From positions 1-64,000 of the forward strand of contig JAECUM010033691.1 of the NCBI GenBank assembly GCA_016617855.1: a stretch of DNA of 64,000 nucleotides, read 5' to 3'. The position numbers were made by a program, and so were the translations under genes. The notes under the pieces are model-generated. The model had not been told where the DNA came from. It was given only the letters and a program-made list of their open reading frames with translations, and ran no database searches. How positions within the stretch are numbered: the first letter of the stretch is position 1; every line of letters starts with the position of its first letter. Of the stretch, positions 1 to 64,000 are shown one piece after another. Origin of the DNA: Megalonaias nervosa. Its lineage: Eukaryota > Mollusca > Bivalvia > Unionida > Unionidae.

Positions 1-31
1 GTATGGCAATGAATCTTGCATAAGCGTGCGC

Positions 32-304
32 AAGCTTCTTTTTCTATGCAAGCTTGTTGTTTGTTTATGCAAGCTTGTGAAGCTTGTTGTTTGTCCGCAC
101 AAGCTTGCGCTAGCTTGTTGTTAATCCTGGCAAGCTTACTCAAGCGTGTATATATTAAGGATTGTGCAAGCTTGCAGCAATCTTCTGCAAGCTTGCAATA
201 TTTCTTTCATGTGATTCGTACAAGATTGACATTTTTTCAGTGCAGACTTAGGTTCCAAACACGAGCCTGCACGATAACAGTTTGCGCAAGCTTGTCACAA
301 GCTT
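32..304. repeat. cluster of short palindromic AAGCTT units
   Basis: Ten AAGCTT hexamers occur in about 270 bases, most inside the longer near-palindrome GCAAGCTTGC or CAAGCTTG. Spacing is irregular (8 to about 90 bases), so this is not a clean tandem array. A 109-codon open frame runs through it but has the composition of the repeat (Ala-Cys-Ser-Leu), so I do not call it a gene. Function unknown. Confidence 0.7.
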
Positions 305-344
305 GCACGAAGAGCTTGCAATTTCGGTTTGAGGGTTATGAATG

Positions 345-1021
345 AGTTGTTGTTGTTGAATGCTTCTCTACTTTTACAATATTTAGTCATATTCCGTACT
401 GGATAAGCTGAATTCAGTCTTCAAACGAGATCAAATTCTGTTCAGTGGCTATTGAGATAAAAGCTATGTAAAGGCTTATCGTTTGATGTTTCAGTTGCCG
501 CCTACCTATATGATACCTTATTTGTATAAAATTGAATAGCTTTTGTGTTGTCATAGCTGGTAAAATTCTGTAAAGTATTATTTCCGCAAACCTTATTCAG
601 TGGATTTCCTAGTTTTAAACATATTCTAACTGACTTGAAATGGCCTAATGTCAGAATGCAAACATTGGTCCAAATATGTTCCGCGTTTCTTGAAAACAAA
701 CCGTTTACAGCTTTTTTATGTCTTTTGTAACAGTCACGCCGGTTATGTTTCAAACAGTATCGGCATGATGTGAGCACAGGTCAAATGGTCTAATGCTATG
801 TTGTTTTCAATCAAATTTATTAAAATTGCGTTAAACTGTTTTGGAAAGAGGTTTGTATTAAACAAAACAGAAGCATTGTTTAATACTTCTGAACAATTAT
901 TTCAGAAATATTTATATTTTTGTTGTTGGCGAGCACAAATGATGGCGGATTGACATCATGCTGCCAATATGAAAATTTAAGAATATTTTCTGATCAAATT
1001 ATGCCTTTTGATTTCTTTTAG
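345..1021. other. non-coding stretch, nothing recognised
   Basis: AT-rich sequence with one 91-codon minus-strand frame at 502-777. That frame has no recognised domain and no splice signals that I could tie to a neighbour. I see no repeat or RNA gene here. Confidence 0.4.
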
Positions 1022-1139
1022 ATGATAAAAAGTTACATGCTAGCATAGATGTACGATTAAAGCCAGAAGAAATCAGGAGCACACCATACTCTTACCACAA
1101 GCTTACTAGGTCATGCAACAAGGTAGTTTTTGGAAGAAG
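1022..1139 (+). CDS. internal exon of an unrecognised plus-strand gene
   Basis: A 118-base exon has strong signals at both ends: a pyrimidine-rich acceptor (TTTGATTTCTTTTAG) and the donor AG|GTAAGT. Entering with two bases of a codon, one frame is open through all 38 codons, with motifs such as DVRLKPEEIRSTPYSYHKLT. The other two frames hit stops at once. The composition (Lys, Arg, Ser, Pro, Tyr) is that of ordinary coding sequence. I do not recognise the family and could not find the flanking exons with confidence. It is on the opposite strand from the neighbouring IFI44-like exons, so it belongs to a different gene. Confidence 0.5.
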
Positions 1140-2479
1140 GTAAGTGCTAAATAAACATTCAACAAATGGTACATTTTAAAAAAATCAGTTAATCCTACTG
1201 AACGTTTAAATTAGTGGCATTCAAATATGTATGAATAGATATTACTGAACAATGTGACAATCACAGTTCAAGTAAGCATGAATAAGTAATTTGATAACCA
1301 TTCAACACGATAAGGAGGAGAAAGGTAAAGAAGTTTATGTTTACTTCTCAAGATGATCAAATGATTTTGGTAGATATCTTAAATGTCGACAACAGGTTTA
1401 TTGTTTCCATACGACAGAGAAATAACATCCAAACTGTAGTATTTTCTTTAACGTTAGAAATGTTCCTTACCATGGTTACAGTAATTATAGATCGAGTAAA
1501 GGAATAGACCGGCTATATTAGACATTCTGAATGATTAAGATCATCGATATGAAATGTCATTGCAAACTTAACAACCTTTCTCAAGACATCTCAATTCTTG
1601 CTTACCAGCAGATATAAATCTTATGCAGAAGTTAACAGGTACAAATAAGGTACCAGTGTAGAATGTACAGAATTTCTGGGTGTACAAACTGGACAAAACA
1701 ATGAATAATTGTGAGTCAAAGAACTCTCCCAAAACGTACTTAGTGGCTATCTATTATGTATCATCAATAGACTGTGTGTACTTTCTGACGCAGCAATATT
1801 TTCGTTAACGTAACACTGTCCACCTCTGCATTCCAGAATCCAGAAATTTAGACGAGCAACGCTATCTCCTAATATTGCCGAAGTATACACAACACTGGAC
1901 TTTTATATACATCAGTTGGTTTCTACGTACATTAATATATGTAAAAGCGTTGACCCGTATATATTCAGCCTTTTAGAAGAACTATTGTGGAAAATATTAA
2001 CACATCATGTTGCACTTCAGATCTAAAGGATGTTGAGATGGTTACCAGAATAGTATACAAAAAGTCCAGTCATTTAATTGGTTATTGTCAAGTTTTGGTT
2101 TCAATACCTATCAGTTTGCACAACTCCGTTCTTCTCTTATCTAGCCGTATGTTCTTAGGCTAAAAACGTACAATTTGGGAAGGATTACTACAGTTACCCA
2201 AAGGTCTCTTTAAAGAGTCGAAGCTATTTGAATCTAATTGGAAAGAGACGAGGATGTTCCGATTGTGCATGCATCATGACGTATTTTAGTATTATATCTA
2301 GTAACGATCTTACTTTAAATATGTGCTCCTAGATAAAATCTGCCTCATGTTTCATTTTGACTAACCGTTCTAGTTATAACTTTGAACAAACCTCTTATTA
2401 GATAATGAATAAACAGATCACGGGGAGAGATGTCAAAAATTCTACACTCAAAAAGTGTATGAAACTAATATAAAAATAC
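1140..2479. other. intron or intergenic sequence, nothing recognised
   Basis: AT-rich with no open frame of note. I searched it for the third and fourth exons of the second IFI44-like copy (expected downstream on the minus strand) and did not find them. Confidence 0.4.
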
Positions 2480-2621
2480 CCAATAACCATCTGGAACATT
2501 TCCTTCAATAAGAAACATAAGCTCCGCCAGATCAGGGCCCTGGTTGTCTTCTATTCTACATGTGTCGCAAAGTAAGTCGGAAATTCAAATATTTATCTGT
2601 CGTACGTCCTTTAATCTTGTA
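2480..2621 (-). pseudogene. IFI44-like GTPase, second exon, frameshifted copy
   Basis: This is the counterpart of the exon at 19329-19466. Both start after the acceptor TATCGACAG with TAC-AAG/TAC-CAG, and both end in a GNVP-type motif before a GT donor. The conserved core reads CDTCRIED followed by GPDLAELMFLIEGNVPDGY, the loop that follows the switch region in IFI44-type GTPases. The exon is 142 bases against 138 in the intact copy. The extra four bases are a direct AAGT duplication at 2570-2577 (plus-strand reading), which shifts the frame exactly in the FRLCDTC segment. The donor is GTATTT. It lies downstream of the P-loop exon at 4980-5174, so the two probably form one broken gene. Identity to the family is clear; whether the frameshift is real or an assembly error cannot be told from one sequence. 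Confidence 0.75.
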
Positions 2622-4979
2622 CTGTCGATACTGGAAAATAAGAAAATTCTTGTCATACCTTTCATGCAAATGCATATTTGAGAAATAACACATTTATGGA
2701 AACCATGAAATTTAAAACCTAATTGAAAGTTCCCTGGCTTTATAATGGAAATGTTTAGTTTCTTTCCTTTTAGACATCACTAAAAACACTAGGAAATGCA
2801 AAACTAACAACAAACCTCATGTGTCTGACAGCCATTTAGATAAATGGAGCAACAAAAACGTGGATAGATTAATAGATGTAGTTGCAATAACTTGCCGTCA
2901 TATGACTGAATCCTTTTTCTAAATCAATCTTAATTAAATCCATGATAAATCAACCCTAAAGCTTTTTCTTACAAAAGCATAGTTAAACATTTGCTAAATA
3001 TCATCATGATGACCCGAGGAGAACATCAAAAGTCTTTTTGAATAACACCCTATGTAGACCACATATTATGCAACCTCATTTCACTGCTGGAAATAGTCGA
3101 ATGGGAATAAATTTAAAACATGATGTTGATTCACGAAATTGACAGGGGACGATTTCTGTAACCTGCAGACATGCGGGTCTGGGAGAACTGTTGGTTATTA
3201 TCGTTGGTTTTCTCTTCCTCCTTCTTCTTTAAACATGGATTTCTCTCATTTAAAAAAGGATTGGAGGAAAGCTTTGAATCCAGCGATTGATTCAATTGCA
3301 TGAAGTATAGTTTCAGTGGTGAACGTTTGTAAGAAGGTTATAAGAAGGTTTTTATTTCCTGCATACACAACTATATTATAAACTTTGCCACAGGTGCAGA
3401 TCGGAGAATGTCTGTATTTCAGTTGACAAATGTTGTGCAAACTAGCAAAGCATCTGAGGAAAAACACCACCATCTGCATATGTGCTAGAATTCCTGTTGA
3501 TGTTCGTATCTTTAGTGTATGCATAATATTATGAACACTTTGAAGTGTCAATCCCAAAATCAATGAGTACAGTTGAGTAAGTAATAGGCAAAAGAGTCAA
3601 CTCGTAACATAAAGAAAAGTCGTATCAAGAAATGGTTGCTTATGGGATTTACTGCAAGAACGTTTAAAAAGAATTAACGTAGATACATTTTTAACATGAG
3701 GTCTGGCTTGGCGGATTCAGAAGGACGTTTGGAGAAATCTGCAAGAGATATTGGAGACATTGTTTCATATAAGAGTTTTACAAGCTCAAGGAGGACACTA
3801 CCTGAGTGACTACATCTAATAAAAGTTCGTAGAACATTCCAAAGGTGAAACTAAATTTGATCAAATTCTACTTCAGATAGGATTGCTGGTGAAATGTTTC
3901 AGGATTCTTCTAGGTATGATTCTGGGTTATCTAAAAAACTATTTTTAGGTTGGTGTACATTTTCTTGCACTGCTTACAGATTCATGAAATTTTAATATGC
4001 TCAGAGATCGTGGACTTGTCTTTTTGAAAACACATATTAATGTCCATGTTGGTGAGTGATATACTTGTTATTATGTCAAAATTAATGAGATCACATAGGT
4101 TTTCTGAAACACAATCCATGTGCGTTTGATTTATAGCAGACTGCACATCAATAAAGTTTTCACAAATGCCTCTTACACTTTTCGTTGACTTGAGTATTTA
4201 ATTTCACAGGAATGCTATTGCAGTTATTAAAATTTCTAAAGCATTTTTCAGTTTGATTATTAAGTAAGAGACAGAATTAGCAACCACTTCATTTAAAGTC
4301 TAATCTCTCAAAATAATTACATCGCTCAGACACACTTAAGAGTGTAGTGACCTGATGTCAATGATGTTGCAATGATACCGTTGTTTCAGAGTTGCAGTTA
4401 CCATTGTTATTACAAAACGGAAATCCTTGAATATGTGCTTTCCTAGATAGTATTGCTAATGCCTCTGCATTCTCGTTGTTACTTGCAGCAAATGTAAAAT
4501 AGGAAATGCTAATATCCAACTTTCAATGAAACAAAATTGGTAAAGAAAACAAGGACGTCTAAAGGTGCCAAATAACTCCGTTTTCAACGTATTGTTACTA
4601 ATTTTTTGTTGTATTTATTAAAACCTATGTGTCCATTCTATAGTTATTGCAATTTTCACTACTGGACCGAAATCCTAACAACCGGACTACATAGCTATTG
4701 TCTATGTCATGTAATTTATTCCAACATGTCGTATGACATTTTATGTCTTTTCCAGCAGAGTGTTGTGTACTAAACTAGCAGTTGTAAAGAAATATCTTGG
4801 ATATGACAGAGAATGTACAACTTCAGTGTGAAATGATGAAATTATGTGACTTTGTTAAATTTGGTTATTGTATGGATTGGTAATTATGAAATGATTCCTT
4901 GCTGCATTCTTCCTTAGCTAACAAAGATTGATTCTAAAACCACAGCATGATACCTCAAAACTGAACGATCAAACCTTAC
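2622..4979. other. presumed intron of the second IFI44-like copy
   Basis: AT-rich sequence between the P-loop exon and the frameshifted second exon. A 105-codon minus-strand frame at 3246-3563 has no recognised domain and I do not call it. No transposon remnant was recognised. Confidence 0.4.
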
Positions 4980-5174
4980 CTCTGTTGTGAGGCTTCTCTG
5001 AGAGCTCCCACTCACACACAGTTGGGATATTCGGCCACGAAATGTAGAGTAAATACTGTTGACGAAACTAGACTTCCCTGCTCCTATAGGCCCAATCATT
5101 AGAATTCTTGCAAACGGAATTCCCAGCTCAGTGGGTGTGCTGTAGTCCTCTATCTTTGCCATTAATGTCAGCAA
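4980..5174 (-). CDS. IFI44-like GTPase, P-loop exon (second gene copy)
   Basis: IFI44-like proteins are GTPase-fold proteins induced in antiviral and immune responses. This exon encodes a short linker (KIEDYSTPTELG) and then the G1 region RILMIGPIGAGKSSFVNSI, with the Walker A pattern GxxxxGKS. It goes on through FRGRIS to SLTTE and ends at the donor GAG|GTAAGG. The same linker, P-loop and RS(L/I)TT order is present in the exon at 22370-22558. The 5' limit is uncertain: the frame is open to about 5190 without a clear acceptor. Its next exon on the minus strand is the frameshifted one at 2480-2621, so this copy is probably a pseudogene or needs rechecking. Later exons are not in the window. 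Confidence 0.75.
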
Positions 5175-5720
5175 GTTCTTTAGTAAGTAATTGAGGTGTA
5201 CATGAACGCATTAGCAAGAATGACTTAAGAAAATGAACAAATATACATGTACTTCAATTTCGATCTCTGCAAGAACGTGACACCCACCCCATAATGACGC
5301 TTAACTATCGAAGGTTAGAACCTAGGTCTCAAATGATATATACTTCATCATGAAATGTATCTCTCACCCCCTTAAGTATGAAATACTGCTCATGCACAGG
5401 ATATAAATATCTGTCTAAAACGTTTCCAGATACTATTAACATACAAAAAGTATCAAATCAGAGTCAAATATTTCTATTAGTCACAGGTTTCTATCGCACA
5501 ATTATTCCATACTCATCCCCGATAATTAGCTACATGTGGAAAACCACAGTACTTCTCCAGTTGAAAACATATCATTACACATCTGTAGAGCATTGTTAAT
5601 TTTTACGGTCATTATGCATGTGTGTTTGGATCCACTTACTTAGAGTAGTGACTGAGTTTAAATTAGGTAATATACTGTTCAGTACATCAAAGACTGAACA
5701 CAATAAAGTCTATACATTAC

Positions 5721-6040
5721 CTCTCTACTCAAGTGCGGTGTTGGTTGCCCCCATGCTCTGATATTTGAAAGTAAAGAAGATCTGTCATTTAAAAAGTCAT
5801 TAGCAAAAGCTAGCATCTGTTCCAGAGCAGTAAGTGCCAAATGACTAACTACATCATTCAGATCCATTTAATCCTCGTAATTTTTGATCGGATGGATATT
5901 ATGTCTCTGAATGCCAAGTATTTCAGAAACTTTCTTCACTGCTTTGTGGAACTCTCTACACTCAAATACTACGGACACGTCGTCTTGTACAGTCCTAGAG
6001 AGTTGATCGATCTTGGTCAGTAAGACAACTCGAGGTATCC
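5721..6040 (-). pseudogene. IFI44-like GTPase, fourth exon with in-frame stop (first gene copy)
   Basis: This exon opens after the acceptor TTTGCAG with GIPRVVLLTKIDQLS, which includes the TKID motif that reads the guanine base (G4). It continues through VFECREFHKAVKKVSEILGI and HPIKNYED. A TAA at 5870-5868 then interrupts the frame, directly followed by MDLNDVVSHLALTALEQML, the conserved C-terminal helix, still in the same frame. The simplest reading is one base change in a sense codon. The exon ends at AGAG|GTAATG. It enters in phase 1, which matches the exit phase of the exon at 17889-18060, giving SQR-GIPRVV across the junction. Truncation would remove about the last 50 residues. Alternative: a sequencing error or a null allele. 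Confidence 0.75.
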
Positions 6041-6056
6041 CTGCAAACATCACTGA

Positions 6057-7198
6057 CTGGAATTTATTGTATTTTAACTAAAATGACTTCTCCATTAAAA
6101 CTTCATGATTTCCGGTAGTTTGAAATGTGATTTTAGGACTGAGATAATGACACCAAAACATTTCTAACAAAATTAAATCTAACTATAAATATTTTGCTTA
6201 AATGATCACCATATCCGAGAATACTCCATGACCCATATATTGCATGCTTCATAAGATAAAAATGTTTCAAATATACTACTAATACTGATATATTTCTAGG
6301 ACATAATAATAATATTTGTATCAAAGACCTCATCATGTTAGGACTGATATACCCATAGTGTCTTTAAAATTTCAGCTAATACTTTTCAACACTGTATTTA
6401 ACTGTCTGTAGAGGAAAATGATTTGTGTAGTACTATTGGTACTACGACAAATTTCATAAATTATGTTTGCAATTTATTGAAAATGTTTTAAGTCACTGGG
6501 TATATGGTAACCTTTCCTAATATTTGCAATTAATATTAAATTTAAGGAAGCGCGTTTAATTGCGACAAATTCCATTATTTTTAATTATTTTCGTATTCTA
6601 AACATAGAATTCATAGTCTTTTTGTATTGTGTAAAAGATAAGACATGATTAGTAGCATAGCAATCGATAGTGCTGGACAATTATATTTTGTAGTTTGAAA
6701 TATCGCATCCTTTTGAAGTTTCGAACATCCACACTATGTATTAGGTATTTCTGTTACCTGATTATATCTCGGGATATTGGATCGTAATAATTTTGAGTTG
6801 CAGTTGGTTGTATACAGAATGTAAGTGTTGCCAGGATGTAGTTAGTAGGGTGTTAAATGGCATGTTACATTTTTGTTCCCGATTCTGATCAAAGCATTGT
6901 CTCCCACTATGACTTTACCACCGCGGCAATCGTGAATGCACTTTAAGTGTATTCCTGTGGTTGCCTCTCACGAGAACTGATGTTTTCATCTGTTTACTCG
7001 ATTTGTACTCCATGGTCAATTACGTGTTTTGGTTCCCACTCGTGGTTTCATATCTGCGTGAGGATTCATAGGAAGGTTTCTCATTTCTGTCATCAATCTA
7101 GAACTCTGTCGAGGTATTCATTTTGTCTTCGATAGCTACCAAACAGAATTTACTAATTTTCCGGCGCTGACGGCCTCTCTGGTTATTATTGACATAAC
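6057..7198. other. non-coding stretch
   Basis: AT-rich, part of the presumed 12-kb intron between the third and fourth exons of the first IFI44-like gene. Only short chance frames are seen. Confidence 0.4.
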
Positions 7199-7363
7199 TC
7201 AGACAGCAAATCCGATTAGTGTACCGATTATAGTCACCATGGTGGTGATTCCGGCCACGACAAGGTCAGTTATGGTCATGGCAGCTATTTCGCAAATGGC
7301 ATCTACGGCATTACAAGTGCATTTATATAGTTCTTCTGTACAACGGTATTTACAGTGATTCAT
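7199..7363 (-). CDS. small cysteine-rich single-membrane-span protein, unrecognised
   Basis: An intact 54-codon frame starts at ATG 7363. It encodes a short N-terminal half with five cysteines in about 24 residues (HCKYRCTEELYKCTC, then C at residue 24). The other half is a hydrophobic stretch (about residues 33-54, DLVVAGITTMVTIIGTLIGF) able to cross a membrane, ending two residues later. Local base composition is richer in G+C than the flanks. It is on the same strand as the decayed virus-like genes that begin 2 kb to the right and may be a small protein of that element. No family assigned, and a chance frame is possible. Confidence 0.3.
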   Translation of the reverse strand: MNHCKYRCTEELYKCTCNAVDAICEIAAMTITDLVVAGITTMVTIIGTLIGFAV

Positions 7364-9339
7364 TCTCGCAGCTTTTTACCTTCGATTCTATTTTTCGCGT
7401 GGGTACCTTTGATTGTTCATACCAGTTCTTCTGTTAATAATGTAATTGCAAAGTACAATTGCTCAACAGGCTGCATTTCATCATCTGCAACATATACAAG
7501 TATACACTTGGTTTACTAAACCAAGTTCATCCAACCAAGTATTTTTAATGGCACAACTAACATGTAATTATAAGAAAATATTTTAACTGGGAATGTATTT
7601 GTCGCCAGTTTGCATGCTTTTGAGGTTTACCCTGACCTCCATAAAGTGCACACCATTTTGGTGTCGTCAATGATCGTGCTTGTTTCTCTACAAGGACTAT
7701 TGCACAGACACATTCGTTTTGTTAAATATGCGTCCGGAGTTTTCATTTGCCAGTCGAGTTAATTGTGGGGTGTTCGATATGTCATGCATATCCCTGTTTG
7801 TAACTCTTGGTAACTTGATTGAATCTAATTTTTATAATTTTTATTCATGACTGTAATATGTAGAAACTATCTTTATTTCCTTTTGAGTACGTGACTTGAA
7901 ATGTATTAAGATCATAATATTGCATAGGATCAATAAATAGATGTTTACGTATGTGTTGACAAATATTAATAATAATCTTAATAATAAGACTTAAATGGCG
8001 CTTGTGGCTTAATTTCTCAATGGCTGATGGGGTTTCAACTTTACTAGAATAATTATGTAACTTCTTATTGGTTGGGCTAGGTCACATGAATAGGCCAAAG
8101 CGACGCAAAATGAGTAGTGTATTCTGTCACTCTGGTCGATTGCGAGATACAATCACAAAATACGGTGCATATGCGGAGAGAAATAAGCAATCAGATTCAT
8201 TCCGATTTTTGGAATTATTCACCCTTGTTGTGCACCTGTTGTAAGTCTGTTACGTGTTTTACTTTGTATTTAGATATTATTCGAGAGGAAAAACATTGTT
8301 TAGACTGTTCAGTGGAAATAGAAAGTGCTCATAATTTGGACTATATTATTATTTTGGAACTATTTTAAATTATAGACGGAATTCTGGACAACGCCACGGT
8401 TCTTGGAGGACCAGTACTTTTCCGGTTTTGAAATTTTTCAAAGACCTTTACATTCATTTAGGACTTTCAAGTCTAGATTCTCTTCATAATATTGTAATTT
8501 CTTCTCCCATTTTCATTTGTAATTTTGATAATTAAATTGCTCGTTAAGTTTTACAAAACTTGGTTTTGCTTTTCTTTTCTGATACTTAGTTTGTAACCAT
8601 AGAGTAGTAACAGATGTCATTGACGCTAAATTTTAACGAAGTATGTTTGTCGTTTAATTCCACTTAATTGTAGTTAAAATAAGCTCTAGATGATTTCACG
8701 CTCGACGGTGACTTAGCTTACAGCGACCAGTCGTTTTCGCGTGCTATTGTGATGTTTCCAGACTGACATCATGTTGGTATTGGTACATCAGGGTGGGTTT
8801 AATAGATCGATTTCTATCTGACCCTCATGTAGATTATATTTGAGCGTTTAATAGGGTGACACATATATTCATTGAAAAGCGACACAAAATCACCATCGAT
8901 GTTGACAAGCCCATCTAGCTGATTCAGCACCAATCACTTTCTCAAGATCATCATCGCGTGGCTGTTTAGAACCAATCACGTATATGTAAATGTGAAATCT
9001 TAAATATACACAATAAAGACATTTAATTACTCCCCGAATATATGTTGAGTCCTCCTTCCAACTGAATATCCTCTCTGGCGACTAATGATGTCGATGCTCA
9101 ATCTGTAAAATAATCTAAAGCAACAGGTTTGCCGATACGTGATATTGTTGACAAGAACTTGTGATGCCGTTGATTATTATTAACATTGACATTCCACCTT
9201 TAGATCTATCAAAGCTATGTTCAAAAGACTAGTGTATCTATTGCTAAATTAATATGTCAGTTTTTTCTCCTCTTCATCTTTGGTCAATATTCCTTGATGT
9301 TAACTCCACAAAATTACTAGACGTATTGTCAATGGCACA
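7364..9339. other. non-coding stretch
   Basis: No recognisable gene. A short plus-strand frame at 8117-8368 has no known domain. The sequence lies between the small membrane ORF and the left part of the decayed virus-like element. Confidence 0.35.
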
Positions 9340-9400
9340 TGGGCTGCCTCTACATCTACATATTGTGTTTTCTCAATATTGATAACATCGACATAATTCT

Positions 9401-9511
9401 TTATAAATCCCACCTAACACCAGGGTCTTTCCTTCCCAAGTTCTCAGTGATCTGGGCCAGGTGTTTTGCGATGGCTTCTTGTGGCTTCAGAACAACATCA
9501 TTGATATCCAT
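9401..9511 (-). CDS. small ORF of element B
   Basis: A 36-codon frame starts with MDINDVVLKPQEAIAKHL at ATG 9511. It continues, after a stop at 9403-9401, with similar composition for about another 15 codons. It is the last frame of the minus-strand gene series of element B. No function can be assigned. Confidence 0.3.
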   Translation of the reverse strand: MDINDVVLKPQEAIAKHLAQITENLGRKDPGVRWDL

Positions 9512-9599
9512 GTTTGACGATTGCAGTTTTTGATTCTTTCTTGACGAATCACAAGATCGTGCGGATCGACAACAACAACAACGAGAACAGTTTTCAACG

Positions 9600-9860
9600 A
9601 CGACTGTGCGATGTCAACCGCGTACTGTGGAGATTCAATCAAGATGGCAGACCTGAATGTCGGTTAGCGTTTGCATTTCCTGATTTTCGAATTGCGATTT
9701 GTCACCAATGTTATCCTTTGTCGGATGTAATCATTCATTGATTTAACATTTTTAATGCCTGTGGAAAGCACAATATTACTCCATGCGACGCTAACGTCTG
9801 ACGAGAATACAAATGAGTTATTCGCGTTGAAACTCCTGAACTTATCAGGCCACAATTGGA
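9600..9860 (-). pseudogene. minor-capsid (penton-like) protein fragment of element B
   Basis: The frame 9855-9664 contains NNSFVFSSD, then W about eight residues on, and MNDYIRQRITLVTNRN. Downstream, across a stop, it reads PTFRSAILIE and AVDIAQSSLKTVL. I associate this order (NN-F, W, a DMNDYI-type helix, then a hydrophobic strand and an LK-VLG turn) with a protein repeatedly found beside the polymerase and ATPase in adintovirus-like elements of invertebrates, where it is thought to be a virion component. That link rests on pattern memory only. Only the N-terminal third is visible and it is interrupted. Confidence 0.35.
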
Positions 9861-10171
9861 TGCTAGTGTGATTTCAAGTATGTGGAATATCCCGCTGATG
9901 ATGAGCGTCGGAAAAAAAAAACACGTGAAATTAGGTTTTATTGATGAGCTTGTATTCATTGAATTCACCTGTATGGTTGTATTTGCAGCGACACACTGCA
10001 TTGTAGCATTGATTTCACATTAAGCAGAGCGTTTCAATGGAAAACGCCTCAAAATTCATCATACGCTTTAATCATATACATCATCGATATCTTCGACGAC
10101 TTCACATATCAACGTTTGGAAAATCACCACGTCCATAATGCAATGGGTGAGCAAGTGCTGACAAATCAATG

Positions 10172-10435
10172 TTAGGATTCATTGATGACTTTTGGCACCT
10201 TGTTGCCAGAACGAAATGACCCCAATAGCGTTTCCATCCTGCCCAAGAGTGTGTGGACATTTTGCTGGTCTTCGGTCATGCAATCAGCTATGGATCTTTT
10301 GTTTGGGTAAATATTGTGCTTTTCTGATACCTTTAACCAGCAACATCTACTGGATACATTCTCTTGACAACTTGTATATGCGGTGTCCTGCACTGACAAC
10401 GATTCTTTTACATCACCGTTAAATTTCTTCAACAT
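10172..10435 (-). pseudogene. unassigned ORF of element B
   Basis: An 87-codon frame begins MLKKFNGDVKESLSVQD and ends with a hydrophilic segment (EDQQNVHTLLGRMETLLGSF) that would form an amphipathic helix. It lies between the ATPase and the capsid-related fragment on the same strand. I do not recognise a family. The internal Cys-rich part may reflect a local frameshift. Confidence 0.3.
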
Positions 10436-10849
10436 TCCTCGCCGAGTCGTTTATAAACTTCTTCCTATATATCCACACAACAAAATTTGTAGATGCTATA
10501 CTGTCTAACCGTTTCTTATATGGCTCTATTACATAATTATTTCCATCATCTGAGCCTCAGTGTCCGCAACTTTCCCCACATTTGCTACATATGTGTTTGG
10601 TAAGCGGTCCAAAGGTTTGAAATGTTGTAGATGTTGGCAGGTGGGCTTTTGACATCAGTCAGCCGCCTCTATTATATGTTTGCTGGCTATTTTCGTCATT
10701 GTATACATTCATCACCACTGTTGAATTTCTTCACAAATTCGTGCCAATACCTGCGCAAGATGTTCACCCAATGGAGCTGGTCAAATCATTCGTAAGGGAG
10801 CTATATGGGTCACAGATGATACACGCAAACCATATTCCAAAACTCATCA

Positions 10850-11290
10850 CAGAAAGCATCGACTGCACACATGCCTAAACATTATTGCAAGTCCGTGCGC
10901 ATCAACCACACGAAATATCATCAAAATGTTACAGTCCTCCCAGATCACGTAGGGGACTTGTGCATATATATGTTTCACTTAGATCACATCGGCGTCTGTG
11001 TAACACCATTGAAAATACTCTCGCGTGATTGTTTTGAGCATGTTATCGCACACAACCAAAATATTCACGTAAAGGTCAGAGTCATCAAGAGCAGGGGCTT
11101 AAAAGAAAAGAACTGAACTGCATGTCACTCGAAGACAAAGATTCAAGAGCGTTCGCAAAATCTTTGAGAACATCATAGCACGGCGGATTGTCCTCGCAGG
11201 ATGTAATATCATATGACCATTGCATGATCAAATTCGGAAACAATTTTCCCGGATGCGACCGAGCCAATCATAAGAACGCAAATCGAGTTC
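10850..11290 (-). pseudogene. virus-type DNA-packaging ATPase, frameshifted
   Basis: Such ATPases of the FtsK/HerA type drive DNA into the capsid in Polinton-, adintovirus- and related virus-like elements. The piece starts with ICVLMIGSVASGK, a Walker A motif (GxxxSGK). After a frame change it continues GKLFPNLIMQW, then NPPCYDVLKDFANALESLSS. After another frame change it reads DSDLYVNILVVCDNML, which fits Walker B (hydrophobic strand ending in Asp). ITREYFQWCYTDADVI, a stop, then VKHIYAQVPYVIWEDCNI follow, the sensor region and following helix. Order, spacing and strand agree with one gene broken by at least two frameshifts and a stop. Confidence 0.6.
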
Positions 11291-12099
11291 ACAAACATGG
11301 GAGTGGTTCTAACAGGTGCTGACTGGGGCGATGGCTTGACTGAAAAGAAAGTCAATTGTGAAGACGTGGATCTTTTGCAATCTTTGGCGATTTTTCCCTT
11401 TTGCGTTGATGACATGTTTAAATTGATTGTTGTAGAACGTATCAACAGGACAACATATTACGTACAATCCCCTACAAAAACACTTACTGCAAATCCAGCT
11501 CAAGTTCAAATACGTAAATGGTCAAGGTGCAATTACTGAAACTTCCGACTGGTGTGAAGGAAACATATATACGTTCGTCAGAACTTCAATGTTCAGACCT
11601 TCTAGATCCATCAGTGGACGCAAACACGTCTCACTTTCAGGTTAAAAGAAAATGTCGTGGTTGGTGATATCGCTGATGCATTGGCGAAGCTATACAGGAC
11701 ACTGAAGAGTAAATTTCGTGGTAAAAAGCACATCCTGGATGCAAATACTAGTTTTGTAGCACGGATGGATCCACGATTGCACAATGACTGACCGAAGCCA
11801 GGAGAAGAACCTGTAAACCGCATCGATGCAGCATGATTTCGTTTCTTAGGCATCCAACAATATCTGCGCTAACGTATTTCTCATGCATGATAACATGCAA
11901 TTAATATTACACTCGGCCATATAGAACATCAATGAGGCATTAATGCCAAAATTGCAGTTTGTGGCAAAGCCTCAATTTAACAAACATGACAAAGAAAACA
12001 TGATATACTTGACGGGCGGATGATGCCGCGATCTACTGCATCCCTGCGTTTACATGAAGCTCGAAGCAGTGGTTGAAAAGATAGTGAGCCCAGCAACAG

Positions 12100-13280
12100 T
12101 TACCCACTGGGTCGTTCGATAATTGCTGTCCAACGAAGAGTTGTGCCGGATTTATTTATCTGCCCTAAGAATGATTTCCAGTGGATGGTTTGATGTTTGT
12201 TTTTCCCACATGACCTGTTACATGGACACATAGTCCTCTTTAGATTTCGGCAGCATATACAAGTTGGTGCAAAGAAGCCGAGATGCTGATGTCGCAAGCG
12301 CGTTGTAACATGTATATACAGTAACCATTAACACAGCCTCGGGTTCTACACGTGATTCAGTTGAAAAATTTCGCGGGGCCGTGTAGTTTCTGTGTAATTG
12401 ATGAATGTGTCTTGTGCGAGTTTTTCTTTGATATGTCAATGAATATTGTGATCAAGGCATCATAGAGTGATTCAAAAACTCAAATGCGGATACATTATTC
12501 GGGTACAAATATTAATTGGAACCACAGTGTTGTCTCGAATATTGGTGATGCAACTTTGCAAGGTCATACCCGCATTGGAAAATGAAGCCATGCGTGTGTT
12601 GAGTGTAAGATGAGGTGCTTTACCGCTGTAACCAAACGCGATAGACTTAGTCGAGAACAATATGGTTCTGTATTTGCATACTCCTAGGGAGCTGAAAGGA
12701 GGATGACATCGAGGTACTGACCTGGTGAGGTCTGTTGATACATTCAGGATTTTTTACCAGATTGATATTCCGGTACAACTAGCGTACTGCTATGTGGCAC
12801 CGTCATCGAGTGGACTTCATTCACTTTATCCACCTAGTAGTACCATTGGCCAATAATAACACTCATAAACAAGTCCTACAAGGACTCACAAACATAGATA
12901 GTCTTCGTTAACTTCACCTGATAATTTGCGCTGTCGACGGATAAGAAACCACATAAAATGTTTTCCATGGTTGAAAGAACATGTTGGCAATGAGTCTACA
13001 AAGTTTGTCTTCATCTCTTGCAGAACAAGGTGAACGTTGATCACTTCCGCAAATTCCCCATCATTGCTGCCGAACACGACATGTTCATAAGCTTAAGAAG
13101 TTGAAATCGTTTGGTAAGCGCAGTGCCTTCTGCAATTGTGTTTCCAGAATCGTCCACGAATGCATATTGGTATGGGGAAAACCACGTGTGGGGATCGACA
13201 GCCTTTCCATTTCTAGCAGGTAATAGTTCTGGCCTGTAGAAGATCATCCAAGTGAACCCCAATGACGTACCCATGGTCAC
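12100..13280 (-). other. unassigned broken frames of element B
   Basis: Minus-strand frames at 13280-13041 (with GFTWMIFYRPELLPARNGKA and a WFSPYQYAFVDDSGNT segment), 13077-12886, 12660-12472 and 12439-12100 have codon-like composition but I could not assign them. The first two overlap and probably formed one protein. A capsid or polymerase C-terminal origin is possible, but I see no diagnostic motif such as a YxDTDS polymerase signature. Confidence 0.3.
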
Positions 13281-14550
13281 TCTTGCTGTTGTACTCGTCT
13301 ATTTGTCTGTGTCGGTGTGAAAATACTGATCGTGGCAATCAATTCAGTTTTGACAATCAAAAGCAGACTAGACGTTGTTTGCATGCGCATAGTCGTTGGA
13401 GGATTTCCCCTCATGGAGCAGCAATGAGTAAAACGCATCAATCGGTGGCAACTGAGTTTTAGAAAAGTTGTCCCAGTTGCTCGTGTATTCCAACGGACAG
13501 ATTCTTTTCTGGGCGAGCAACTTAAACTTTGCATCATTAGCACCACCACAATTCAAGTGATTTTAAAACGGTTATTAACAAGCGGATCCATTAATGAAAA
13601 CATAAACTGCCATGAATCAATGAACTGAAACTGCCTCATGCGAAACGTCATATATATTTTCATACTATTTGATATGAAACGTATTATTGCATTTTAAACC
13701 CCTTGCGTAATCAGGTGTTGATCATACCCTCACATGTAATATAGCACAAAAACAGGAATTCTAATCTTGTTAGGGCAGATTAGCAACTTCGGATTACAAG
13801 AGCCATGCGCCGCTCCTCTGTACGTAACTGATATAATAGTGTTCGCGAACATTTTAATTGGTGGAGCTAGACAAAACTTTGCAGATCGAGCCATAAGTTG
13901 TACCGTAAATCTCATTAATGTCATTTTAGGTCATGGTGATATTTTTGGGCAAGGCAAGATGTTGCCGGATCCATTTCACTGTCACTTCGAGTAATTAATA
14001 AGTAACTTAATCGAGTGTTTGATAGGGTACAACATTGGTAGCTCCTTTGCTATGTCGAGTCTGACAGAAATTTAATAATATCCACATGGGACTTGTTCAC
14101 TCGTTGTATTGGACACAATAGTGGAGCTCAGAAAGTTGGCGTCAATCACAGACGGAACTTCTATCTTTCGCTGCATCGCGGTGGATTTCAGAATTTGTTT
14201 GCCAGTGATCCCATGCTCCAATGTCTCACTGACTCCCATGCAGTAAATTTCGTAGAGATCAAATAGTAGTTTGGCTGCCAAATACGTGCAGTCAGCGTCG
14301 ACACTGAAATTTGTATCTGAAGTGCTTTATACCAGTACACTGTTAGAGAAATCTTTTATGGAGTCATAAAGGTGTTACGCGTCTGGACCATCCATGTTGC
14401 TCAACAACTAAGTCAAAAAGTTTAGCCCAGTCAAGTTCATATGGGGATCGTCGAATTGGCTGGAGACCTTTGTTCCATAGAGTACACACTGACGGCGATG
14501 TCAGGGTTAGGTCGCTTAAACTTCCTGATGTTAGTCACCTGTGCATGAAA
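13277..14550 (-). pseudogene. family-B DNA polymerase fragment of element B
   Basis: Three blocks on one strand match, in order, the N-terminal and exonuclease parts of the family-B polymerases of invertebrate Polinton/adintovirus-like elements. The first, near 14.5 kb, is KFKRPNPDIAVSVYSMEQR. The second, near 13.8 kb, reads VREHYYIS and then YRGAAHGSCNPKLL with NKIRIPVF, corresponding to the VRDH-x-x-TG-x-YRGAAH-x-x-CN motif. The third, at 13556-13277, reads FKLLAQKRICPLEY, then TQLPPIDAFYSLLLHEGKSS and DYAHANNV, with CHDQYFHTDTD after a stop, which is the exonuclease III region. Motifs A and C of the polymerase palm are not visible, so the catalytic half is lost or too decayed. The lineage differs from that of the Polinton polymerase in the same window. 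Confidence 0.6.
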
Positions 14551-15386
14551 TTTACTGTTACCAAATTCAAGTTCACTCAGGTGCTGTCAGTATTTTGAGG
14601 CTGATCGGTATAATCACAAGCTGGATGCAACGTCCATTCAGATCATTGGTTATTATCGTCTTTCATGTTTATCCCAGTCCGCGGTGGAACATATGCTGGT
14701 GGTGGAACAAATCTGGATCTGCAAAAAGGCCTGTAAATCGAAACACCAACACGAACTTCAGAGCAGCTATAAAGGGTCTATCCTAAACAATCTCGGTTGC
14801 AATCATCAAATCTTATGAGCATCATTTCAAAGCCATTGTTGATGTCATCATTAATGGACAAAACGTCTCCCAGATTAAAAAGGTACCAACATTATAGGAT
14901 CCTCGTCAGCTTTTTAACCTTTAGTAACAGCGACAAGAAGAGGTACAGTAAAATCTTCAAAAAGAGTAATATTTGTCTTAGGAACATAGATGCCCGCATG
15001 CTGCTCTGTATATAATAGATGTACACATGTTTGAGAGAAGTTTCACAGTGTCTTTGCTTGGTTTGTATGGTTGTGAAATGATTGTTCGGTAATCTTCGAA
15101 ATCGCCGACCCTTTCCAAGTCAAACACCTTTGCAATGAGTGCACCCTGTGCCATCAGACTTGTTATAAAACAAGAGAATTATGCAGCATTTAATATTTTT
15201 GAGTATCATCTTGATACATGGTATGTCTGAACTGAAACGACTTATCAGATTTTACCGCACTGGGTGGTATACAACATTGCGGCATTTAGATATCATAAAA
15301 GACGCAGAAGCCCGATGGTGATGTTGAAATGATAAGTCTCGTCCCGTAAATAAGCCGTTACTCATTTTGTTGTCAAATTGTTCCTT

Positions 15387-16117
15387 CTATTTAAACAAAC
15401 CCTTATTCAGGCGGGAATTAGCTAAAATCACAGCACACATGCCATCATAAAAGTGCATCACGCCAACTTGAAGCTGACCATCAGCTGTATGTTCGTATCC
15501 AAGAATTTCAATTATGTTCCAGCTCTTGTGTTTGAAAATGCAATTCCCTACGATTACCGCATAGTTCCTGAGTATTAACTGTATGGATTCTGTGTATTTG
15601 AATCGGAACAACATTTCACAGAAATCCTGCCATTTCTTCTGGTTGTTGATGCAAATGAATGCCGTTGGGGATTCCGAAGGCATCTTTCTATTTAATTGGT
15701 TTGACGGTGATCACGGAGATCTTCCCTGTCTTCGCTGTTTTTGCCATATCTGCGTTATCTTGGTTTTCAATGAATACTTCACTGCCTTCACTGCGTGTTT
15801 CAATGTCTTCACGCCAGCCACTTACAATATTTTGCACGATATGATACAATGATTTTTCACGCTTATTGTTTTCTTCATGGCCAAGTTTTCGATATGCACG
15901 CTCAAACGCGATCTCTAAGCAGTTAATTCTTTCAGTGTGCTTCGGATTTAAGCTCATATAGTATTTTAGGGCCTCTTTGACAAACGGATATAATGAATTC
16001 AGGCTAAACTGTAATTGGTTTTCTGTAGCAACACAAATGCACAATTTGTCGGACAATTTAGCTCATGCATTGGCCACGGAAGCAAGATCTTTCACGATAC
16101 TGTGCATGTCAAACGGC
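15387..16117 (-). pseudogene. unrecognised gene of element B with stop and frameshift
   Basis: From ATG 16117 the frame reads MSPFDMHSIVKDLASVANA, meets a TGA, and goes on in the same frame for 120 codons (LSDKLCICVATENQLQFSL, later ERAYRKLGHEENNKREKSL). It then shifts by one base near 15685 into a further 98 codons (CINNQKKWQDFCEMLFRFKY and VGVMHFYDGMCAVILANS). The combined length would be about 240 residues. It looks like one soluble alpha/beta protein broken twice. It is the first gene of the minus-strand series. I do not recognise the family. Confidence 0.4.
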
Positions 16118-16131
16118 GACATCGTTATATA

Positions 16132-16476
16132 TTATTGACTTGAATTGTTTATTATAATATTCACTCTTAAAAGGACTGGTCGTGTAGATAATATATTTAT
16201 GAGAATTATATGCATGCTGTATCTTAAGTTATTGTAAACTAATTTTGTACTGTCAAAAGATGTGTTACTGATCCGTGTCAATTCAGGTTTTGTGAATTTA
16301 AACCCCAGATGAGCCCTTAAGGTGCCAAATGACGTCCTTGAAGGTGTGAATGTTCTTTTAGACAAACATACATCATATACCTGACTATCAGATAGTGTAA
16401 TTGACACCGACGGTACATCGTCAGATTTAACTTTCATTTTTGCATGCAAGTGAATCTGAGATTGACATTTACTCAA
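16132..16476 (-). CDS. unrecognised 114-codon ORF
   Basis: An uninterrupted frame just upstream of the element B gene series, on the same strand, containing SVSITLSDSQVYDVCLSKRT and RTSFGTLRAHLGFKF. Composition is plausible for a protein, but there is no known domain and no clear start context. It may be a leading gene of element B or a chance frame. Confidence 0.25.
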   Translation of the reverse strand: MSKCQSQIHLHAKMKVKSDDVPSVSITLSDSQVYDVCLSKRTFTPSRTSFGTLRAHLGFKFTKPELTRISNTSFDSTKLVYNNLRYSMHIILINILSTRPVLLRVNIIINNSSQ

Positions 16477-16578
16477 TTATGGGATTTCTTCCACAAGCAT
16501 GATTCGTTCCTGGAACGTCATGATTAACAGTGAGATACACTAACTGACTAGACCACGCAGTAACCTAAAAACAGGCAC

Positions 16579-16881
16579 GTGTGTGTGGGATTTGGATTTT
16601 TAATTTAGCTTTAACAAATTTCCAGTCATATCGCTACAATGTGTGCAGTGTGGCATTTTATAGTTATGTCTAGTACTGGAGAATCATATCGCAGATGTTA
16701 ACATTATGTCCCGTCCAGTCACATTACGCTGACAGCAAGCTTAACAGTCCTATCACTAACCTCTTAATGCTGAGCGCCAGTACCATTTTGATAAGTCTTC
16801 GGTATAACACGGCCTGGGTTTGAACCCACGACATACCGCATCAGAGGCGCACGCTCTAACCACTTAGACCACCGAAGCGGT
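16579..16881 (-). repeat. tRNA-derived SINE, copy 1
   Basis: Read on the minus strand, the copy starts at 16881 with a tRNA-like head. It has a box A-like TGGTCTAAGTGGTTAGAGCG and a box B-like GTGGGTTCAAACC, followed by a unique body and a GT-rich tail near 16579. It shares its whole length with the copies at 50344 and 56381. Such elements are moved by LINE machinery and transcribed by RNA polymerase III from the tRNA-like head. No clear target-site duplication was seen here. Confidence 0.8.
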
Positions 16882-16899
16882 ACCAAATAAAAGGTGAAG

Positions 16900-17888
16900 A
16901 GAACTAATTCTTGAACTTAACAGAGCTAGCAAATATACGTATTGCACCCCAACTCCTTGCTCTGATGTGAAATTAAATTTGGAAGCATTAATTTGCATGT
17001 TCCCCAACAATAATTCGATCCATTTTCGCATCAATGACAGCTATAATTTAGCCATTGTGGATTTTAATCTAAGAAACCTTCAAATCTTCTTTAAGAATCA
17101 GGCATGCGGAACCAAGGAATTCTTCAATTACTATGATCTGCAGGCAGAGTCGCAATCAATAACTGGTCAATAATTCATAGCAGCACTCCCTTCAAACAAT
17201 AAGGTGCCTCGGGGAGTTTGTCGCTCGATGAGTCCACGGGAAGACAGTCGTGCTGCACTCACAATTGCTGCGGAGGTAGAGTCGAGACGGATATAAAGCG
17301 ATAACCCACATGAGTGACGAAAATCTAAACTGTCCATTATACACACCTAGTTTAGCGTTTGAGTTGTGTTTCAAACAGTTAGAATTTGTACTTTCTTTGC
17401 TGTCACGATTTGCATTTAAAATAGTTCCTGTTTCTTTCTGTTGTTTATGTCGTAAAATATATTTTTCAAGTTCATCAACACATTATAATACCCATGAGGA
17501 AAAGTATTCTAGCGAGCAATGTCAATAGTTTTCGATTATATTATTAATTTATTAAAATAAATGTCTTCCTTAAAAAGGTCTATTTCCATCTTTCCTTTAT
17601 TAATATTGGTATGTCTCTGACGTTTTTGCTTTCTGTATTGCTTGCTGTGCAATCAATAAAATCCTCTAGCATTATTTAAAAGTGATAAAGTGTATGAAAA
17701 TATACACATATCTTTTCTAGTCATTAAATTGAATTAACTTTAGAATACATTATATTTTTATCAATGTTATATCTTCTCCATAGTCTTTGTAAATATGATA
17801 CAGTGACTTATAAATGGCGAATTGATAACAATGTGTCATTTGATGCATGGAATAGTTAATAGGTTTGAAACATATCAAAGAATATTAC
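16900..17888. other. non-coding stretch
   Basis: Presumed intron of the first IFI44-like gene. Two short plus-strand frames (16967-17173, 17310-17528) show no recognised domain. Confidence 0.35.
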
Positions 17889-18060
17889 CTCTCTGGCTGA
17901 CTTCAACTTGTATTTGCTTAAATTTGTTCCACATTTCTTCAGTTATAAGGTCAACCATGGTTGCATTGAAAACAAATACAACACAATGAACCTGATCCAC
18001 CAGTCCCAGACGTTTTATGAATCCTCGAATATTTGGATTTATTGGCAATGACCTATTGAA
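17889..18060 (-). CDS. IFI44-like GTPase, third exon (first gene copy)
   Basis: The exon starts after the acceptor TTTGGCTTTCCTCAG with FNRSLPINPNIRGFIKRLG, reads LVDQVHCVVFVFNATMVDLI (the strand before the TKID motif) and ends EEMWNKFKQIQVEVSQR at GAGAG|GTAATA. It is 172 bases long, enters in phase 0 and leaves in phase 1. These phases fit the exon at 19329-19466 (giving NEYQ-FNRSLP) and the exon at 5721-6040 (giving SQR-GIPRVV). The reading frame is intact. The next exon lies 12 kb away, across the decayed element B and a SINE. Confidence 0.8.
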
Positions 18061-19328
18061 CTGAGGAAAGCCAAAGGATAATAACAAGTATTATTTGATG
18101 AAGCTTTATACAGATTGTGTACAAAATTTATTACTTAGATTTATTATTATTCATTTGGAGGTATGATTTAAAATCTTTACATTTGAGCATGGTAGTTGGT
18201 GTAGTTGTTATTACTATTTGCAAATACAATAAGGTCGAGTCTTAATAGGCAACTGTAATTCAAAGTTTTAGTGCCGAATTTTCAGTGTCATAACGTAGAT
18301 ACCAATTAAAAGATTCCATCAATAAAGTTGTAATGTCTGCAATTTAGAATTCAGATTTCAGCACATTTTAGACAGGCTTATATGATAATACGAAAATGTG
18401 CAATATCTCTGAATTGATCTCTATTGAAAAATCAAGAAAATAACATATATATGAAACTCGTCTCAAGGATTATAATATTTATCAATTTTATAGTCAAACG
18501 TTTAGAATGGGTAACCACTGTTGACCTTTGCAACTACGATGTTTCACTGACTCATAATGATAGAGGGTTCAACAGCATATCAAAACTGTTTGAGAAAAAT
18601 GTGTTAAGGGCTATTGGTAATGCACAGTTCATTACAGGAGGGTGGGTATTGTTACTCTGATTGTTAAGAAATGGTTATAGACTATTGTAATAATGATGTC
18701 CCATTTCTTTCAATAAAGTATCTTGCAACATTTAAAACTGGATCTATTTAAGAATAACTCGTAATTAAAAAACATACCTTTTTGTTCACAGACTTTGATG
18801 CAGTGTACAGCAATATGGAATTTGTATGCAGTTAAATTAAATGTCACTGACACTTATGAATAATCCATTTAGTAACAGGGAGAAGTTTATTTTGTATAAA
18901 ACTTGGAGAAATGTAACATGGGCTGTTTGTCTGCACATACTGTTTGAAATAAAACTGATTATAATCAGTACTAAACTATGTTGACAATAGTTCCTAAAAC
19001 AAAGGGTGAGAAGGCCTCTAGTGGCATTTTATGCTGTAGACAATAACACAACTCTCCCTGTATTTCGGTAATGATAATGTCCCAATTTTAGTCCCAGATA
19101 TAACAATTATCGCCAAAATGAATAGTGTGAAATATTTTCATATTCCTTGGTCACATGTCTTTCTGTACGTGTCATACATCTATTTATCTATCGATTCTAC
19201 CACATATTACCAATAGCCGTCAATAAGTGGTCTAGTGTTATAAGATTTTTTTTTTAACTTACGCAATCATATGCCGTAGAATCTACAGTGCCAATGTTAC
19301 ATGTAGTGTTTAATTGGCTTACACCAAC
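18061..19328. other. intron of the first IFI44-like gene
   Basis: AT-rich. No gene, repeat or RNA recognised. Confidence 0.5.
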
Positions 19329-19466
19329 CTGATATTCGTTTGGGACATTTCCGTCAAGAAGGTACTTTATATCCCCAAGACTAGGGCCCCCACTTTTCTC
19401 AATGCCACACATGTCGCATAGGCAGAATTTCAGAGTTTCACTGTTTCCTTTAGGTCGAATCTGGTA
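19329..19466 (-). CDS. IFI44-like GTPase, second exon (first gene copy)
   Basis: A 138-base exon between the acceptor TTTGTATCGACAG and the donor CAG|GTTGGT. It encodes YQIRPKGNSETLKFCLCDM, then CGIEKSGGPSLGDIKYLLDG and NVPNEYQ. The LKFxLCDxxG segment occupies the place of the G3 (switch II) motif of the GTPase fold. It enters and leaves in phase 0 and joins ITTV of the P-loop exon to FNRS of the third exon. The donor (GTTGGT) is weaker than usual. Confidence 0.8.
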
Positions 19467-22369
19467 CTGTCGATACAAACAAATACAGTATGAGAGCAAA
19501 CAGTTCAGTAACTATTAGTTCTATCAAATATATCATTTAGGATTATCTATTTACAAAGAAATCAGATACAGCTTCGTATGATAGAACGAACTATTGGACA
19601 TAATTCTATTAAGGATGAAACTAGACTTTATACTATTATACTTTTATTGATTTTTAAATAATACGTATTTAACTGCACTAATCACTTTCTTAGATGCAAA
19701 TGGTTAGGGGCGGTAATTCCTTTTGCAAAAACTTAACGATCCACAAATAAAAATTGGATCCTATATTCAAGTTCATATCATACTAGGAATGAAATTTGTG
19801 ATTATAATTAACAGTTTTAAAAGTTTAGTCAGGTAGCCAACTTTTGAATATCTTAAATTTTGGCAATAATAAATGAAATCAACCCTCGAACTTATCGTAA
19901 CATTTGCATCATTTCAGGTAGGAACTTTAGACTTTGTGCCTCTGAAAGAAAAATAACTCTTGATAAAATGTTAATCAGAACTGTAACTCCTGTGATTATA
20001 TTTTACTTACTTTAGAGTGCAGCAGTGATGAGTACTCTACAAACATTTCACGTTTAACATTTTTAAGTCGTAATCCAAATCAAAGATGCCCACTCTCATC
20101 AGTGAAAACTCCATTCAAGTGTATTGGATTATTTATAACATTGTTCACTGCAAAACACACTTTTATAAACTTATTGGACCTAAATTGTAAGATGTGATCC
20201 CAAAAGTCTTCACAAACACAGGGGTAATATGATCTAGCAAACTGAGAAATAAAATGCGTCTAATTGGAGCTATTTTGTGAAAGTCTTCAACCAATCTATT
20301 ACATAAAAGGTCAATGGCTTGATTATTTCGAGAAAAACAAAACTTAATCAAATGACATTCGTAATTGGTTGTGTTCTCCAAAATCTGATGGCAGTAATAA
20401 AACGTATATGAAAACTAAAGATATTATTAAATCTCGTTATCACAAATCTATCTACCAATACAAAGAGGTAAATAATATAGGTAACACAATACACCAAATG
20501 CTTTCAACTACAAAGTATTTTAATAAAAGTTTCAGGTTTAAGCTACAAACAAAATAAATTAATCGATACTTATCGGTACTGAAGGTTTTAAATATACATA
20601 AACCACTTTAATACAACATCACATATTTTAACAAGAATATCCTGTGAAAAGTAAAGTTTCGTTGTAAAACTAAGTAATGTGGGACGTTTGAACCTTCAAG
20701 TTTCTTCCTTTTATTGGGCATCCTGAGTATGATGCAGTTACTTTGCTTGTTGACACTGACGTGAAACATCCATAAAGTTATTATACAGTAATTTGTAATT
20801 ATTTCCTTTTCCCACATTCAGCAATAAAGCAAATATAAAGGATTGCACATGGTGTTCAGCACTGCAAGTAGTATTTGCGATGAGGAGATCGATGACTATT
20901 CTGAAGTGAATTACTGTTTTCCGGTGTATATTTTCCTCTCAAGCGCAAACATAAGATTTACGAAATTAATAATCCTTATTAATTTGCCACGAATGCCATA
21001 ATGACAGTAAAATAAAAAATTAGGCTAAATGTGCTGCTGTAACATCAGATAATCTCGGTTAAAGAGAATAAATGTAGAAGGCGCGGAGTTGGAGGTGGTA
21101 ATAGCATAAACACATACTTATTCATTTTAGTTCAAAGTCGCACCAGCAAGGATAAGTTTGATTTCCTGGTTAACAAATATGTTCATCGCAATTGCTAACT
21201 TTACGTGCAACCTGCATTCTACATAAAGACTTTTCAACATAATATAATAAATATAGAGGTTATTTGCTTGTGTAGAGTGAATGACGGATATATTTCATCG
21301 CATGGTTGATTATACGAGATTTTGTACAAACGATATGAATTATGTCTGTTATTCGCCAGGAACAAACAACATTGTTGCTTTTTATTTTATGCTATGTCGT
21401 GTTGACTAGATGAAGTGCATAACAGACTGAAGAAGTCTATTTCTTACAGTAATGCAAGTTGTTTACCATTTATGTTCTGCTGTGTTTTGTTTACGTGTAT
21501 GTACAGAAAATATGAAAAGTAACAATTATTATTCTAGTTCACTGGAAGAAAGCATACAATTGGGAAAAACAGAAGCAAAGTAAGCCTCCTTGGGGATTCG
21601 AAAGTGGTTCTTTTGCGTGTAATCCATTGATCTTTGTGAAATTAACACTTGTCTAATGAATATTGCCACCTTAACAGCGTCTTAGGTAATGCCCCATTTT
21701 AAACGTCTTTTGCAACATTTGAAACAGTAACATAGTACTCAAATAGTATGGTATGGTGCAGAACAGTTGGAAACTGTACGCAGCCGAGACTATTCAATTT
21801 GGAAGATTTTTTTTTTAATGGAATGGAACGACACACTGACTCGGCAGCAGAGAAGCCTTCTAAACAAGTGTTTTCAAGGCTTGTAACTTATAGTTCTTTC
21901 CACAGATAGTAAGACAAACCAATTGGCTTTGTTAAAAATAAACGAAAGCCAAAGACTGAAATTTCAATAATTATGACGGCGTGACGCTAGGAAGTTATCT
22001 TCAGGCGATATGTACCGTTAAGGTATAGTCAAGAACAGCGCAGAGAAGAAGAGAGGAATGATGGACGGTTAGAAATGGCATGAAACGAGAACGGTACAGT
22101 GGGAGATTGAAATCAGAAATGGTATCGTAGGGAAACTGTACCTACAAATGACAGAAAAAGAGGTTATAGGTATTGTATTGATGAGGCGCTTAAGTGAAAA
22201 AGAACTACAGATGTTAGTAAATGCTCCGATATCAAGCCAGTATTTCCCTTCTATTGCGGATTAGAAGGCCTTGAGAAATGACTAGAAAAGGCCTCTCTGT
22301 ACAACACCTACTACAAAGTTTGTAAAAAAAATTATTTGTTGTCTTAAATATTCAGAGGTTTAAATTTAC
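19467..22369. other. intron of the first IFI44-like gene
   Basis: AT-rich. A 72-codon minus-strand frame (20381-20163, containing AIDLLCNRLVEDFHKIAPI) and a few shorter frames are visible without recognised domains. No repeat family was identified. Confidence 0.4.
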
Positions 22370-22558
22370 CACTGTAGTGATGCTTCTGTCTGCACTCCAA
22401 CATGGACTTAGATGAGTGATCACATCAGAAAAGATGGAGTTGATGGTGTTGAAGAAACTTGACTTCCCCACTCCTATCAAACCTATCATCAGGATTCTTG
22501 CTTGATGGACTTCAACATTTGGCGGTGGAGTGTATTGCGCTATTTTCTCTTTCAGTGC
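22370..22558 (-). CDS. IFI44-like GTPase, P-loop exon (first gene copy)
   Basis: The exon encodes ALKEKIAQYTPPPNVEVHQ, then the G1 strand and loop ARILMIGLIGVGKSSFFNTI (GxxxxGKS), then IFSDVITHLSPCWSADRSIT and TV. It ends at CAGTG|GTAAAT in phase 0. The acceptor is inferred as TCTTCAG just before GCACTG; the frame is open further upstream, so the 5' limit is not certain. Joined to the next three exons it gives about 273 codons, close to the usual GTPase core of IFI44-like proteins. A transcription start and an N-terminal exon were not located, but may lie to the right, before the Polinton. Confidence 0.75.
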
Positions 22559-22559
22559 C

Positions 22560-24638
22560 TGAAGACTCTTTAAGTTGATAAATAACCATGAGTGGTAATG
22601 CAGACAAATACATGCAATGCATTCATTATTCTTCATAACTTTCAGAACCTGGAAATTTAGCGATGAGCCCGTTCATAAATATAATTAAAATACAATGCTA
22701 GAAATCATGAAGAAACACTCTAGACGATCGAATGTTTCCGAGACTATTTGGTAGGAGATAATATGGATATGTTAAGCGCAACCAAATTCATCCATAAGTT
22801 GGTAACGGTGTTTTGATTGTTGTCTTGCAACAGTATGTATTTACGACAGTAAATTGATTAGTTTCGGGACAAATAATGAAGACTCTTTAACAGATAGCAA
22901 CATTCAGGTTTATTAAGTATTCAAAGACAAGGCAATTCTTTGTACGAAAATTCAATTTTATCCATGTGAAATTTCCCTACAGTTTGCTAGGGGGCTTGAT
23001 ATTAGAATGATATACCAATGTAGCATCATCTTCTGTAGAATTCTGTACAATCTTCAACATTGTTGCCAATATGATCATCGAGAAGACAGTTATATAACAC
23101 TAGAAACATGATTGCAAGAACAATTTAGTCCTTCCCTTATATTACTAATATAATTTCAAAAGGCAAGTGCGTCTAATCAACAAATGCATAAACATACACT
23201 TCAAGGGTAATTAATTGTTTTAAATGGATGCATCACTCTTTGTCTGTCATGATTCTGTTGAATGGGAAGTTTTGTTGCCAGACTATGAACAAAACTGGAA
23301 ATTTTAGGAGATTTTATTGCTGTAAGTATACCGAAGTTTTAATTAATGGTACTCAGTAAGAGATTCGTTCAAACAGCGTAAAGGAAAGTTTAAGAGTACA
23401 ACTTTGCACTAGTATTCAAGTGTTGACTATACGCGTATGCATCTGGTCTAGGGATTCTCAGTCGATTGAGCCGACGTGACAGTCTGCGTTTGAAAAGGAA
23501 TTTACATGTGACATTTGTTTTCAAACATGTCAGCAATCACTATTGGCAGTGGATATTATACCACAAATAAGTTATTTTATTATATAATTTTGGTTTAAAC
23601 CCTGGGTAAAATGTATTCTTAAATACTCTATCACTGGAGGTAATGTGAAGATCGTGCAGAGTGGAGTCCTTCTTCTGGCGTCACAAGTTTCATAAAATAT
23701 GCCTACAGAATCCATCCTGTTATTCCCGTCTGATTATCAGGAAAGTAACCTGGATATTTATGTTACGACTTCTTTACTTTATAGTCTGAATATCTGAATT
23801 TTTAAAAACAACTGTAACAAGACAAAGGTGGGAGAACATTTTATATAAATTGTGGGGGGTTTGTTTCTTTATATATATTCAAAAAAGAATCATACGTTTT
23901 GCTAGATAATTTATTATCTGCATTCTTATAGACTACCTCAGTATTAAAATAACAAATGAACGCATCATTTAACACCTTACATATTATTAGATGGTTTGCC
24001 GACGCATTAGGTACATATTTTTATCAAGAACGTTTCCAAGTTAACCTTATGGATTTATATGGAATACCCAAAGGATAAAGTAGAATGGCTAGTTCGAATA
24101 TCTGACCGTCGATACCTTACTCGGACAGAGAAATGGTAGGATATTCTCCAAGATTCAATAGGTACGTCAGGATCTGAAGAAAAGGAGAAAATTCGATGTC
24201 AGGATCTGAAGAAAAATTTTCAGCAAACCAGTACAGTTCATCCTTTTAAACAAATGTATGCTGGAAAAATGTCAGCGGTTCTTTGTTACTTGCTTAGTTT
24301 CATATTATTGCGACAATTAGACAAATTTTTCTTTTGTGGTATATAAAAGTTTAATATTTAATTTATCTGCTTCAAACATAAATATAAATCAACTATCGAG
24401 AACGCTGATATATAATTAGCTTCATCACCACAACACACACAACACATACACACACAATCACATATCCACCCGGGCAAAACTAATAATTTCTGAGAGAATG
24501 TCTATATCAGGATGTTATTATTGCAAGCCTAGTGATCTAGTGTGTTTTGCAAAGATTACCTGACGAAGGGTTGAAAACAATGTTGATATTACAGCCTAAT
24601 ATTTACAAAGTGATTTTGTTGATCTGAAATATACTGAC
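22560..24638. other. non-coding stretch
   Basis: No gene recognised. An AC-rich run lies at about 24427-24463. This stretch separates the P-loop exon from the Polinton insertion. Confidence 0.4.
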
Positions 24639-24683
24639 CTCTCAAGCTGACTTAAAAAGGTTAAGTGATTCCACAGTTACGGC
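24639..24683 (-). pseudogene. remnant of an IFI44-like third exon cut by the Polinton
   Basis: Read on the minus strand, the last 45 bases before the element (TAACTGTGGAATCACTTAAC, then TTTAAGTCAGCTTGAGAG and a GTCAGT donor) align with the end of the exon at 17889-18060 (CTGAAGAAATGTGGAAC through AAGTCAGCCAGAGAG and a GTAATA donor). There are small deletions and an in-frame stop. The match is short, so this is tentative. I could not recognise the other half of the exon beyond the right end of the element. Confidence 0.4.
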
Positions 24684-25070
24684 AGTAGTGGCTGAGGGCG
24701 GTATAGGGTCACATTGGGTCTAATTTTAAATTTGATCGTTTTCACTATGGGGTCAAAATTTATAGGGTCAGATAGACTTCTATGTTAAATTTGATCGTTT
24801 TTACTATGGGGTCAAATGGGACTTTAACATGGGCCACTCTAGGGTCAATGGGAATTGATGTCACGGTATTGGACACTGTCTGTAGCAGACCTCAATTAGG
24901 CAAGGGGCTGACCTGAATACACGCTACTTAAGGGACAAACAGAGACGTAGACATATGACACAAACTTAGATTTATGAACATAAATCTATCATACAAACAT
25001 CCACTAAAAACATTTAGGCAAGGGAGAATAGGTATCTTTTCGAGGTAATGGAGTGGCCCTGGAAAGGGCC
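24684..25070 (+). repeat. left terminal inverted repeat of the Polinton
   Basis: About 390 bases matched in reverse complement at 43099-43513. Its outer part holds two copies of a 30-base unit (AAATTTGATCGTTT, then ACTATGGGGTCAAA). The inner part includes GGGACTTTAACATGGGCCA and AGGGTCAATGGGAATTGA. The inner border is the hairpin at 25055-25070, whose partner sits at the same place in the right repeat. A truncated third copy of the repeat, lacking about the first 110 bases, starts near 30612. Confidence 0.85.
25055..25070 (-). terminator. histone-type 3' hairpin, left end
   Basis: On the minus strand: GGCCCTTTCCAGGGCC, a perfect 6-bp stem with a 4-base loop, preceded by CTAAA and followed by ACTCC. 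A purine-rich TCGAAAAGATA follows 11 bases after the hairpin. This matches the replication-dependent histone mRNA signal (hairpin bound by SLBP, then the element bound by U7 snRNA). It lies 45 bases after the stop codon of the minus-strand gene at 25115. Confidence 0.65.
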
Positions 25071-25114
25071 TTTAGTTTTGTTTTGTCAACACCATTCAGT
25101 TAACACAGAGGGCA

Positions 25115-25466
25115 TCACACGGATCTTCTTCTTTTCCTCAAACTTCGTCTGACCTCTGGGCCTTAGACAAAGCTCTCTTCAGACAGCCGGGCCTCTCCAC
25201 ATACATTCTTCATTTCCAAAAGACTGTATCAGTCATCTGGATAATTGCCCATAATGATTTGACATATATGGGATAGTCCGGGTTGAACAGATTGACGATA
25301 CGAGGGAAGACGATTCTACGTTGGTCCACATTTTGTAACGAGAACAGCTTAATGGAATGAGGTAACCGAGGTTATTTATAGTGGAAGAGCAGATCGAAAC
25401 AGATTGAATTCGTTCACCAATCCTAACACGCTTTACAAACTTCAGAGTGCGGAGACTGTCTTCCAA
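25115..25466 (-). pseudogene. left-terminal minus-strand gene, copy I
   Basis: A short gene transcribed toward the left end. The last frame reads GNYPDD, KNVCGEARLSEESF, a stop, then GPEVRRSLRKRRRSV and TGA at 25117-25115. The equivalent frame in the second arm ends KNLCGEARLSEDSLIYGPEVR (30980). Upstream in another frame both arms share a GYLIP-x-SCSRYK segment, so at least one frameshift is present. The basic C-terminus suggests nucleic-acid binding, but no family is recognised. The stop is 45 bases before the hairpin. Confidence 0.4.
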
Positions 25467-25497
25467 TCTGAAGAGCTTCCTGCAACGTCACACTCCC

Positions 25498-25504
25498 TAT
25501 ATAG
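25498..25504 (+). promoter_or_regulatory. TATA box of the left coiled-coil gene, copy I
   Basis: TATATAG, 68 bases before the ATG at 25566. It is conserved in place and sequence in the second arm (31340-31346). Confidence 0.45.
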
Positions 25505-25565
25505 ATGTGCTAGCCTCTATGCACAGAGAATCAATGGGACAGAGTTAGAAGATGACGGAAAGACG

Positions 25566-26149
25566 ATGAATTGGAGTGCACCGGCCGTGGAGACAAGAAG
25601 TGATGGCATAGCAGCGACTACCAAAGCAAACACAGTCTTATATCCAGAAGAAAACGATTTTAATTGAGATGTAATTTATTTGCGCTCTTTTTTGCAAGAA
25701 TGTGTTCTGGTACCAGAACCTTCGCCGCCTTCTCCTTCCTTACAGCAAGTCGAGGATTTTAAACAGAGACAGAAAGAAAACTTGGAGAAATTTTTGCAAT
25801 AGCAGAAAGAAGCAGAATAAGCCTTTCTCATTTAACAGCAACAGCGAGAAGAAGAGGCAAGAAAAACACGACAGGAAGAAGAAGAAGAAGAGAAGCAGAA
25901 AAGAAACAAGGTCTAGGAGAGAAGGAGGATGGTGAAAGTCAAACGATGACGGTACTCTTGGACATTTTGGCAGAGTTAAGGAGTCTGAAAGAAATGTATC
26001 AGACTTCTTTAATACGACCCAAGGGAAAAAGACCTTATAAAGCCAAACATTTCAACCCTGTCTACACACCAACTACACCTGAGATACAAACACAAGTGGT
26101 TTCTACCAAATCAGCGTCAGTAGCCGTAGCAAAGGGACAAGGCAGTTAA
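25566..26149 (+). pseudogene. left-arm charged coiled-coil gene, copy I
   Basis: Start ATG 25566: MNWSAPAVETRSDGIAATT, then ENDFN and a TGA where the second arm has TGG (ENDFNWDLTDFV). Further on come VEDFKQRQKENLEKFLQ and a run of QQQREEEARKTRQ and Glu/Lys. The last frame reads TMTVLLDILAELRSLKEMYQ, a proline-rich tail, and the stop at 26147-26149. The length would be about 190 residues: a short conserved head, a Gln/Glu/Lys coiled coil and a leucine-rich helix. Function unknown. The histone-type hairpin begins 60 bases after the stop. Several stops and frame changes break it. Confidence 0.5.
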
Positions 26150-26208
26150 AGCTTGTTACTTCCCCTTCCTAAGTTTTTTCTTTTTAACCAAGAAAACAAA
26201 CACCCAAA

Positions 26209-26247
26209 GGTCCTTTTCAGGGCCACCCATCTCTCTCGAAAAGAGAC
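26209..26247 (+). terminator. histone-type 3' hairpin and U7-type element (best copy)
   Basis: CCCAAA, then the hairpin GGTCCTTTTCAGGGCC (26209-26224), then ACCCA. The stem pairs over six positions with one G-T pair and the loop is TTTC. The histone consensus is CCAAA, GGCTCTTTTCAGAGCC, ACCCA, so the flanks agree as well as the stem. CGAAAAGAGAC follows at 26237-26247, 12 bases after the hairpin, where histone pre-mRNAs carry the U7 target. Confidence 0.75.
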
Positions 26248-26539
26248 TACTCAATGATTGCCAAAATCAATTAAAAGTCAAAATCCCTTTATCCCCCATG
26301 ATGGACGTGTATGATTGCAGAGTGTAGGTCCTTATTTATAAAAATCAAAACCAAGAGACACTTCCATTATTCTTCCTGGTATATTCTCTGGTACAAATTT
26401 ACAATCCAATTTCACAACAGATCACTTTAAAAAGTTCATTTTTTTCTTTGTCTATTCACTCCCTCCTGCTTTTGAATTTCTTCACTGTCATGGGTTTATC
26501 CTCTTCTTCCTCACTTTCTTCTCATTTTCGATTCTTCTC

Positions 26540-27019
26540 TTTCTTCTCTTTCTGGACGTGTCTAGGTTCTTCCTTTTCGGAAGGTACCTCTTCTTCATGT
26601 TCAGAATCCCTCTACCTTTTGCTCTTGTTGTTTCTTAGGGCATTCTGAAGACCAATGTCCTTTCTCTTGACAATATAACTGGTATGTTGACCTTCGTCTC
26701 TGTTTACGCCTGTCTTGCTGTGACGTTGTGGACATTCTGAAGACCAATGCCATTTCTTCTGACAGATATAGCAAGCATCTTGACTTTTATCTCGAAAGGA
26801 GGGGGAGTAGTCCGTTGACTTCTCTGAAGAAAACCTTCGTATGGCACGTCGCAAAGCTCTGATCAGAAGTTCGACATGTCTTGGCTCTTCCATCTTTCTG
26901 GTAGGACTGAGAATGAAATGAATACTCTGAGGAAGGCACTGACCCTTCATATAGGGAAGACACTGACCGTACATTGATATAAAGGGGAGTATGGCGTTTA
27001 AAATGTAGCCATCTGACAT
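26540..27019 (-). pseudogene. zinc-knuckle gene of the Polinton, copy I
   Basis: ATG 27019. The N-terminus is MSDGYILNAILPFISMYGQC and continues with LIRALRRAIRRFSSEKSTD. A CCHC knuckle follows: CYICQKKWHWSSECP (C-x2-C-x4-H-x4-C). A second knuckle (CQEKGHWSS type) is present in another frame near 26650, and the C-terminal part is Glu/Lys-rich. CCHC knuckles usually bind single-stranded nucleic acid and are typical of retroviral Gag; I do not know them as a standard Polinton feature. The second arm carries the same gene at 32270-32737. It is read opposite to the polymerase, with which it shares an upstream region. Confidence 0.55.
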
Positions 27020-27093
27020 TTTGCAATCAAGATGAAATGATCACATCATTTCGTGAAGATAGGAGAAGAAATTAAGAGGCAGAAATGTGACCT

Positions 27094-29148
27094 ATGCAAG
27101 TGGGACAATTGCAGTGTAAAGATTCGATGAGTTACTTGGCCATGACTTTGAGTCGAAAGCTTACAACATTTGGAATGACAGCCAAAGGCTATTTTCCGCA
27201 CTTTTTCAATACCAAAGCTACTGTTCTGCCCCATTTGAATGATGCTCACTACTACGACCCCGACAACATGCGCACTGAACACCGAGAAGCTTTCTACGCT
27301 TGGTACGACACTTACGCTTCGGACCCCTTTGACTTTCAGGAAGAAATGTTAAGGTATTGTCGTTCCAACGTGGACATTTTACGGCGATGCTGTGGAAAAT
27401 TTAGAGATTTGTTCATGGATCGATTCAGTGAAGAAAGCCTGCACCATTACCAAAGCGTGTTCCTTGGTGTTCTGCAAACGATTTATACCCTAGAAGACCG
27501 ATTGGCTATCATTCGCCCTTAAAAATTTGTCAAACGTCATTATTCAGTCAAAGTCTTAAGCTGGCTACATTACTAATGCTACAAGGAAGACAAATGGATT
27601 TAAAATGCCAGAAAAGATGAAGTGAAAAGACCATCTGAACGTATTCGGTGGATTGCTGGAACATAGAAAACCCTAAGATATTGTACGGGTTTAACAGTTG
27701 ATTATTTCATGGATATCCGATCTGCTACATTCACCATGACATTAAAAATAAATTTTTACACCGTACCATGGAAGACTTGTACAATGCTATTTGACAGTGG
27801 CGCTTGATTTAGAACACAAGGATACAAAGAGGTGAGAATGTGGGAATACGAGTACGATCACCGTTTGAATACCGATCCCGAGCTTAAAACGCATCGTGGA
27901 AAGTTACAAGCTCTGAAACCACGGGACAGTTTGTATGGAGGATGGACGAATGTCACCTGTTTGCTGTACCACTCTGAGGAAGAGAAAGAAGAAGAAATCA
28001 AATACTTGGACTATGTTCCCTGTGTCACTAGGTGTGCAAATCTTGTCAATTTCCTGCAGTGCACCCTCAATTACTGACGCAGCTCATCAACCTGGACAAC
28101 ATTCGACAATGTGAAGGACTGATTAAATGTAAAGTCTTGGCTCCCACGGACTTGTACCATCCAGTTTTACCTCACCATTGCCAGGGAAAACTATTGTTTC
28201 CCTGGTGCCGAACTTGTGCCGAAACGTGCAACCAAGACCAACCTTGTTAGCACATCCAGGAAGAACAAGCCTTGAGAGGAACATAGGTCAGTGTAGAATT
28301 GTTCAAAGCTCTGGACGTGGGATACCAAAAGTTAGAAGTGTACGAAATTTACCACTTTTGCAAGATAGAACAGTACCTCAAGATTGACGAGACTCAGAAA
28401 GGCATTTTCACATTGCTTGTGGGGCAAAATGGTACAATGGCTGTGTTTACCTAAGATGGAGTATTTGACAGAATCTTCCCGCTACTTCAAGATCATTCAT
28501 GAAAAAACCAAACACATGAAACACATGGACGTCCTTCGTGAGGACTTGATCTTAGTCAATTACAAAGAAGTCAATTACAAAGAAGAATTGGACTTTGTAG
28601 AAGCCGACGAATTTGGAAATGTCATCATTGCAGCCTACTTGACAGCCCATTCTCGCGTAAAATTGTACGAAGCTCTACACCAATTAGGAGATTGTGTGTT
28701 GTATTTTGACAAAGAAAGTTGCATCTACATCGATCGCCTGGGTCACCGACACCCTGGCATCGAAAGAGACCGTTTAGGAGCCTGGTCGGAGGAGCACCCC
28801 AACGTAAAGAGTTTAAGTTTTGCTAGTGGCTACGAATACCGGGACCACCAAAACGAAGTGCACACCGAGTGTAAAGTGAAAGAACTGACTCTTGATTATC
28901 TCACCAGTCAAATTGTGAACATTGGGGCCTTGCAGTCTGGAGAGGATCAAGAGTTTAAAGTGACCACCTACCAACCTCACAAGATTGAACGTTTAGACAC
29001 ACACCAAATCGTCAGTCGGCCTTTGGAAAAAAATATATCAGATCATGTGCCAGAAGTGTCCCAACCATTTCACTTTACCTTACGGACACTTCGATATTGG
29101 TCAGCATATAAAAAGGGAAAACGTCCAAGACCGATAGTTCAATCCTAA
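27094..29148 (+). pseudogene. protein-primed DNA polymerase B, copy I (N-terminal part deleted)
   Basis: Replicates the element DNA by protein priming. Visible parts: KGYFPHFFNT and YCRSNVDILRRCC (exonuclease III region) at 27094-27522; the frame with MWEYEYDHRL and EIKYLDYVPCV (motif A, DxxSLYP in the second arm, changed here) at 27832-28077; and an intact 254-codon C-terminal frame at 28384-29148. That frame has AYLTAHSRVKLYEAL and VLYFDKESCIYIDRLG, which is motif C (usually YxDTDS, here DKES). The first exonuclease block, present in the second arm, is missing here: the sequence jumps from the 5' leader directly to about the middle of the exonuclease domain. Many stops; not functional. Confidence 0.75.
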
Positions 29149-29387
29149 CAAAACAGACACCATTCAAGTTCGGTGATTCTCAAGTGAAGTGCGATGCTGT
29201 GCCTTGCGATTGCAGGGATGCAGACCGCTGTCACCTCAGTGATTCAGTACCACATCATGGGAACTTTGCTATGACTACTATTACTACGACAGTACCTATC
29301 ATGGAAACTGATGCTGTGCGTGTCAAACCTGATGGATGCTCAATGGTCTCCGCACTGTCACTACCTACCTTATGTGGGACAACCTCA

Positions 29388-29733
29388 GTAATCTCTTTAT
29401 GGATACTTTATAAGAGAACATTTGTGGTTTGCCTGTGGAGTTGAAAGAATGCAATTTTATTGAGAGTTTGTCAAAATACAAGTCAAACACAAAGAACTGT
29501 TGCATCCGTTACGTCACCAATGTTGGAACCACTGGTACCAGAATGCTATAACAGGACAGATTCATTTGAAAGCGTTCCAACTGTCAGACATTGATCAACT
29601 ACCCAAGGGTCAGAAGAGAGATCTGGTATGTTACAGGGTTTACTGGATTTATCCAAGCATGATCTGTCCTATTTACTCCACTGTGAACCCTTCCACGATG
29701 CGTGATGTCTTTAATCAAATTGATACAACATAG
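29388..29733 (+). pseudogene. conserved small ORF after the polymerase, copy I
   Basis: Counterpart of the cleaner copy at 35838-36160. Here MDTL is followed by a stop, then ENICGLPVELKECNF, and after a frame change QLSDIDQLPKGQKRDL. Function unknown; see the second copy. Confidence 0.4.
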
Positions 29734-29794
29734 AGACAATCAGTGGTGACGCTTTCCACTATAAAAAAACACCTGGGGCAAACAATGATGTCAC

Positions 29795-30060
29795 CTAAAA
29801 GAAGTGTACACCACACCATCACCATCGTTGTTCTCCTGTCCAGAAAGGAAAAGGAAAAAGAAAAGGACAGTCTCATCATTTGACCCGGCATCCGAAAAAA
29901 CGCTTAGCCAAGCATTGACATCTATCCCAGAAAAGACACAGTCGTCCAAGGAAAAAGAGAATCAAAGGGGAGGATTGTTTGGCGATATTTGACAAAAAAT
30001 GTGGTCACATTTTTGATGAAGTGATAGTAAAAAAGACTGGTTCCAAACCCTTCGACCTAC
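29795..30060 (+). pseudogene. basic His/Lys/Arg-rich protein, copy I
   Basis: The frame contains KRSAHHTHHHRSPVQKGKGK and RHPKKRLAKH, then FDKKCGHIFDEVIVKKTGSK. It is strongly basic, as expected for a DNA- or RNA-binding virion or core protein. It is broken by stops and repeated at 36265-36545. No family assigned. Confidence 0.4.
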
Positions 30061-30109
30061 TCCAAAACTAAGATAAATGGGCGTGTGCCAAGTCATCAAC
30101 TTCAGCGTA

Positions 30110-30559
30110 CTTTTTGTATGTGCCCTGGAACAAAGAAAGAGGTCACCCCCAGAAACTGTCCCTCTTCTACCCGCAAAGGAAAGAAAAGAAACGGACTCCC
30201 TACTCGTTTAGCAAAACATTGGGATGTGTTGTCCGTCCTGTCCAAAACCCCTCCACCAATGTGAAAACAACTTATTAAAACTGCCTCCAAAGACGTCGTC
30301 GATACCTGTGCGAATGCTGCCTGAATGTCTTGAAAGGAATGATACTTTTGTCTCAACATAAAAAAGAATGATAGCCAAGCATCGACACATTCTTCGCCAA
30401 ACGGTCAAAAAGAAAAGACCCATCCGTCAAAAGAAAAAGATGTTGGTACAACGCGGAGGATTTGTGCACCTGTTGTTAGCACCTATACTTAAAGCCACAT
30501 TGGCACCACTGATTACAGGTCTCGTGGGAGCTACTGCTACACAAATGGCTCAAAGATAA
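30110..30559 (+). pseudogene. Polinton core-type protein with LVQRGGF motif
   Basis: Frames across two shifts read FSKTLGCV, then CECCLNVLKGMILLSQHKK, then KHRHILRQTVKKKRPIRQKK and MLVQRGGFVHLLLAPILKAT with a hydrophobic end. I know this order (a CEC-x-LNVL-G helix, a basic middle, then LVQ-(R/K)-GGF and a hydrophobic tail) from a small protein encoded by Polintons and related elements. Its role is probably structural or DNA-associated; this is not proven. It is present only in the left arm: in the second arm the sequence passes directly to the proline-rich ORF and integrase. The last 63 codons are an intact frame. Confidence 0.5.
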
Positions 30560-30899
30560 AAAGGATCAAGAAGCTAAAAGGGGTCTCTGGGGTGAAAAGA
30601 TCTCAGACGTTCGATCGTGTGCACTATGGGTAAAATGGGACTTTAACATGGGCCATTCTAGGGTCAATAGGAATTGACGTCACGGTACTGGACACTGGCA
30701 ACAATACTGCAAGTGTCTGACCTCAATCGGGCTGAACAGAGTGGCAAGGGGCTGACCTGAATACGCGCTACTCTAGGGACAAATAGAGACATAGACATAT
30801 GGCACAAACTGAGATTTATGAACATAAATCTGTCACACAAAAATCGACTAAAAACATTTAAGGCAAGAGAGAATAGATATCTTTTCAAGATAATGGAGT

Positions 30900-30915
30900 G
30901 GCTCTGGAAAGGGCC
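30900..30915 (-). terminator. histone-type 3' hairpin, second arm, minus strand
   Basis: Minus strand: CCAAA, GGCCCTTTCCAGAGCC, ACTCC, with one mismatched pair in the stem. TTGAAAAGATATC follows as the U7-type element. It sits 64 bases after the stop of the minus-strand gene at 30980. It is the counterpart of the hairpin at 25055. Confidence 0.55.
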
Positions 30916-30979
30916 TTTGGTCTTTTTGTTAACACCACTCAGTTAACATAGAGGACATTCTTCTCCTCTACCTCAAACT

Positions 30980-31165
30980 TCATCTGACCTCTGGGCCGTA
31001 GATAAGGCTGTCTTCAGACAGCCGTGCCTCTCCACACAGATTCTTCGTTTCCAAAAAGCTGTAACAGTCATCTGGGTAATTGCCCACGATGATCTGACCT
31101 ACATGGGATAGTCCGGGTTGAACAGCATCGACAATATGAGGGTAGACGATTCTACGTAGGTCCAC
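30980..31165 (-). pseudogene. left-terminal minus-strand gene, copy II
   Basis: A 61-codon frame beginning MDLRRIVYPHIVDAVQPGLS, then VGQIIVGNYPDDCYSFLETK and GEARLSEDSLIYGPEVR. It matches copy I at 25115-25466 and ends 16 codons earlier because of a CGA to TGA change. An upstream part (YLIPFTCSRYKVWTYVESS) is in another frame. Function unknown. Confidence 0.4.
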
Positions 31166-31339
31166 ACCTTGTAACGAGAACAGGTGAATGGAATGAGGTA
31201 ACTGCGGTTATTTTTAGTGGAGGAGCGGATTGAAACGGATTGAGTTGTTTCACCAATCCTAACACGCATGACAAAATTCAGTCAGAGTGCGAAGTCTGTC
31301 TTCCAATCCGAAGAGAGCTGCCTGTAACATAACATTCTC

Positions 31340-31346
31340 TATATAG
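31340..31346 (+). promoter_or_regulatory. TATA box of the left coiled-coil gene, copy II
   Basis: TATATAG, 69 bases before ATG 31415, matching the box at 25498. Confidence 0.45.
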
Positions 31347-31414
31347 GTGCTCTAGCAACTGTGCACAGGGAATCAATGGGGCAGAGTTAGAAGATCACGG
31401 AAACTAAGAAGACG

Positions 31415-31900
31415 ATGAAATGGGGTGCACCGGCCATGGAGACGAGAAGTGATGGCATAGCAGCGATTACCAAAGCAAACACAGTCCTACTTCTAGAAGA
31501 GAATGATTTTAATTGGGATTTAACTGATTTTGTTAACACCACCTTCTCCTTCCTTAGAGTACGTTGAGGATTTTAAACAGAGACAAAAAGAAGAATTGGA
31601 GACATATTTGGAACAGCAGAAAGAAGCAGAACAAGCCTTTTTCATCCAACAGCAACAGCGAGAAGAAGAAGAGGCAAGAAGAACATAAGTCAAACGGTGA
31701 CAGTACTCTTAGACATTTTGGCAGAGTTAAGGAGTCTGAAAGAAATGCTTCAGACTTCTTTAATATGACCCAATAGACAAAGACCTTCCCAAGCCAAACA
31801 TTCCAACCCCGTCCATTCACCAACCACGACTGAGATACCAACACTAGTGATTTCTACCAAATTATCAACAGTAGCAAGTCCAGAAGTCAACCCTTCCTAA
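31415..31900 (+). pseudogene. left-arm charged coiled-coil gene, copy II
   Basis: ATG 31415: MKWGAPAMETRSDGIAAITK, ENDFNWDLTDFV, then in another frame VEDFKQRQKEELETYLEQQK and QQQREEEEARRT. The last frame reads TVLLDILAELRSLKEMLQ, with TAA at 31898-31900. It is shorter than copy I because part of the Glu/Arg-rich run is missing. The hairpin starts 37 bases after the stop. Confidence 0.5.
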
Positions 31901-31936
31901 GTTTGTTTTTTAAAACCAAGAAAACAAACACCCAAC

Positions 31937-31975
31937 GGTCCTTTTCAAGGCCACCCATCTCTCTCGAAAAGAGAC
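31937..31975 (+). terminator. histone-type 3' hairpin and U7-type element, second arm
   Basis: GGTCCTTTTCAAGGCC (31937-31952) followed by ACCCA and CGAAAAGAGAC (31965-31975). It has one mismatch in the stem compared with the copy at 26209. Flanks and downstream element are unchanged. Confidence 0.6.
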
Positions 31976-32269
31976 TACTCAATGTTTGCCAAAATCAATT
32001 AAAACTCAAAATTCCCTTTTCCCCCATGGTGGACGTTATCAGTGCGTGAGTGTAGGTCCTTATTATAAAAATCAAAACAAAAAGACACTTCCATTTTTCT
32101 TTCTGGAATATTCTCTGGTACAAATTTGCAATCCAATTTCACAACAATATCACTTTAAAAAGTTCATTTTTTCTTTGTCTATTCACTCTCTCCTGTTTTT
32201 GAATTTTTTCTTTGTCACAGGATTTTCCTCTTCCTCCTCACTTTCTTCGTGTCTTCTTTTCTTCTCTTT

Positions 32270-32737
32270 CTGGACATGTCTGGGTTCTTCCTTTTCGGAT
32301 GGTACCTCATCCTCCTGTTCGGAACCCCTCTACCTTTTGCTCCTGTTGTTTCTTAGGACAGCCTGAAGACCAATGTCCTTTCTCTTGACAATGATAACAG
32401 GTATCTTGACCTTTGTCTGTTTACGCCTGCCTTCCTTTGATGTTGTGGACATTCTGAAGACCAATGCCCCTTCTTCTGACACATATGGCAAGTATCTTGA
32501 CTTTTATCTCGAAAGGTGGGGGAGTAGTCCGTCGGCTTCTCTGAAGAAAAAACCTCGTATGACACCTCGCAAAGCTCTGATCAGAAGTTCGATGTGTCTT
32601 GGCTCTTCCATCTTTCTGGTAGGACTGAGAATGAAATGAATACTCTGAGGAAGGCACTGACCCTTCATATAGGGAAGACACTGACCGTACATTGATATAA
32701 AGGGGAGTATGGCGTTTAAAATGTAGCCATCTGACAT
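32270..32737 (-). pseudogene. zinc-knuckle gene of the Polinton, copy II
   Basis: ATG 32737 with the same first 20 residues as copy I (MSDGYILNAILPFISMYGQC) and a frameshift near 32550. The first knuckle is CHMCQKKGHWSSECP. The second, CYHCQEKGHWSSGCP, is in the next frame near 32370, followed by an acidic/basic tail rich in Glu and Lys. Two arms retaining both knuckles support a real gene. See copy I for interpretation. Confidence 0.55.
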
Positions 32738-32872
32738 TTTGCAATCAAGATGAAATGATCACATCATTTCGTGAAGAAAGGAGAAGAAAGTAAGAGGCAG
32801 AAATGTGACCTATCGCCTCGCACAGTAGCTTAAGTCTTGGCTCAAATTCATGCCAGCGATTTCGAAGATGAC

Positions 32873-35604
32873 ATGAGTGAACCAGAATCCAGACCCAGAG
32901 AATCTACATCAAACCAAAGTCCACCAACACTAACTCCTGAAAACTGCTACTACATTCGAGAGACGGATAAACGAAACATACATTCACGTCTATCATCATG
33001 ATGAACATTTCGATGCCATTACCAGTATCACCGCATCCCTGGGATAGTTATTATCGCGAGAAATGTGACTATTGGTATAACAATCGTGAGAAATACAAAC
33101 ATTGTGGATCGAAATGTCCAGGATGTTTGGCCTCTCAACCCTGCCGTGACAAAGAGCAAAAACGAATGCACTGCTCAGCGCGTCAGCGCACTTTTGTCAA
33201 CTCTACCTGTTACCAACATCTCAAGATGCAAGTTTCACAGCAGAAAAGTGCTTGTCAACTCATGAAATGTTGTTCTGCTTGTGGACAAGTCATACGTACT
33301 TATAGTGCCAAAGCACACCAATGTCCAGGAAAGAAATGATGTCACATTTGTCACCAAATCGTGGACTTGGAACACGAATGCTTCATTCAAAAATACCAAC
33401 CCCAACTGGAGGAGGAAGAAGACGACCAGAAGAAGGGAATTTCATCTTTTTTGAGTTTGAATGCATGCAAGAGACTGGCATTCATATTCCTAATTTCTGT
33501 GTGGTTCACCGAGCGTGCAAGAAGTGCATCCAAGAGCCTATCTTTTGCCATTGCCCCCACTGTAGCAAGATTTCTGGAGGATATGAAAAAATCTTTCGAG
33601 GACCTAATATGCTGACCGAATTTGCACAATAGATCTCAGACCCTATTGACAAGACATCAACCCAGGAGGACACTGAACGTTATGGAGATTGCCATCGCTA
33701 TGCCACGGTGATGGCTCATAATTTCTCAGAATACAATGGACAGTTTCTTCTGAAATAACATACGGATCAAAGCACCGAACACCCTAAAGTCACCTTGAAT
33801 GAAGCCCAAATTATCTCTAAGCAAGTGGGACAAGTGCAGCTTAAAGATTCGATAAGTTACCTGGCCATGCCTTTGAGTCGAATGCTCGGTCAAAGCCTTA
33901 TACTCGGTCAAAGCCTTACGCTGGCTACACTACTTGTGCGACAAAGAAGACAAATGGATTCAATATTCCAGTAAAGGTGGAAGTGAAAAGACCATATGAA
34001 TGTATTCGGTGAATGAATGGAATTTGGAAAACCTCCAGATCGTGTACTAGTTTAACACATGATTATTTCATGGATGTCCGATCTGCTATGCTGCTCAACG
34101 TGACACTAAAAATAAATTTTTACAACGTACCATGGAAAACTTGTACGATGCAACTTGTCAGCGGCGTTTTAAGATAGAACACAAGCATACCAAGTGGTGG
34201 AAATGTGGGAATATGAGTACTATCACCGTTTGAAAACCGATCCCAAGCTTAAAACGCATCGTGGAAAGTTACAAGCTCTGCACCTATGGGACAGTTTGTA
34301 CAGAGGACGGACAAATGCCACCTGATTGCTGTACCACGTCGCGGAAGAGAAAGGAGAAGAAATCAAATACTTGGACGTGTGTTCCCTGTATCCTTACGTG
34401 TGCAAATATTGTCACTTTCCTGCAGGGCACCCGCAATTACTGACGCAACGCATCAACCTGGACAACATTTGACAATACAAAGGACTGATTAAATGTAAAG
34501 TCTTGCCTCCCACGGACTTGTATCATCCCGTTTTACCTCACCATTGCCAGGGAAAGCTGATGTTTCCCTTGTGCGGTACTTGTGCCAAAACATGCAACCA
34601 AGACCATCCTTGTTAGCACACCCAGGAAGAACACGCCTTGACAGGAACGTGGGTCAGCATGGAATTGTTCAAAAGCTCTGGACCTGGGATACCAAATGTT
34701 AGAAGTGTACGAAATTTCCCACTTTCCCAAGACAAAACAGTATCACATGGGTGACGAGACTCAAAAAGGTATTTTCGCAGACTATGTGGATGCCTTTTTC
34801 AAACTGAAGCAAGAAGCCAGTAGCTATCATTCCTCCCAAAGACCAAAATAAATTCAAGGAGAAGTACTTGGAGCAGGAAGGCATCACTTTAGATCACGTA
34901 GAGAAAAACAATGGTCTACGATCGTTTGCCAAAGTGATGTTACACTGCTTGTGAGGCAAAATGGCACAACGGCCGTGTTTACCCAAAACGAAGGTTTTGA
35001 CAGAACCTTCCCGCTACTTCCATATGATTCACAACAAAACCAATACATGAAACACATGGATGTCCTTCGTGAGGACTTGATCTTAGTCAATTATGAAGAA
35101 GTCAATTACGAAGAAGAACTGGACTTTGTAGAAGCCGACGAATTTGGAAATGGCATCATTGCAGCCTACGTGACAGCCCATGCTCGTTTAAAACTTTACG
35201 AAGCTTTACACCAATTAGGAGATCGTGTGCTGTATTTTGACATGGACAGTTGCATCTACATCGATCGCCTGGGTCACAAACACCCTGACATCGAAGGAGA
35301 CCTTTTAGGAGCCTGGACGGACGAGCACCCCAAAGTAAAGATTTTAAGTTTTGCTGGTGGCTACGAATACAAGAAACCCCGCCCCCCCAAAAAAAAAAAA
35401 GTGCACAGTGACTGTAAAGTAAAAGGACTGACTCTCGATTATCCCATCAGTAAAGTGGTGAACTTTGGGGTATTGAAAGAAGCCTTGCAGCCTGGAGTGG
35501 AACCAGATTTTAAAGTGACCACTTACCAACCTCACATGATTGCAGGGATGCCGTATGCTGTCACCTCAGTGATTCAGTACCACATCATGGAAACGTTGCT
35601 ATGA
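32873..35604 (+). pseudogene. protein-primed DNA polymerase B, copy II
   Basis: ATG 32873 gives a leader (MSEPESRPRESTSNQSPPTL). Then comes a cysteine/histidine-rich zone (PGCLASQPCRDKEQ and CPG) typical of Polinton polymerases. The exonuclease I block FIFFEFECMQETGIHIPNF has Glu where Asp is usual, followed by VVHRACKKC. Motif A is intact (YLDVCSLYPYV, near 34380). The C-terminal frame 34951-35604 holds AYVTAHARLKLYEAL and motif C VLYFDMDSCIYIDRLG (YxDTDS in active enzymes). The segment present in copy I with GYFPHFFNT is deleted near 33890. Frameshifts and stops are many. The two arms therefore lost different parts of the same gene. Confidence 0.8.
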
Positions 35605-35837
35605 CTCCTACTACTACAATATCTAGCTTGGAAAAGTGATGTTATGCATGTCAAACCTGACGGAATTAGCTAGATCCGGACATATCGACTTGGACGAAGG
35701 TGATAAAGTCAAGTACTTCAGTTGCGGTGTGTCACTACACCAGTGGAAATAGAAAGATTCAGCTTACCTGCAACATTCTTGATAGTCTCCGCACTGTCAC
35801 TACCTACCTTTAGTGAGACGACCTCAGTATTCTCTTG

Positions 35838-36160
35838 ATGGATACTTTACAAGAGAACATTTGTGGTTTGCCTGTGGAGTTGAGAGAATGCATTTACCAA
35901 ACGTTTGTCAAAATACAAGTCAAACGCAAAGAACAATTCCATCCGATAAGTCATCAATGTTGGAACCACTGCTACCAGAATGCTATAAGAGGACTGATTC
36001 ATTTGACAGCGTTCCAATTGTCAGACATTGATCAACTACCCAAGGGTCAGAAGAGCGATCTGGCATGTTACAGAGTTTACTGAATTTATCCAAGCACAAA
36101 CTGTCCTGATTTAGTATGTTGCGAACCCCTCAACAACGTGTGTAATGCCTGTAATCAATC
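35838..36160 (+). pseudogene. conserved small ORF after the polymerase, copy II
   Basis: ATG 35838: MDTLQENICGLPVELRECIY, then VKRKEQFHPISHQCWNHCYQ, NAIRGLIHLTAFQLSDIDQL and PKGQKSDLACYRVY, with a stop at 36081-36083. Past the stop the frame still reads IYPS, CPDLVCCEPLNNVCNACNQS, so the original protein probably ended with another CxxC pair near 36160. The Cys/His pairs suggest a metal-binding protein of about 105 residues. Both arms keep it, so it is a real gene of this Polinton lineage. I cannot name its function. Confidence 0.5.
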
Positions 36161-36264
36161 TGATACGACATAGAGACAATCAGTGGCGATGCATTCCACT
36201 ATAAAAAAAAACACCTGGGGCAAACGATGCATATCAGTATTTTTGTGCTCCGGAACAAACAAAG

Positions 36265-36545
36265 ATGTCACCTAAAAGAAGTGCACACCACACCAACACC
36301 ATCATCGTTCTCCTGTCCAAAAAGGAAAAGGAAAAAACAAGGACAGTCTCGTCGTTTGACCCGGCATCCGAAAAAACGCTTAGCCAAGCATCGATGTCTA
36401 CCCCATGAAAGACACAGTCGTCCAAAGAAATAGAGAATCAACCAATATTGGCGATATTGAAAAAAATGTCACATTTTTGACGAAGCGATTGTCAAAGAGT
36501 TTGTAAAAAAGACAGGTTCCAAATCCTTCTACCTACTCCAAAAAT
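36265..36545 (+). pseudogene. basic His/Lys/Arg-rich protein, copy II
   Basis: Frames contain MSPKRSAHHTNT or, shifted, KRKRKKQGQSRRLTRHPKKR and LAKHRCLPHERHSRPKK. The end reads VKEFVKKTGSKSFYLLQK. It is basic throughout and probably binds nucleic acid. It is broken and matches copy I at 29795. Confidence 0.4.
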
Positions 36546-36558
36546 AAGATAAAAGGGC

Positions 36559-36867
36559 ATGTGCCAAGTTATCGACATCAGTAAGACCCTGATGAATAGT
36601 CCACCACCACCACCACCACCCACAGTGACCAAGACAGAAAAAGGAGAAGAAGAGTTTCAAATTCCACTAGACAAATTAAGCAAGTTGACACCAACATCCA
36701 CAATTGTTTCAATTAAAAAGATGATGGCAACACCTTCTTCCTCGGAAGAGAAAAGGAAGATTAAGACACAAGTTAAACAAGAACTGAATACCCCTGTTCA
36801 GACATCCTCCTTGACACCTATTGCTCATCGGACATGCCAAGAAAATACCACACAACGAAAAGAGTAG
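36559..36867 (+). CDS. proline-rich ORF upstream of the integrase, unrecognised
   Basis: An intact 102-codon frame: MCQVIDISKTLMNS, seven prolines, then TVTKTEKGEEEFQIPLDKLS and a Ser/Thr/Lys-rich hydrophilic rest. It may be an accessory protein or the disordered part of a longer broken gene. No family recognised. The integrase begins only about 20 bases later. Confidence 0.35.
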   Translation: MCQVIDISKTLMNSPPPPPPPTVTKTEKGEEEFQIPLDKLSKLTPTSTIVSIKKMMATPSSSEEKRKIKTQVKQELNTPVQTSSLTPIAHRTCQENTTQRKE

Positions 36868-36884
36868 CATCCGTGAAGAGTGGG

Positions 36885-38010
36885 TAACTTTATTTTAAAA
36901 AAGTCCTAATTGAGAATTTGTTAGCCAGCATTTGCTACGATCAATCCCATCCTGCGGGATCCTATGGAGTTCGGAAATTGTATCGTGCTGCCAAAACCTG
37001 ACAGAAAAGTGTCTGTTTACCTCAAGTGCAACTATGGTTACAAGAACAAGCCACATTCACCTTCCACAAACCCATTCGACACAAATTTTCTAGAAATTGC
37101 ACACGAGTGGATGGCAACGATCATCAGTGGCAAGCCAATTTAGCTGATGTCTCTCATTTGGCCACCTACAATCATGCAACAAATATTTGTTTTGTGTCAT
37201 CGACGTCTTTACCAAATTTGCCTGTGTCATGCCATTGACTTCCAAATCAAACACTGAGTTAGTGCAATCTCTAAAATTGGTGTTGAAAGAAAGTGGTCGT
37301 CACTCTCTTCGATGGCAAACCAACAATTGCACTAAATTTCTGAACCAATCTTTCCAAAAAGAATTAAAGAAACGAGACATTCATTTTTTCACCAACAAGA
37401 ATCCAGAAACCAAAGCCAGCATCATAGAACATTTTCAACTCACCTTGAAAGAACGCATGTGGAAATATTGTATGCATCAACACATTCTCAAGTACATCGA
37501 TGTCTTACCACACCTCATCAAAGCATGCAACCAATCTTACCATTCGAGCATTGGATGTGCCCCCCAAGAAGTGACTCCCGACAACGAAGTGACCGTCTTT
37601 GAGGGATGTTTGGTATGTCCCCGACTGTGGCTGTCCGAAAGAAAGGTGGAGATTGGGTGCGCAGTGGTAAAACCAAACGCACTTTCGACAAAGATTACTT
37701 ACCCAACTGGACTGCCGAATTGTTTCGTGGCACTGGACGATTGCGTGGCCGTCATCCTGACGTCTATAAATTGGAAGACATGAACGGGGAAGTGTTAAAA
37801 GCAACGTTCTACTCGCCCGAGTTACAATGCATGACCAAATAAAGAAGACGAAGTGTACGACATCGAAAACATTCTTGACCGAAGAACCCGTAAAGTGGGA
37901 ATATGTCGTGTCAGTGAAGTAAAAATACACTGGAAAGGTTATCTGCTGAGTTTTGACTCTTGGATCGATGCTTAGGAAGTCATTGACTATAAAAAAGTGA
38001 CCATCATGAG
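36885..38010 (+). pseudogene. Polinton integrase with C-terminal chromodomain, inactivated
   Basis: A retrovirus-type DDE integrase that inserts the linear element. Visible in order: PTFATINP/LRDPMEFG region (36.9 kb); TFTFHKPIRHKFSRN; WQANLADVSHLATYN, where the first catalytic Asp (usually QADL) is Asn; CVIDVFTKFACVMPLTSKSN; RWQTNNCTKFLNQSF, where the second Asp (usually TDKGTEF) is Asn; and ETKASIIEHFQLTLKERMW, where Glu is kept. Then comes RTFDKDYLPNWTAELF and, near 37.85-38.0 kb, the chromodomain YDIENILDRRTRK with VKIHWKGYLLSFDSWIDA and a stop. At least three frame changes separate the blocks. The central 198-codon frame (37187-37783) is open. Confidence 0.8.
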
Positions 38011-38653
38011 CTTCAACACAGCCTCAACCACCAGTTTCCACTTCTTCACAGAGTTCTTCTCTGCAAGATCTACAAAAGTAACCCTTGTGGGTGTGATGTG
38101 GAGAACGTGTGCCTAAAATGCGAATCGTCTTTTTCTGCCAAATCTTTGTGGCGTATTGCTTTATCGATGCTGCCATTGCCAATTTGAGTTTGCAACAAGG
38201 AGACAAACAATTGTGGACCATTTTACTAAGCAGTTGTATCGACTACCCTCTCCCCAATCCTTCCTTGAAATATTCTAACGGTAACAACAGGAGTCTTGAG
38301 CCCAATGTCAGTCACCCTCCCAACAGTCACCACCAAACCAACAACAAGGATTAAATTTGATCTTTGTGTACTCTGATGTGGTGGAGTACAACGTGGTGGG
38401 ACACACATCTGTACCATTACTGCGAATCATTCCTTTCAAAGTAGATTCTGACAAAACCAATGACGAGGAAGGTGGAAACAGCTATCACGTTCACTGCAAC
38501 TTTGTACATCCTCACTATTTGCCCATTAGTAAGTCGTATTTTGACAGTGTTAACATTGCTATAAAAGGAGAACTGGGGCAAAATATTCCATTCTCCAAAG
38601 GAAAAGTTACGGTGAAACTCCATTTTCGAAAACGATTCTCTAACGATTTGTAA
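38006..38653 (+). pseudogene. penton-like minor capsid protein of the Polinton
   Basis: ATG 38006 (MSFNTASTTSFHFFTEFFSA) starts just past the integrase end. After frame changes the C-terminal part is an open frame: LIFVYSDVVEYNVVGHTSVP, then LLRIIPFK, PHYLPISKSYFDSVNIAIKG and NIPFSKGKVTVKLHFRK. The final pattern (F-x-x-(I/V)-x-I-x-I, IPF-x-x-GKV-x-V-x-LHF) is that of a jelly-roll strand pair seen in Polinton and adintovirus virion proteins. I take it as the minor capsid (penton) protein. The middle is frameshifted. Confidence 0.5.
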
Positions 38654-38656
38654 GTC

Positions 38657-39078
38657 ATGTATCCTGTGTATCGAGGTGTCACTCGACAGCGTGGACATGG
38701 TTTAGAATATATGCTGAAATCGGTGTTTCGTTCAGTGGCCCCCGTTTTGAAACCGATGGTGACACAAGGATTGCATGCCTTGAAAGATGCCGCTTTGACG
38801 TAAGGCAAAGAATTTCTCCAAAAATCATAGACAAAAAAGAAAAGCCAAAAGAAGCTTTCTTGAGAGCAGGCAAACATGTCTTGCTTCAAACTGACAAAGA
38901 CATTCTGGGTCTACAAGAACCTCCTATAAATGCCCTGGACGCTGTCCAGTCAGCCATTCATGTTTCCCTGAAGCAACAACAAGGACAATGCAGAAAGAGA
39001 TGCCGAAGGCACCCCTCCAGAGGCCTTCACACACCCAGACCTAGAAAGACCAAGAAAAGAAGAACTGTCTGAGAATTA
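38657..39078 (+). pseudogene. small basic core protein (adenovirus pX-like)
   Basis: ATG 38657: MYPVYRGVTRQRGHGLEYML, then SVFRSVAPVLKPMVTQGLHA and LKDAALT, and a stop. Frames go on with KEFLQK and KKKSQKK, and end HPDLERPRKEELSEN near 39078. The head Y-R-G-V-x-R-Q-R-G-H-G and the following amphipathic helix are typical of a small Polinton protein likened to adenovirus core protein X. It lies between the penton-like and major capsid genes, the usual neighbourhood. Confidence 0.5.
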
Positions 39079-39112
39079 GACGTTTTTGATTATTAAATAA
39101 CAGAGAGAAAAA

Positions 39113-39920
39113 ATGATGTACCGAGAGTATTGCGAATGTTTAAAGTCGGAACTGTAACTGTTTGCCATGCCAGCCCGAAGATTACATCGATCTGAATGGC
39201 AGTTACTTCTACCTGAAAGTCAAGTGAAAAAACGGTACGATTCTGCTCCAGGAGCCGATGCTAGAGTAGCTCCCATCAACAATTTCATGCATTCCTTGTT
39301 CAGCGAAGTGGATTAATTTGTATTTGAATAACAAACTAGTCAGCAGCAGCATGGATACTTACCCTTATTGAGCGTATCTGGAAAATCTCTGGAAATACGG
39401 AAAGAATGCAAAGAACACTCATCTGGATGCTTGCGTGGCATGGACACCTGACACAGCAGGGCAGGACAAGTTTAACGACACAGTCCTAACAGCAGTTGAC
39501 GATCCTCACAATGTGGACTTTAACGACCATCGAAAGAAAATCCTGCAAGGATATAGTTTAGAATTGATGGATCATTTGCATTTGGACATCTGGTTGCATG
39601 GACATCTGGTTGCAAGAAAAGTATTTGCTGAACGGGGTGGATATCCACTTGAGACTGAATTGTAGCAGTACCGTTTTCCATTTGATGGCCAATGTCAACG
39701 AGTACAAAACTATCATTCAAGAAGCCAGACTCTACGTACGATTCGTGGAAGTGTTACCTGAAGTAGGAAACGACATCAGCCACACACTGAGCAGAACAAC
39801 CGCCAAGTATCCAATACGATGAGTGGAAGTGAAAACATTCACCATTGTCACTGGGCTCATCTCCGTACAAGCAGTTTTACATCAGTGGTATAAAAACTTG
39901 TGTGATCATTCCTCCCCTCC
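39113..39920 (+). pseudogene. major capsid protein of the Polinton, truncated
   Basis: The double-jelly-roll capsid protein. Blocks on the plus strand in different frames: CECLKSEL then LFAMPA; YIDLNGSYFYLKVK; ADARVAPINNFMHSLFSEVD; LYLNNKLVS with MDTYPY; CVAWTPDTAGQDKFNDT; YLLNGVDIHLRLN; YKTIIQEARLYVRFVEVLP and the TAKYPI-VEVKTFTI strand. This is the family annotated in databases as F54H12.2-like. Length to the last recognised block is about 270 codons, roughly half of the usual protein, so the C-terminal jelly roll is missing. Several frameshifts. Confidence 0.65.
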
Positions 39921-40078
39921 ATTGACTGCTCTAGAGATCCATCTCATCTAATCTCTCTTGACCCAGAGTACGGAGACGGAGAGAAGAGATGATTAGTTGA
40001 CAGAGATTTCTCAAGCAAATATTCAGGACTGAATTGATGACTTATCATTACCTGTGAAAGCAGAAAAAACAAAACAAA

Positions 40079-40460
40079 ATGGATAAATGGAAACTGTGTT
40101 ACCTTTTGAAAAACAGTGCATACATCGCTTCTTGGAATCCTGTCATGTGCGCTAAAGATGAACTTCCTCATCACAAACCTAAAGACTATCAAGCTTATGT
40201 CATCAACACAGACGACAGTCATCTCACAGGAACCCACTGGGTATCCGTCTTCTTTCCCCAGGATGCCTTTGTGTAGCATTTTGATTCTTATGGATTACTG
40301 CCTTTGGAAGACGACATCATCAAAGTTTTGAGAAGAAATGCCCAGACGACATGATTCAATGAATTAAAATTACAAGGCACAGATTCCATGGTGTGCGTAC
40401 AATATTGTGTGTATATTTTTCAACAACACATTCTTGAATATCCTGACAACATTTAGTAAC
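40079..40460 (+). pseudogene. adenovirus-type cysteine protease of the Polinton
   Basis: Matures virion proteins in related viruses. ATG 40079: MDKWKLCYLLKNSAYIASWN, later YQAYVINTDDSHLTGTHWVS (catalytic His) and VFFPQDAFV, then a TAG in place of a codon, HFDSYGLLPLEDDIIKVLRR, and SMVCVQYCVYIFQQHILEY. The Cys block is usually CGQYC; the Gly is Val here. Two stops interrupt the frame. Position after the capsid gene fits the family. Confidence 0.75.
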
Positions 40461-40683
40461 TTATTTTGATCATGACTCTTCTACAAACGAAGAAAAAGTA
40501 GATAGATGGTTTTGTGACCATTATGGATATCTCGTTGGTTAGGAAACATAGTGTACATCAATGGCCAAATGACGTCCATCAGTGGAAGTCAAACTTGAGT
40601 TCACAACACTGTCAACCTTGTCAGAAATGTGTTATTTAATATTGCATGAATATTCATATTATATGTGGGCTAATTGTTGGTTG

Positions 40684-40689
40684 AATAAA
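40684..40689 (+). terminator. polyadenylation signal after the protease
   Basis: AATAAA in an AT-rich stretch 220 bases after the protease gene, with a GT-rich run following (GATTGTTGGTGGTTTG). The large genes may end here, in contrast with the hairpin-ended small genes. Confidence 0.4.
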
Positions 40690-40852
40690 AATGTTATGAA
40701 AAAATGATTGTTGGTGGTTTGTTTTTAAAAAATTTTGTTTTCGCTATCTACGCTCTTTGACTTCTCTCTCTATCCCTAATCATGAGACGAGCTATTGCAT
40801 TAATACCCAAAAAAGATCGTAGGGATTTTTTCTATTGCGTCCACACTTGAGC

Positions 40853-40862
40853 CATACAAAAG
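40853..40862 (+). promoter_or_regulatory. TATA-like box of the first right-arm charged gene
   Basis: CATACAAAAG, followed by CAGTCTGACC and TTATCAACC before ATG 40913. The arrangement resembles that before ATG 41643 (CATAAAAG, CAGTCTGG, AGTCAACATT) and ATG 42694. Confidence 0.4.
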
Positions 40863-40912
40863 GGGGCTGTCTCCAGTCTGACCATCCACTGTTGACTTAT
40901 CAACCTATAAAG

Positions 40913-41260
40913 ATGTTTTCAAGACTAGCTAAGCCAAACAAAGCCCACTTGAATTTACATCATGTCAGGCAAAACCCGATACCCAAGCCTGAGGAAACAG
41001 AGAATGTCAGGATGTTAAAAGTGGCCTAAGAGCTGATAGAAGAGGTTTTTAAAGATGAAATAAAGGAGCAAGAAGAATGGACCGAGAAGTACAGACTTCA
41101 GAAACAGCAGAGACAACAGCAACAGCAACAACAGCAGGAGCCAGGCAGAGGTTTTGTGGACTGCTGTGTAGACATGAAAGAGTTCTCCTTCTCCTTCCAA
41201 AGAAGCAGGCCCTATCCTTTGGGAAAGCCTGCAGCCAGACGGGGACGCAATCTTAGATGA
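40913..41260 (+). pseudogene. right-arm charged gene 1 (Gln-rich coiled coil)
   Basis: MFSRLAKPNKAHLNLHHVRQ, then NVRMLKVA, one in-frame TAA, ELIEEVFKDEIKEQEEWTEK, a run of glutamines, CCVDMKEFSFSFQRSRPYPL and ARRGRNLR, ending TGA 41258-41260. One base change separates it from an open 116-codon frame. Basic head, charged helix, basic tail; perhaps a nucleic-acid-bound virion protein, but this is a guess. The histone-type hairpin begins 30 bases after the stop. Confidence 0.5.
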
Positions 41261-41289
41261 CAAGAGATTGCCATAACCCCAACAAAACA

Positions 41290-41331
41290 GCCCTTTTCAG
41301 GGCAACCCAAAACAATCTGGAAAAGAGATAG
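41290..41331 (+). terminator. histone-type 3' hairpin and U7-type element, right arm 1
   Basis: GCCCTTTTCAGGGC (41290-41303), five perfect pairs and loop TTTC, followed by AACCC and GGAAAAGAGATAG (41319-41331) 15 bases later. Confidence 0.65.
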
Positions 41332-41583
41332 TTGTGAAATTGCCAAAATCTGTCTGTCTTTGTGTGTTGGTAAGTTAAAAAATTGAAGTATGCTTATTAA
41401 CACTTCATTTCTTTTAATATAGTGTGTGTATTTTATATGTATGAGTGATAATAAAGTGTGTTTGTAGGAAAAAAGTGAACGTGAGTCTATCTTTTAGGTC
41501 CGAGCGTTCCATGATATTGATGATGGAGTGGGTATTGTTACTTTTTGTGCAAGGAGTATTTTCCTTCATGTCCATGCTTCAGG

Positions 41584-41591
41584 CATAAAAG
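41584..41591 (+). promoter_or_regulatory. TATA-like box of the second right-arm charged gene
   Basis: CATAAAAG, then GTTCGTCAGTC 14 bases on. The same GTTCGTCA-TC follows the TATA box at 42642. ATG is 59 bases downstream. Confidence 0.5.
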
Positions 41592-41642
41592 CGTAGAGTT
41601 CGTCAGTCTGGATACCCATCGTTCACTAGTCAACATTCAAAA

Positions 41643-42041
41643 ATGAGCAGAATCAGCAAACTGTTGGAGCTTCAGATGCACCTGGAGTATGTCAGGTGAA
41701 TCCTGCATGAGCTGGCTATGGAGGCGATCCAGGAGAAAGCCAGAATTGAAGAAGAGGAGGAGGAGAAGAATAACGAAGAGAAGAGTACAATGCCACCTCA
41801 CCTCATCCTTAGAGCAAGTTGTGAGGCGAAACCTATGGTGAGGACACCTCCACAGTGCCAAGCACCACTGCCACCAATACTACCAGCACCAAGCCCTGTG
41901 GATCCCCAGACAGAAAATTGGGAAGAAGAACTGGAGAGGCAGAGACATGAATGGGAGCCTCAGCAACCACAGCATCCACGGGAGCAGAATAGAAGAAGCA
42001 GGCAAGAACAAGTCCTCACCATCCCTCAAACGAAGGAATAA
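41643..42041 (+). pseudogene. right-arm charged gene 2 (Glu/Pro-rich)
   Basis: ATG 41643: MSRISKLLELQMHLEYVR, a TGA, then ILHELAMEAIQEKARIEEEE in the same frame, a proline-rich middle (LPPILPAPSPVDPQTENWEE) and QRHEWEPQQPQHPREQ, ending TAA 42039-42041. Another frame open to about 42164 may be the original C-terminus. It has a leucine-rich helix and a charged tail like its neighbours. Function unknown. Confidence 0.45.
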
Positions 42042-42180
42042 GATAGTAAAACTACTCAAGCTGCCTCCACACTCCCAACCACACACATCAATTGGGAACA
42101 AGACTGGAGTCGGCAATGTGTCTGTGGTGCTGGCCTGGGAGGTGTCACCATTAACCAGGTGCATCTGAAGTGGAAAAAAC

Positions 42181-42218
42181 AGTGCTTCTCAGGGCTAACC
42201 AGATCTTTAGAAAGAGCT
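42181..42218 (+). terminator. decayed histone-type 3' hairpin, right arm 2
   Basis: AGTGCTTCTCAGGGCT (42181-42196) pairs at five of six positions, is followed by AACC, and then TAGAAAGAGCT at 42208-42218. It is the weakest of the seven but in the expected place. Confidence 0.4.
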
Positions 42219-42641
42219 ACTGATCAAGTTGCCAAAAAATATTCATGTGTGTGTTTGTGTACGCGTACATATGTGTATTTTTTTGTGTTTGTACACGTAC
42301 GTGTATTCTTGTGTTTATGTGCATACGTGTGTGTGGGTCTTTTTTCCCTTAACAAACCCCTTGTCCCTACATTCACGAGTGTTTGTTTTGTGTGAATGTG
42401 AAGTAGTGTCACTATAAACAATAACTTCTTTGCTGATGTGATTGTAAGTAATGGTGTGTTTTGTACATAAAATATTTCCTTCTCCAACTATGTATTGATA
42501 GAAAGTATAGTGGTTTTGTTAGTATTAGTGTTCTGTTTTGTACAAAAATTTATTTTAGGTTAGCACTCTCATCCCTGTCGATTATTTGGCATGTGATATG
42601 AATAGTTGGTAAGATGGGATGTTTTCCGTCCGTGTTTGAGG

Positions 42642-42650
42642 TATATAAAG
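42642..42650 (+). promoter_or_regulatory. TATA box of the third right-arm charged gene
   Basis: TATATAAAG, then GTTCGTCAATC, then TTCAACATT, before ATG 42694. Shared layout with the boxes at 40853 and 41584. Confidence 0.55.
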
Positions 42651-42693
42651 CACAGCGTTCGTCAATCACTCCGTTCAACATTGAATAAACGAA

Positions 42694-43096
42694 GATGGCC
42701 AGTAACACTGTAGACAAAATAATGAAGTTGTAATAGGTAGTAGATGACCTGGGGATGAGAGAGGAACTGTTGGTGAAAATGGAGTATGGGTGTTATAGTC
42801 CCCATAGAGTGAGGATGGAACTTAATCTGAAGAAGGCAAAGGACAGACTGACAGAGCTGATCAAACAGGAAAAAGAAGAAAAGGAGGACAAAGAGGAAAA
42901 AGAAGAAATGAGAAGAGTGAATGCTAGGTGATAAATGTGGTGGAGAATGAAAAGAGGAAAAAAGAGGAGATAGAGAAGGAAGAAGAGGATGATGAAGAGG
43001 ATGAGAAGAAAAAAAGAAGTACAAGAAGAATGTAGTGGAGAAAATAAGATGTTGGTGGAGGAGAAGAAGAGAGGAGACAAAATAGAAGAAAGTTAA
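42694..43096 (+). pseudogene. right-arm charged gene 3 (Glu/Lys-rich)
   Basis: ATG 42694: MASNTVDKIMKL, two stops, VVDDLGMREELLVKMEYGCY, then LNLKKAKDRLTELIKQEKEE and a long Glu/Lys coiled coil with frame changes near 42930, ending KKRGDKIEES and TAA 43094-43096. The hairpin starts two bases later. It is transcribed toward the right end, as the left-terminal gene is toward the left end. Confidence 0.45.
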
Positions 43097-43098
43097 AA

Positions 43099-43137
43099 GG
43101 CTCTATTCAGGGCCACTCTCTTGCCCGGAAAAGATAT
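43099..43137 (+). terminator. histone-type 3' hairpin and U7-type element, right end
   Basis: AAAA, GGCTCTATTCAGGGCC (43099-43114; six pairs with one G-T), ACTCT, then CGGAAAAGATAT (43126-43137). It forms the inner border of the right terminal repeat, opposite the hairpin at 25055. Confidence 0.65.
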
Positions 43138-43513
43138 CTATTCTCCCTTGTCTAAAAATTTTTATTCGATTTTTTTTGTGTGTGATAGATTTATGTTCTT
43201 AAATCTAAGTTTGTGTCATATGTCTATGTCTCTATTTGTCCCTAGAGTAGTGCGCATTCAGGTCAGACCTTTGCCATACTGTTCCGCCCAACTGAGGCCA
43301 GCCACTTAGAACATTGTTGCCAGTGTCCAGTACTGTGACGTCAATTCCCATTGACCCTAGAGTGGCCCATGTTAAAGTCCCATTTGACCCCATAGTGCAA
43401 ACAACCAAATTTAACACAGAAGTCTGTGACCCTATAAATTTTGACCACATCGTGCAAACGACCAAATTTAAGATTAGACCCTATGTGACCCTATACCGCC
43501 CCCACTCACTACT
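43115..43513 (-). repeat. right terminal inverted repeat of the Polinton
   Basis: Reverse complement of the left repeat with scattered changes. It shares TGACCCTAGAGTGGCCCATG, the two internal units with GACCAAATTTAA and the terminal block GTGACCCTATACCGCCC, and ends in CACTACT. Confidence 0.85.
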
Positions 43514-43548
43514 TTCAGCCCTCCACTTTGTTTCAATATTTTATATAT

Positions 43549-43550
<2 letters not shown>

Positions 43551-43618
<68 letters not shown>
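43551..43618. repeat. AT dinucleotide microsatellite
   Basis: About 34 TA units just outside the right end of the Polinton. Confidence 0.95.
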
Positions 43619-43619
<1 letters not shown>

Positions 43620-44428
43620 GCAAGAAAGTAAATAAATTAAATGGTCGATTGTATGGATTTGAATTTTCATAATAAATGGCAGTGGCAACTTAAGGTAGAA
43701 TATTCTGAGCAGCTTATGACTAATATATGAATGTCTTAGTGCTGGAAAACACCTGTTTGTCCAGCTTCTGTAATATAGTGATTGAACTTCAGAAAGATAA
43801 ACCTAACTTGTAAAATTAATACATGTGTATTAGTCATTTGGATTTTGAATGTTACATACAACACATTATGGGCTTTATAATGCCGAGGAAATCACAGCTT
43901 AATGTCTTTCCCAAGGACACAACAAGACACCCGAGTTCTGAAACATATGTGTTTATCATATCATGTATATATGCTTTGATTAAAAAAATAATAATAAGAA
44001 TGAAAGTAATGTTGCACCCATTCTTCTATGTGTGTTTTTTTTTTCCTTCATACTTAAAACCGCTGCAAGAAGTTATTAGAAAAGTGTTCTACTGCCATCC
44101 CAAATATTTGACTTTAAACCATTCTGAAAATTAAAGAATGTGCAGCTCTCTTTATAGTCTTAACAATGGCATTTAAATACTTTAGACAAGAGGTTTTCTC
44201 CAACTGTGCTCAGCAATGTTCAAGTGGACTGCAAGAATATAACGTTTGACAGCACCTGCGTAGACATACCTGTATTTCTAGTACTGGGACCCACCAAGAA
44301 GTTTCCGACTGCAGTTACAACTTCACCAATGGCAGTTACACCATGCTCCAAAGCAGCTACAAGCATACTGAAAATCCCATTTTCATATCAACATAAACAC
44401 TTCTCTATGTTTCTGTATGAGTACAGTA
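43620..44428. other. intergenic or intronic, with one candidate exon
   Basis: Mostly non-coding. A possible minus-strand exon lies at 44270-44367. It has the acceptor GGGATTTTCAG, a 32-codon open frame reading ALEHGVTAIGEVVTAVGNFL and then VGPSTRNT, and the donor ACAG|GTATGT. The family is unknown. Confidence 0.35.
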
Positions 44429-44505
44429 AAACCTATTATGAGAGACCACCCCTTCTGCCAATAAAATGCATTCTCTCACGACAGGTGGTCTTTCATAGCA
44501 GGTTT
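44429..44505. repeat. short hairpin element (MITE-like)
   Basis: Two 22-base arms, AAACCTATTATGAGAGACCA-CC and its near reverse complement ending GCAGGTTT, agree at 19 of 22 positions around a 33-base loop. The preceding CAGTAAAACCT resembles ends of mariner/pogo-type elements. Confidence 0.5.
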
Positions 44506-46284
44506 GTACAAAAATAAAAGTTTCCAAGGTCCAGTTTCAGAACAATTTCAAGAAAAATAACCACAATCACTGTACATATATTCTATTCTTTATTAACACA
44601 TGTACTTGTTTCCAGTAAAGACAAAGTTTCAAGTCCTGTGATTGTTGTTCAAATATTTATACAATTGCTCCTTCGCAACATTAGTCAATACTGCATTGCT
44701 CAAAACGCATGACAGGAAATTGAAGAGGAATTTCCCAGAAGAATTTTTCTTCCTGTTTTGGTTTCGTTTCTTTAAGTGTACAGACTCATAAATTGTAGTA
44801 CATTGTTAGGACTGGTTCATATCTCAGTATATTTGTACAATAATATTTTATGCATGACTTTCTTGACAAAACATAAAGTTTCATACTTACACTTACACAT
44901 TGTATCCATCTCATGTACACAGAAAGAAAGAAAGAAAATATGTCTCCCTCTGTTAAATCAAACACAATAAGCAAAATAATAAAATAGAGACAAACAGTTA
45001 TACATACAGTTGTTTTTTTATATTGGATATACAACATATCAATTTTTTTATTAAAGTTTTATACACTTTTATATAGTGCCTTGGCATAGGATACAAAGTA
45101 TCTAACTTATGAATCCAATAACTTTCCTTTATCAGTCTATTCATGTCTCCATTGGCATGAAAGAAAAATCAGAAAGAGAGTGATTATTTGTATTAAAAGG
45201 TATTGAAAGATTAGAGGAGACATGAGGAGCTCTAATTTTTATATGAAAGCTATGATTATTCATTCTCTCAGAAACTTGTTGAAGTGTTTGTCCAACATAT
45301 TGTTTTTTGTTTCAGTTTTCTGATTCAGTTTTCATTAGAGACTCATGTATCTTTTCGATCTTGTCATATATATATATATATATATATAATGATGATGCAT
45401 ATCATTTATGACGTTACATCAATGTTGTAATTGTTATTTAAAATATAAAGACTTCATCCGTTTCTTTCAGAACATTTTGTGCTTGAAGAACCACACAGTA
45501 AATGTGAAACTAGTTGAATAGAATTATCGACGTTTGAGGGGGGGGGGGCGGGTCTATCCCAATTCAAACTCAATAGAAAGTTTGGTTATACATCAAGATA
45601 AGATATGGATTCGATGGATAGCCCACCAACATGACTATTTTACTCATTAGTTGAAAAGATTTGAATTTAAAAAGATAAGCAACAGGGGTTATTTAGTCTT
45701 ACTGCAATAATGTTCAAGCAGTGAATACATATCTCAAGGATTAAAGGTACAATGCACATATACTTAGTATTAAATATCGACAACAATTTGGATGTGTAAA
45801 CGATTTAAGAAGAATCGTCTTGTATAAAGAAAATGAAAACATTTCCTCCAACAGGACTAATGTGTTTACTTGGTTTTGAGTTCACAACATTGATTTTTCC
45901 TTTGGTAAATGCCATGCAAAACCTCCTATTTGCTTGGGTTATTTGTTTTTTAAATTTAAATAATTTTCAACCTTATTTACATTTTCGAGTTTTTGTGATA
46001 ATGGTCAAGTGTGGACGTATATAAGATTCATTTGTATCAAAATTATTAATTCCTATTTTAACATCTGTCAAGTGGAATCATATTGCTTAATACATGAAAC
46101 GACTGGTATGTTCATGTTCATAAGCTGTTGTTTGCTATTAGGAAATTAGTTTAGGAATCATTAGGTTTTAGTTCTATTGAACATGTTTTAAGCATAATGT
46201 CCAAAGATATTATTAAAGAGAAACTTCTTTAAAACAAAGATTCCGAGATTACTCTTCGTGACTATATCTCTGAATGTCTAACAG
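44506..46284. other. non-coding stretch
   Basis: AT-rich. TA-rich run near 45367-45389 and a 12-base G run near 45540. No gene recognised. Confidence 0.4.
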
Positions 46285-46780
46285 CAACTTTGGATATGTC
46301 TGGATATTATCAGCTATTTTGCTCAAATTATTCCATAATTGCTGAACCATTGACCAATTTGTTGAGTAAGAAAGCTAAGGTTCTTTGGTCTGAAAAATAT
46401 CAGGAGGCTTTTGATAAAGTAACAGTCATACTTAAAGGTGCACCATTTCGTTCAATTCTAGATAATGTAGGGGTTGGTCAAGTATCGATTCAAGAAAGAC
46501 AAAAATGGCGAGGATTATCTAGTGTGCCATTTTTCTAAAATATTAAACAAGCACCAGAGAAATTATTCCACAATTGAGAAGCAATCTTTGGATTCGATAT
46601 AGGCTTTGCAAAACTTTGAAGTGTCTATTAGTTCAGTTCTTTCTCTGATTATTGTATTCAGTGATCACAACCCCTTACTTTCACTAACAAAATGAAAATG
46701 AAAAGCAAAAATCATAGATTGTTTAGATAGAGTTTGACGTTGCAGGAATGAAACGCTGACACTAGGGACATCAATAGAAA
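46285..46780 (+). pseudogene. Ty3/gypsy reverse transcriptase-RNase H fragment
   Basis: The frame reads MSGYYQLFCSNYSIIAEPLT, NLLSKKAKVLWSEKYQEAFD and KVTVILKGAP: the end of the reverse transcriptase palm and connection. After a frame change it reads DYLVCHFSKILNKHQRNYST and IEKQ (RNase H), a stop, LIIVFSDHNPLLSL and LDRV. All are ordinary Ty3/gypsy motifs. Only about 165 codons remain, with stops; protease, integrase and LTRs were not seen. Confidence 0.8.
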
Positions 46781-48587
46781 ATATAATCTAATTGAAGTGC
46801 TATATTGCTTCATTTTGTATATATTTGTGTCATTCATAAGACATCTACCTATGAAATTTGTATTATTATACTACCATACATATATTGTTGACTAATGCAT
46901 AAAAGAAAGCTTTATTGTACAAATCTTTTTTTCTTTATGAGTGGCGGTGATAAATATATCTATAGTGTATGTTTAACGTTTGCCCATTATTATAGATTGT
47001 AAGGCTGTGAATAACATGTTACATACCTAATATTTATCCTTCATTTGTAAACAACTTGCTTACCTGGATTTGAGTTCAGGACATTGTTTTTTTTTTCCCT
47101 GGTCTATTTTATCTTTGTCAGGTTCTTTATTAAAATTTAAGTAAAAGACTCCACCTTGTTTACAACCTAGAATGTTCTGGAAATGAACTCTGGACACTCA
47201 TCCTAGTCTGCTTATTGTGTCTTAGATTTTAATATAAAGTTGTTTTCATCAAAATTATTAATTTCCATCCTTAACACAGTTTTGTTCAGATATACCACTA
47301 TCAAATATTTCTGTGAATCTAGGTGATTGCTGCTTATTCAATTTACTGTTGTATATTTTATTTTAATTTTGCATCTTAAATACATGTGTATATTATGCAT
47401 AGAAAGATCTGACTGTCATACATTTGATCCATTTTATTGCATAAGGTGTCTTTAACAAGTAAAGTGTCAGTGGTGTCTGGGGTTGTTATATTAAAAACCA
47501 TTATTGCAGCAATGAGACTAACTTGTCCTTTTGACTATATACATGTTCAATGACACTGCAAATATCTAAACAACCAAGTTCAAACTAAAAGACAAAGAGA
47601 CATTGTTCACATTGATTTATAATTATGTATCTGCATTTGCAAGCTGCCATATCTTCAGAACAATTGACATTCCTGGATGATACCACCCTAAAACTATTAT
47701 TTCTGGACGAATGTTATCGTCACTATGCTATTATTTCAAACATACTGTACTAGTGTAGTTTGCAAAGATATGGCAAGAATAAACTGAAAGAAAATATGTC
47801 ATTACAGCTCAATGTTTGCTTGGTGCTCTTGGTGACCTGAGCCAAATACATATTTGGTCTTGAAAATTGGCTAAAGAAAACTTACTTAAACATACAGTTT
47901 GAGCCTTCCCCTTTGTTTGAATACTCTTTTGAAAGAGTTAAAATGATTGGAAAATAATGGATCAAAACTATCACAAGCAAATGGCTAGCGCTATTCAAGG
48001 GAGAAAACCCTGATAACTGAACAATTTATCACCTACCAGAACAATTTCACAAAACAAAAATAACAACAGAAAATACAAGATAACTTGAGAAACTGATATG
48101 GGCTGATTGGCTTTTACTGGTATTATCAACACATTATCGGTATAATCATGCCAAGGTAAACTAGAAGTGTATATCGTACTTAAGATGAGGATCTGACATA
48201 GTACAGTGCTGCAAATTAAAGAATATACAGCCCTATTTGTAACCACAAGACATAATAATGTTATGTATAATGCTTTAGGCATACCTTTATGTTGTCCAGA
48301 GAGACAGACTTGGTGGTGGTCTTGGTTTCTGCATAACCATGTCTCGGTAAATCACACTGGGAGGTGGCTGACTTGGTGATCGTGCTGGTTGATCATCGGC
48401 TCCCAAAACAGACTTGCTTTTATTCCATAATCCCATTTTTGTATCTAAATAAACATTATTCAACTGGTCTCTAATAGAACTCTAATAGAGTTCTCATGTC
48501 AAGTAACTACAAAGGCTTTACTAGTATGATTGTTGATCCAGTTATTTATTCACCTTTGTATCACTAGTCAATACTATGGTACACATT
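46781..48587. other. non-coding stretch
   Basis: AT-rich. At 48290-48430 a minus-strand segment shares its left flank with the candidate exon at 44270 (GTTTAT-ATA-AAAATGGGATT), suggesting a duplicated block, but its reading frame is not convincing. Confidence 0.35.
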
Positions 48588-48703
48588 ACTTTTCTCACCC
48601 ATGTGACAGAAATCTACCTGATTTGCCAACCATACTTTTCTATCTCAGTCTGGTTTCCTCAGTCCGGTCATCTCAGTCACAGTGTCCACTAGCTAAATCC
48701 TAC
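48588..48703. repeat. interspersed repeat R1, copy 1
   Basis: Matches 57773-57888 over about 115 bases (CTTTCTCACCCATG, GACAGA, ATCTCAGTCA, GTGTCCA). Unclassified. Confidence 0.55.
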
Positions 48704-48744
48704 TTCTAGACTGAAGAAACTAACTGACCTGTACAACATTTAGC

Positions 48745-49060
48745 CCTCGCCTACAACTAAGTTTAACATATTAACTTGGTTAACTCACCTTAACCAAGTT
48801 AACATAGCAAATGAATTTAGCATGATACAAATATACTACAATGAAACTCAATTTTCTTAACATTTCTGAAAACTACATTCTAAAGTTTGACATTTTGGCA
48901 GAATCAACTAAAATGGCCAATGTGAAATGCAAAATCTGGTTGCAGTATTTCAAACAGGCATTTGATATACAAAAACATACTGGTCAAATCAATTTACAAA
49001 ACCCACATTTGCTTCCATTGCAGAGGCTTCTATCTAAATGTAATTTACCTCCGCATAATG
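48745..49060. repeat. interspersed repeat R2, copy 1
   Basis: Matches 51105-51425 over about 300 bases with moderate divergence (shared GGCAGAATCAAC and GGTTGC blocks). A 113-codon frame at 48841-49182 overlaps it and is not called as a gene. Confidence 0.5.
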
Positions 49061-49182
49061 ATGGCAAATTTAAAATGGATAACAACAACATGGATTTGGT
49101 ACAAATTAATCTGATCTGCAACAATTTGAAAATTCCACCATGGCATGACTTATACTTGTCAAGGGGAGAAATGAGTATCTGA

Positions 49183-50343
49183 TTATAAATGAGTCAGAAA
49201 AGAAAAAAAAAACTGTACACCTTGTTTTTCAGGAACCTACATAAACTGCTGAGTTAGGCACATTCTAATGTAAATATAATTATGGGGTAGGAACTGTTAA
49301 ATAATGTAAAACACTTGCCACTGATGAACTGAAAGTTTGCTATACAAAAATACCTAAAAGGATGGATGCACTTATTTTTTCAAGATAGTAATGGCCTAAT
49401 CAGAATAGAGAATATATAGACTGAATCAAAGTATCCAATTATATGTAATCTGTATTTTCAGTGCACAAATTCAAAACAAAATATCTAATACTCTGTCTGT
49501 TTCAATGGTATCACACAGCATTAAGGCATTGATCAAACTACTGATCCTATAACAGCAAGGTTACAACATGGGTATTCCACAAGGCTGATATGCAACCTGT
49601 AACATTTGAACAAAAACTTGTTGAGGACAATAATGAAGCCAAAGTACGTAATAATTATATAGAGAAGCACAACCATGATAATGATGGTGGGGATTGTATA
49701 TCTGCTAATTCTATGAGATTCAATCATTTTCAAAACACACATGGCAATATAGAAATATCAAAAAGTAATTTGGACCAAACAATAAATCAGCAATTATTTA
49801 ATTTGATACCCATGGTTGCGGGTGACAGTATGGTTAATGTCTGAAATGGATTACAAACCCTGAACTCATTCAGTTGCTTTGTTTACATTATTGACCTTTT
49901 TTGTCAACTACTTCTAATTTGATAATAACATATATTATGCCATTGAAATATAACAAAAACACGTCTTTAATTAGTGTAATCCCTTTGCATCGTGTAGAAC
50001 ATTGCACAAAGAAGTTGATCTTCTGTTTAGTCAGTTATAACTTAAAGAATCATTAATGTCTTTTAACAGTATATAAAGGGAACAGACACTAATACTGGCA
50101 AAGTGTCTTTCATTAATCTTATTGGATTCACTTGCTGGACTGAAATCAGTGGATGACTGCACATGATCTCCCATGAGTAACACAATGTAACAAGACATTC
50201 AAAAAACTACTGATGATTTCATATTGGTTTTTGGTTTGTTTCTAGTATTTTGATTGGCCAATAATTCAGTCACTTAGCCCAATATTCAGTCAGGTGATAG
50301 CAGAATGTGTGCAGATGTGACAGTTACCATGGAAATCTAATTG
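49183..50343. other. non-coding stretch
   Basis: An 84-codon plus-strand frame at 49590-49844 (Asn/Asp-rich) has no known domain. Nothing else was recognised. Confidence 0.35.
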
Positions 50344-50667
50344 CTGGTGTGTGTGTGTGATTTGGATTTTTAATGTAGCTTTAACAATTTTTCAGTCATA
50401 TCGCTACGAGGTCTGCAGTGTGGCAGTTTATAGTGATGTCTAGCACGGGGCATCATGCCGCAGACATGTAGCATGATGTCCCACCCAGTCACATTATCCT
50501 GACACCAGGCTGACCAGTCCTAACACTAACCTCTTAATGATGAGCACCAAGCGAGGTAGCTGTTAGTACCATTTTTGTAAGTCTTTGGTATGACTCGGCC
50601 GGGGATTGAACCCACGACATCTCGCATCCGAGGTGAATGCTCTAACCACTATGCCACCGCAGCGGTC
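50344..50667 (-). repeat. tRNA-derived SINE, copy 2, with target-site duplication
   Basis: Minus-strand head at 50667: box A-like TGGCATAGTGGTTAGAGC and box B-like GTGGGTTCAATCC. The body is shared with copies 1 and 3 and ends in (GT)n. TCTAATTG flanks the element on both sides (50336-50343 and 50668-50675), an 8-bp target-site duplication. Confidence 0.85.
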
Positions 50668-51104
50668 TCTAATTGGTGATGTGATATATCACAGGATGTG
50701 AATGAATAAATGGAGTTAGGAATTCCATTACCTTTTTGAGTGTTTATGCTTTAAGGAGGCCAGACTAATATTAAGCAATATTATTACCTACATCCAAATA
50801 CTTTGAAATATCAACAGTTAATGACAAATCATAATAAAACAATAGTGAAAAAAATTTAAGCATATTTGCTAGCAACATTATTATAGAATTAAAAATGAAT
50901 GGAGCTCTAAATAAATACATATGCTGACATTTCAGCTTACCACAACTCTTAAATATTAAGCAAAATATACAAAAACATTTTCATTTACATTACTCAAAGT
51001 TCACATTTCTTTAGATACTATAAAAACTTGTAATGTTTAGATAATAAATGTTCTTTGTCTCTCACACACACATAAACAAACACAAACTAGCAGTACAGCA
51101 CCAT

Positions 51105-51425
51105 ACCCTAGTCTGCAACTACGTTTAATGCATTAACCTGGTTATCTCATGTTAGGCAATTTAACAAAGCACATGAACTTGATAGTGATACAGTTTACTT
51201 CACTAATTTTTTCATATTCATGCCAGTTAACATTTTTCAAAACTTTACTCTAGCATTCTACACTGATGAATCAATGAGATGATAACAATAGTGTGACATG
51301 AAACTTTGGCAGAATCAACCAAACTGGTCATTGTGGATGGCAAAATGTGGTTGCCGTTTTTCATACACGTGTTTGATAGACAAAGACAAACACATGTTGG
51401 CCAAATCAGTTTAAAAAGTTCACAC
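51105..51425. repeat. interspersed repeat R2, copy 2
   Basis: Diverged match to 48745-49060. No coding capacity seen. Confidence 0.5.
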
Positions 51426-52544
51426 TGAATGTGAATCGTTCTTCCTAGTTCTTAGGCACCAGGTTGGAGTGGGTTTTATAGGACCTATCTGCTTGGGGGG
51501 GGGGTGGAAGGCGAGACTCAGGTGGCAACATTTTTACATACCATGCATATTGGTTGTAATCAGTTCAGGTTTACTGCATAACTACTGTTATACACATGAC
51601 ACTTGGTGAGAGGATGCACCTGAAGAAGCAGTAAATCCTCATTAAAAAAGCAGATCACTGTGACCTATATTTCAAATTTCACAATGATTACCACACAGCA
51701 AGATCGATGTGACCTATATTTTACACATGTAAATGAATACAAACCTGGAATACTGCATCACAGAATTTCCCTTATCATATATGAACTGATCATTTTAGTG
51801 GATTTCAAAGCTCACATGTGCTTGGTGTCAAAAGGAATTAAAAACACCTGTATAAAATTATGATCAAATTTTACATGCACATTTTAGATGGAAAAAAAAA
51901 ACATGGCAGTGGCAATCTAGATAACACTAATTTTGTGTTTTTATTTTAGTTTCATGTTGTTTTTTGATGTTTTATTAGAAACTTAGTGGTAGACCATGTT
52001 GGTCTAATAACAAATGTTATGAATCGGACAAAAACAGTATTAAAAAGAATATAAAAGAGTGTGTTTTTTTAAATTATAAAAATGATGTGTGGCATTCAAC
52101 ATGCAATAAACCTACTCCTAGCAGTGATATACTAAGTGCAATGTATCTGTAAAATGGGTGTACATCATCATCATCTTTTTTATTTCCAGTAGAAATCTCA
52201 AATGGGATTTTATTTCATGCAGAAATTTTAGACGGATTCTTTTTATTTAAGCAGAATCTTAGGTCAACTAATCTGCATATTTCACCTACAATTCCACCTG
52301 GAATCCACTTAATGCTTATAATTCACCTAAGATCCTTTAATATGAGAAGTTTATGGTTTAGGCAGAAAACGCTTAAAAAGCCCATCGTAAATCTGCCTTC
52401 AGTCCACCTGGAAAATTTTGCATGGGAGGTCATCATACCTCTTTACCTCTTTTATTATCAGAAAGAGAGGATACAGAAATAGCTACATCAAGAATGCTAT
52501 TAACAAAACTTAATTCATGGATAAAGGAGCTCTCCTGAAATGTA

Positions 52545-53160
52545 CAATCACGAAAATCAACAAACATGTCCCCTTTGTGGCTACTTTCAACTGTGATGCC
52601 CCAGACTTACAACAGATCTTTCAAAAGCATTTGCTCTACATTTAACCTTCCCATCATCTGAGGGACATATTTCAAGAAGCTTCTATGTTTGCTTACTGCA
52701 GACCTAAACTTCTGAAGGACCATCTAGTATATGTCAAGGTAACTTCAAATAAAACATCACATTCAGGCACATATTACTGCAAAGACAAGCAATGTCTCAT
52801 TTGCAAACATATGCTCAAGACCAAATCATTCAGAAGTTGGACAACAAGAGTTAGCTTTACTATCAATCAGTCGTTAGGACGTCACACTAAAAATAAAACT
52901 GATCTTCTGATATGCAAGATCTGTGCCACTCAACATGTTGGAAAAACATTGATTTCAGGCAACAAATGAACAACCTCATGAGTGAAATTCAGAACAAAAT
53001 CAACATGAAATTCGCCAGATGCTACAATTCGACTGGACATTAAACCAAATCCCTCAGGATGCTACTGACTGAATCTAACCTAGGGTGGACCAATATAAAT
53101 ACACACATACTTGACACTATAACTAAAATCTCACTGGAATTGGGCCTAAATGAAAAAGTC
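52545..53160 (+). pseudogene. Penelope-like element, 3' part (RT end and GIY-YIG linker)
   Basis: Reads VPFVATFNCDAPDLQQIFQK, then after a stop MFAYCRPKLLKDHLVYVKVT, GTYYCKDKQCLICKHM, and ICATQHVGKT, then weakly a downstream part with stops. The set P-L-V-T-(F/Y) ... RPKSLRDHLV ... C-x5-C-x2-CKH ... C-x2-QYVG is the end of the reverse transcriptase and the start of the GIY-YIG endonuclease in Penelope-like elements. Here the GIY-YIG part is decayed. Confidence 0.7.
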
Positions 53161-53636
53161 AAAACTTTCTAATGCAATGTTATAAAAACTATTGCCAGAC
53201 ATCAGTTCAACAAATCTATGCATTTTTTTTGTGATAATATTTACCAACTTGAATAATTTGTAACTCTTTACAAACGTTATTATTATTATTATTATTATTG
53301 TTGTTGTTATTATTGTTATTATTATTATTATTATTATTATCATTGTTGTTGTTGTTGTTAATAATCATATATTATACCGCTATATCATGCTCTTGACTGA
53401 ACATTAAACCAAATCCCTCAGGATGCTACTGACTGAATCTAACCTGGGGTGGACCAATATAAATGCACACATACTGGACACTATAACTAAAATCTCATGG
53501 GAATTGGGCCTAAATGAAAGTGTCAAAACTTTCTAATGCAATGTTATAAAAACCACTGCCAGACATCAGCTTATTAGACCTATGCATTTTTTGTGATAAT
53601 ATTTACCAACGTGAATAATTAGTAACTCTTTACAAA

Positions 53637-53679
<43 letters not shown>

Positions 53680-53711
53680 CATATATTATACCGCTATATG
53701 ATGCTCTTGAC
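53034..53711. repeat. 364-bp tandem duplication, two copies
   Basis: Copy 1 (53034-53397) and copy 2 (from 53398) start with ACATTAAACCAAATCCCTCA and each includes an ATT microsatellite and the end TATACCGCTATAT. The first bases continue the Penelope-like fragment, so the duplication took its 3' end along. Copy 2 is shorter because its ATT run is shorter. Confidence 0.85.
53280..53358. repeat. ATT/GTT microsatellite
   Basis: TTA/TTG trinucleotide run inside the first tandem copy. A similar run is at 53638-53678. Confidence 0.95.
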
Positions 53712-54572
53712 ATATTTCCCCAGTATCTCCATGCACAACTTTACTGGGATATATTTTCACGATGGCTTTGATTTGTTGCAATGCATGGTGTCTGTACTTG
53801 GTTCCCAACCTGGAATTTTGTCAAAAACTATTTAGATTCTCTGTGTGATAGGCATGACAACCCCTTCTTTGGTACTTGTTATACAATTTGTTGGACTGAT
53901 GGCAGAATATAAAAGATATGTAGTTTACCAGTTTTATGATTTTTTTTCTTCTTTCTTTCTTTCTTTTTTATCTTTTGTTTGCATATTTCTCTTGACTTTT
54001 GTGTTTAGTGCTTGTCTTGTGGATATAACATTTCCATGAAAAAACTGATGGAATGAGAAACAGTTTATTTGACTGGGTGAGAATATTTGGGTATTAACAA
54101 TAGAATGGGATTAAAATCAAATGGGGAAATCAATCTCATTCTGCATGAAGCATCTGACTTGACCATTTTAATTTAATTATATAAGAAACACAATATACAG
54201 ATAAAAAGAATATCCATAAATGTCTGTTCCATATATAAGCATGGATGCATATTGCCTCTGTGTGGAAATACGAAGGTTTGTGTTTAAACAGAAAAATCCC
54301 AATGATAAGTAGATTGAATAATGGCCATTACAGAACTATTTTATGTTCTGAAGAAAAACATTATAATCACAAACAATGATGCTCCTCTCATATTCTGAAC
54401 ACTGTAGCAAAATATTGTGCACCACCATTGGAATATTTACAAACTTGTGCTTATGTTTGAAAGATCAAGGATCCTGTCCTCCACAAAGGTGAATGTGTCA
54501 GTGTCTTTATCAGTGTGTTTGCATTTGTATAACCTGCTGTTAACATGATGATAACAATGTTGCACTTCTTAC
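53712..54572. other. non-coding stretch
   Basis: AT-rich, no gene recognised. Confidence 0.4.
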
Positions 54573-54758
54573 CAGAGGATATATTGATCAGTTTAGGAAC
54601 ATATTTAGAGGATCCAGCACTAAATGTTTTCTCTGAGATTTCCACTACTTCCTGCAGATCTTTCAGCTCATTCTTTTTTTTCCCCTTATCCTTCTCAGCA
54701 GCACTCTTTTGTTCTTGTTCCCTAACTTCTGTTTCCTTCAAGTCTTCCTTTTCCATGT
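54573..54758 (-). CDS. internal exon of an unrecognised minus-strand gene
   Basis: The acceptor TATATTTATAG and donor TCTG|GTAAGA bound 186 bases that are open in one frame: MEKEDLKETEVREQEQKSAA, EKDKGKKKNELKDLQEVVEI, SEKTFSAGSSKYVPKLINIS and S. The first 35 residues form a highly charged helix. It enters with two bases of a codon (AC), which completes GAC with the single G left by the mini-exon at 57314-57361. A perfect 13-base inverted repeat (AAATATACATTTC) sits in the intron just before the acceptor. No family recognised. Confidence 0.5.
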
Positions 54759-54791
54759 CTATAAATATACATTTCATAGAAATGTATATTT

Positions 54792-56380
54792 TTATTACAC
54801 AATGCTCAACCCAATATTAAAGAGAAAATGAAAACAATCCCAATAATGTTTGCATTTTGCTCATGTTTTCTTGGCCAGGTTGTTCAAAATCAGTGAATGT
54901 CAGCACACAACTTCAATCTATAACTCACCCTATAGCTGACTGATGTAAAAGACTGGAGTTACGTATTCTTTGGTCTACTGATCATCAGACACTTTAAAAG
55001 ACAGGCATAAACAGCTGGCTGCAAATAACTCATTTACAATATGATGGTGTTAACATAATACTTTATTTGTATTTTCGTGGAATCAAAATATAATGGAAAT
55101 TGTTGTGAGACCCATATACTTTGCACAAGAACAAAATATCCAACAATATGAACACTGTAATTTATTCATTATAATCCAGTGGTATTAAGCTATAATGTAG
55201 TCAACAATTACATAGCTCACCTATGCATTAGGTGTCTCCAGCAACAATTTATAATTATCATGTAGAAAATACATCTTGACAAACAAATATTTATCCCATT
55301 TAAAACTTTTGTTTATGTTGCTTTTTTCTAATGTTTCCTACTTTAAATTTGTATAACTCTATTTTTAATCAGTGCTATACAGCCAGTGTTGTTAATCTAT
55401 ATACATATGTACATACAGTGACAGGGAATAAAGGATACAAACACAAGAACAAAAACATTCTTTTCTGTGATATCAGACTAAAAATGCAATAAACCAATTT
55501 AATTTTTCTTTTTGCTTTTAGTTATAGTTATAAAAATCTGCTCTAGATTCTAATTCTGCTATCCATTTCTAGCGGTTAGATTTTATGGGGGGTGGGGTGG
55601 GGTGGGGTGAGAGTCTTTTGGGGCAAAAACATTAGCAGCAATGTTCATTTGCCAGTACTGATCTTGCTTAACCAATACATCTGAGACCTTACATGAAAAG
55701 CATGCAGTCCTCTCATCTAATTTCTTGTTTATATTATGCAATGTGCCGGAAGATAATCAATCATATTATACAATTTATAGTCATTGATCTGGAAGTTTAC
55801 TAATTCATACTTTCAACTGATCAGAAAAGGTTCTCTGTCCAGGCTAGAATACATATAGCATGACACAATCCATGTGATCATGAGCAAAGAAAAACAAATT
55901 ACTGAACTTATACTAGAAAAGCCTGAAGTGTAGGTCACAGTGACTTTGTTTGTAAGGGTGCAACACTAACAGAAATGTATTCAATTACCAAGTTTCATGC
56001 TTAGCAAAAACAGCATGAATATCAAAAACTCATGATCTTGAGATATAAACAAAGGCATAAAGCTTATTTTATAACAGGATTAGGATGCATTTGCAAAACA
56101 TTGTGAGTATGTATGAAATATGCACAAAATATGTACAAAATATGCAAACCAACCTAAGTGGTCATAAGCTACAATTAAATCTTAATGTAAGCTAGTAAAA
56201 TATGTAGTTTATAGCAAGTATCTTTTGTTGTAAAGGTGCAGTATAAGTCCATACAGTCACTGAAATTCAGATTCTAGCATGACGTGATCTTGAAAATAAA
56301 CTTAAAATACAACATTTTGACTAACATGTATGAAATGACAACCATGGGTCAAAGTTGCCTGCTTTTGAAATGATGATGTA
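54792..56380. other. presumed intron, nothing recognised
   Basis: AT-rich with a G-rich (GGTGG)n run at about 55589-55610. Confidence 0.4.
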
Positions 56381-56705
56381 GTGTGTTTGTGTGTGATTTT
56401 GGACTTTCAACGAAGCTTTAACAATTTTCCAGTCATATCGCTATGATGTCTGCAGTGTGGCAATTTATAGTGATGTCTAGAAGTAGGAAATCATGCCAAA
56501 GACATGTAGCATCATGTCCCACCCAGTCACATTATCCTGACACCAGTCCAATCAGTCCTAAAACTAACCTTTAAATGCTGAGCACCAAGCAAGGCTGCTG
56601 CTAGTACCATTTTTGAAAGTCTTTAGTATGACTCAGTCAGGGTTCAAACCTGCAACCTCCTGCATCCTAGGCAGGTGCTCTAACCACTGAGACTACCAGA
56701 GTGGT
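56381..56705 (-). repeat. tRNA-derived SINE, copy 3
   Basis: Same layout and orientation as copies 1 and 2, more diverged in the box B-like part (GCAGGTTTGAACCC). The tail is GT-rich at 56381. Confidence 0.8.
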
Positions 56706-57313
56706 GAGAATGTAGAACTCTTGAAGATGCATCTCCACACCAAGTAAGGTTAAATAAAAACCACTACAAGTACCTGCCTAGTACTGACCAAAAAAGGCAG
56801 ACATGAAGCAGGATTGTACTTTAGTGTATGCTTTATATTTGCAAACATTAGCATAAACTAAGTTTACAGTACAACTACTCTCGTCTATTTTAAAGATGAA
56901 TGATATAAAGGATGTGTATCAAAATTTCTTCTTTCCAAACTTATACAAAAGTAGATTGGTGTGTGTGTGGATGTGTGTGTGATTTTTGCACTTGGGGGAG
57001 GGGCACATTTTAATTATGTAATACTTATCTGTCTCTATTGTGTAGCTTACTCTTTTCTGATATAGACAAACCCTCATCCATTCAGATTTACCATTCTCCC
57101 ATTCTTGAAAATTTCATATACCCAGTATGACTCCATTTCATGTGCCGATGTTCAGATGTGCTTCATTCTTTTCTAAGATCTTGACTAAGGATATCAGAGC
57201 AAGGTGGATGGGGGCATCTAATAGTGACATGTAAGTATGATGTAATTATTTTCATAAACACACAAAAGAAGAAGAAAAAATATGTTTATATTTTAATATC
57301 ATTACTATCTTAC

Positions 57314-57361
57314 CTGTCACTATTGTGGAGCAGATGTCAGTAATGGGGATTCTGATGGCTC
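57314..57361 (-). CDS. 48-base mini-exon of an unrecognised minus-strand gene
   Basis: The acceptor TTTTTACTCCTTAG and donor ACAG|GTAAGA bound 48 bases that read AIRIPITDICSTIVT in the frame that leaves one base (G). This fits the exon at 54573-54758 (GAC, Asp). The other two frames have stops. Short exons are easy to find by chance, but both splice sites and the phase agree. Confidence 0.45.
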
Positions 57362-57772
57362 CTAAGGAGTAAAAATTAAAGTACTCACCTTGTAATAGAG
57401 TCAGGCCACTGATGTTATACAGCTGCATCAATATGGCTCACTGTTTCTGATATGATGGGAAAATACTGCTTTGGTTTGTTACGGACCAAAGGAAAAACAG
57501 AGGGTCATAAGCAATCACTAAAATGCAGCCTTCATAACATCCTCCAATGATGAGTGATTAAAATAGACCCATGAGGGAGCAATATCACTGGCTTTGATTC
57601 TAGTGAGTGAACGATTCCTCTCACTGAGGGACCTATGCACTCTTGATAGTAAGTTTATAATTCACATAGAGATGGTGGCTGCCGAAATATCAGTGGAGCC
57701 TTTTAACAGAAGGAAATACTTGTCCATTTTGACGATGCTAAATACAATGTAAGTGTTCTTACTGTGAAAAGC

Positions 57773-57888
57773 TATCTTTCTCACCCATGAGACAGATAAA
57801 TCTGGCTACTTTGCTAACCTTACATTCATTATCTGTCTGGTTATCTTAGACAGTACATCTCAGTCAAGGTGTCCATGTGCTCAGAACA
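57773..57888. repeat. interspersed repeat R1, copy 2
   Basis: See 48588-48703. Confidence 0.55.
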
Positions 57889-59525
57889 ACTTTAAAAAAA
57901 AAAAAACCTTGTTGTCTTCTGCTGTGTCAGACATAATTGTTCTAAAATCAAACAACTACAACAGCAAATATATAGCACACAAAAAACATATAGAAACTTA
58001 AGATCTCTCCATCTTTCAGAACACACCATATAAAAGATTTTGAGAGAAACAGACACACACAGACACACAATGTCAAATTACTTGGCATTATACTAGTTTG
58101 TTCCACACAGCAAAGTTAAATTTTGTCCTAACTGCAGGCCTAACATTCAGCGTCAATAAATGTAGCTAAAACTACCTATTTAGTTTTAAACACTTCATGT
58201 CAAACAAATTATATACTGTTAGCTACATTTAATAATGCTGACCTGAAAATTTAATGAGCTACAGATACGACAAAATTCTCCATGCTGTGTGGAACAAACT
58301 ATGACAGAAAACTCTGATCCATTCACATAGACTATACACTTCACTGACTATAAAAATTAAAAGTCTAAACTCTCTCAAGAGCAACTGTAAAGAGAGCAAC
58401 AACTTGAAATATGGTGTGTCAGACCTGCATTCTTAAAAAATTGTCAAACACCCCCAAATAGTCCAGTTGAATTAAACACTGTAAACAAATGAAAATTCCT
58501 GCACTTGCCAATCAGAGTGGTTCATTCATCAGTCCAAATACTATTCCACAAGAAGATTTCCATGTAGCATATCATTGCACTAGAAATATCAACACTTGCC
58601 ATATTTCCACAAAAGAAAATATTCATTTCAAAGAATATAATGAATAAGAAATCTCCTCCGTTACCACACACTTAGAACTAACTGTACGGCACTCTGTACC
58701 CAGTAATGTATCATAACGTTGCCTACCATAGAACTTTTCCCAAATTAGAACTGATTAAAGTTACAAGATATCTGATTAAAAGATAGTAATTATTTATTCT
58801 TATTTTCATAAAACATCCATCGATTAAATGTGATTATACAGTAACAACATGAAATGGTTTTATGTTTCTATTTTCTCATGCATAGGACTTGTTTACTTAG
58901 GGCCAACATGTCACTCAATTGCCCTCATTAACAAATTTGTCTTAATATACAGTATAAACAAAAGCACGTGACCTGAAATGCTCACTGTGTATTAATTCCA
59001 ACACCTAACAATTATAACTTTTTTCTTAATTTTTTTTTCCTTTTCTAAGAGTGGCATATACAGCTAGGTTCCACTTAGATAATTATTCAGATCTGCATAA
59101 AAGAGTACAAAACATGATCACCTTTATATAGAGTGAGAAGCAATAATAGTACCTGATGAATACTGTTTTTGAATCTGCTAACTAAATTGCAAGGGTGCAG
59201 GGTTATTTTAATTTAGCTGGAAGAAACTGGCTGAGAAAAATAATCTATGTTGATGTTTGTACTAAGGCAAAGAAATCCAAATTGCGGATTATTCGTCACC
59301 CCACTCGGCACAGTCTCATGACAAATAATATGACCCCTTGACTTGGATTTCCTTGTCTTGGTACAAACCCTAACATAGATTCTATTAATCTTGATTCTCC
59401 CTAGTATAAATACAGCTGAGACTGGGAATCTTGATAGTATATGGAAGTACCAAAGCCTACCAAATCTGGATAAGAGAGGAGAGTATTAGACTTGTGATTA
59501 CCACTGAACCATAGATACTCCTCAC
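57889..59525. other. non-coding stretch
   Basis: No gene recognised. An AC/AG-rich run is present near 58050-58070. Confidence 0.4.
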
Positions 59526-62500
59526 CTATAGTGAAGATATGAGGCTCCTTGCGGAAACAGTTTTATGCACAAGATTCTCGAGTGAAACCTCATTCATTGG
59601 TTCATAAAGGGGGTTGGCCAAGGCCACAAAAGGCACGAGAGAATCCACCTTGGCACAAGCCATCAAGACATTGGTCTCTGAAGCTGGAAAAAAAACCCCA
59701 TGAGATCTGTAATATGAGGTTCTAAGCCAACTGCTGGACCCTTGGAAAATTTCAACATATTCAACCATTGATAACGGAGATAGAGCATGCTCTCCTCAAA
59801 ATGGAACAGTATAAAATCTGCTACTGAGTATGAGAGGGACAGATATGATTAATGTGTTTCTTAGTGCAACAGAAGATTCACCAATATGACCTCAGAGTTT
59901 GTCATCTCCATGCCTGGATGATGCAATCTGCAACATTGATCATAAATACCTGGCATATAGATCACATGAGATGTGCCAACTATGAAGGTGAAAAACCTGC
60001 AATCTGTTTTGAAAAAGTGAGCCCATGTGCAACAGCAGGTTCATCCAATGAGGTAGATAGCTGGCTTGGTCAGTTGACAGGATGAGGGAAGTGAATCTCA
60101 ATTGCCAAGGCCATAGAGGGGTTATCATGATAAATCAAGTTGTTAAAGTCCTTACCTTTTGGAGTACCTATGGAATCAAGCCGAAAGCATCTACTGCCCA
60201 GGTTTCTAGTCTGGGGCTCAAGAGACATAAAAGGGGAGCTTGTTGTTCACTTTTGTATCGATCAAGTCCATCAGTGGCCTACCCCAAAGACCAAAATGTG
60301 CGCTACTACTCACTGCTAACAGAATCACTACATGGAAACATTCTAGACTGTTCTGGGCAGACTGTCTTTAAAAATATTTTTTCCTGCTAGAAATGTGGTG
60401 AACTCTGAGATCAATTATCTCAAGGACCCACCACAAGGAATGTTCCAGCCTCCACGTAAAGTGAAGGTGCATGAGTGCATCCATAGGATTAGAGATGTAC
60501 AGTCAGCGATGCTTTGTCTGAAACCTGGTCTATGCACCCTTGCAACCATCCTCATTTTCTAACTGTTTATGTGATAAGGAACTTACTGATGAGACCATGT
60601 GCCTTGGACAAGTACATCTTTTGGCTCTGGATGGGCTCCGCAACCCAAATGTGGTTTTCAAGCTGCCAGAAGGAGAAACTGGAGATGATGAAGCCACCCT
60701 GGGGAAACAGGTCTGCCAAGGAGTTTGAGGGGCCCAGGAAGAAAACCTAAAGCCGGGGCAACATAGAAGTCTTGGCATGAGCATTCTTCAATGGAGCAAG
60801 AATTCTGTCAATCCTTTCTGGATACATGGATTTGTCCCAGATAGGTGAGGAAGTTCATTTCTATTTGAATGAAGTCATGTGATGTAATGAGCTTTGATTT
60901 CTTTAGGTTGTCACAAGTCAGAGCTGTGTAACAGCTTCATAAAATGTTGTAACAAGGACTCTGTTTTGTAGCATCCAGTCATCAATGAAATGTAGCTGGG
61001 GGAATCCCCTGTAACAGAAGTGAGCAACCATGACTCCATCACTCAAGTAAACACCCTGGGTGTTGAGGCTAGGCAGAGTGGCAGGATTGAGATGTGAAAA
61101 ACCTCCTGTTCTGTACAAAAATGTTTGAAGGAAACATGGGGATGCAAACTAACACATTCTGAATCTCAATAGAGACTGCCCAGGGCTTTTTGTTGCAGTC
61201 TCCAGCTTGAGTAATTCCTCTTGCTGAAATTTGTTTCAAGTAGCTAGATCAATGATCAGTTGGAGCTTTCAACCCTTTTTGGGTACCAGAAAAATCCAGG
61301 GGTAGAAGGCTGAGAAATGGATGTTGTGTACCCTCTCTACTGCACCCTTCTGCTGAAGGGAGTGCACCTCTTCCATAAATTGGGAGATGTGACGCTGGTG
61401 AAACAGGATCAGGGTCCTTGAAAGACAGAATTCCTTGAAAATAAGGCACATGCAGTCTTACTATAGAAAGGCCTCATCAATCTCATGTGATTTCTGACCA
61501 CACCTCTGAAACGAAGGCTCTGCAGGCGCCTACTAGTATCTATGAGAAGGAAAAGAAATGCACTACAGGATTAAATTGAGCATCAACCTCCAGAGGGGCA
61601 GCCCTAAGTATGATCTTGCTATGGTTCAGCAGTACTTTTGAGGTGTCCAGCATCACTGTGGAGGTAAAGTAACTTAACTGAATGTGCCATGACCTTGGAT
61701 AATGAGTTTCAGGATATCTTGGCAACTGTTTCTAATAAGCTGATGAGAGTGACAGGAGACATACATTGTTCCTTTAAGCGACTGAAGAACCAAACAGATA
61801 GGTCAGAAAGGAAGGCAACAGTAACGACTGACTTCCCCTTCAACTGCAATACCTCTAATGACTTGACAAGGAGGCAAGCCCATGACTCTGTTGAAATATA
61901 CACATGTGAAGCTGAAGCGTTGGGGGTGTTGGGGGTTAAAGAGAAAGCAGGCATGGGAGTAGACCCTGTCCCTAGGCCTCAGTATGGATGGAGGAACTGA
62001 CACCCTTTACGTTTCATGGCTAATTCCTGCTACTGAACCAACTTTTGAGAGATCTCCCTTATCAATCAAATGCAGGAGCAGTTGAAGATGTAGTCATGAG
62101 GCAGTCCCCAGTATCATCTTTAAACTAAAGAGGATATCAGTATCTCTTTAACTTAAAGGGTTAAGGGCATCAGTCAAAGGAGATGATGTAGACTTACTTC
62201 ACCACCTTATAAATAACAAGAAGTATTCCTCTTCCACCACTTGGGAAATGGAGTGGGAGGAGGCAGGGACAGTAAAGGGAATGGATGAGTCCTCTCATCC
62301 TGGTCATTGGTTAACTCACTGACTCAGTGAAAATTGTTTAGGTGTCATCATCCTGCTCTTGTACTTAAGTGGAGGCAGGACAATCTGCACCAGAATCTTC
62401 CCACTGACGGGAAGGCTGAGTAATAGGGGTGTTAAATTCCTGTGATAAATTATGTGGAGTCACTGTGATAGAACTATTGTTTATAGTCACCTGGCCTGGA

Positions 62501-63000
62501 GGGTGAGAATGCTTCTCTTGCCCTGTAGGTCTTTTCAGAGAAGGGGGTCTGTTTTTCTCCTTCCTTGTGTGTTCCTATGTACCACACTCTAATCCCACAC
62601 TGCTATAAAGTGGTCATCCATGGCACAGTAAGGTTGTGACAATAATCTGATCTCTAAAACTGGTAACTACACATCTTACAGAAGGTAAAAGGAAACATAG
62701 GAATTAAGGGATGTCACTCCAATCCTATTCCTAGCAGAGAGCATGAAGTCTGCCTCTCTCTCCTCCTAGCAGGATTAATCAGTACTGTAGAGGAGAGGTG
62801 CGTGTAGATAGAGTCCGTGACTGCATATCTTGAATCAGCCAGTAATGATCAGTAACCGAAGCACCATGCTCAGTGACCAGTGCTGTATGGTGAATACCCA
62901 GTCACCTGTGCCAGTTCACCAATGTCTGTTGACCAGTCACCAGGCTCCGAACCAAATGTCGACTGTGAGCTGGGGGAGACAATCTCCACATAACTAAGGG
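59526..63000 (-). mobile_element. decayed DIRS-like tyrosine-recombinase retrotransposon
   Basis: Minus-strand blocks in order. First, gag-like frames (62.9-61.6 kb, including SQSTFGSEPGDWSTDIGELA). Second, the reverse transcriptase start ISQFMEEVHSLQQKGAVERV and FYPWIFLVPKKG (61.45-61.27). Third, a palm piece GFPQLHFIDDWMLQNR, in the place of the YLDDW motif (61.1-60.9). Fourth, RNase H pieces GCGAHPEPKDVLVQGTWS (60.6), and fifth VLQKVRTLTT with FIMITPLWPWQLRF and STDQASYLPHWMNLL (60.2-60.0). The E-V-x-x-L-x-x-KGA-(I/V)-E-x-V and (V/I)-P-x-WP-x-Q-x-W pattern is typical of DIRS/Ngaro elements. I did not find the recombinase. Stops are frequent. Confidence 0.6.
61249..61460 (-). pseudogene. 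reverse transcriptase N-terminal block of the DIRS-like element
   Basis: A 60-codon open frame holds the first conserved reverse transcriptase block, ending FLVPKKG and then a stop where KKDGG-(L/M)-RP usually follows. It is the best preserved part of the element. Confidence 0.65.
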
Positions 63001-64000
63001 AACTAGACTGATGTGAATCCTTATCAGGATTTCATGAAGGATGCAGGCCCTCCTATGAAAGGGGTATGCAATAATGATAGGCTGTGGTCTACTCCCTTAG
63101 TGGAAGATCCCCTGCTCAAGCTTGGGAAGGTGCTTTCCTCTCTCCTGATATTTGAGAAGGTGCACTCAGCCCCAGTGTTGTGACAATGCTAATTAGTAAC
63201 TGCCATTGCTTGTTTCTGAGGTGAAAAGGTGACTCTTCTCCCTCTTATATTCAGGGGGCTCTCAATCCCAACAACACTCTTGTATTGGGGCTGCTTCCCC
63301 TCCATGAAAAGCTAATGTTCCTTGCTCTTTATTCAGGGGAGTGGGGCAGACACACTCCATCACTGCAACAGAAAGCCTACTATCTACAGATAAAATCCCC
63401 CCTCCCCCCGAAATCCTATGGATTTAGAGTAGGATGGAATCGAGAAAGTGGATGAAGAATGACCTTCCATCTGCTGCCCAAATGTTCTGCATCTTTCAGG
63501 CATAAAAATATGAATGTACCAAAGACAAAACAAAAATGAAATCCGTCTGTGTATACAGATTTTGTGCATGACAAACAGGTTAGGTGTGCATCCCAGACTG
63601 TTACGTTGATCAGAAAGGAAAATGTCTTTGAGAAAAGGCAATTTTCTGATACAATAGTATAGAAGATGAGTAACAACATGGTTACTTCATTACCAATCAC
63701 AAGAATACAAAGAACAATTTTTTCTTCTTGAGAGATACAACCTGGAGCACAAGATCATCATCTGAACACTTAATTATGAACTATTAATATATTGTGCAAT
63801 CTTGACTGTGTGACTGAGAAATTTATTATGTTGTCGTTTTAACAGTTAAAGAATTATGTGACTAAACATGAAAAACTTAATAAGGTCATAACTATATATA
63901 CCTTATACATCAGTAAGAATGTAATGACAATACTGATGTAACTAAGATTGCTAATTTAATTCCTATACCAAGAATTACTCAACCTGCACAAGTTAGCGAT
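63001..64000. other. non-coding stretch
   Basis: No gene recognised. Overlapping minus-strand frames at 63384-63700 have no known domain. Confidence 0.35.

What the first reader, a model, noticed from the sequence alone, without database searches (positions are those of the whole stretch)
25036..43137. Histone-type mRNA 3' ends (hairpin plus U7-like element) on Polinton genes
Seen: seven hairpins of 14-16 bases follow stop codons of small Polinton genes by 2 to about 65 bases where the stop is clear. They are at 25055-25070(-), 26209-26224(+), 30900-30915(-), 31937-31952(+), 41290-41303(+), 42181-42196(+, weak) and 43099-43114(+). The best, GGTCCTTTTCAGGGCC with CCCAAA before and ACCCA after, agrees with the histone signal in stem, loop and flanks. 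Each is followed 11-15 bases later by a purine element of the type GAAAAGA. Known: this pair of signals directs SLBP/U7-dependent cleavage of replication-dependent histone mRNAs without poly(A). Inference: the element makes part of its messages, perhaps abundant virion or DNA-binding proteins, as non-polyadenylated S-phase transcripts, tying its cycle to host DNA replication. I know of no report of this for Polintons.
Basis: partly seen in the sequence, partly recalled or inferred. Interest (0 to 1): 0.88.

Follow-up and report, generated by a model that had tools for sequence, protein, structure and literature searches.

The report
Polintons with histone-style mRNA ends
A virus-like mobile element in an animal-type genome ends several of its small genes with the RNA hairpin and downstream tag that animals use to finish histone messages, repeated thousands of times in that genome, which suggests that the element makes histone-style messages without a poly(A) tail.

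Summary
RF00032 finds six of the seven sites (19-29 bits, all under the cut-off of 34; E 9e-5 to 0.42) and no others in the window; the seventh (42181) is weak here but fully paired in another copy. They form four classes: A (inner edge of both inverted repeats, facing outward), B, C, D. GGYCCTTTTCAGGGCCAC occurs 7,596 times in the window's own 2.19-Gb genome, 0 for the reversed control, with element geometry. The 30 best RF00032 places (41.6-44.1 bits) show no core histone gene nearby; 27 of 30 match the element outside the signals. Gene A looks like a histone gene: TATAAA 50 bases before ATG (19 of 40 rows), nine full-length 77-aa frames with dN/dS 0.31, the hairpin 26-32 nt after the stop position (28 of 40), GAAAAGA about 13 nt on. 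The host has SLBP. Host U7 and intact H3/H4 genes were not found, so U7 pairing is untested; there are no RNA data. Best reading: working SLBP/U7-type 3' ends on small Polinton genes; the S-phase link is inference. My paper searches listed no such report.

The parts
24684..43513 (.). Polinton-like element as bounded by inverted repeat arms (24684-24995 against 43179-43513, in pieces)
   Evidence: the repeat finder I2-I4, 89-92% complementary
25055..25070 (-). class A hairpin, left end, pointing outward
   Evidence: RF00032 25.1 bits
25035..25041 (-). purine element GAAAAGA of class A, 13 nt after the hairpin
   Evidence: sequence; inside the RF00032 match
25100..25331 (-). gene A region (77-aa frame in other copies; broken here)
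   Evidence: other copies; window sequence
25375..25380 (-). TATAAA of gene A
   Evidence: position at -50 in 19 of 40 rows of other copies
26209..26224 (+). class B hairpin
   Evidence: RF00032 29.2 bits
26238..26244 (+). purine element GAAAAGA of class B
   Evidence: sequence; inside the RF00032 match
25763..26149 (+). open frame at the end of gene B (gene damaged here)
   Evidence: frames of 195 and 203 aa in L026 and L040
30900..30915 (-). class A hairpin of the internal duplicate
   Evidence: RF00032 21.2 bits
30880..30886 (-). purine element of the duplicate class A
   Evidence: sequence
31937..31952 (+). class B hairpin of the internal duplicate
   Evidence: RF00032 19.4 bits
31966..31972 (+). 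purine element of the duplicate class B
   Evidence: sequence
41289..41304 (+). class C hairpin
   Evidence: RF00032 23.6 bits
41320..41326 (+). purine element GAAAAGA of class C, 15 nt after the hairpin
   Evidence: sequence
42181..42196 (+). class D hairpin (weak here, fully paired in L052)
   Evidence: not found by RF00032
42210..42216 (+). purine element GAAAGAG of class D
   Evidence: sequence
43099..43114 (+). class A hairpin, right end, pointing outward
   Evidence: RF00032 28.2 bits
43128..43134 (+). purine element GAAAAGA, right end
   Evidence: sequence; inside the RF00032 match
42695..43096 (+). right-end gene, coiled-coil-like by eye, broken here
   Evidence: 56% identity to the frame of L067 over 57 aa, 2 stops
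28369..29148 (+). piece of family-B DNA polymerase
   Evidence: 64% identical relative P0001 carries PF03175 over cut-off
37148..37783 (+). integrase (rve) piece
   Evidence: PF00665 E 1.3e-5, under its cut-off

Best explanation
The small genes near the ends of this Polinton-like element finish in working histone-type 3' processing signals. Host SLBP binds the hairpin of the nascent transcript; the GAAAAGA element about 13 nt further on pairs with the 5' end of host U7 snRNA; the U7 machinery (CPSF73) cuts between the two. That leaves a short, intronless message without poly(A), about 300 nt for gene A, built like a histone message: TATA box, short leader, short frame, hairpin. No such signal was seen near the polymerase, integrase or the other central genes. 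Because each terminal repeat carries the signal at its inner edge, pointing out, it also gives both ends of the element a compact transcript end. SHOWN: signals, position, orientation, spacing, recurrence, conservation, coding constraint on gene A, SLBP in the host. INFERRED: binding, cleavage, absence of poly(A), and coupling to host DNA replication.
For: RF00032 matches six sites in the element and none elsewhere in the window. In the host genome 66 of 75 scored places pass the gathering score, best 44.1 bits; of the 30 fetched, none showed a core histone gene in the 2.3-3.0 kb held and 27 match the element with all signals masked, 23 over 200 nt or more. GGYCCTTTTCAGGGCCAC: 7,596 exact places, reversed control 0. 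Of the first 100 places, 10 divergent pairs lie 1,167-1,195 bp apart and 14 lie 16.5-21.3 kb apart, against 2 inward pairs. In 35 class-B copies the 16-base windows from hairpin to about +62 are 0.96-0.98 identical, against 0.70-0.73 some 30 nt upstream and 0.875 overall. Cross test: 23 of 26 assessable A-gene ends in B-selected loci keep hairpin and element; 7 of 8 B-gene ends in A-selected loci do. Gene A: nine full-length frames, dN/dS 0.31 over 36 pairs. SLBP RNA-binding domain in two pieces, 67.6 and 39.5 bits. Relic H3 and H4 genes of the host are followed by GAAAGAG elements.
Against: No RNA evidence. Host U7 not found (RF00066 best E 1.84; 10 of 77 pattern matches inspected, none with a U7-like 3' hairpin). 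No intact H3 or H4 gene in the assembly, so the host signal is known only from relics whose hairpins are decayed. Covariation weak. Codon bias of gene B strong with one reference (L040) and absent with another (L026, p 0.26); gene A mixed, second position highest with L024. Indels in gene A are mostly not multiples of three with both references, 24 of 31 and 24 of 43. The B hairpin window itself is exceeded by 74 of 438 windows, and B copies were chosen with DNA that includes the hairpin. AATAAA lies downstream of the C hairpin at 41450, so poly(A) ends are not excluded there. Three of the 30 best places (L075, L078, L083) have no match to the element outside the signal.
Confidence: 0.77

Rival explanations
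1. Inherited relic: one ancestral copy of a histone 3' end was caught by the element, spread by repeat homogenisation and copying, and now has no role in RNA processing.
For: Classes A and B share about 45 nt of signal and A is carried by the terminal repeats; covariation is weak.
Against: The signal outlasts its surroundings in 35 B copies, sits behind several different genes always in the sense direction, usually 26-32 nt after the gene A stop position, and key positions (loop, ACC, GAAAAGA) are kept in most of the 63 copies.
Confidence: 0.12
2. DNA-level site: the hairpins are binding or recombination sites used in replication, integration or packaging, and only resemble the histone signal.
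For: Class A lies at the inner edge of both terminal repeats and the element keeps thousands of copies.
Against: Single-strand features (loop TTTC, AA before, ACC after, purine element on one side only) follow the gene strand in every class; B, C and D are internal and follow gene ends.
Confidence: 0.05
3. Mixed use: transcripts are polyadenylated at signals further on, and the hairpin serves only as an SLBP-bound translation or stability element.
For: AATAAA at 41450 downstream of C; some human histone genes can use either route (PMC9756948, passages read).
Against: The purine element needed only for U7 cleavage is kept in 31 of 35 B and 24 of 28 A copies.
Confidence: 0.06

Closest known systems
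Replication-dependent histone mRNA 3' end (RF00032 stem-loop, histone downstream element; SLBP and U7 snRNP)
   Same: 16-nt hairpin with six pairs and loop TTTC, CCAAA before, ACC or ACT after, purine element about 13 nt on, TATA box, short frame without an intron, hairpin shortly after the stop; relatives score up to 44.1 bits against a cut-off of 34.
   Different: The genes are not histones and belong to a mobile element with thousands of signal copies; U7 pairing and missing poly(A) tail are not shown.
Polintons/Mavericks and adintoviruses
   Same: Inverted repeats, family-B polymerase piece, rve integrase piece, about 20 kb between outward signals.
   Different: Term searches in the main text of two preprints on such viruses found no stem-loop, SLBP or polyadenylation term.
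Animal viruses with histone-like proteins (Histoid genes of adomaviruses and tailtomaviruses, PMC11071296, passages read)
   Same: A virus drawing on histone biology.
   Different: There a histone-like protein is encoded; here only the RNA 3' signal is used, on non-histone genes.

Membership tests
Histone 3' stem-loop (RF00032) | Score over the Rfam gathering cut-off of 34 bits | tested here: inconclusive
   Not met by the window copies, 19-29 bits; met by relatives: L013 35.0 and 66 of 75 scored places, up to 44.1
Histone 3' stem-loop (RF00032) | Six-pair stem, U-rich loop, AA before and ACC after | tested here: met
   35 B copies: 25 with 6/6 pairs, 9 with 5/6, 1 with 3/6; loop TTTC 33; ACC 32. 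28 A copies: 15 with 6/6, 10 with 5/6, 3 lower; loop TTTC 19; ACT 21, ACC 3
Histone 3' stem-loop (RF00032) | Compensatory stem changes | tested here: inconclusive
   64 distinct rows: 1 of 6 pairs, 4 of 384 cells changed on both sides (reached by 21 of 500 shuffles); covariation score reached by 42 of 500
U7-dependent histone processing | Purine-rich element shortly downstream of the hairpin | tested here: met
   GAAAAGA within 26 nt in 31 of 35 B and 24 of 28 A copies
U7-dependent histone processing | Complementarity to host U7 snRNA | tested here: inconclusive
   host U7 not identified
U7-dependent histone processing | SLBP in the host | tested here: met
   PF15247 at C954, 67.6 and 39.5 bits, cut-off 27
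U7-dependent histone processing | Non-polyadenylated end between hairpin and purine element | not testable with these tools
   no RNA data
Replication-dependent histone gene | Encodes a histone | tested here: not met
   tblastn of H2A, H2B, H3, H4 found none in the 30 top loci (no positive control in that call); no histone family for five element proteins
Polinton/Maverick | Family-B DNA polymerase | tested here: met
   window piece 21.9 bits, under cut-off 25.8; 64%-identical relative P0001 at 30.5, over it
Polinton/Maverick | Retroviral-type integrase | tested here: inconclusive
   rve E 1.3e-5, 25.8 bits under cut-off 32.6
Polinton/Maverick | Capsid, protease, packaging ATPase | tested here: inconclusive
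   no Pfam match for the pieces scanned; protease resemblance near 40058-40276 is recalled, from no call

The most novel reading that the evidence does not exclude
A Polinton lineage has turned its accessory genes into replication-dependent, histone-format transcription units, each ending in an SLBP/U7 signal, with both terminal repeats carrying the signal outward. With thousands of exact copies in one genome, its signals outnumber the histone-type ends that this assembly shows for the host; active copies would be expressed in S phase and would draw on the host's histone-processing machinery.
Probability: 0.55. Interest if true: 0.92.

Novelty: new variant of a known kind. Interest (0 to 1): 0.86.

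Why it matters
The SLBP/U7 route is regarded as almost private to replication-dependent histone genes (recalled). A self-propagating DNA element that uses it on several non-histone genes would be a natural test of what that route needs and does, would offer a direct explanation of how such an element times its expression to host DNA replication, and warns that RF00032 hits in animal genomes can be mobile elements rather than histone genes.

Tried and rejected
Host U7: RF00066 over the own genome gave 5 places, best E 1.84. A pattern for a U7 5' end plus Sm site gave 77 matches against 63 for the reversed control. I fetched the 10 of 77 with AATTTGTCTAG; none folds a U7-like 3' hairpin (by eye) and RF00066 reaches at most 18.9 bits. 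L094 reads like an integrase piece of another copy (by eye).

Host histones: H4 gave 7 places, H3 26, none a full-length intact gene. L087, after the best H4 match, shows no hairpin. The downstream pieces of the H3 and H4 relics on C13211 keep purine elements but no clean hairpin. By eye, no contig among the 75 RF00032 places carries an H3 or H4 match. H2A over the genome did not complete; H2B over the genome was not sent.

Viral collections: one IMG/VR pattern scan gave 3 contigs, near-identical phage DNA with the match inside a 289-aa frame; the paired-stem pattern gave 0; an integrase query found no relative.

A second small stem around the purine element: 5-8 bp in 48 of 87 measured copies, 2 bp in 27; not general, not claimed.

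Rows dropped: one search left out L012-L017 (repeat fetches) and partial hits, leaving 35 of 41 B and 28 of 32 A places. Rfam was run on 10 of the larger loci; RF00032 appears in 4 of 10 (L012, L013, L049, L052), not in L050, L051, L053-L056, whose stretches may have missed the element end. My relaxed motif missed 43099. One search had counted 28 of 30 linked loci, but its element pieces still held some hairpins; with all signals masked it is 27 of 30, which replaces it. Five of 15 B-side stretches in the last cross test overlap in origin: L065 and L066 look near-identical.
Full report
CHECK. An independent model of the histone 3' end, RF00032, finds six of the seven in the element and nothing else of that family in the 64-kb window. 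None passes the gathering score of 34 in this decayed copy, but relatives do: L013 reaches 35.0 and 66 of 75 scored places of the host genome pass it, the best at 44.1 bits. The seventh site, 42181, is missed by the model; in another copy, L052, the same place forms all six pairs.

INDEPENDENCE. The seven are four classes. Class A lies at the inner edge of the terminal repeat on both ends, pointing outward (25055-, 43099+), with a further copy in an internal duplication (30900-). Class B lies 1.15 kb inside the left end, pointing right (26209+, and 31937+ in the duplication). C (41290+) and D (42181+) follow two further genes near the right end. Classes A and B share about 45 nt of signal while their genes differ.

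GENOME-WIDE. The window's own assembly (2.19 Gb, 54,709 contigs) could be searched. The exact 18-mer GGYCCTTTTCAGGGCCAC occurs 3,741 + 3,855 times; the reversed pattern 0 + 0. Among the first 100 listed places, 37 pairs lie under 25 kb apart on one contig: 10 divergent pairs at 1,167-1,195 bp (A and B in the window: 1,154), 14 divergent pairs at 16.5-21.3 kb (two outward ends), 10 same-direction pairs at 15.6-19.9 kb, one at 1,331 bp, and 2 inward pairs. I hold the 30 best of the 75 scored RF00032 places (41.6-44.1 bits). tblastn with four core histones found no histone gene in the 2.3-3.0 kb held around each (that call had no positive control, though the H3 and H4 queries found relics elsewhere). 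With all signals of the window masked, 27 of the 30 match the element, 23 of them over 200 nt or more; L059, L070, L080 and L081 only over 47-77 nt; L075, L078 and L083 not at all. The other 45 places were not fetched.

ANATOMY. Class A is regular: TATAAA exactly 50 bases before ATG in 19 of 40 rows, at 38-70 in 7 more, not seen in 14. Nine copies give a full-length 77-aa frame without stop or gap (eight with the TAA stop, L008 without); their dN/dS is 0.31 (mean dS 0.376, dN 0.118, 36 pairs). In 28 of the 40 A-gene ends with a hairpin it starts 26-32 nt after the stop position (range 11-66). Gene B is open over 195 aa in L026 and 203 aa in L040, stops 69 and 53 nt before the hairpin. Codon-position counts are 560/767/957 with L040 and 643/683/702 with L026 as reference; for gene A 218/349/323 with L024 and 268/287/371 with L020, so coding constraint rests mainly on dN/dS of gene A. 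No Pfam family reaches its cut-off for A, B, the right gene and two further pieces. The C-terminus of A is rich in arginine and lysine, B and the right gene look like coiled coils (by eye).

CONSERVATION. In 35 class-B copies, 16-base windows from the hairpin to about +62 are 0.96-0.98 identical, against 0.70-0.73 some 30 nt upstream and 0.875 on average; 74 of 438 windows exceed the hairpin window. In 28 class-A copies the hairpin is 0.91 against 0.78 on average, 31 of 481 windows higher. The B copies were selected with DNA that includes the hairpin, so I ran a cross test. In loci selected by the B signal, 26 A-gene ends could be assessed (one more was too short): 23 keep a hairpin of at least 5 of 6 pairs and the purine element, 3 (L022, L033, L042) do not; two of the 23 are the window's own. 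In 8 loci selected by the A signal that hold a B-gene end, 7 keep the B signal, L063 does not; L065 and L066 look near-identical. Covariation is weak: the basal pair changes G-C to A-U in classes C and D, the others vary on one side or only by unpaired cells. A sequence-constrained protein site would look so, but it is no positive proof of structure.

HOST MACHINERY. The SLBP RNA-binding domain is present in two pieces on one strand of contig C954 (67.6 and 39.5 bits, cut-off 27). U7 was not found. Relic H3 and H4 genes on C13211 are followed by AAGAAAGAGAT and GGAAAGAGC, the same kind of element as GAAAAGAGA (B), GAAAAGATA (A) and GAAAGAGCT (D). For orientation: the U7 5' end pairs with the downstream element, CPSF73 cuts between hairpin and element, and the mouse H2a purine core is AAAGAG (PMC7026596, passages read).

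MECHANISM. I hold that transcripts of the small accessory genes are finished by the host's SLBP/U7 machinery. Shown: signals, geometry, conservation, coding constraint on gene A, SLBP. Inferred: binding, cleavage, no poly(A), S-phase timing. The outward signals at both repeat edges would also end transcription before the host flank.

LITERATURE. 'histone stem-loop' with 'polinton': 0 papers; 'histone-like stem-loop' with 'virus': 0. Three further searches listed 4 of 4, 14 of 14 and 10 of 118 papers, none of which reports this in the titles and abstract starts shown. Term searches in two preprints found no stem-loop, SLBP or polyadenylation. The library is open-licence PMC only, so a report elsewhere is possible.

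VERDICT. Observation confirmed, and far more widespread than the window shows; interpretation supported at the sequence level, open at the RNA level.

Noticed in passing
window 24.7-30 kb vs 30.6-36.4 kb: The element holds a second, 81-97% identical copy of its left part, with A and B units and polymerase pieces: an insertion into, or recombination with, another copy.
   Followed up: partly
window, downstream of hairpins 26209, 41290, 42181: After the purine element, classes B, C and D share TTGCCAAAA within the conserved stretch; its role is unknown.
   Followed up: no
L061, L063-L066, just after the hairpin: There the purine element forms loop and 3' arm of a second small hairpin of 8 bp; in 27 of 87 measured copies only 2 bp.
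   Followed up: partly
G000, 16 contigs, e.g. C52996:11622-11705: Dispersed matches to residues 3-30 (or 4-30) of histone H3, 79-89% identity, in frames of 39-51 aa; perhaps another repeat that carries an H3 tail.
   Followed up: no
L075, L078, L083: Three of the 30 best RF00032 places match neither the window's element outside the signal nor a core histone.
   Followed up: no
window 25498-25503 and 31340-31345: A palindromic TATATA lies between the divergent A and B genes and could serve both strands.
   Followed up: no
window 56629-56693(-): tRNA match of 30.6 bits that ARAGORN does not list; possibly a tRNA-derived repeat.
   Followed up: no
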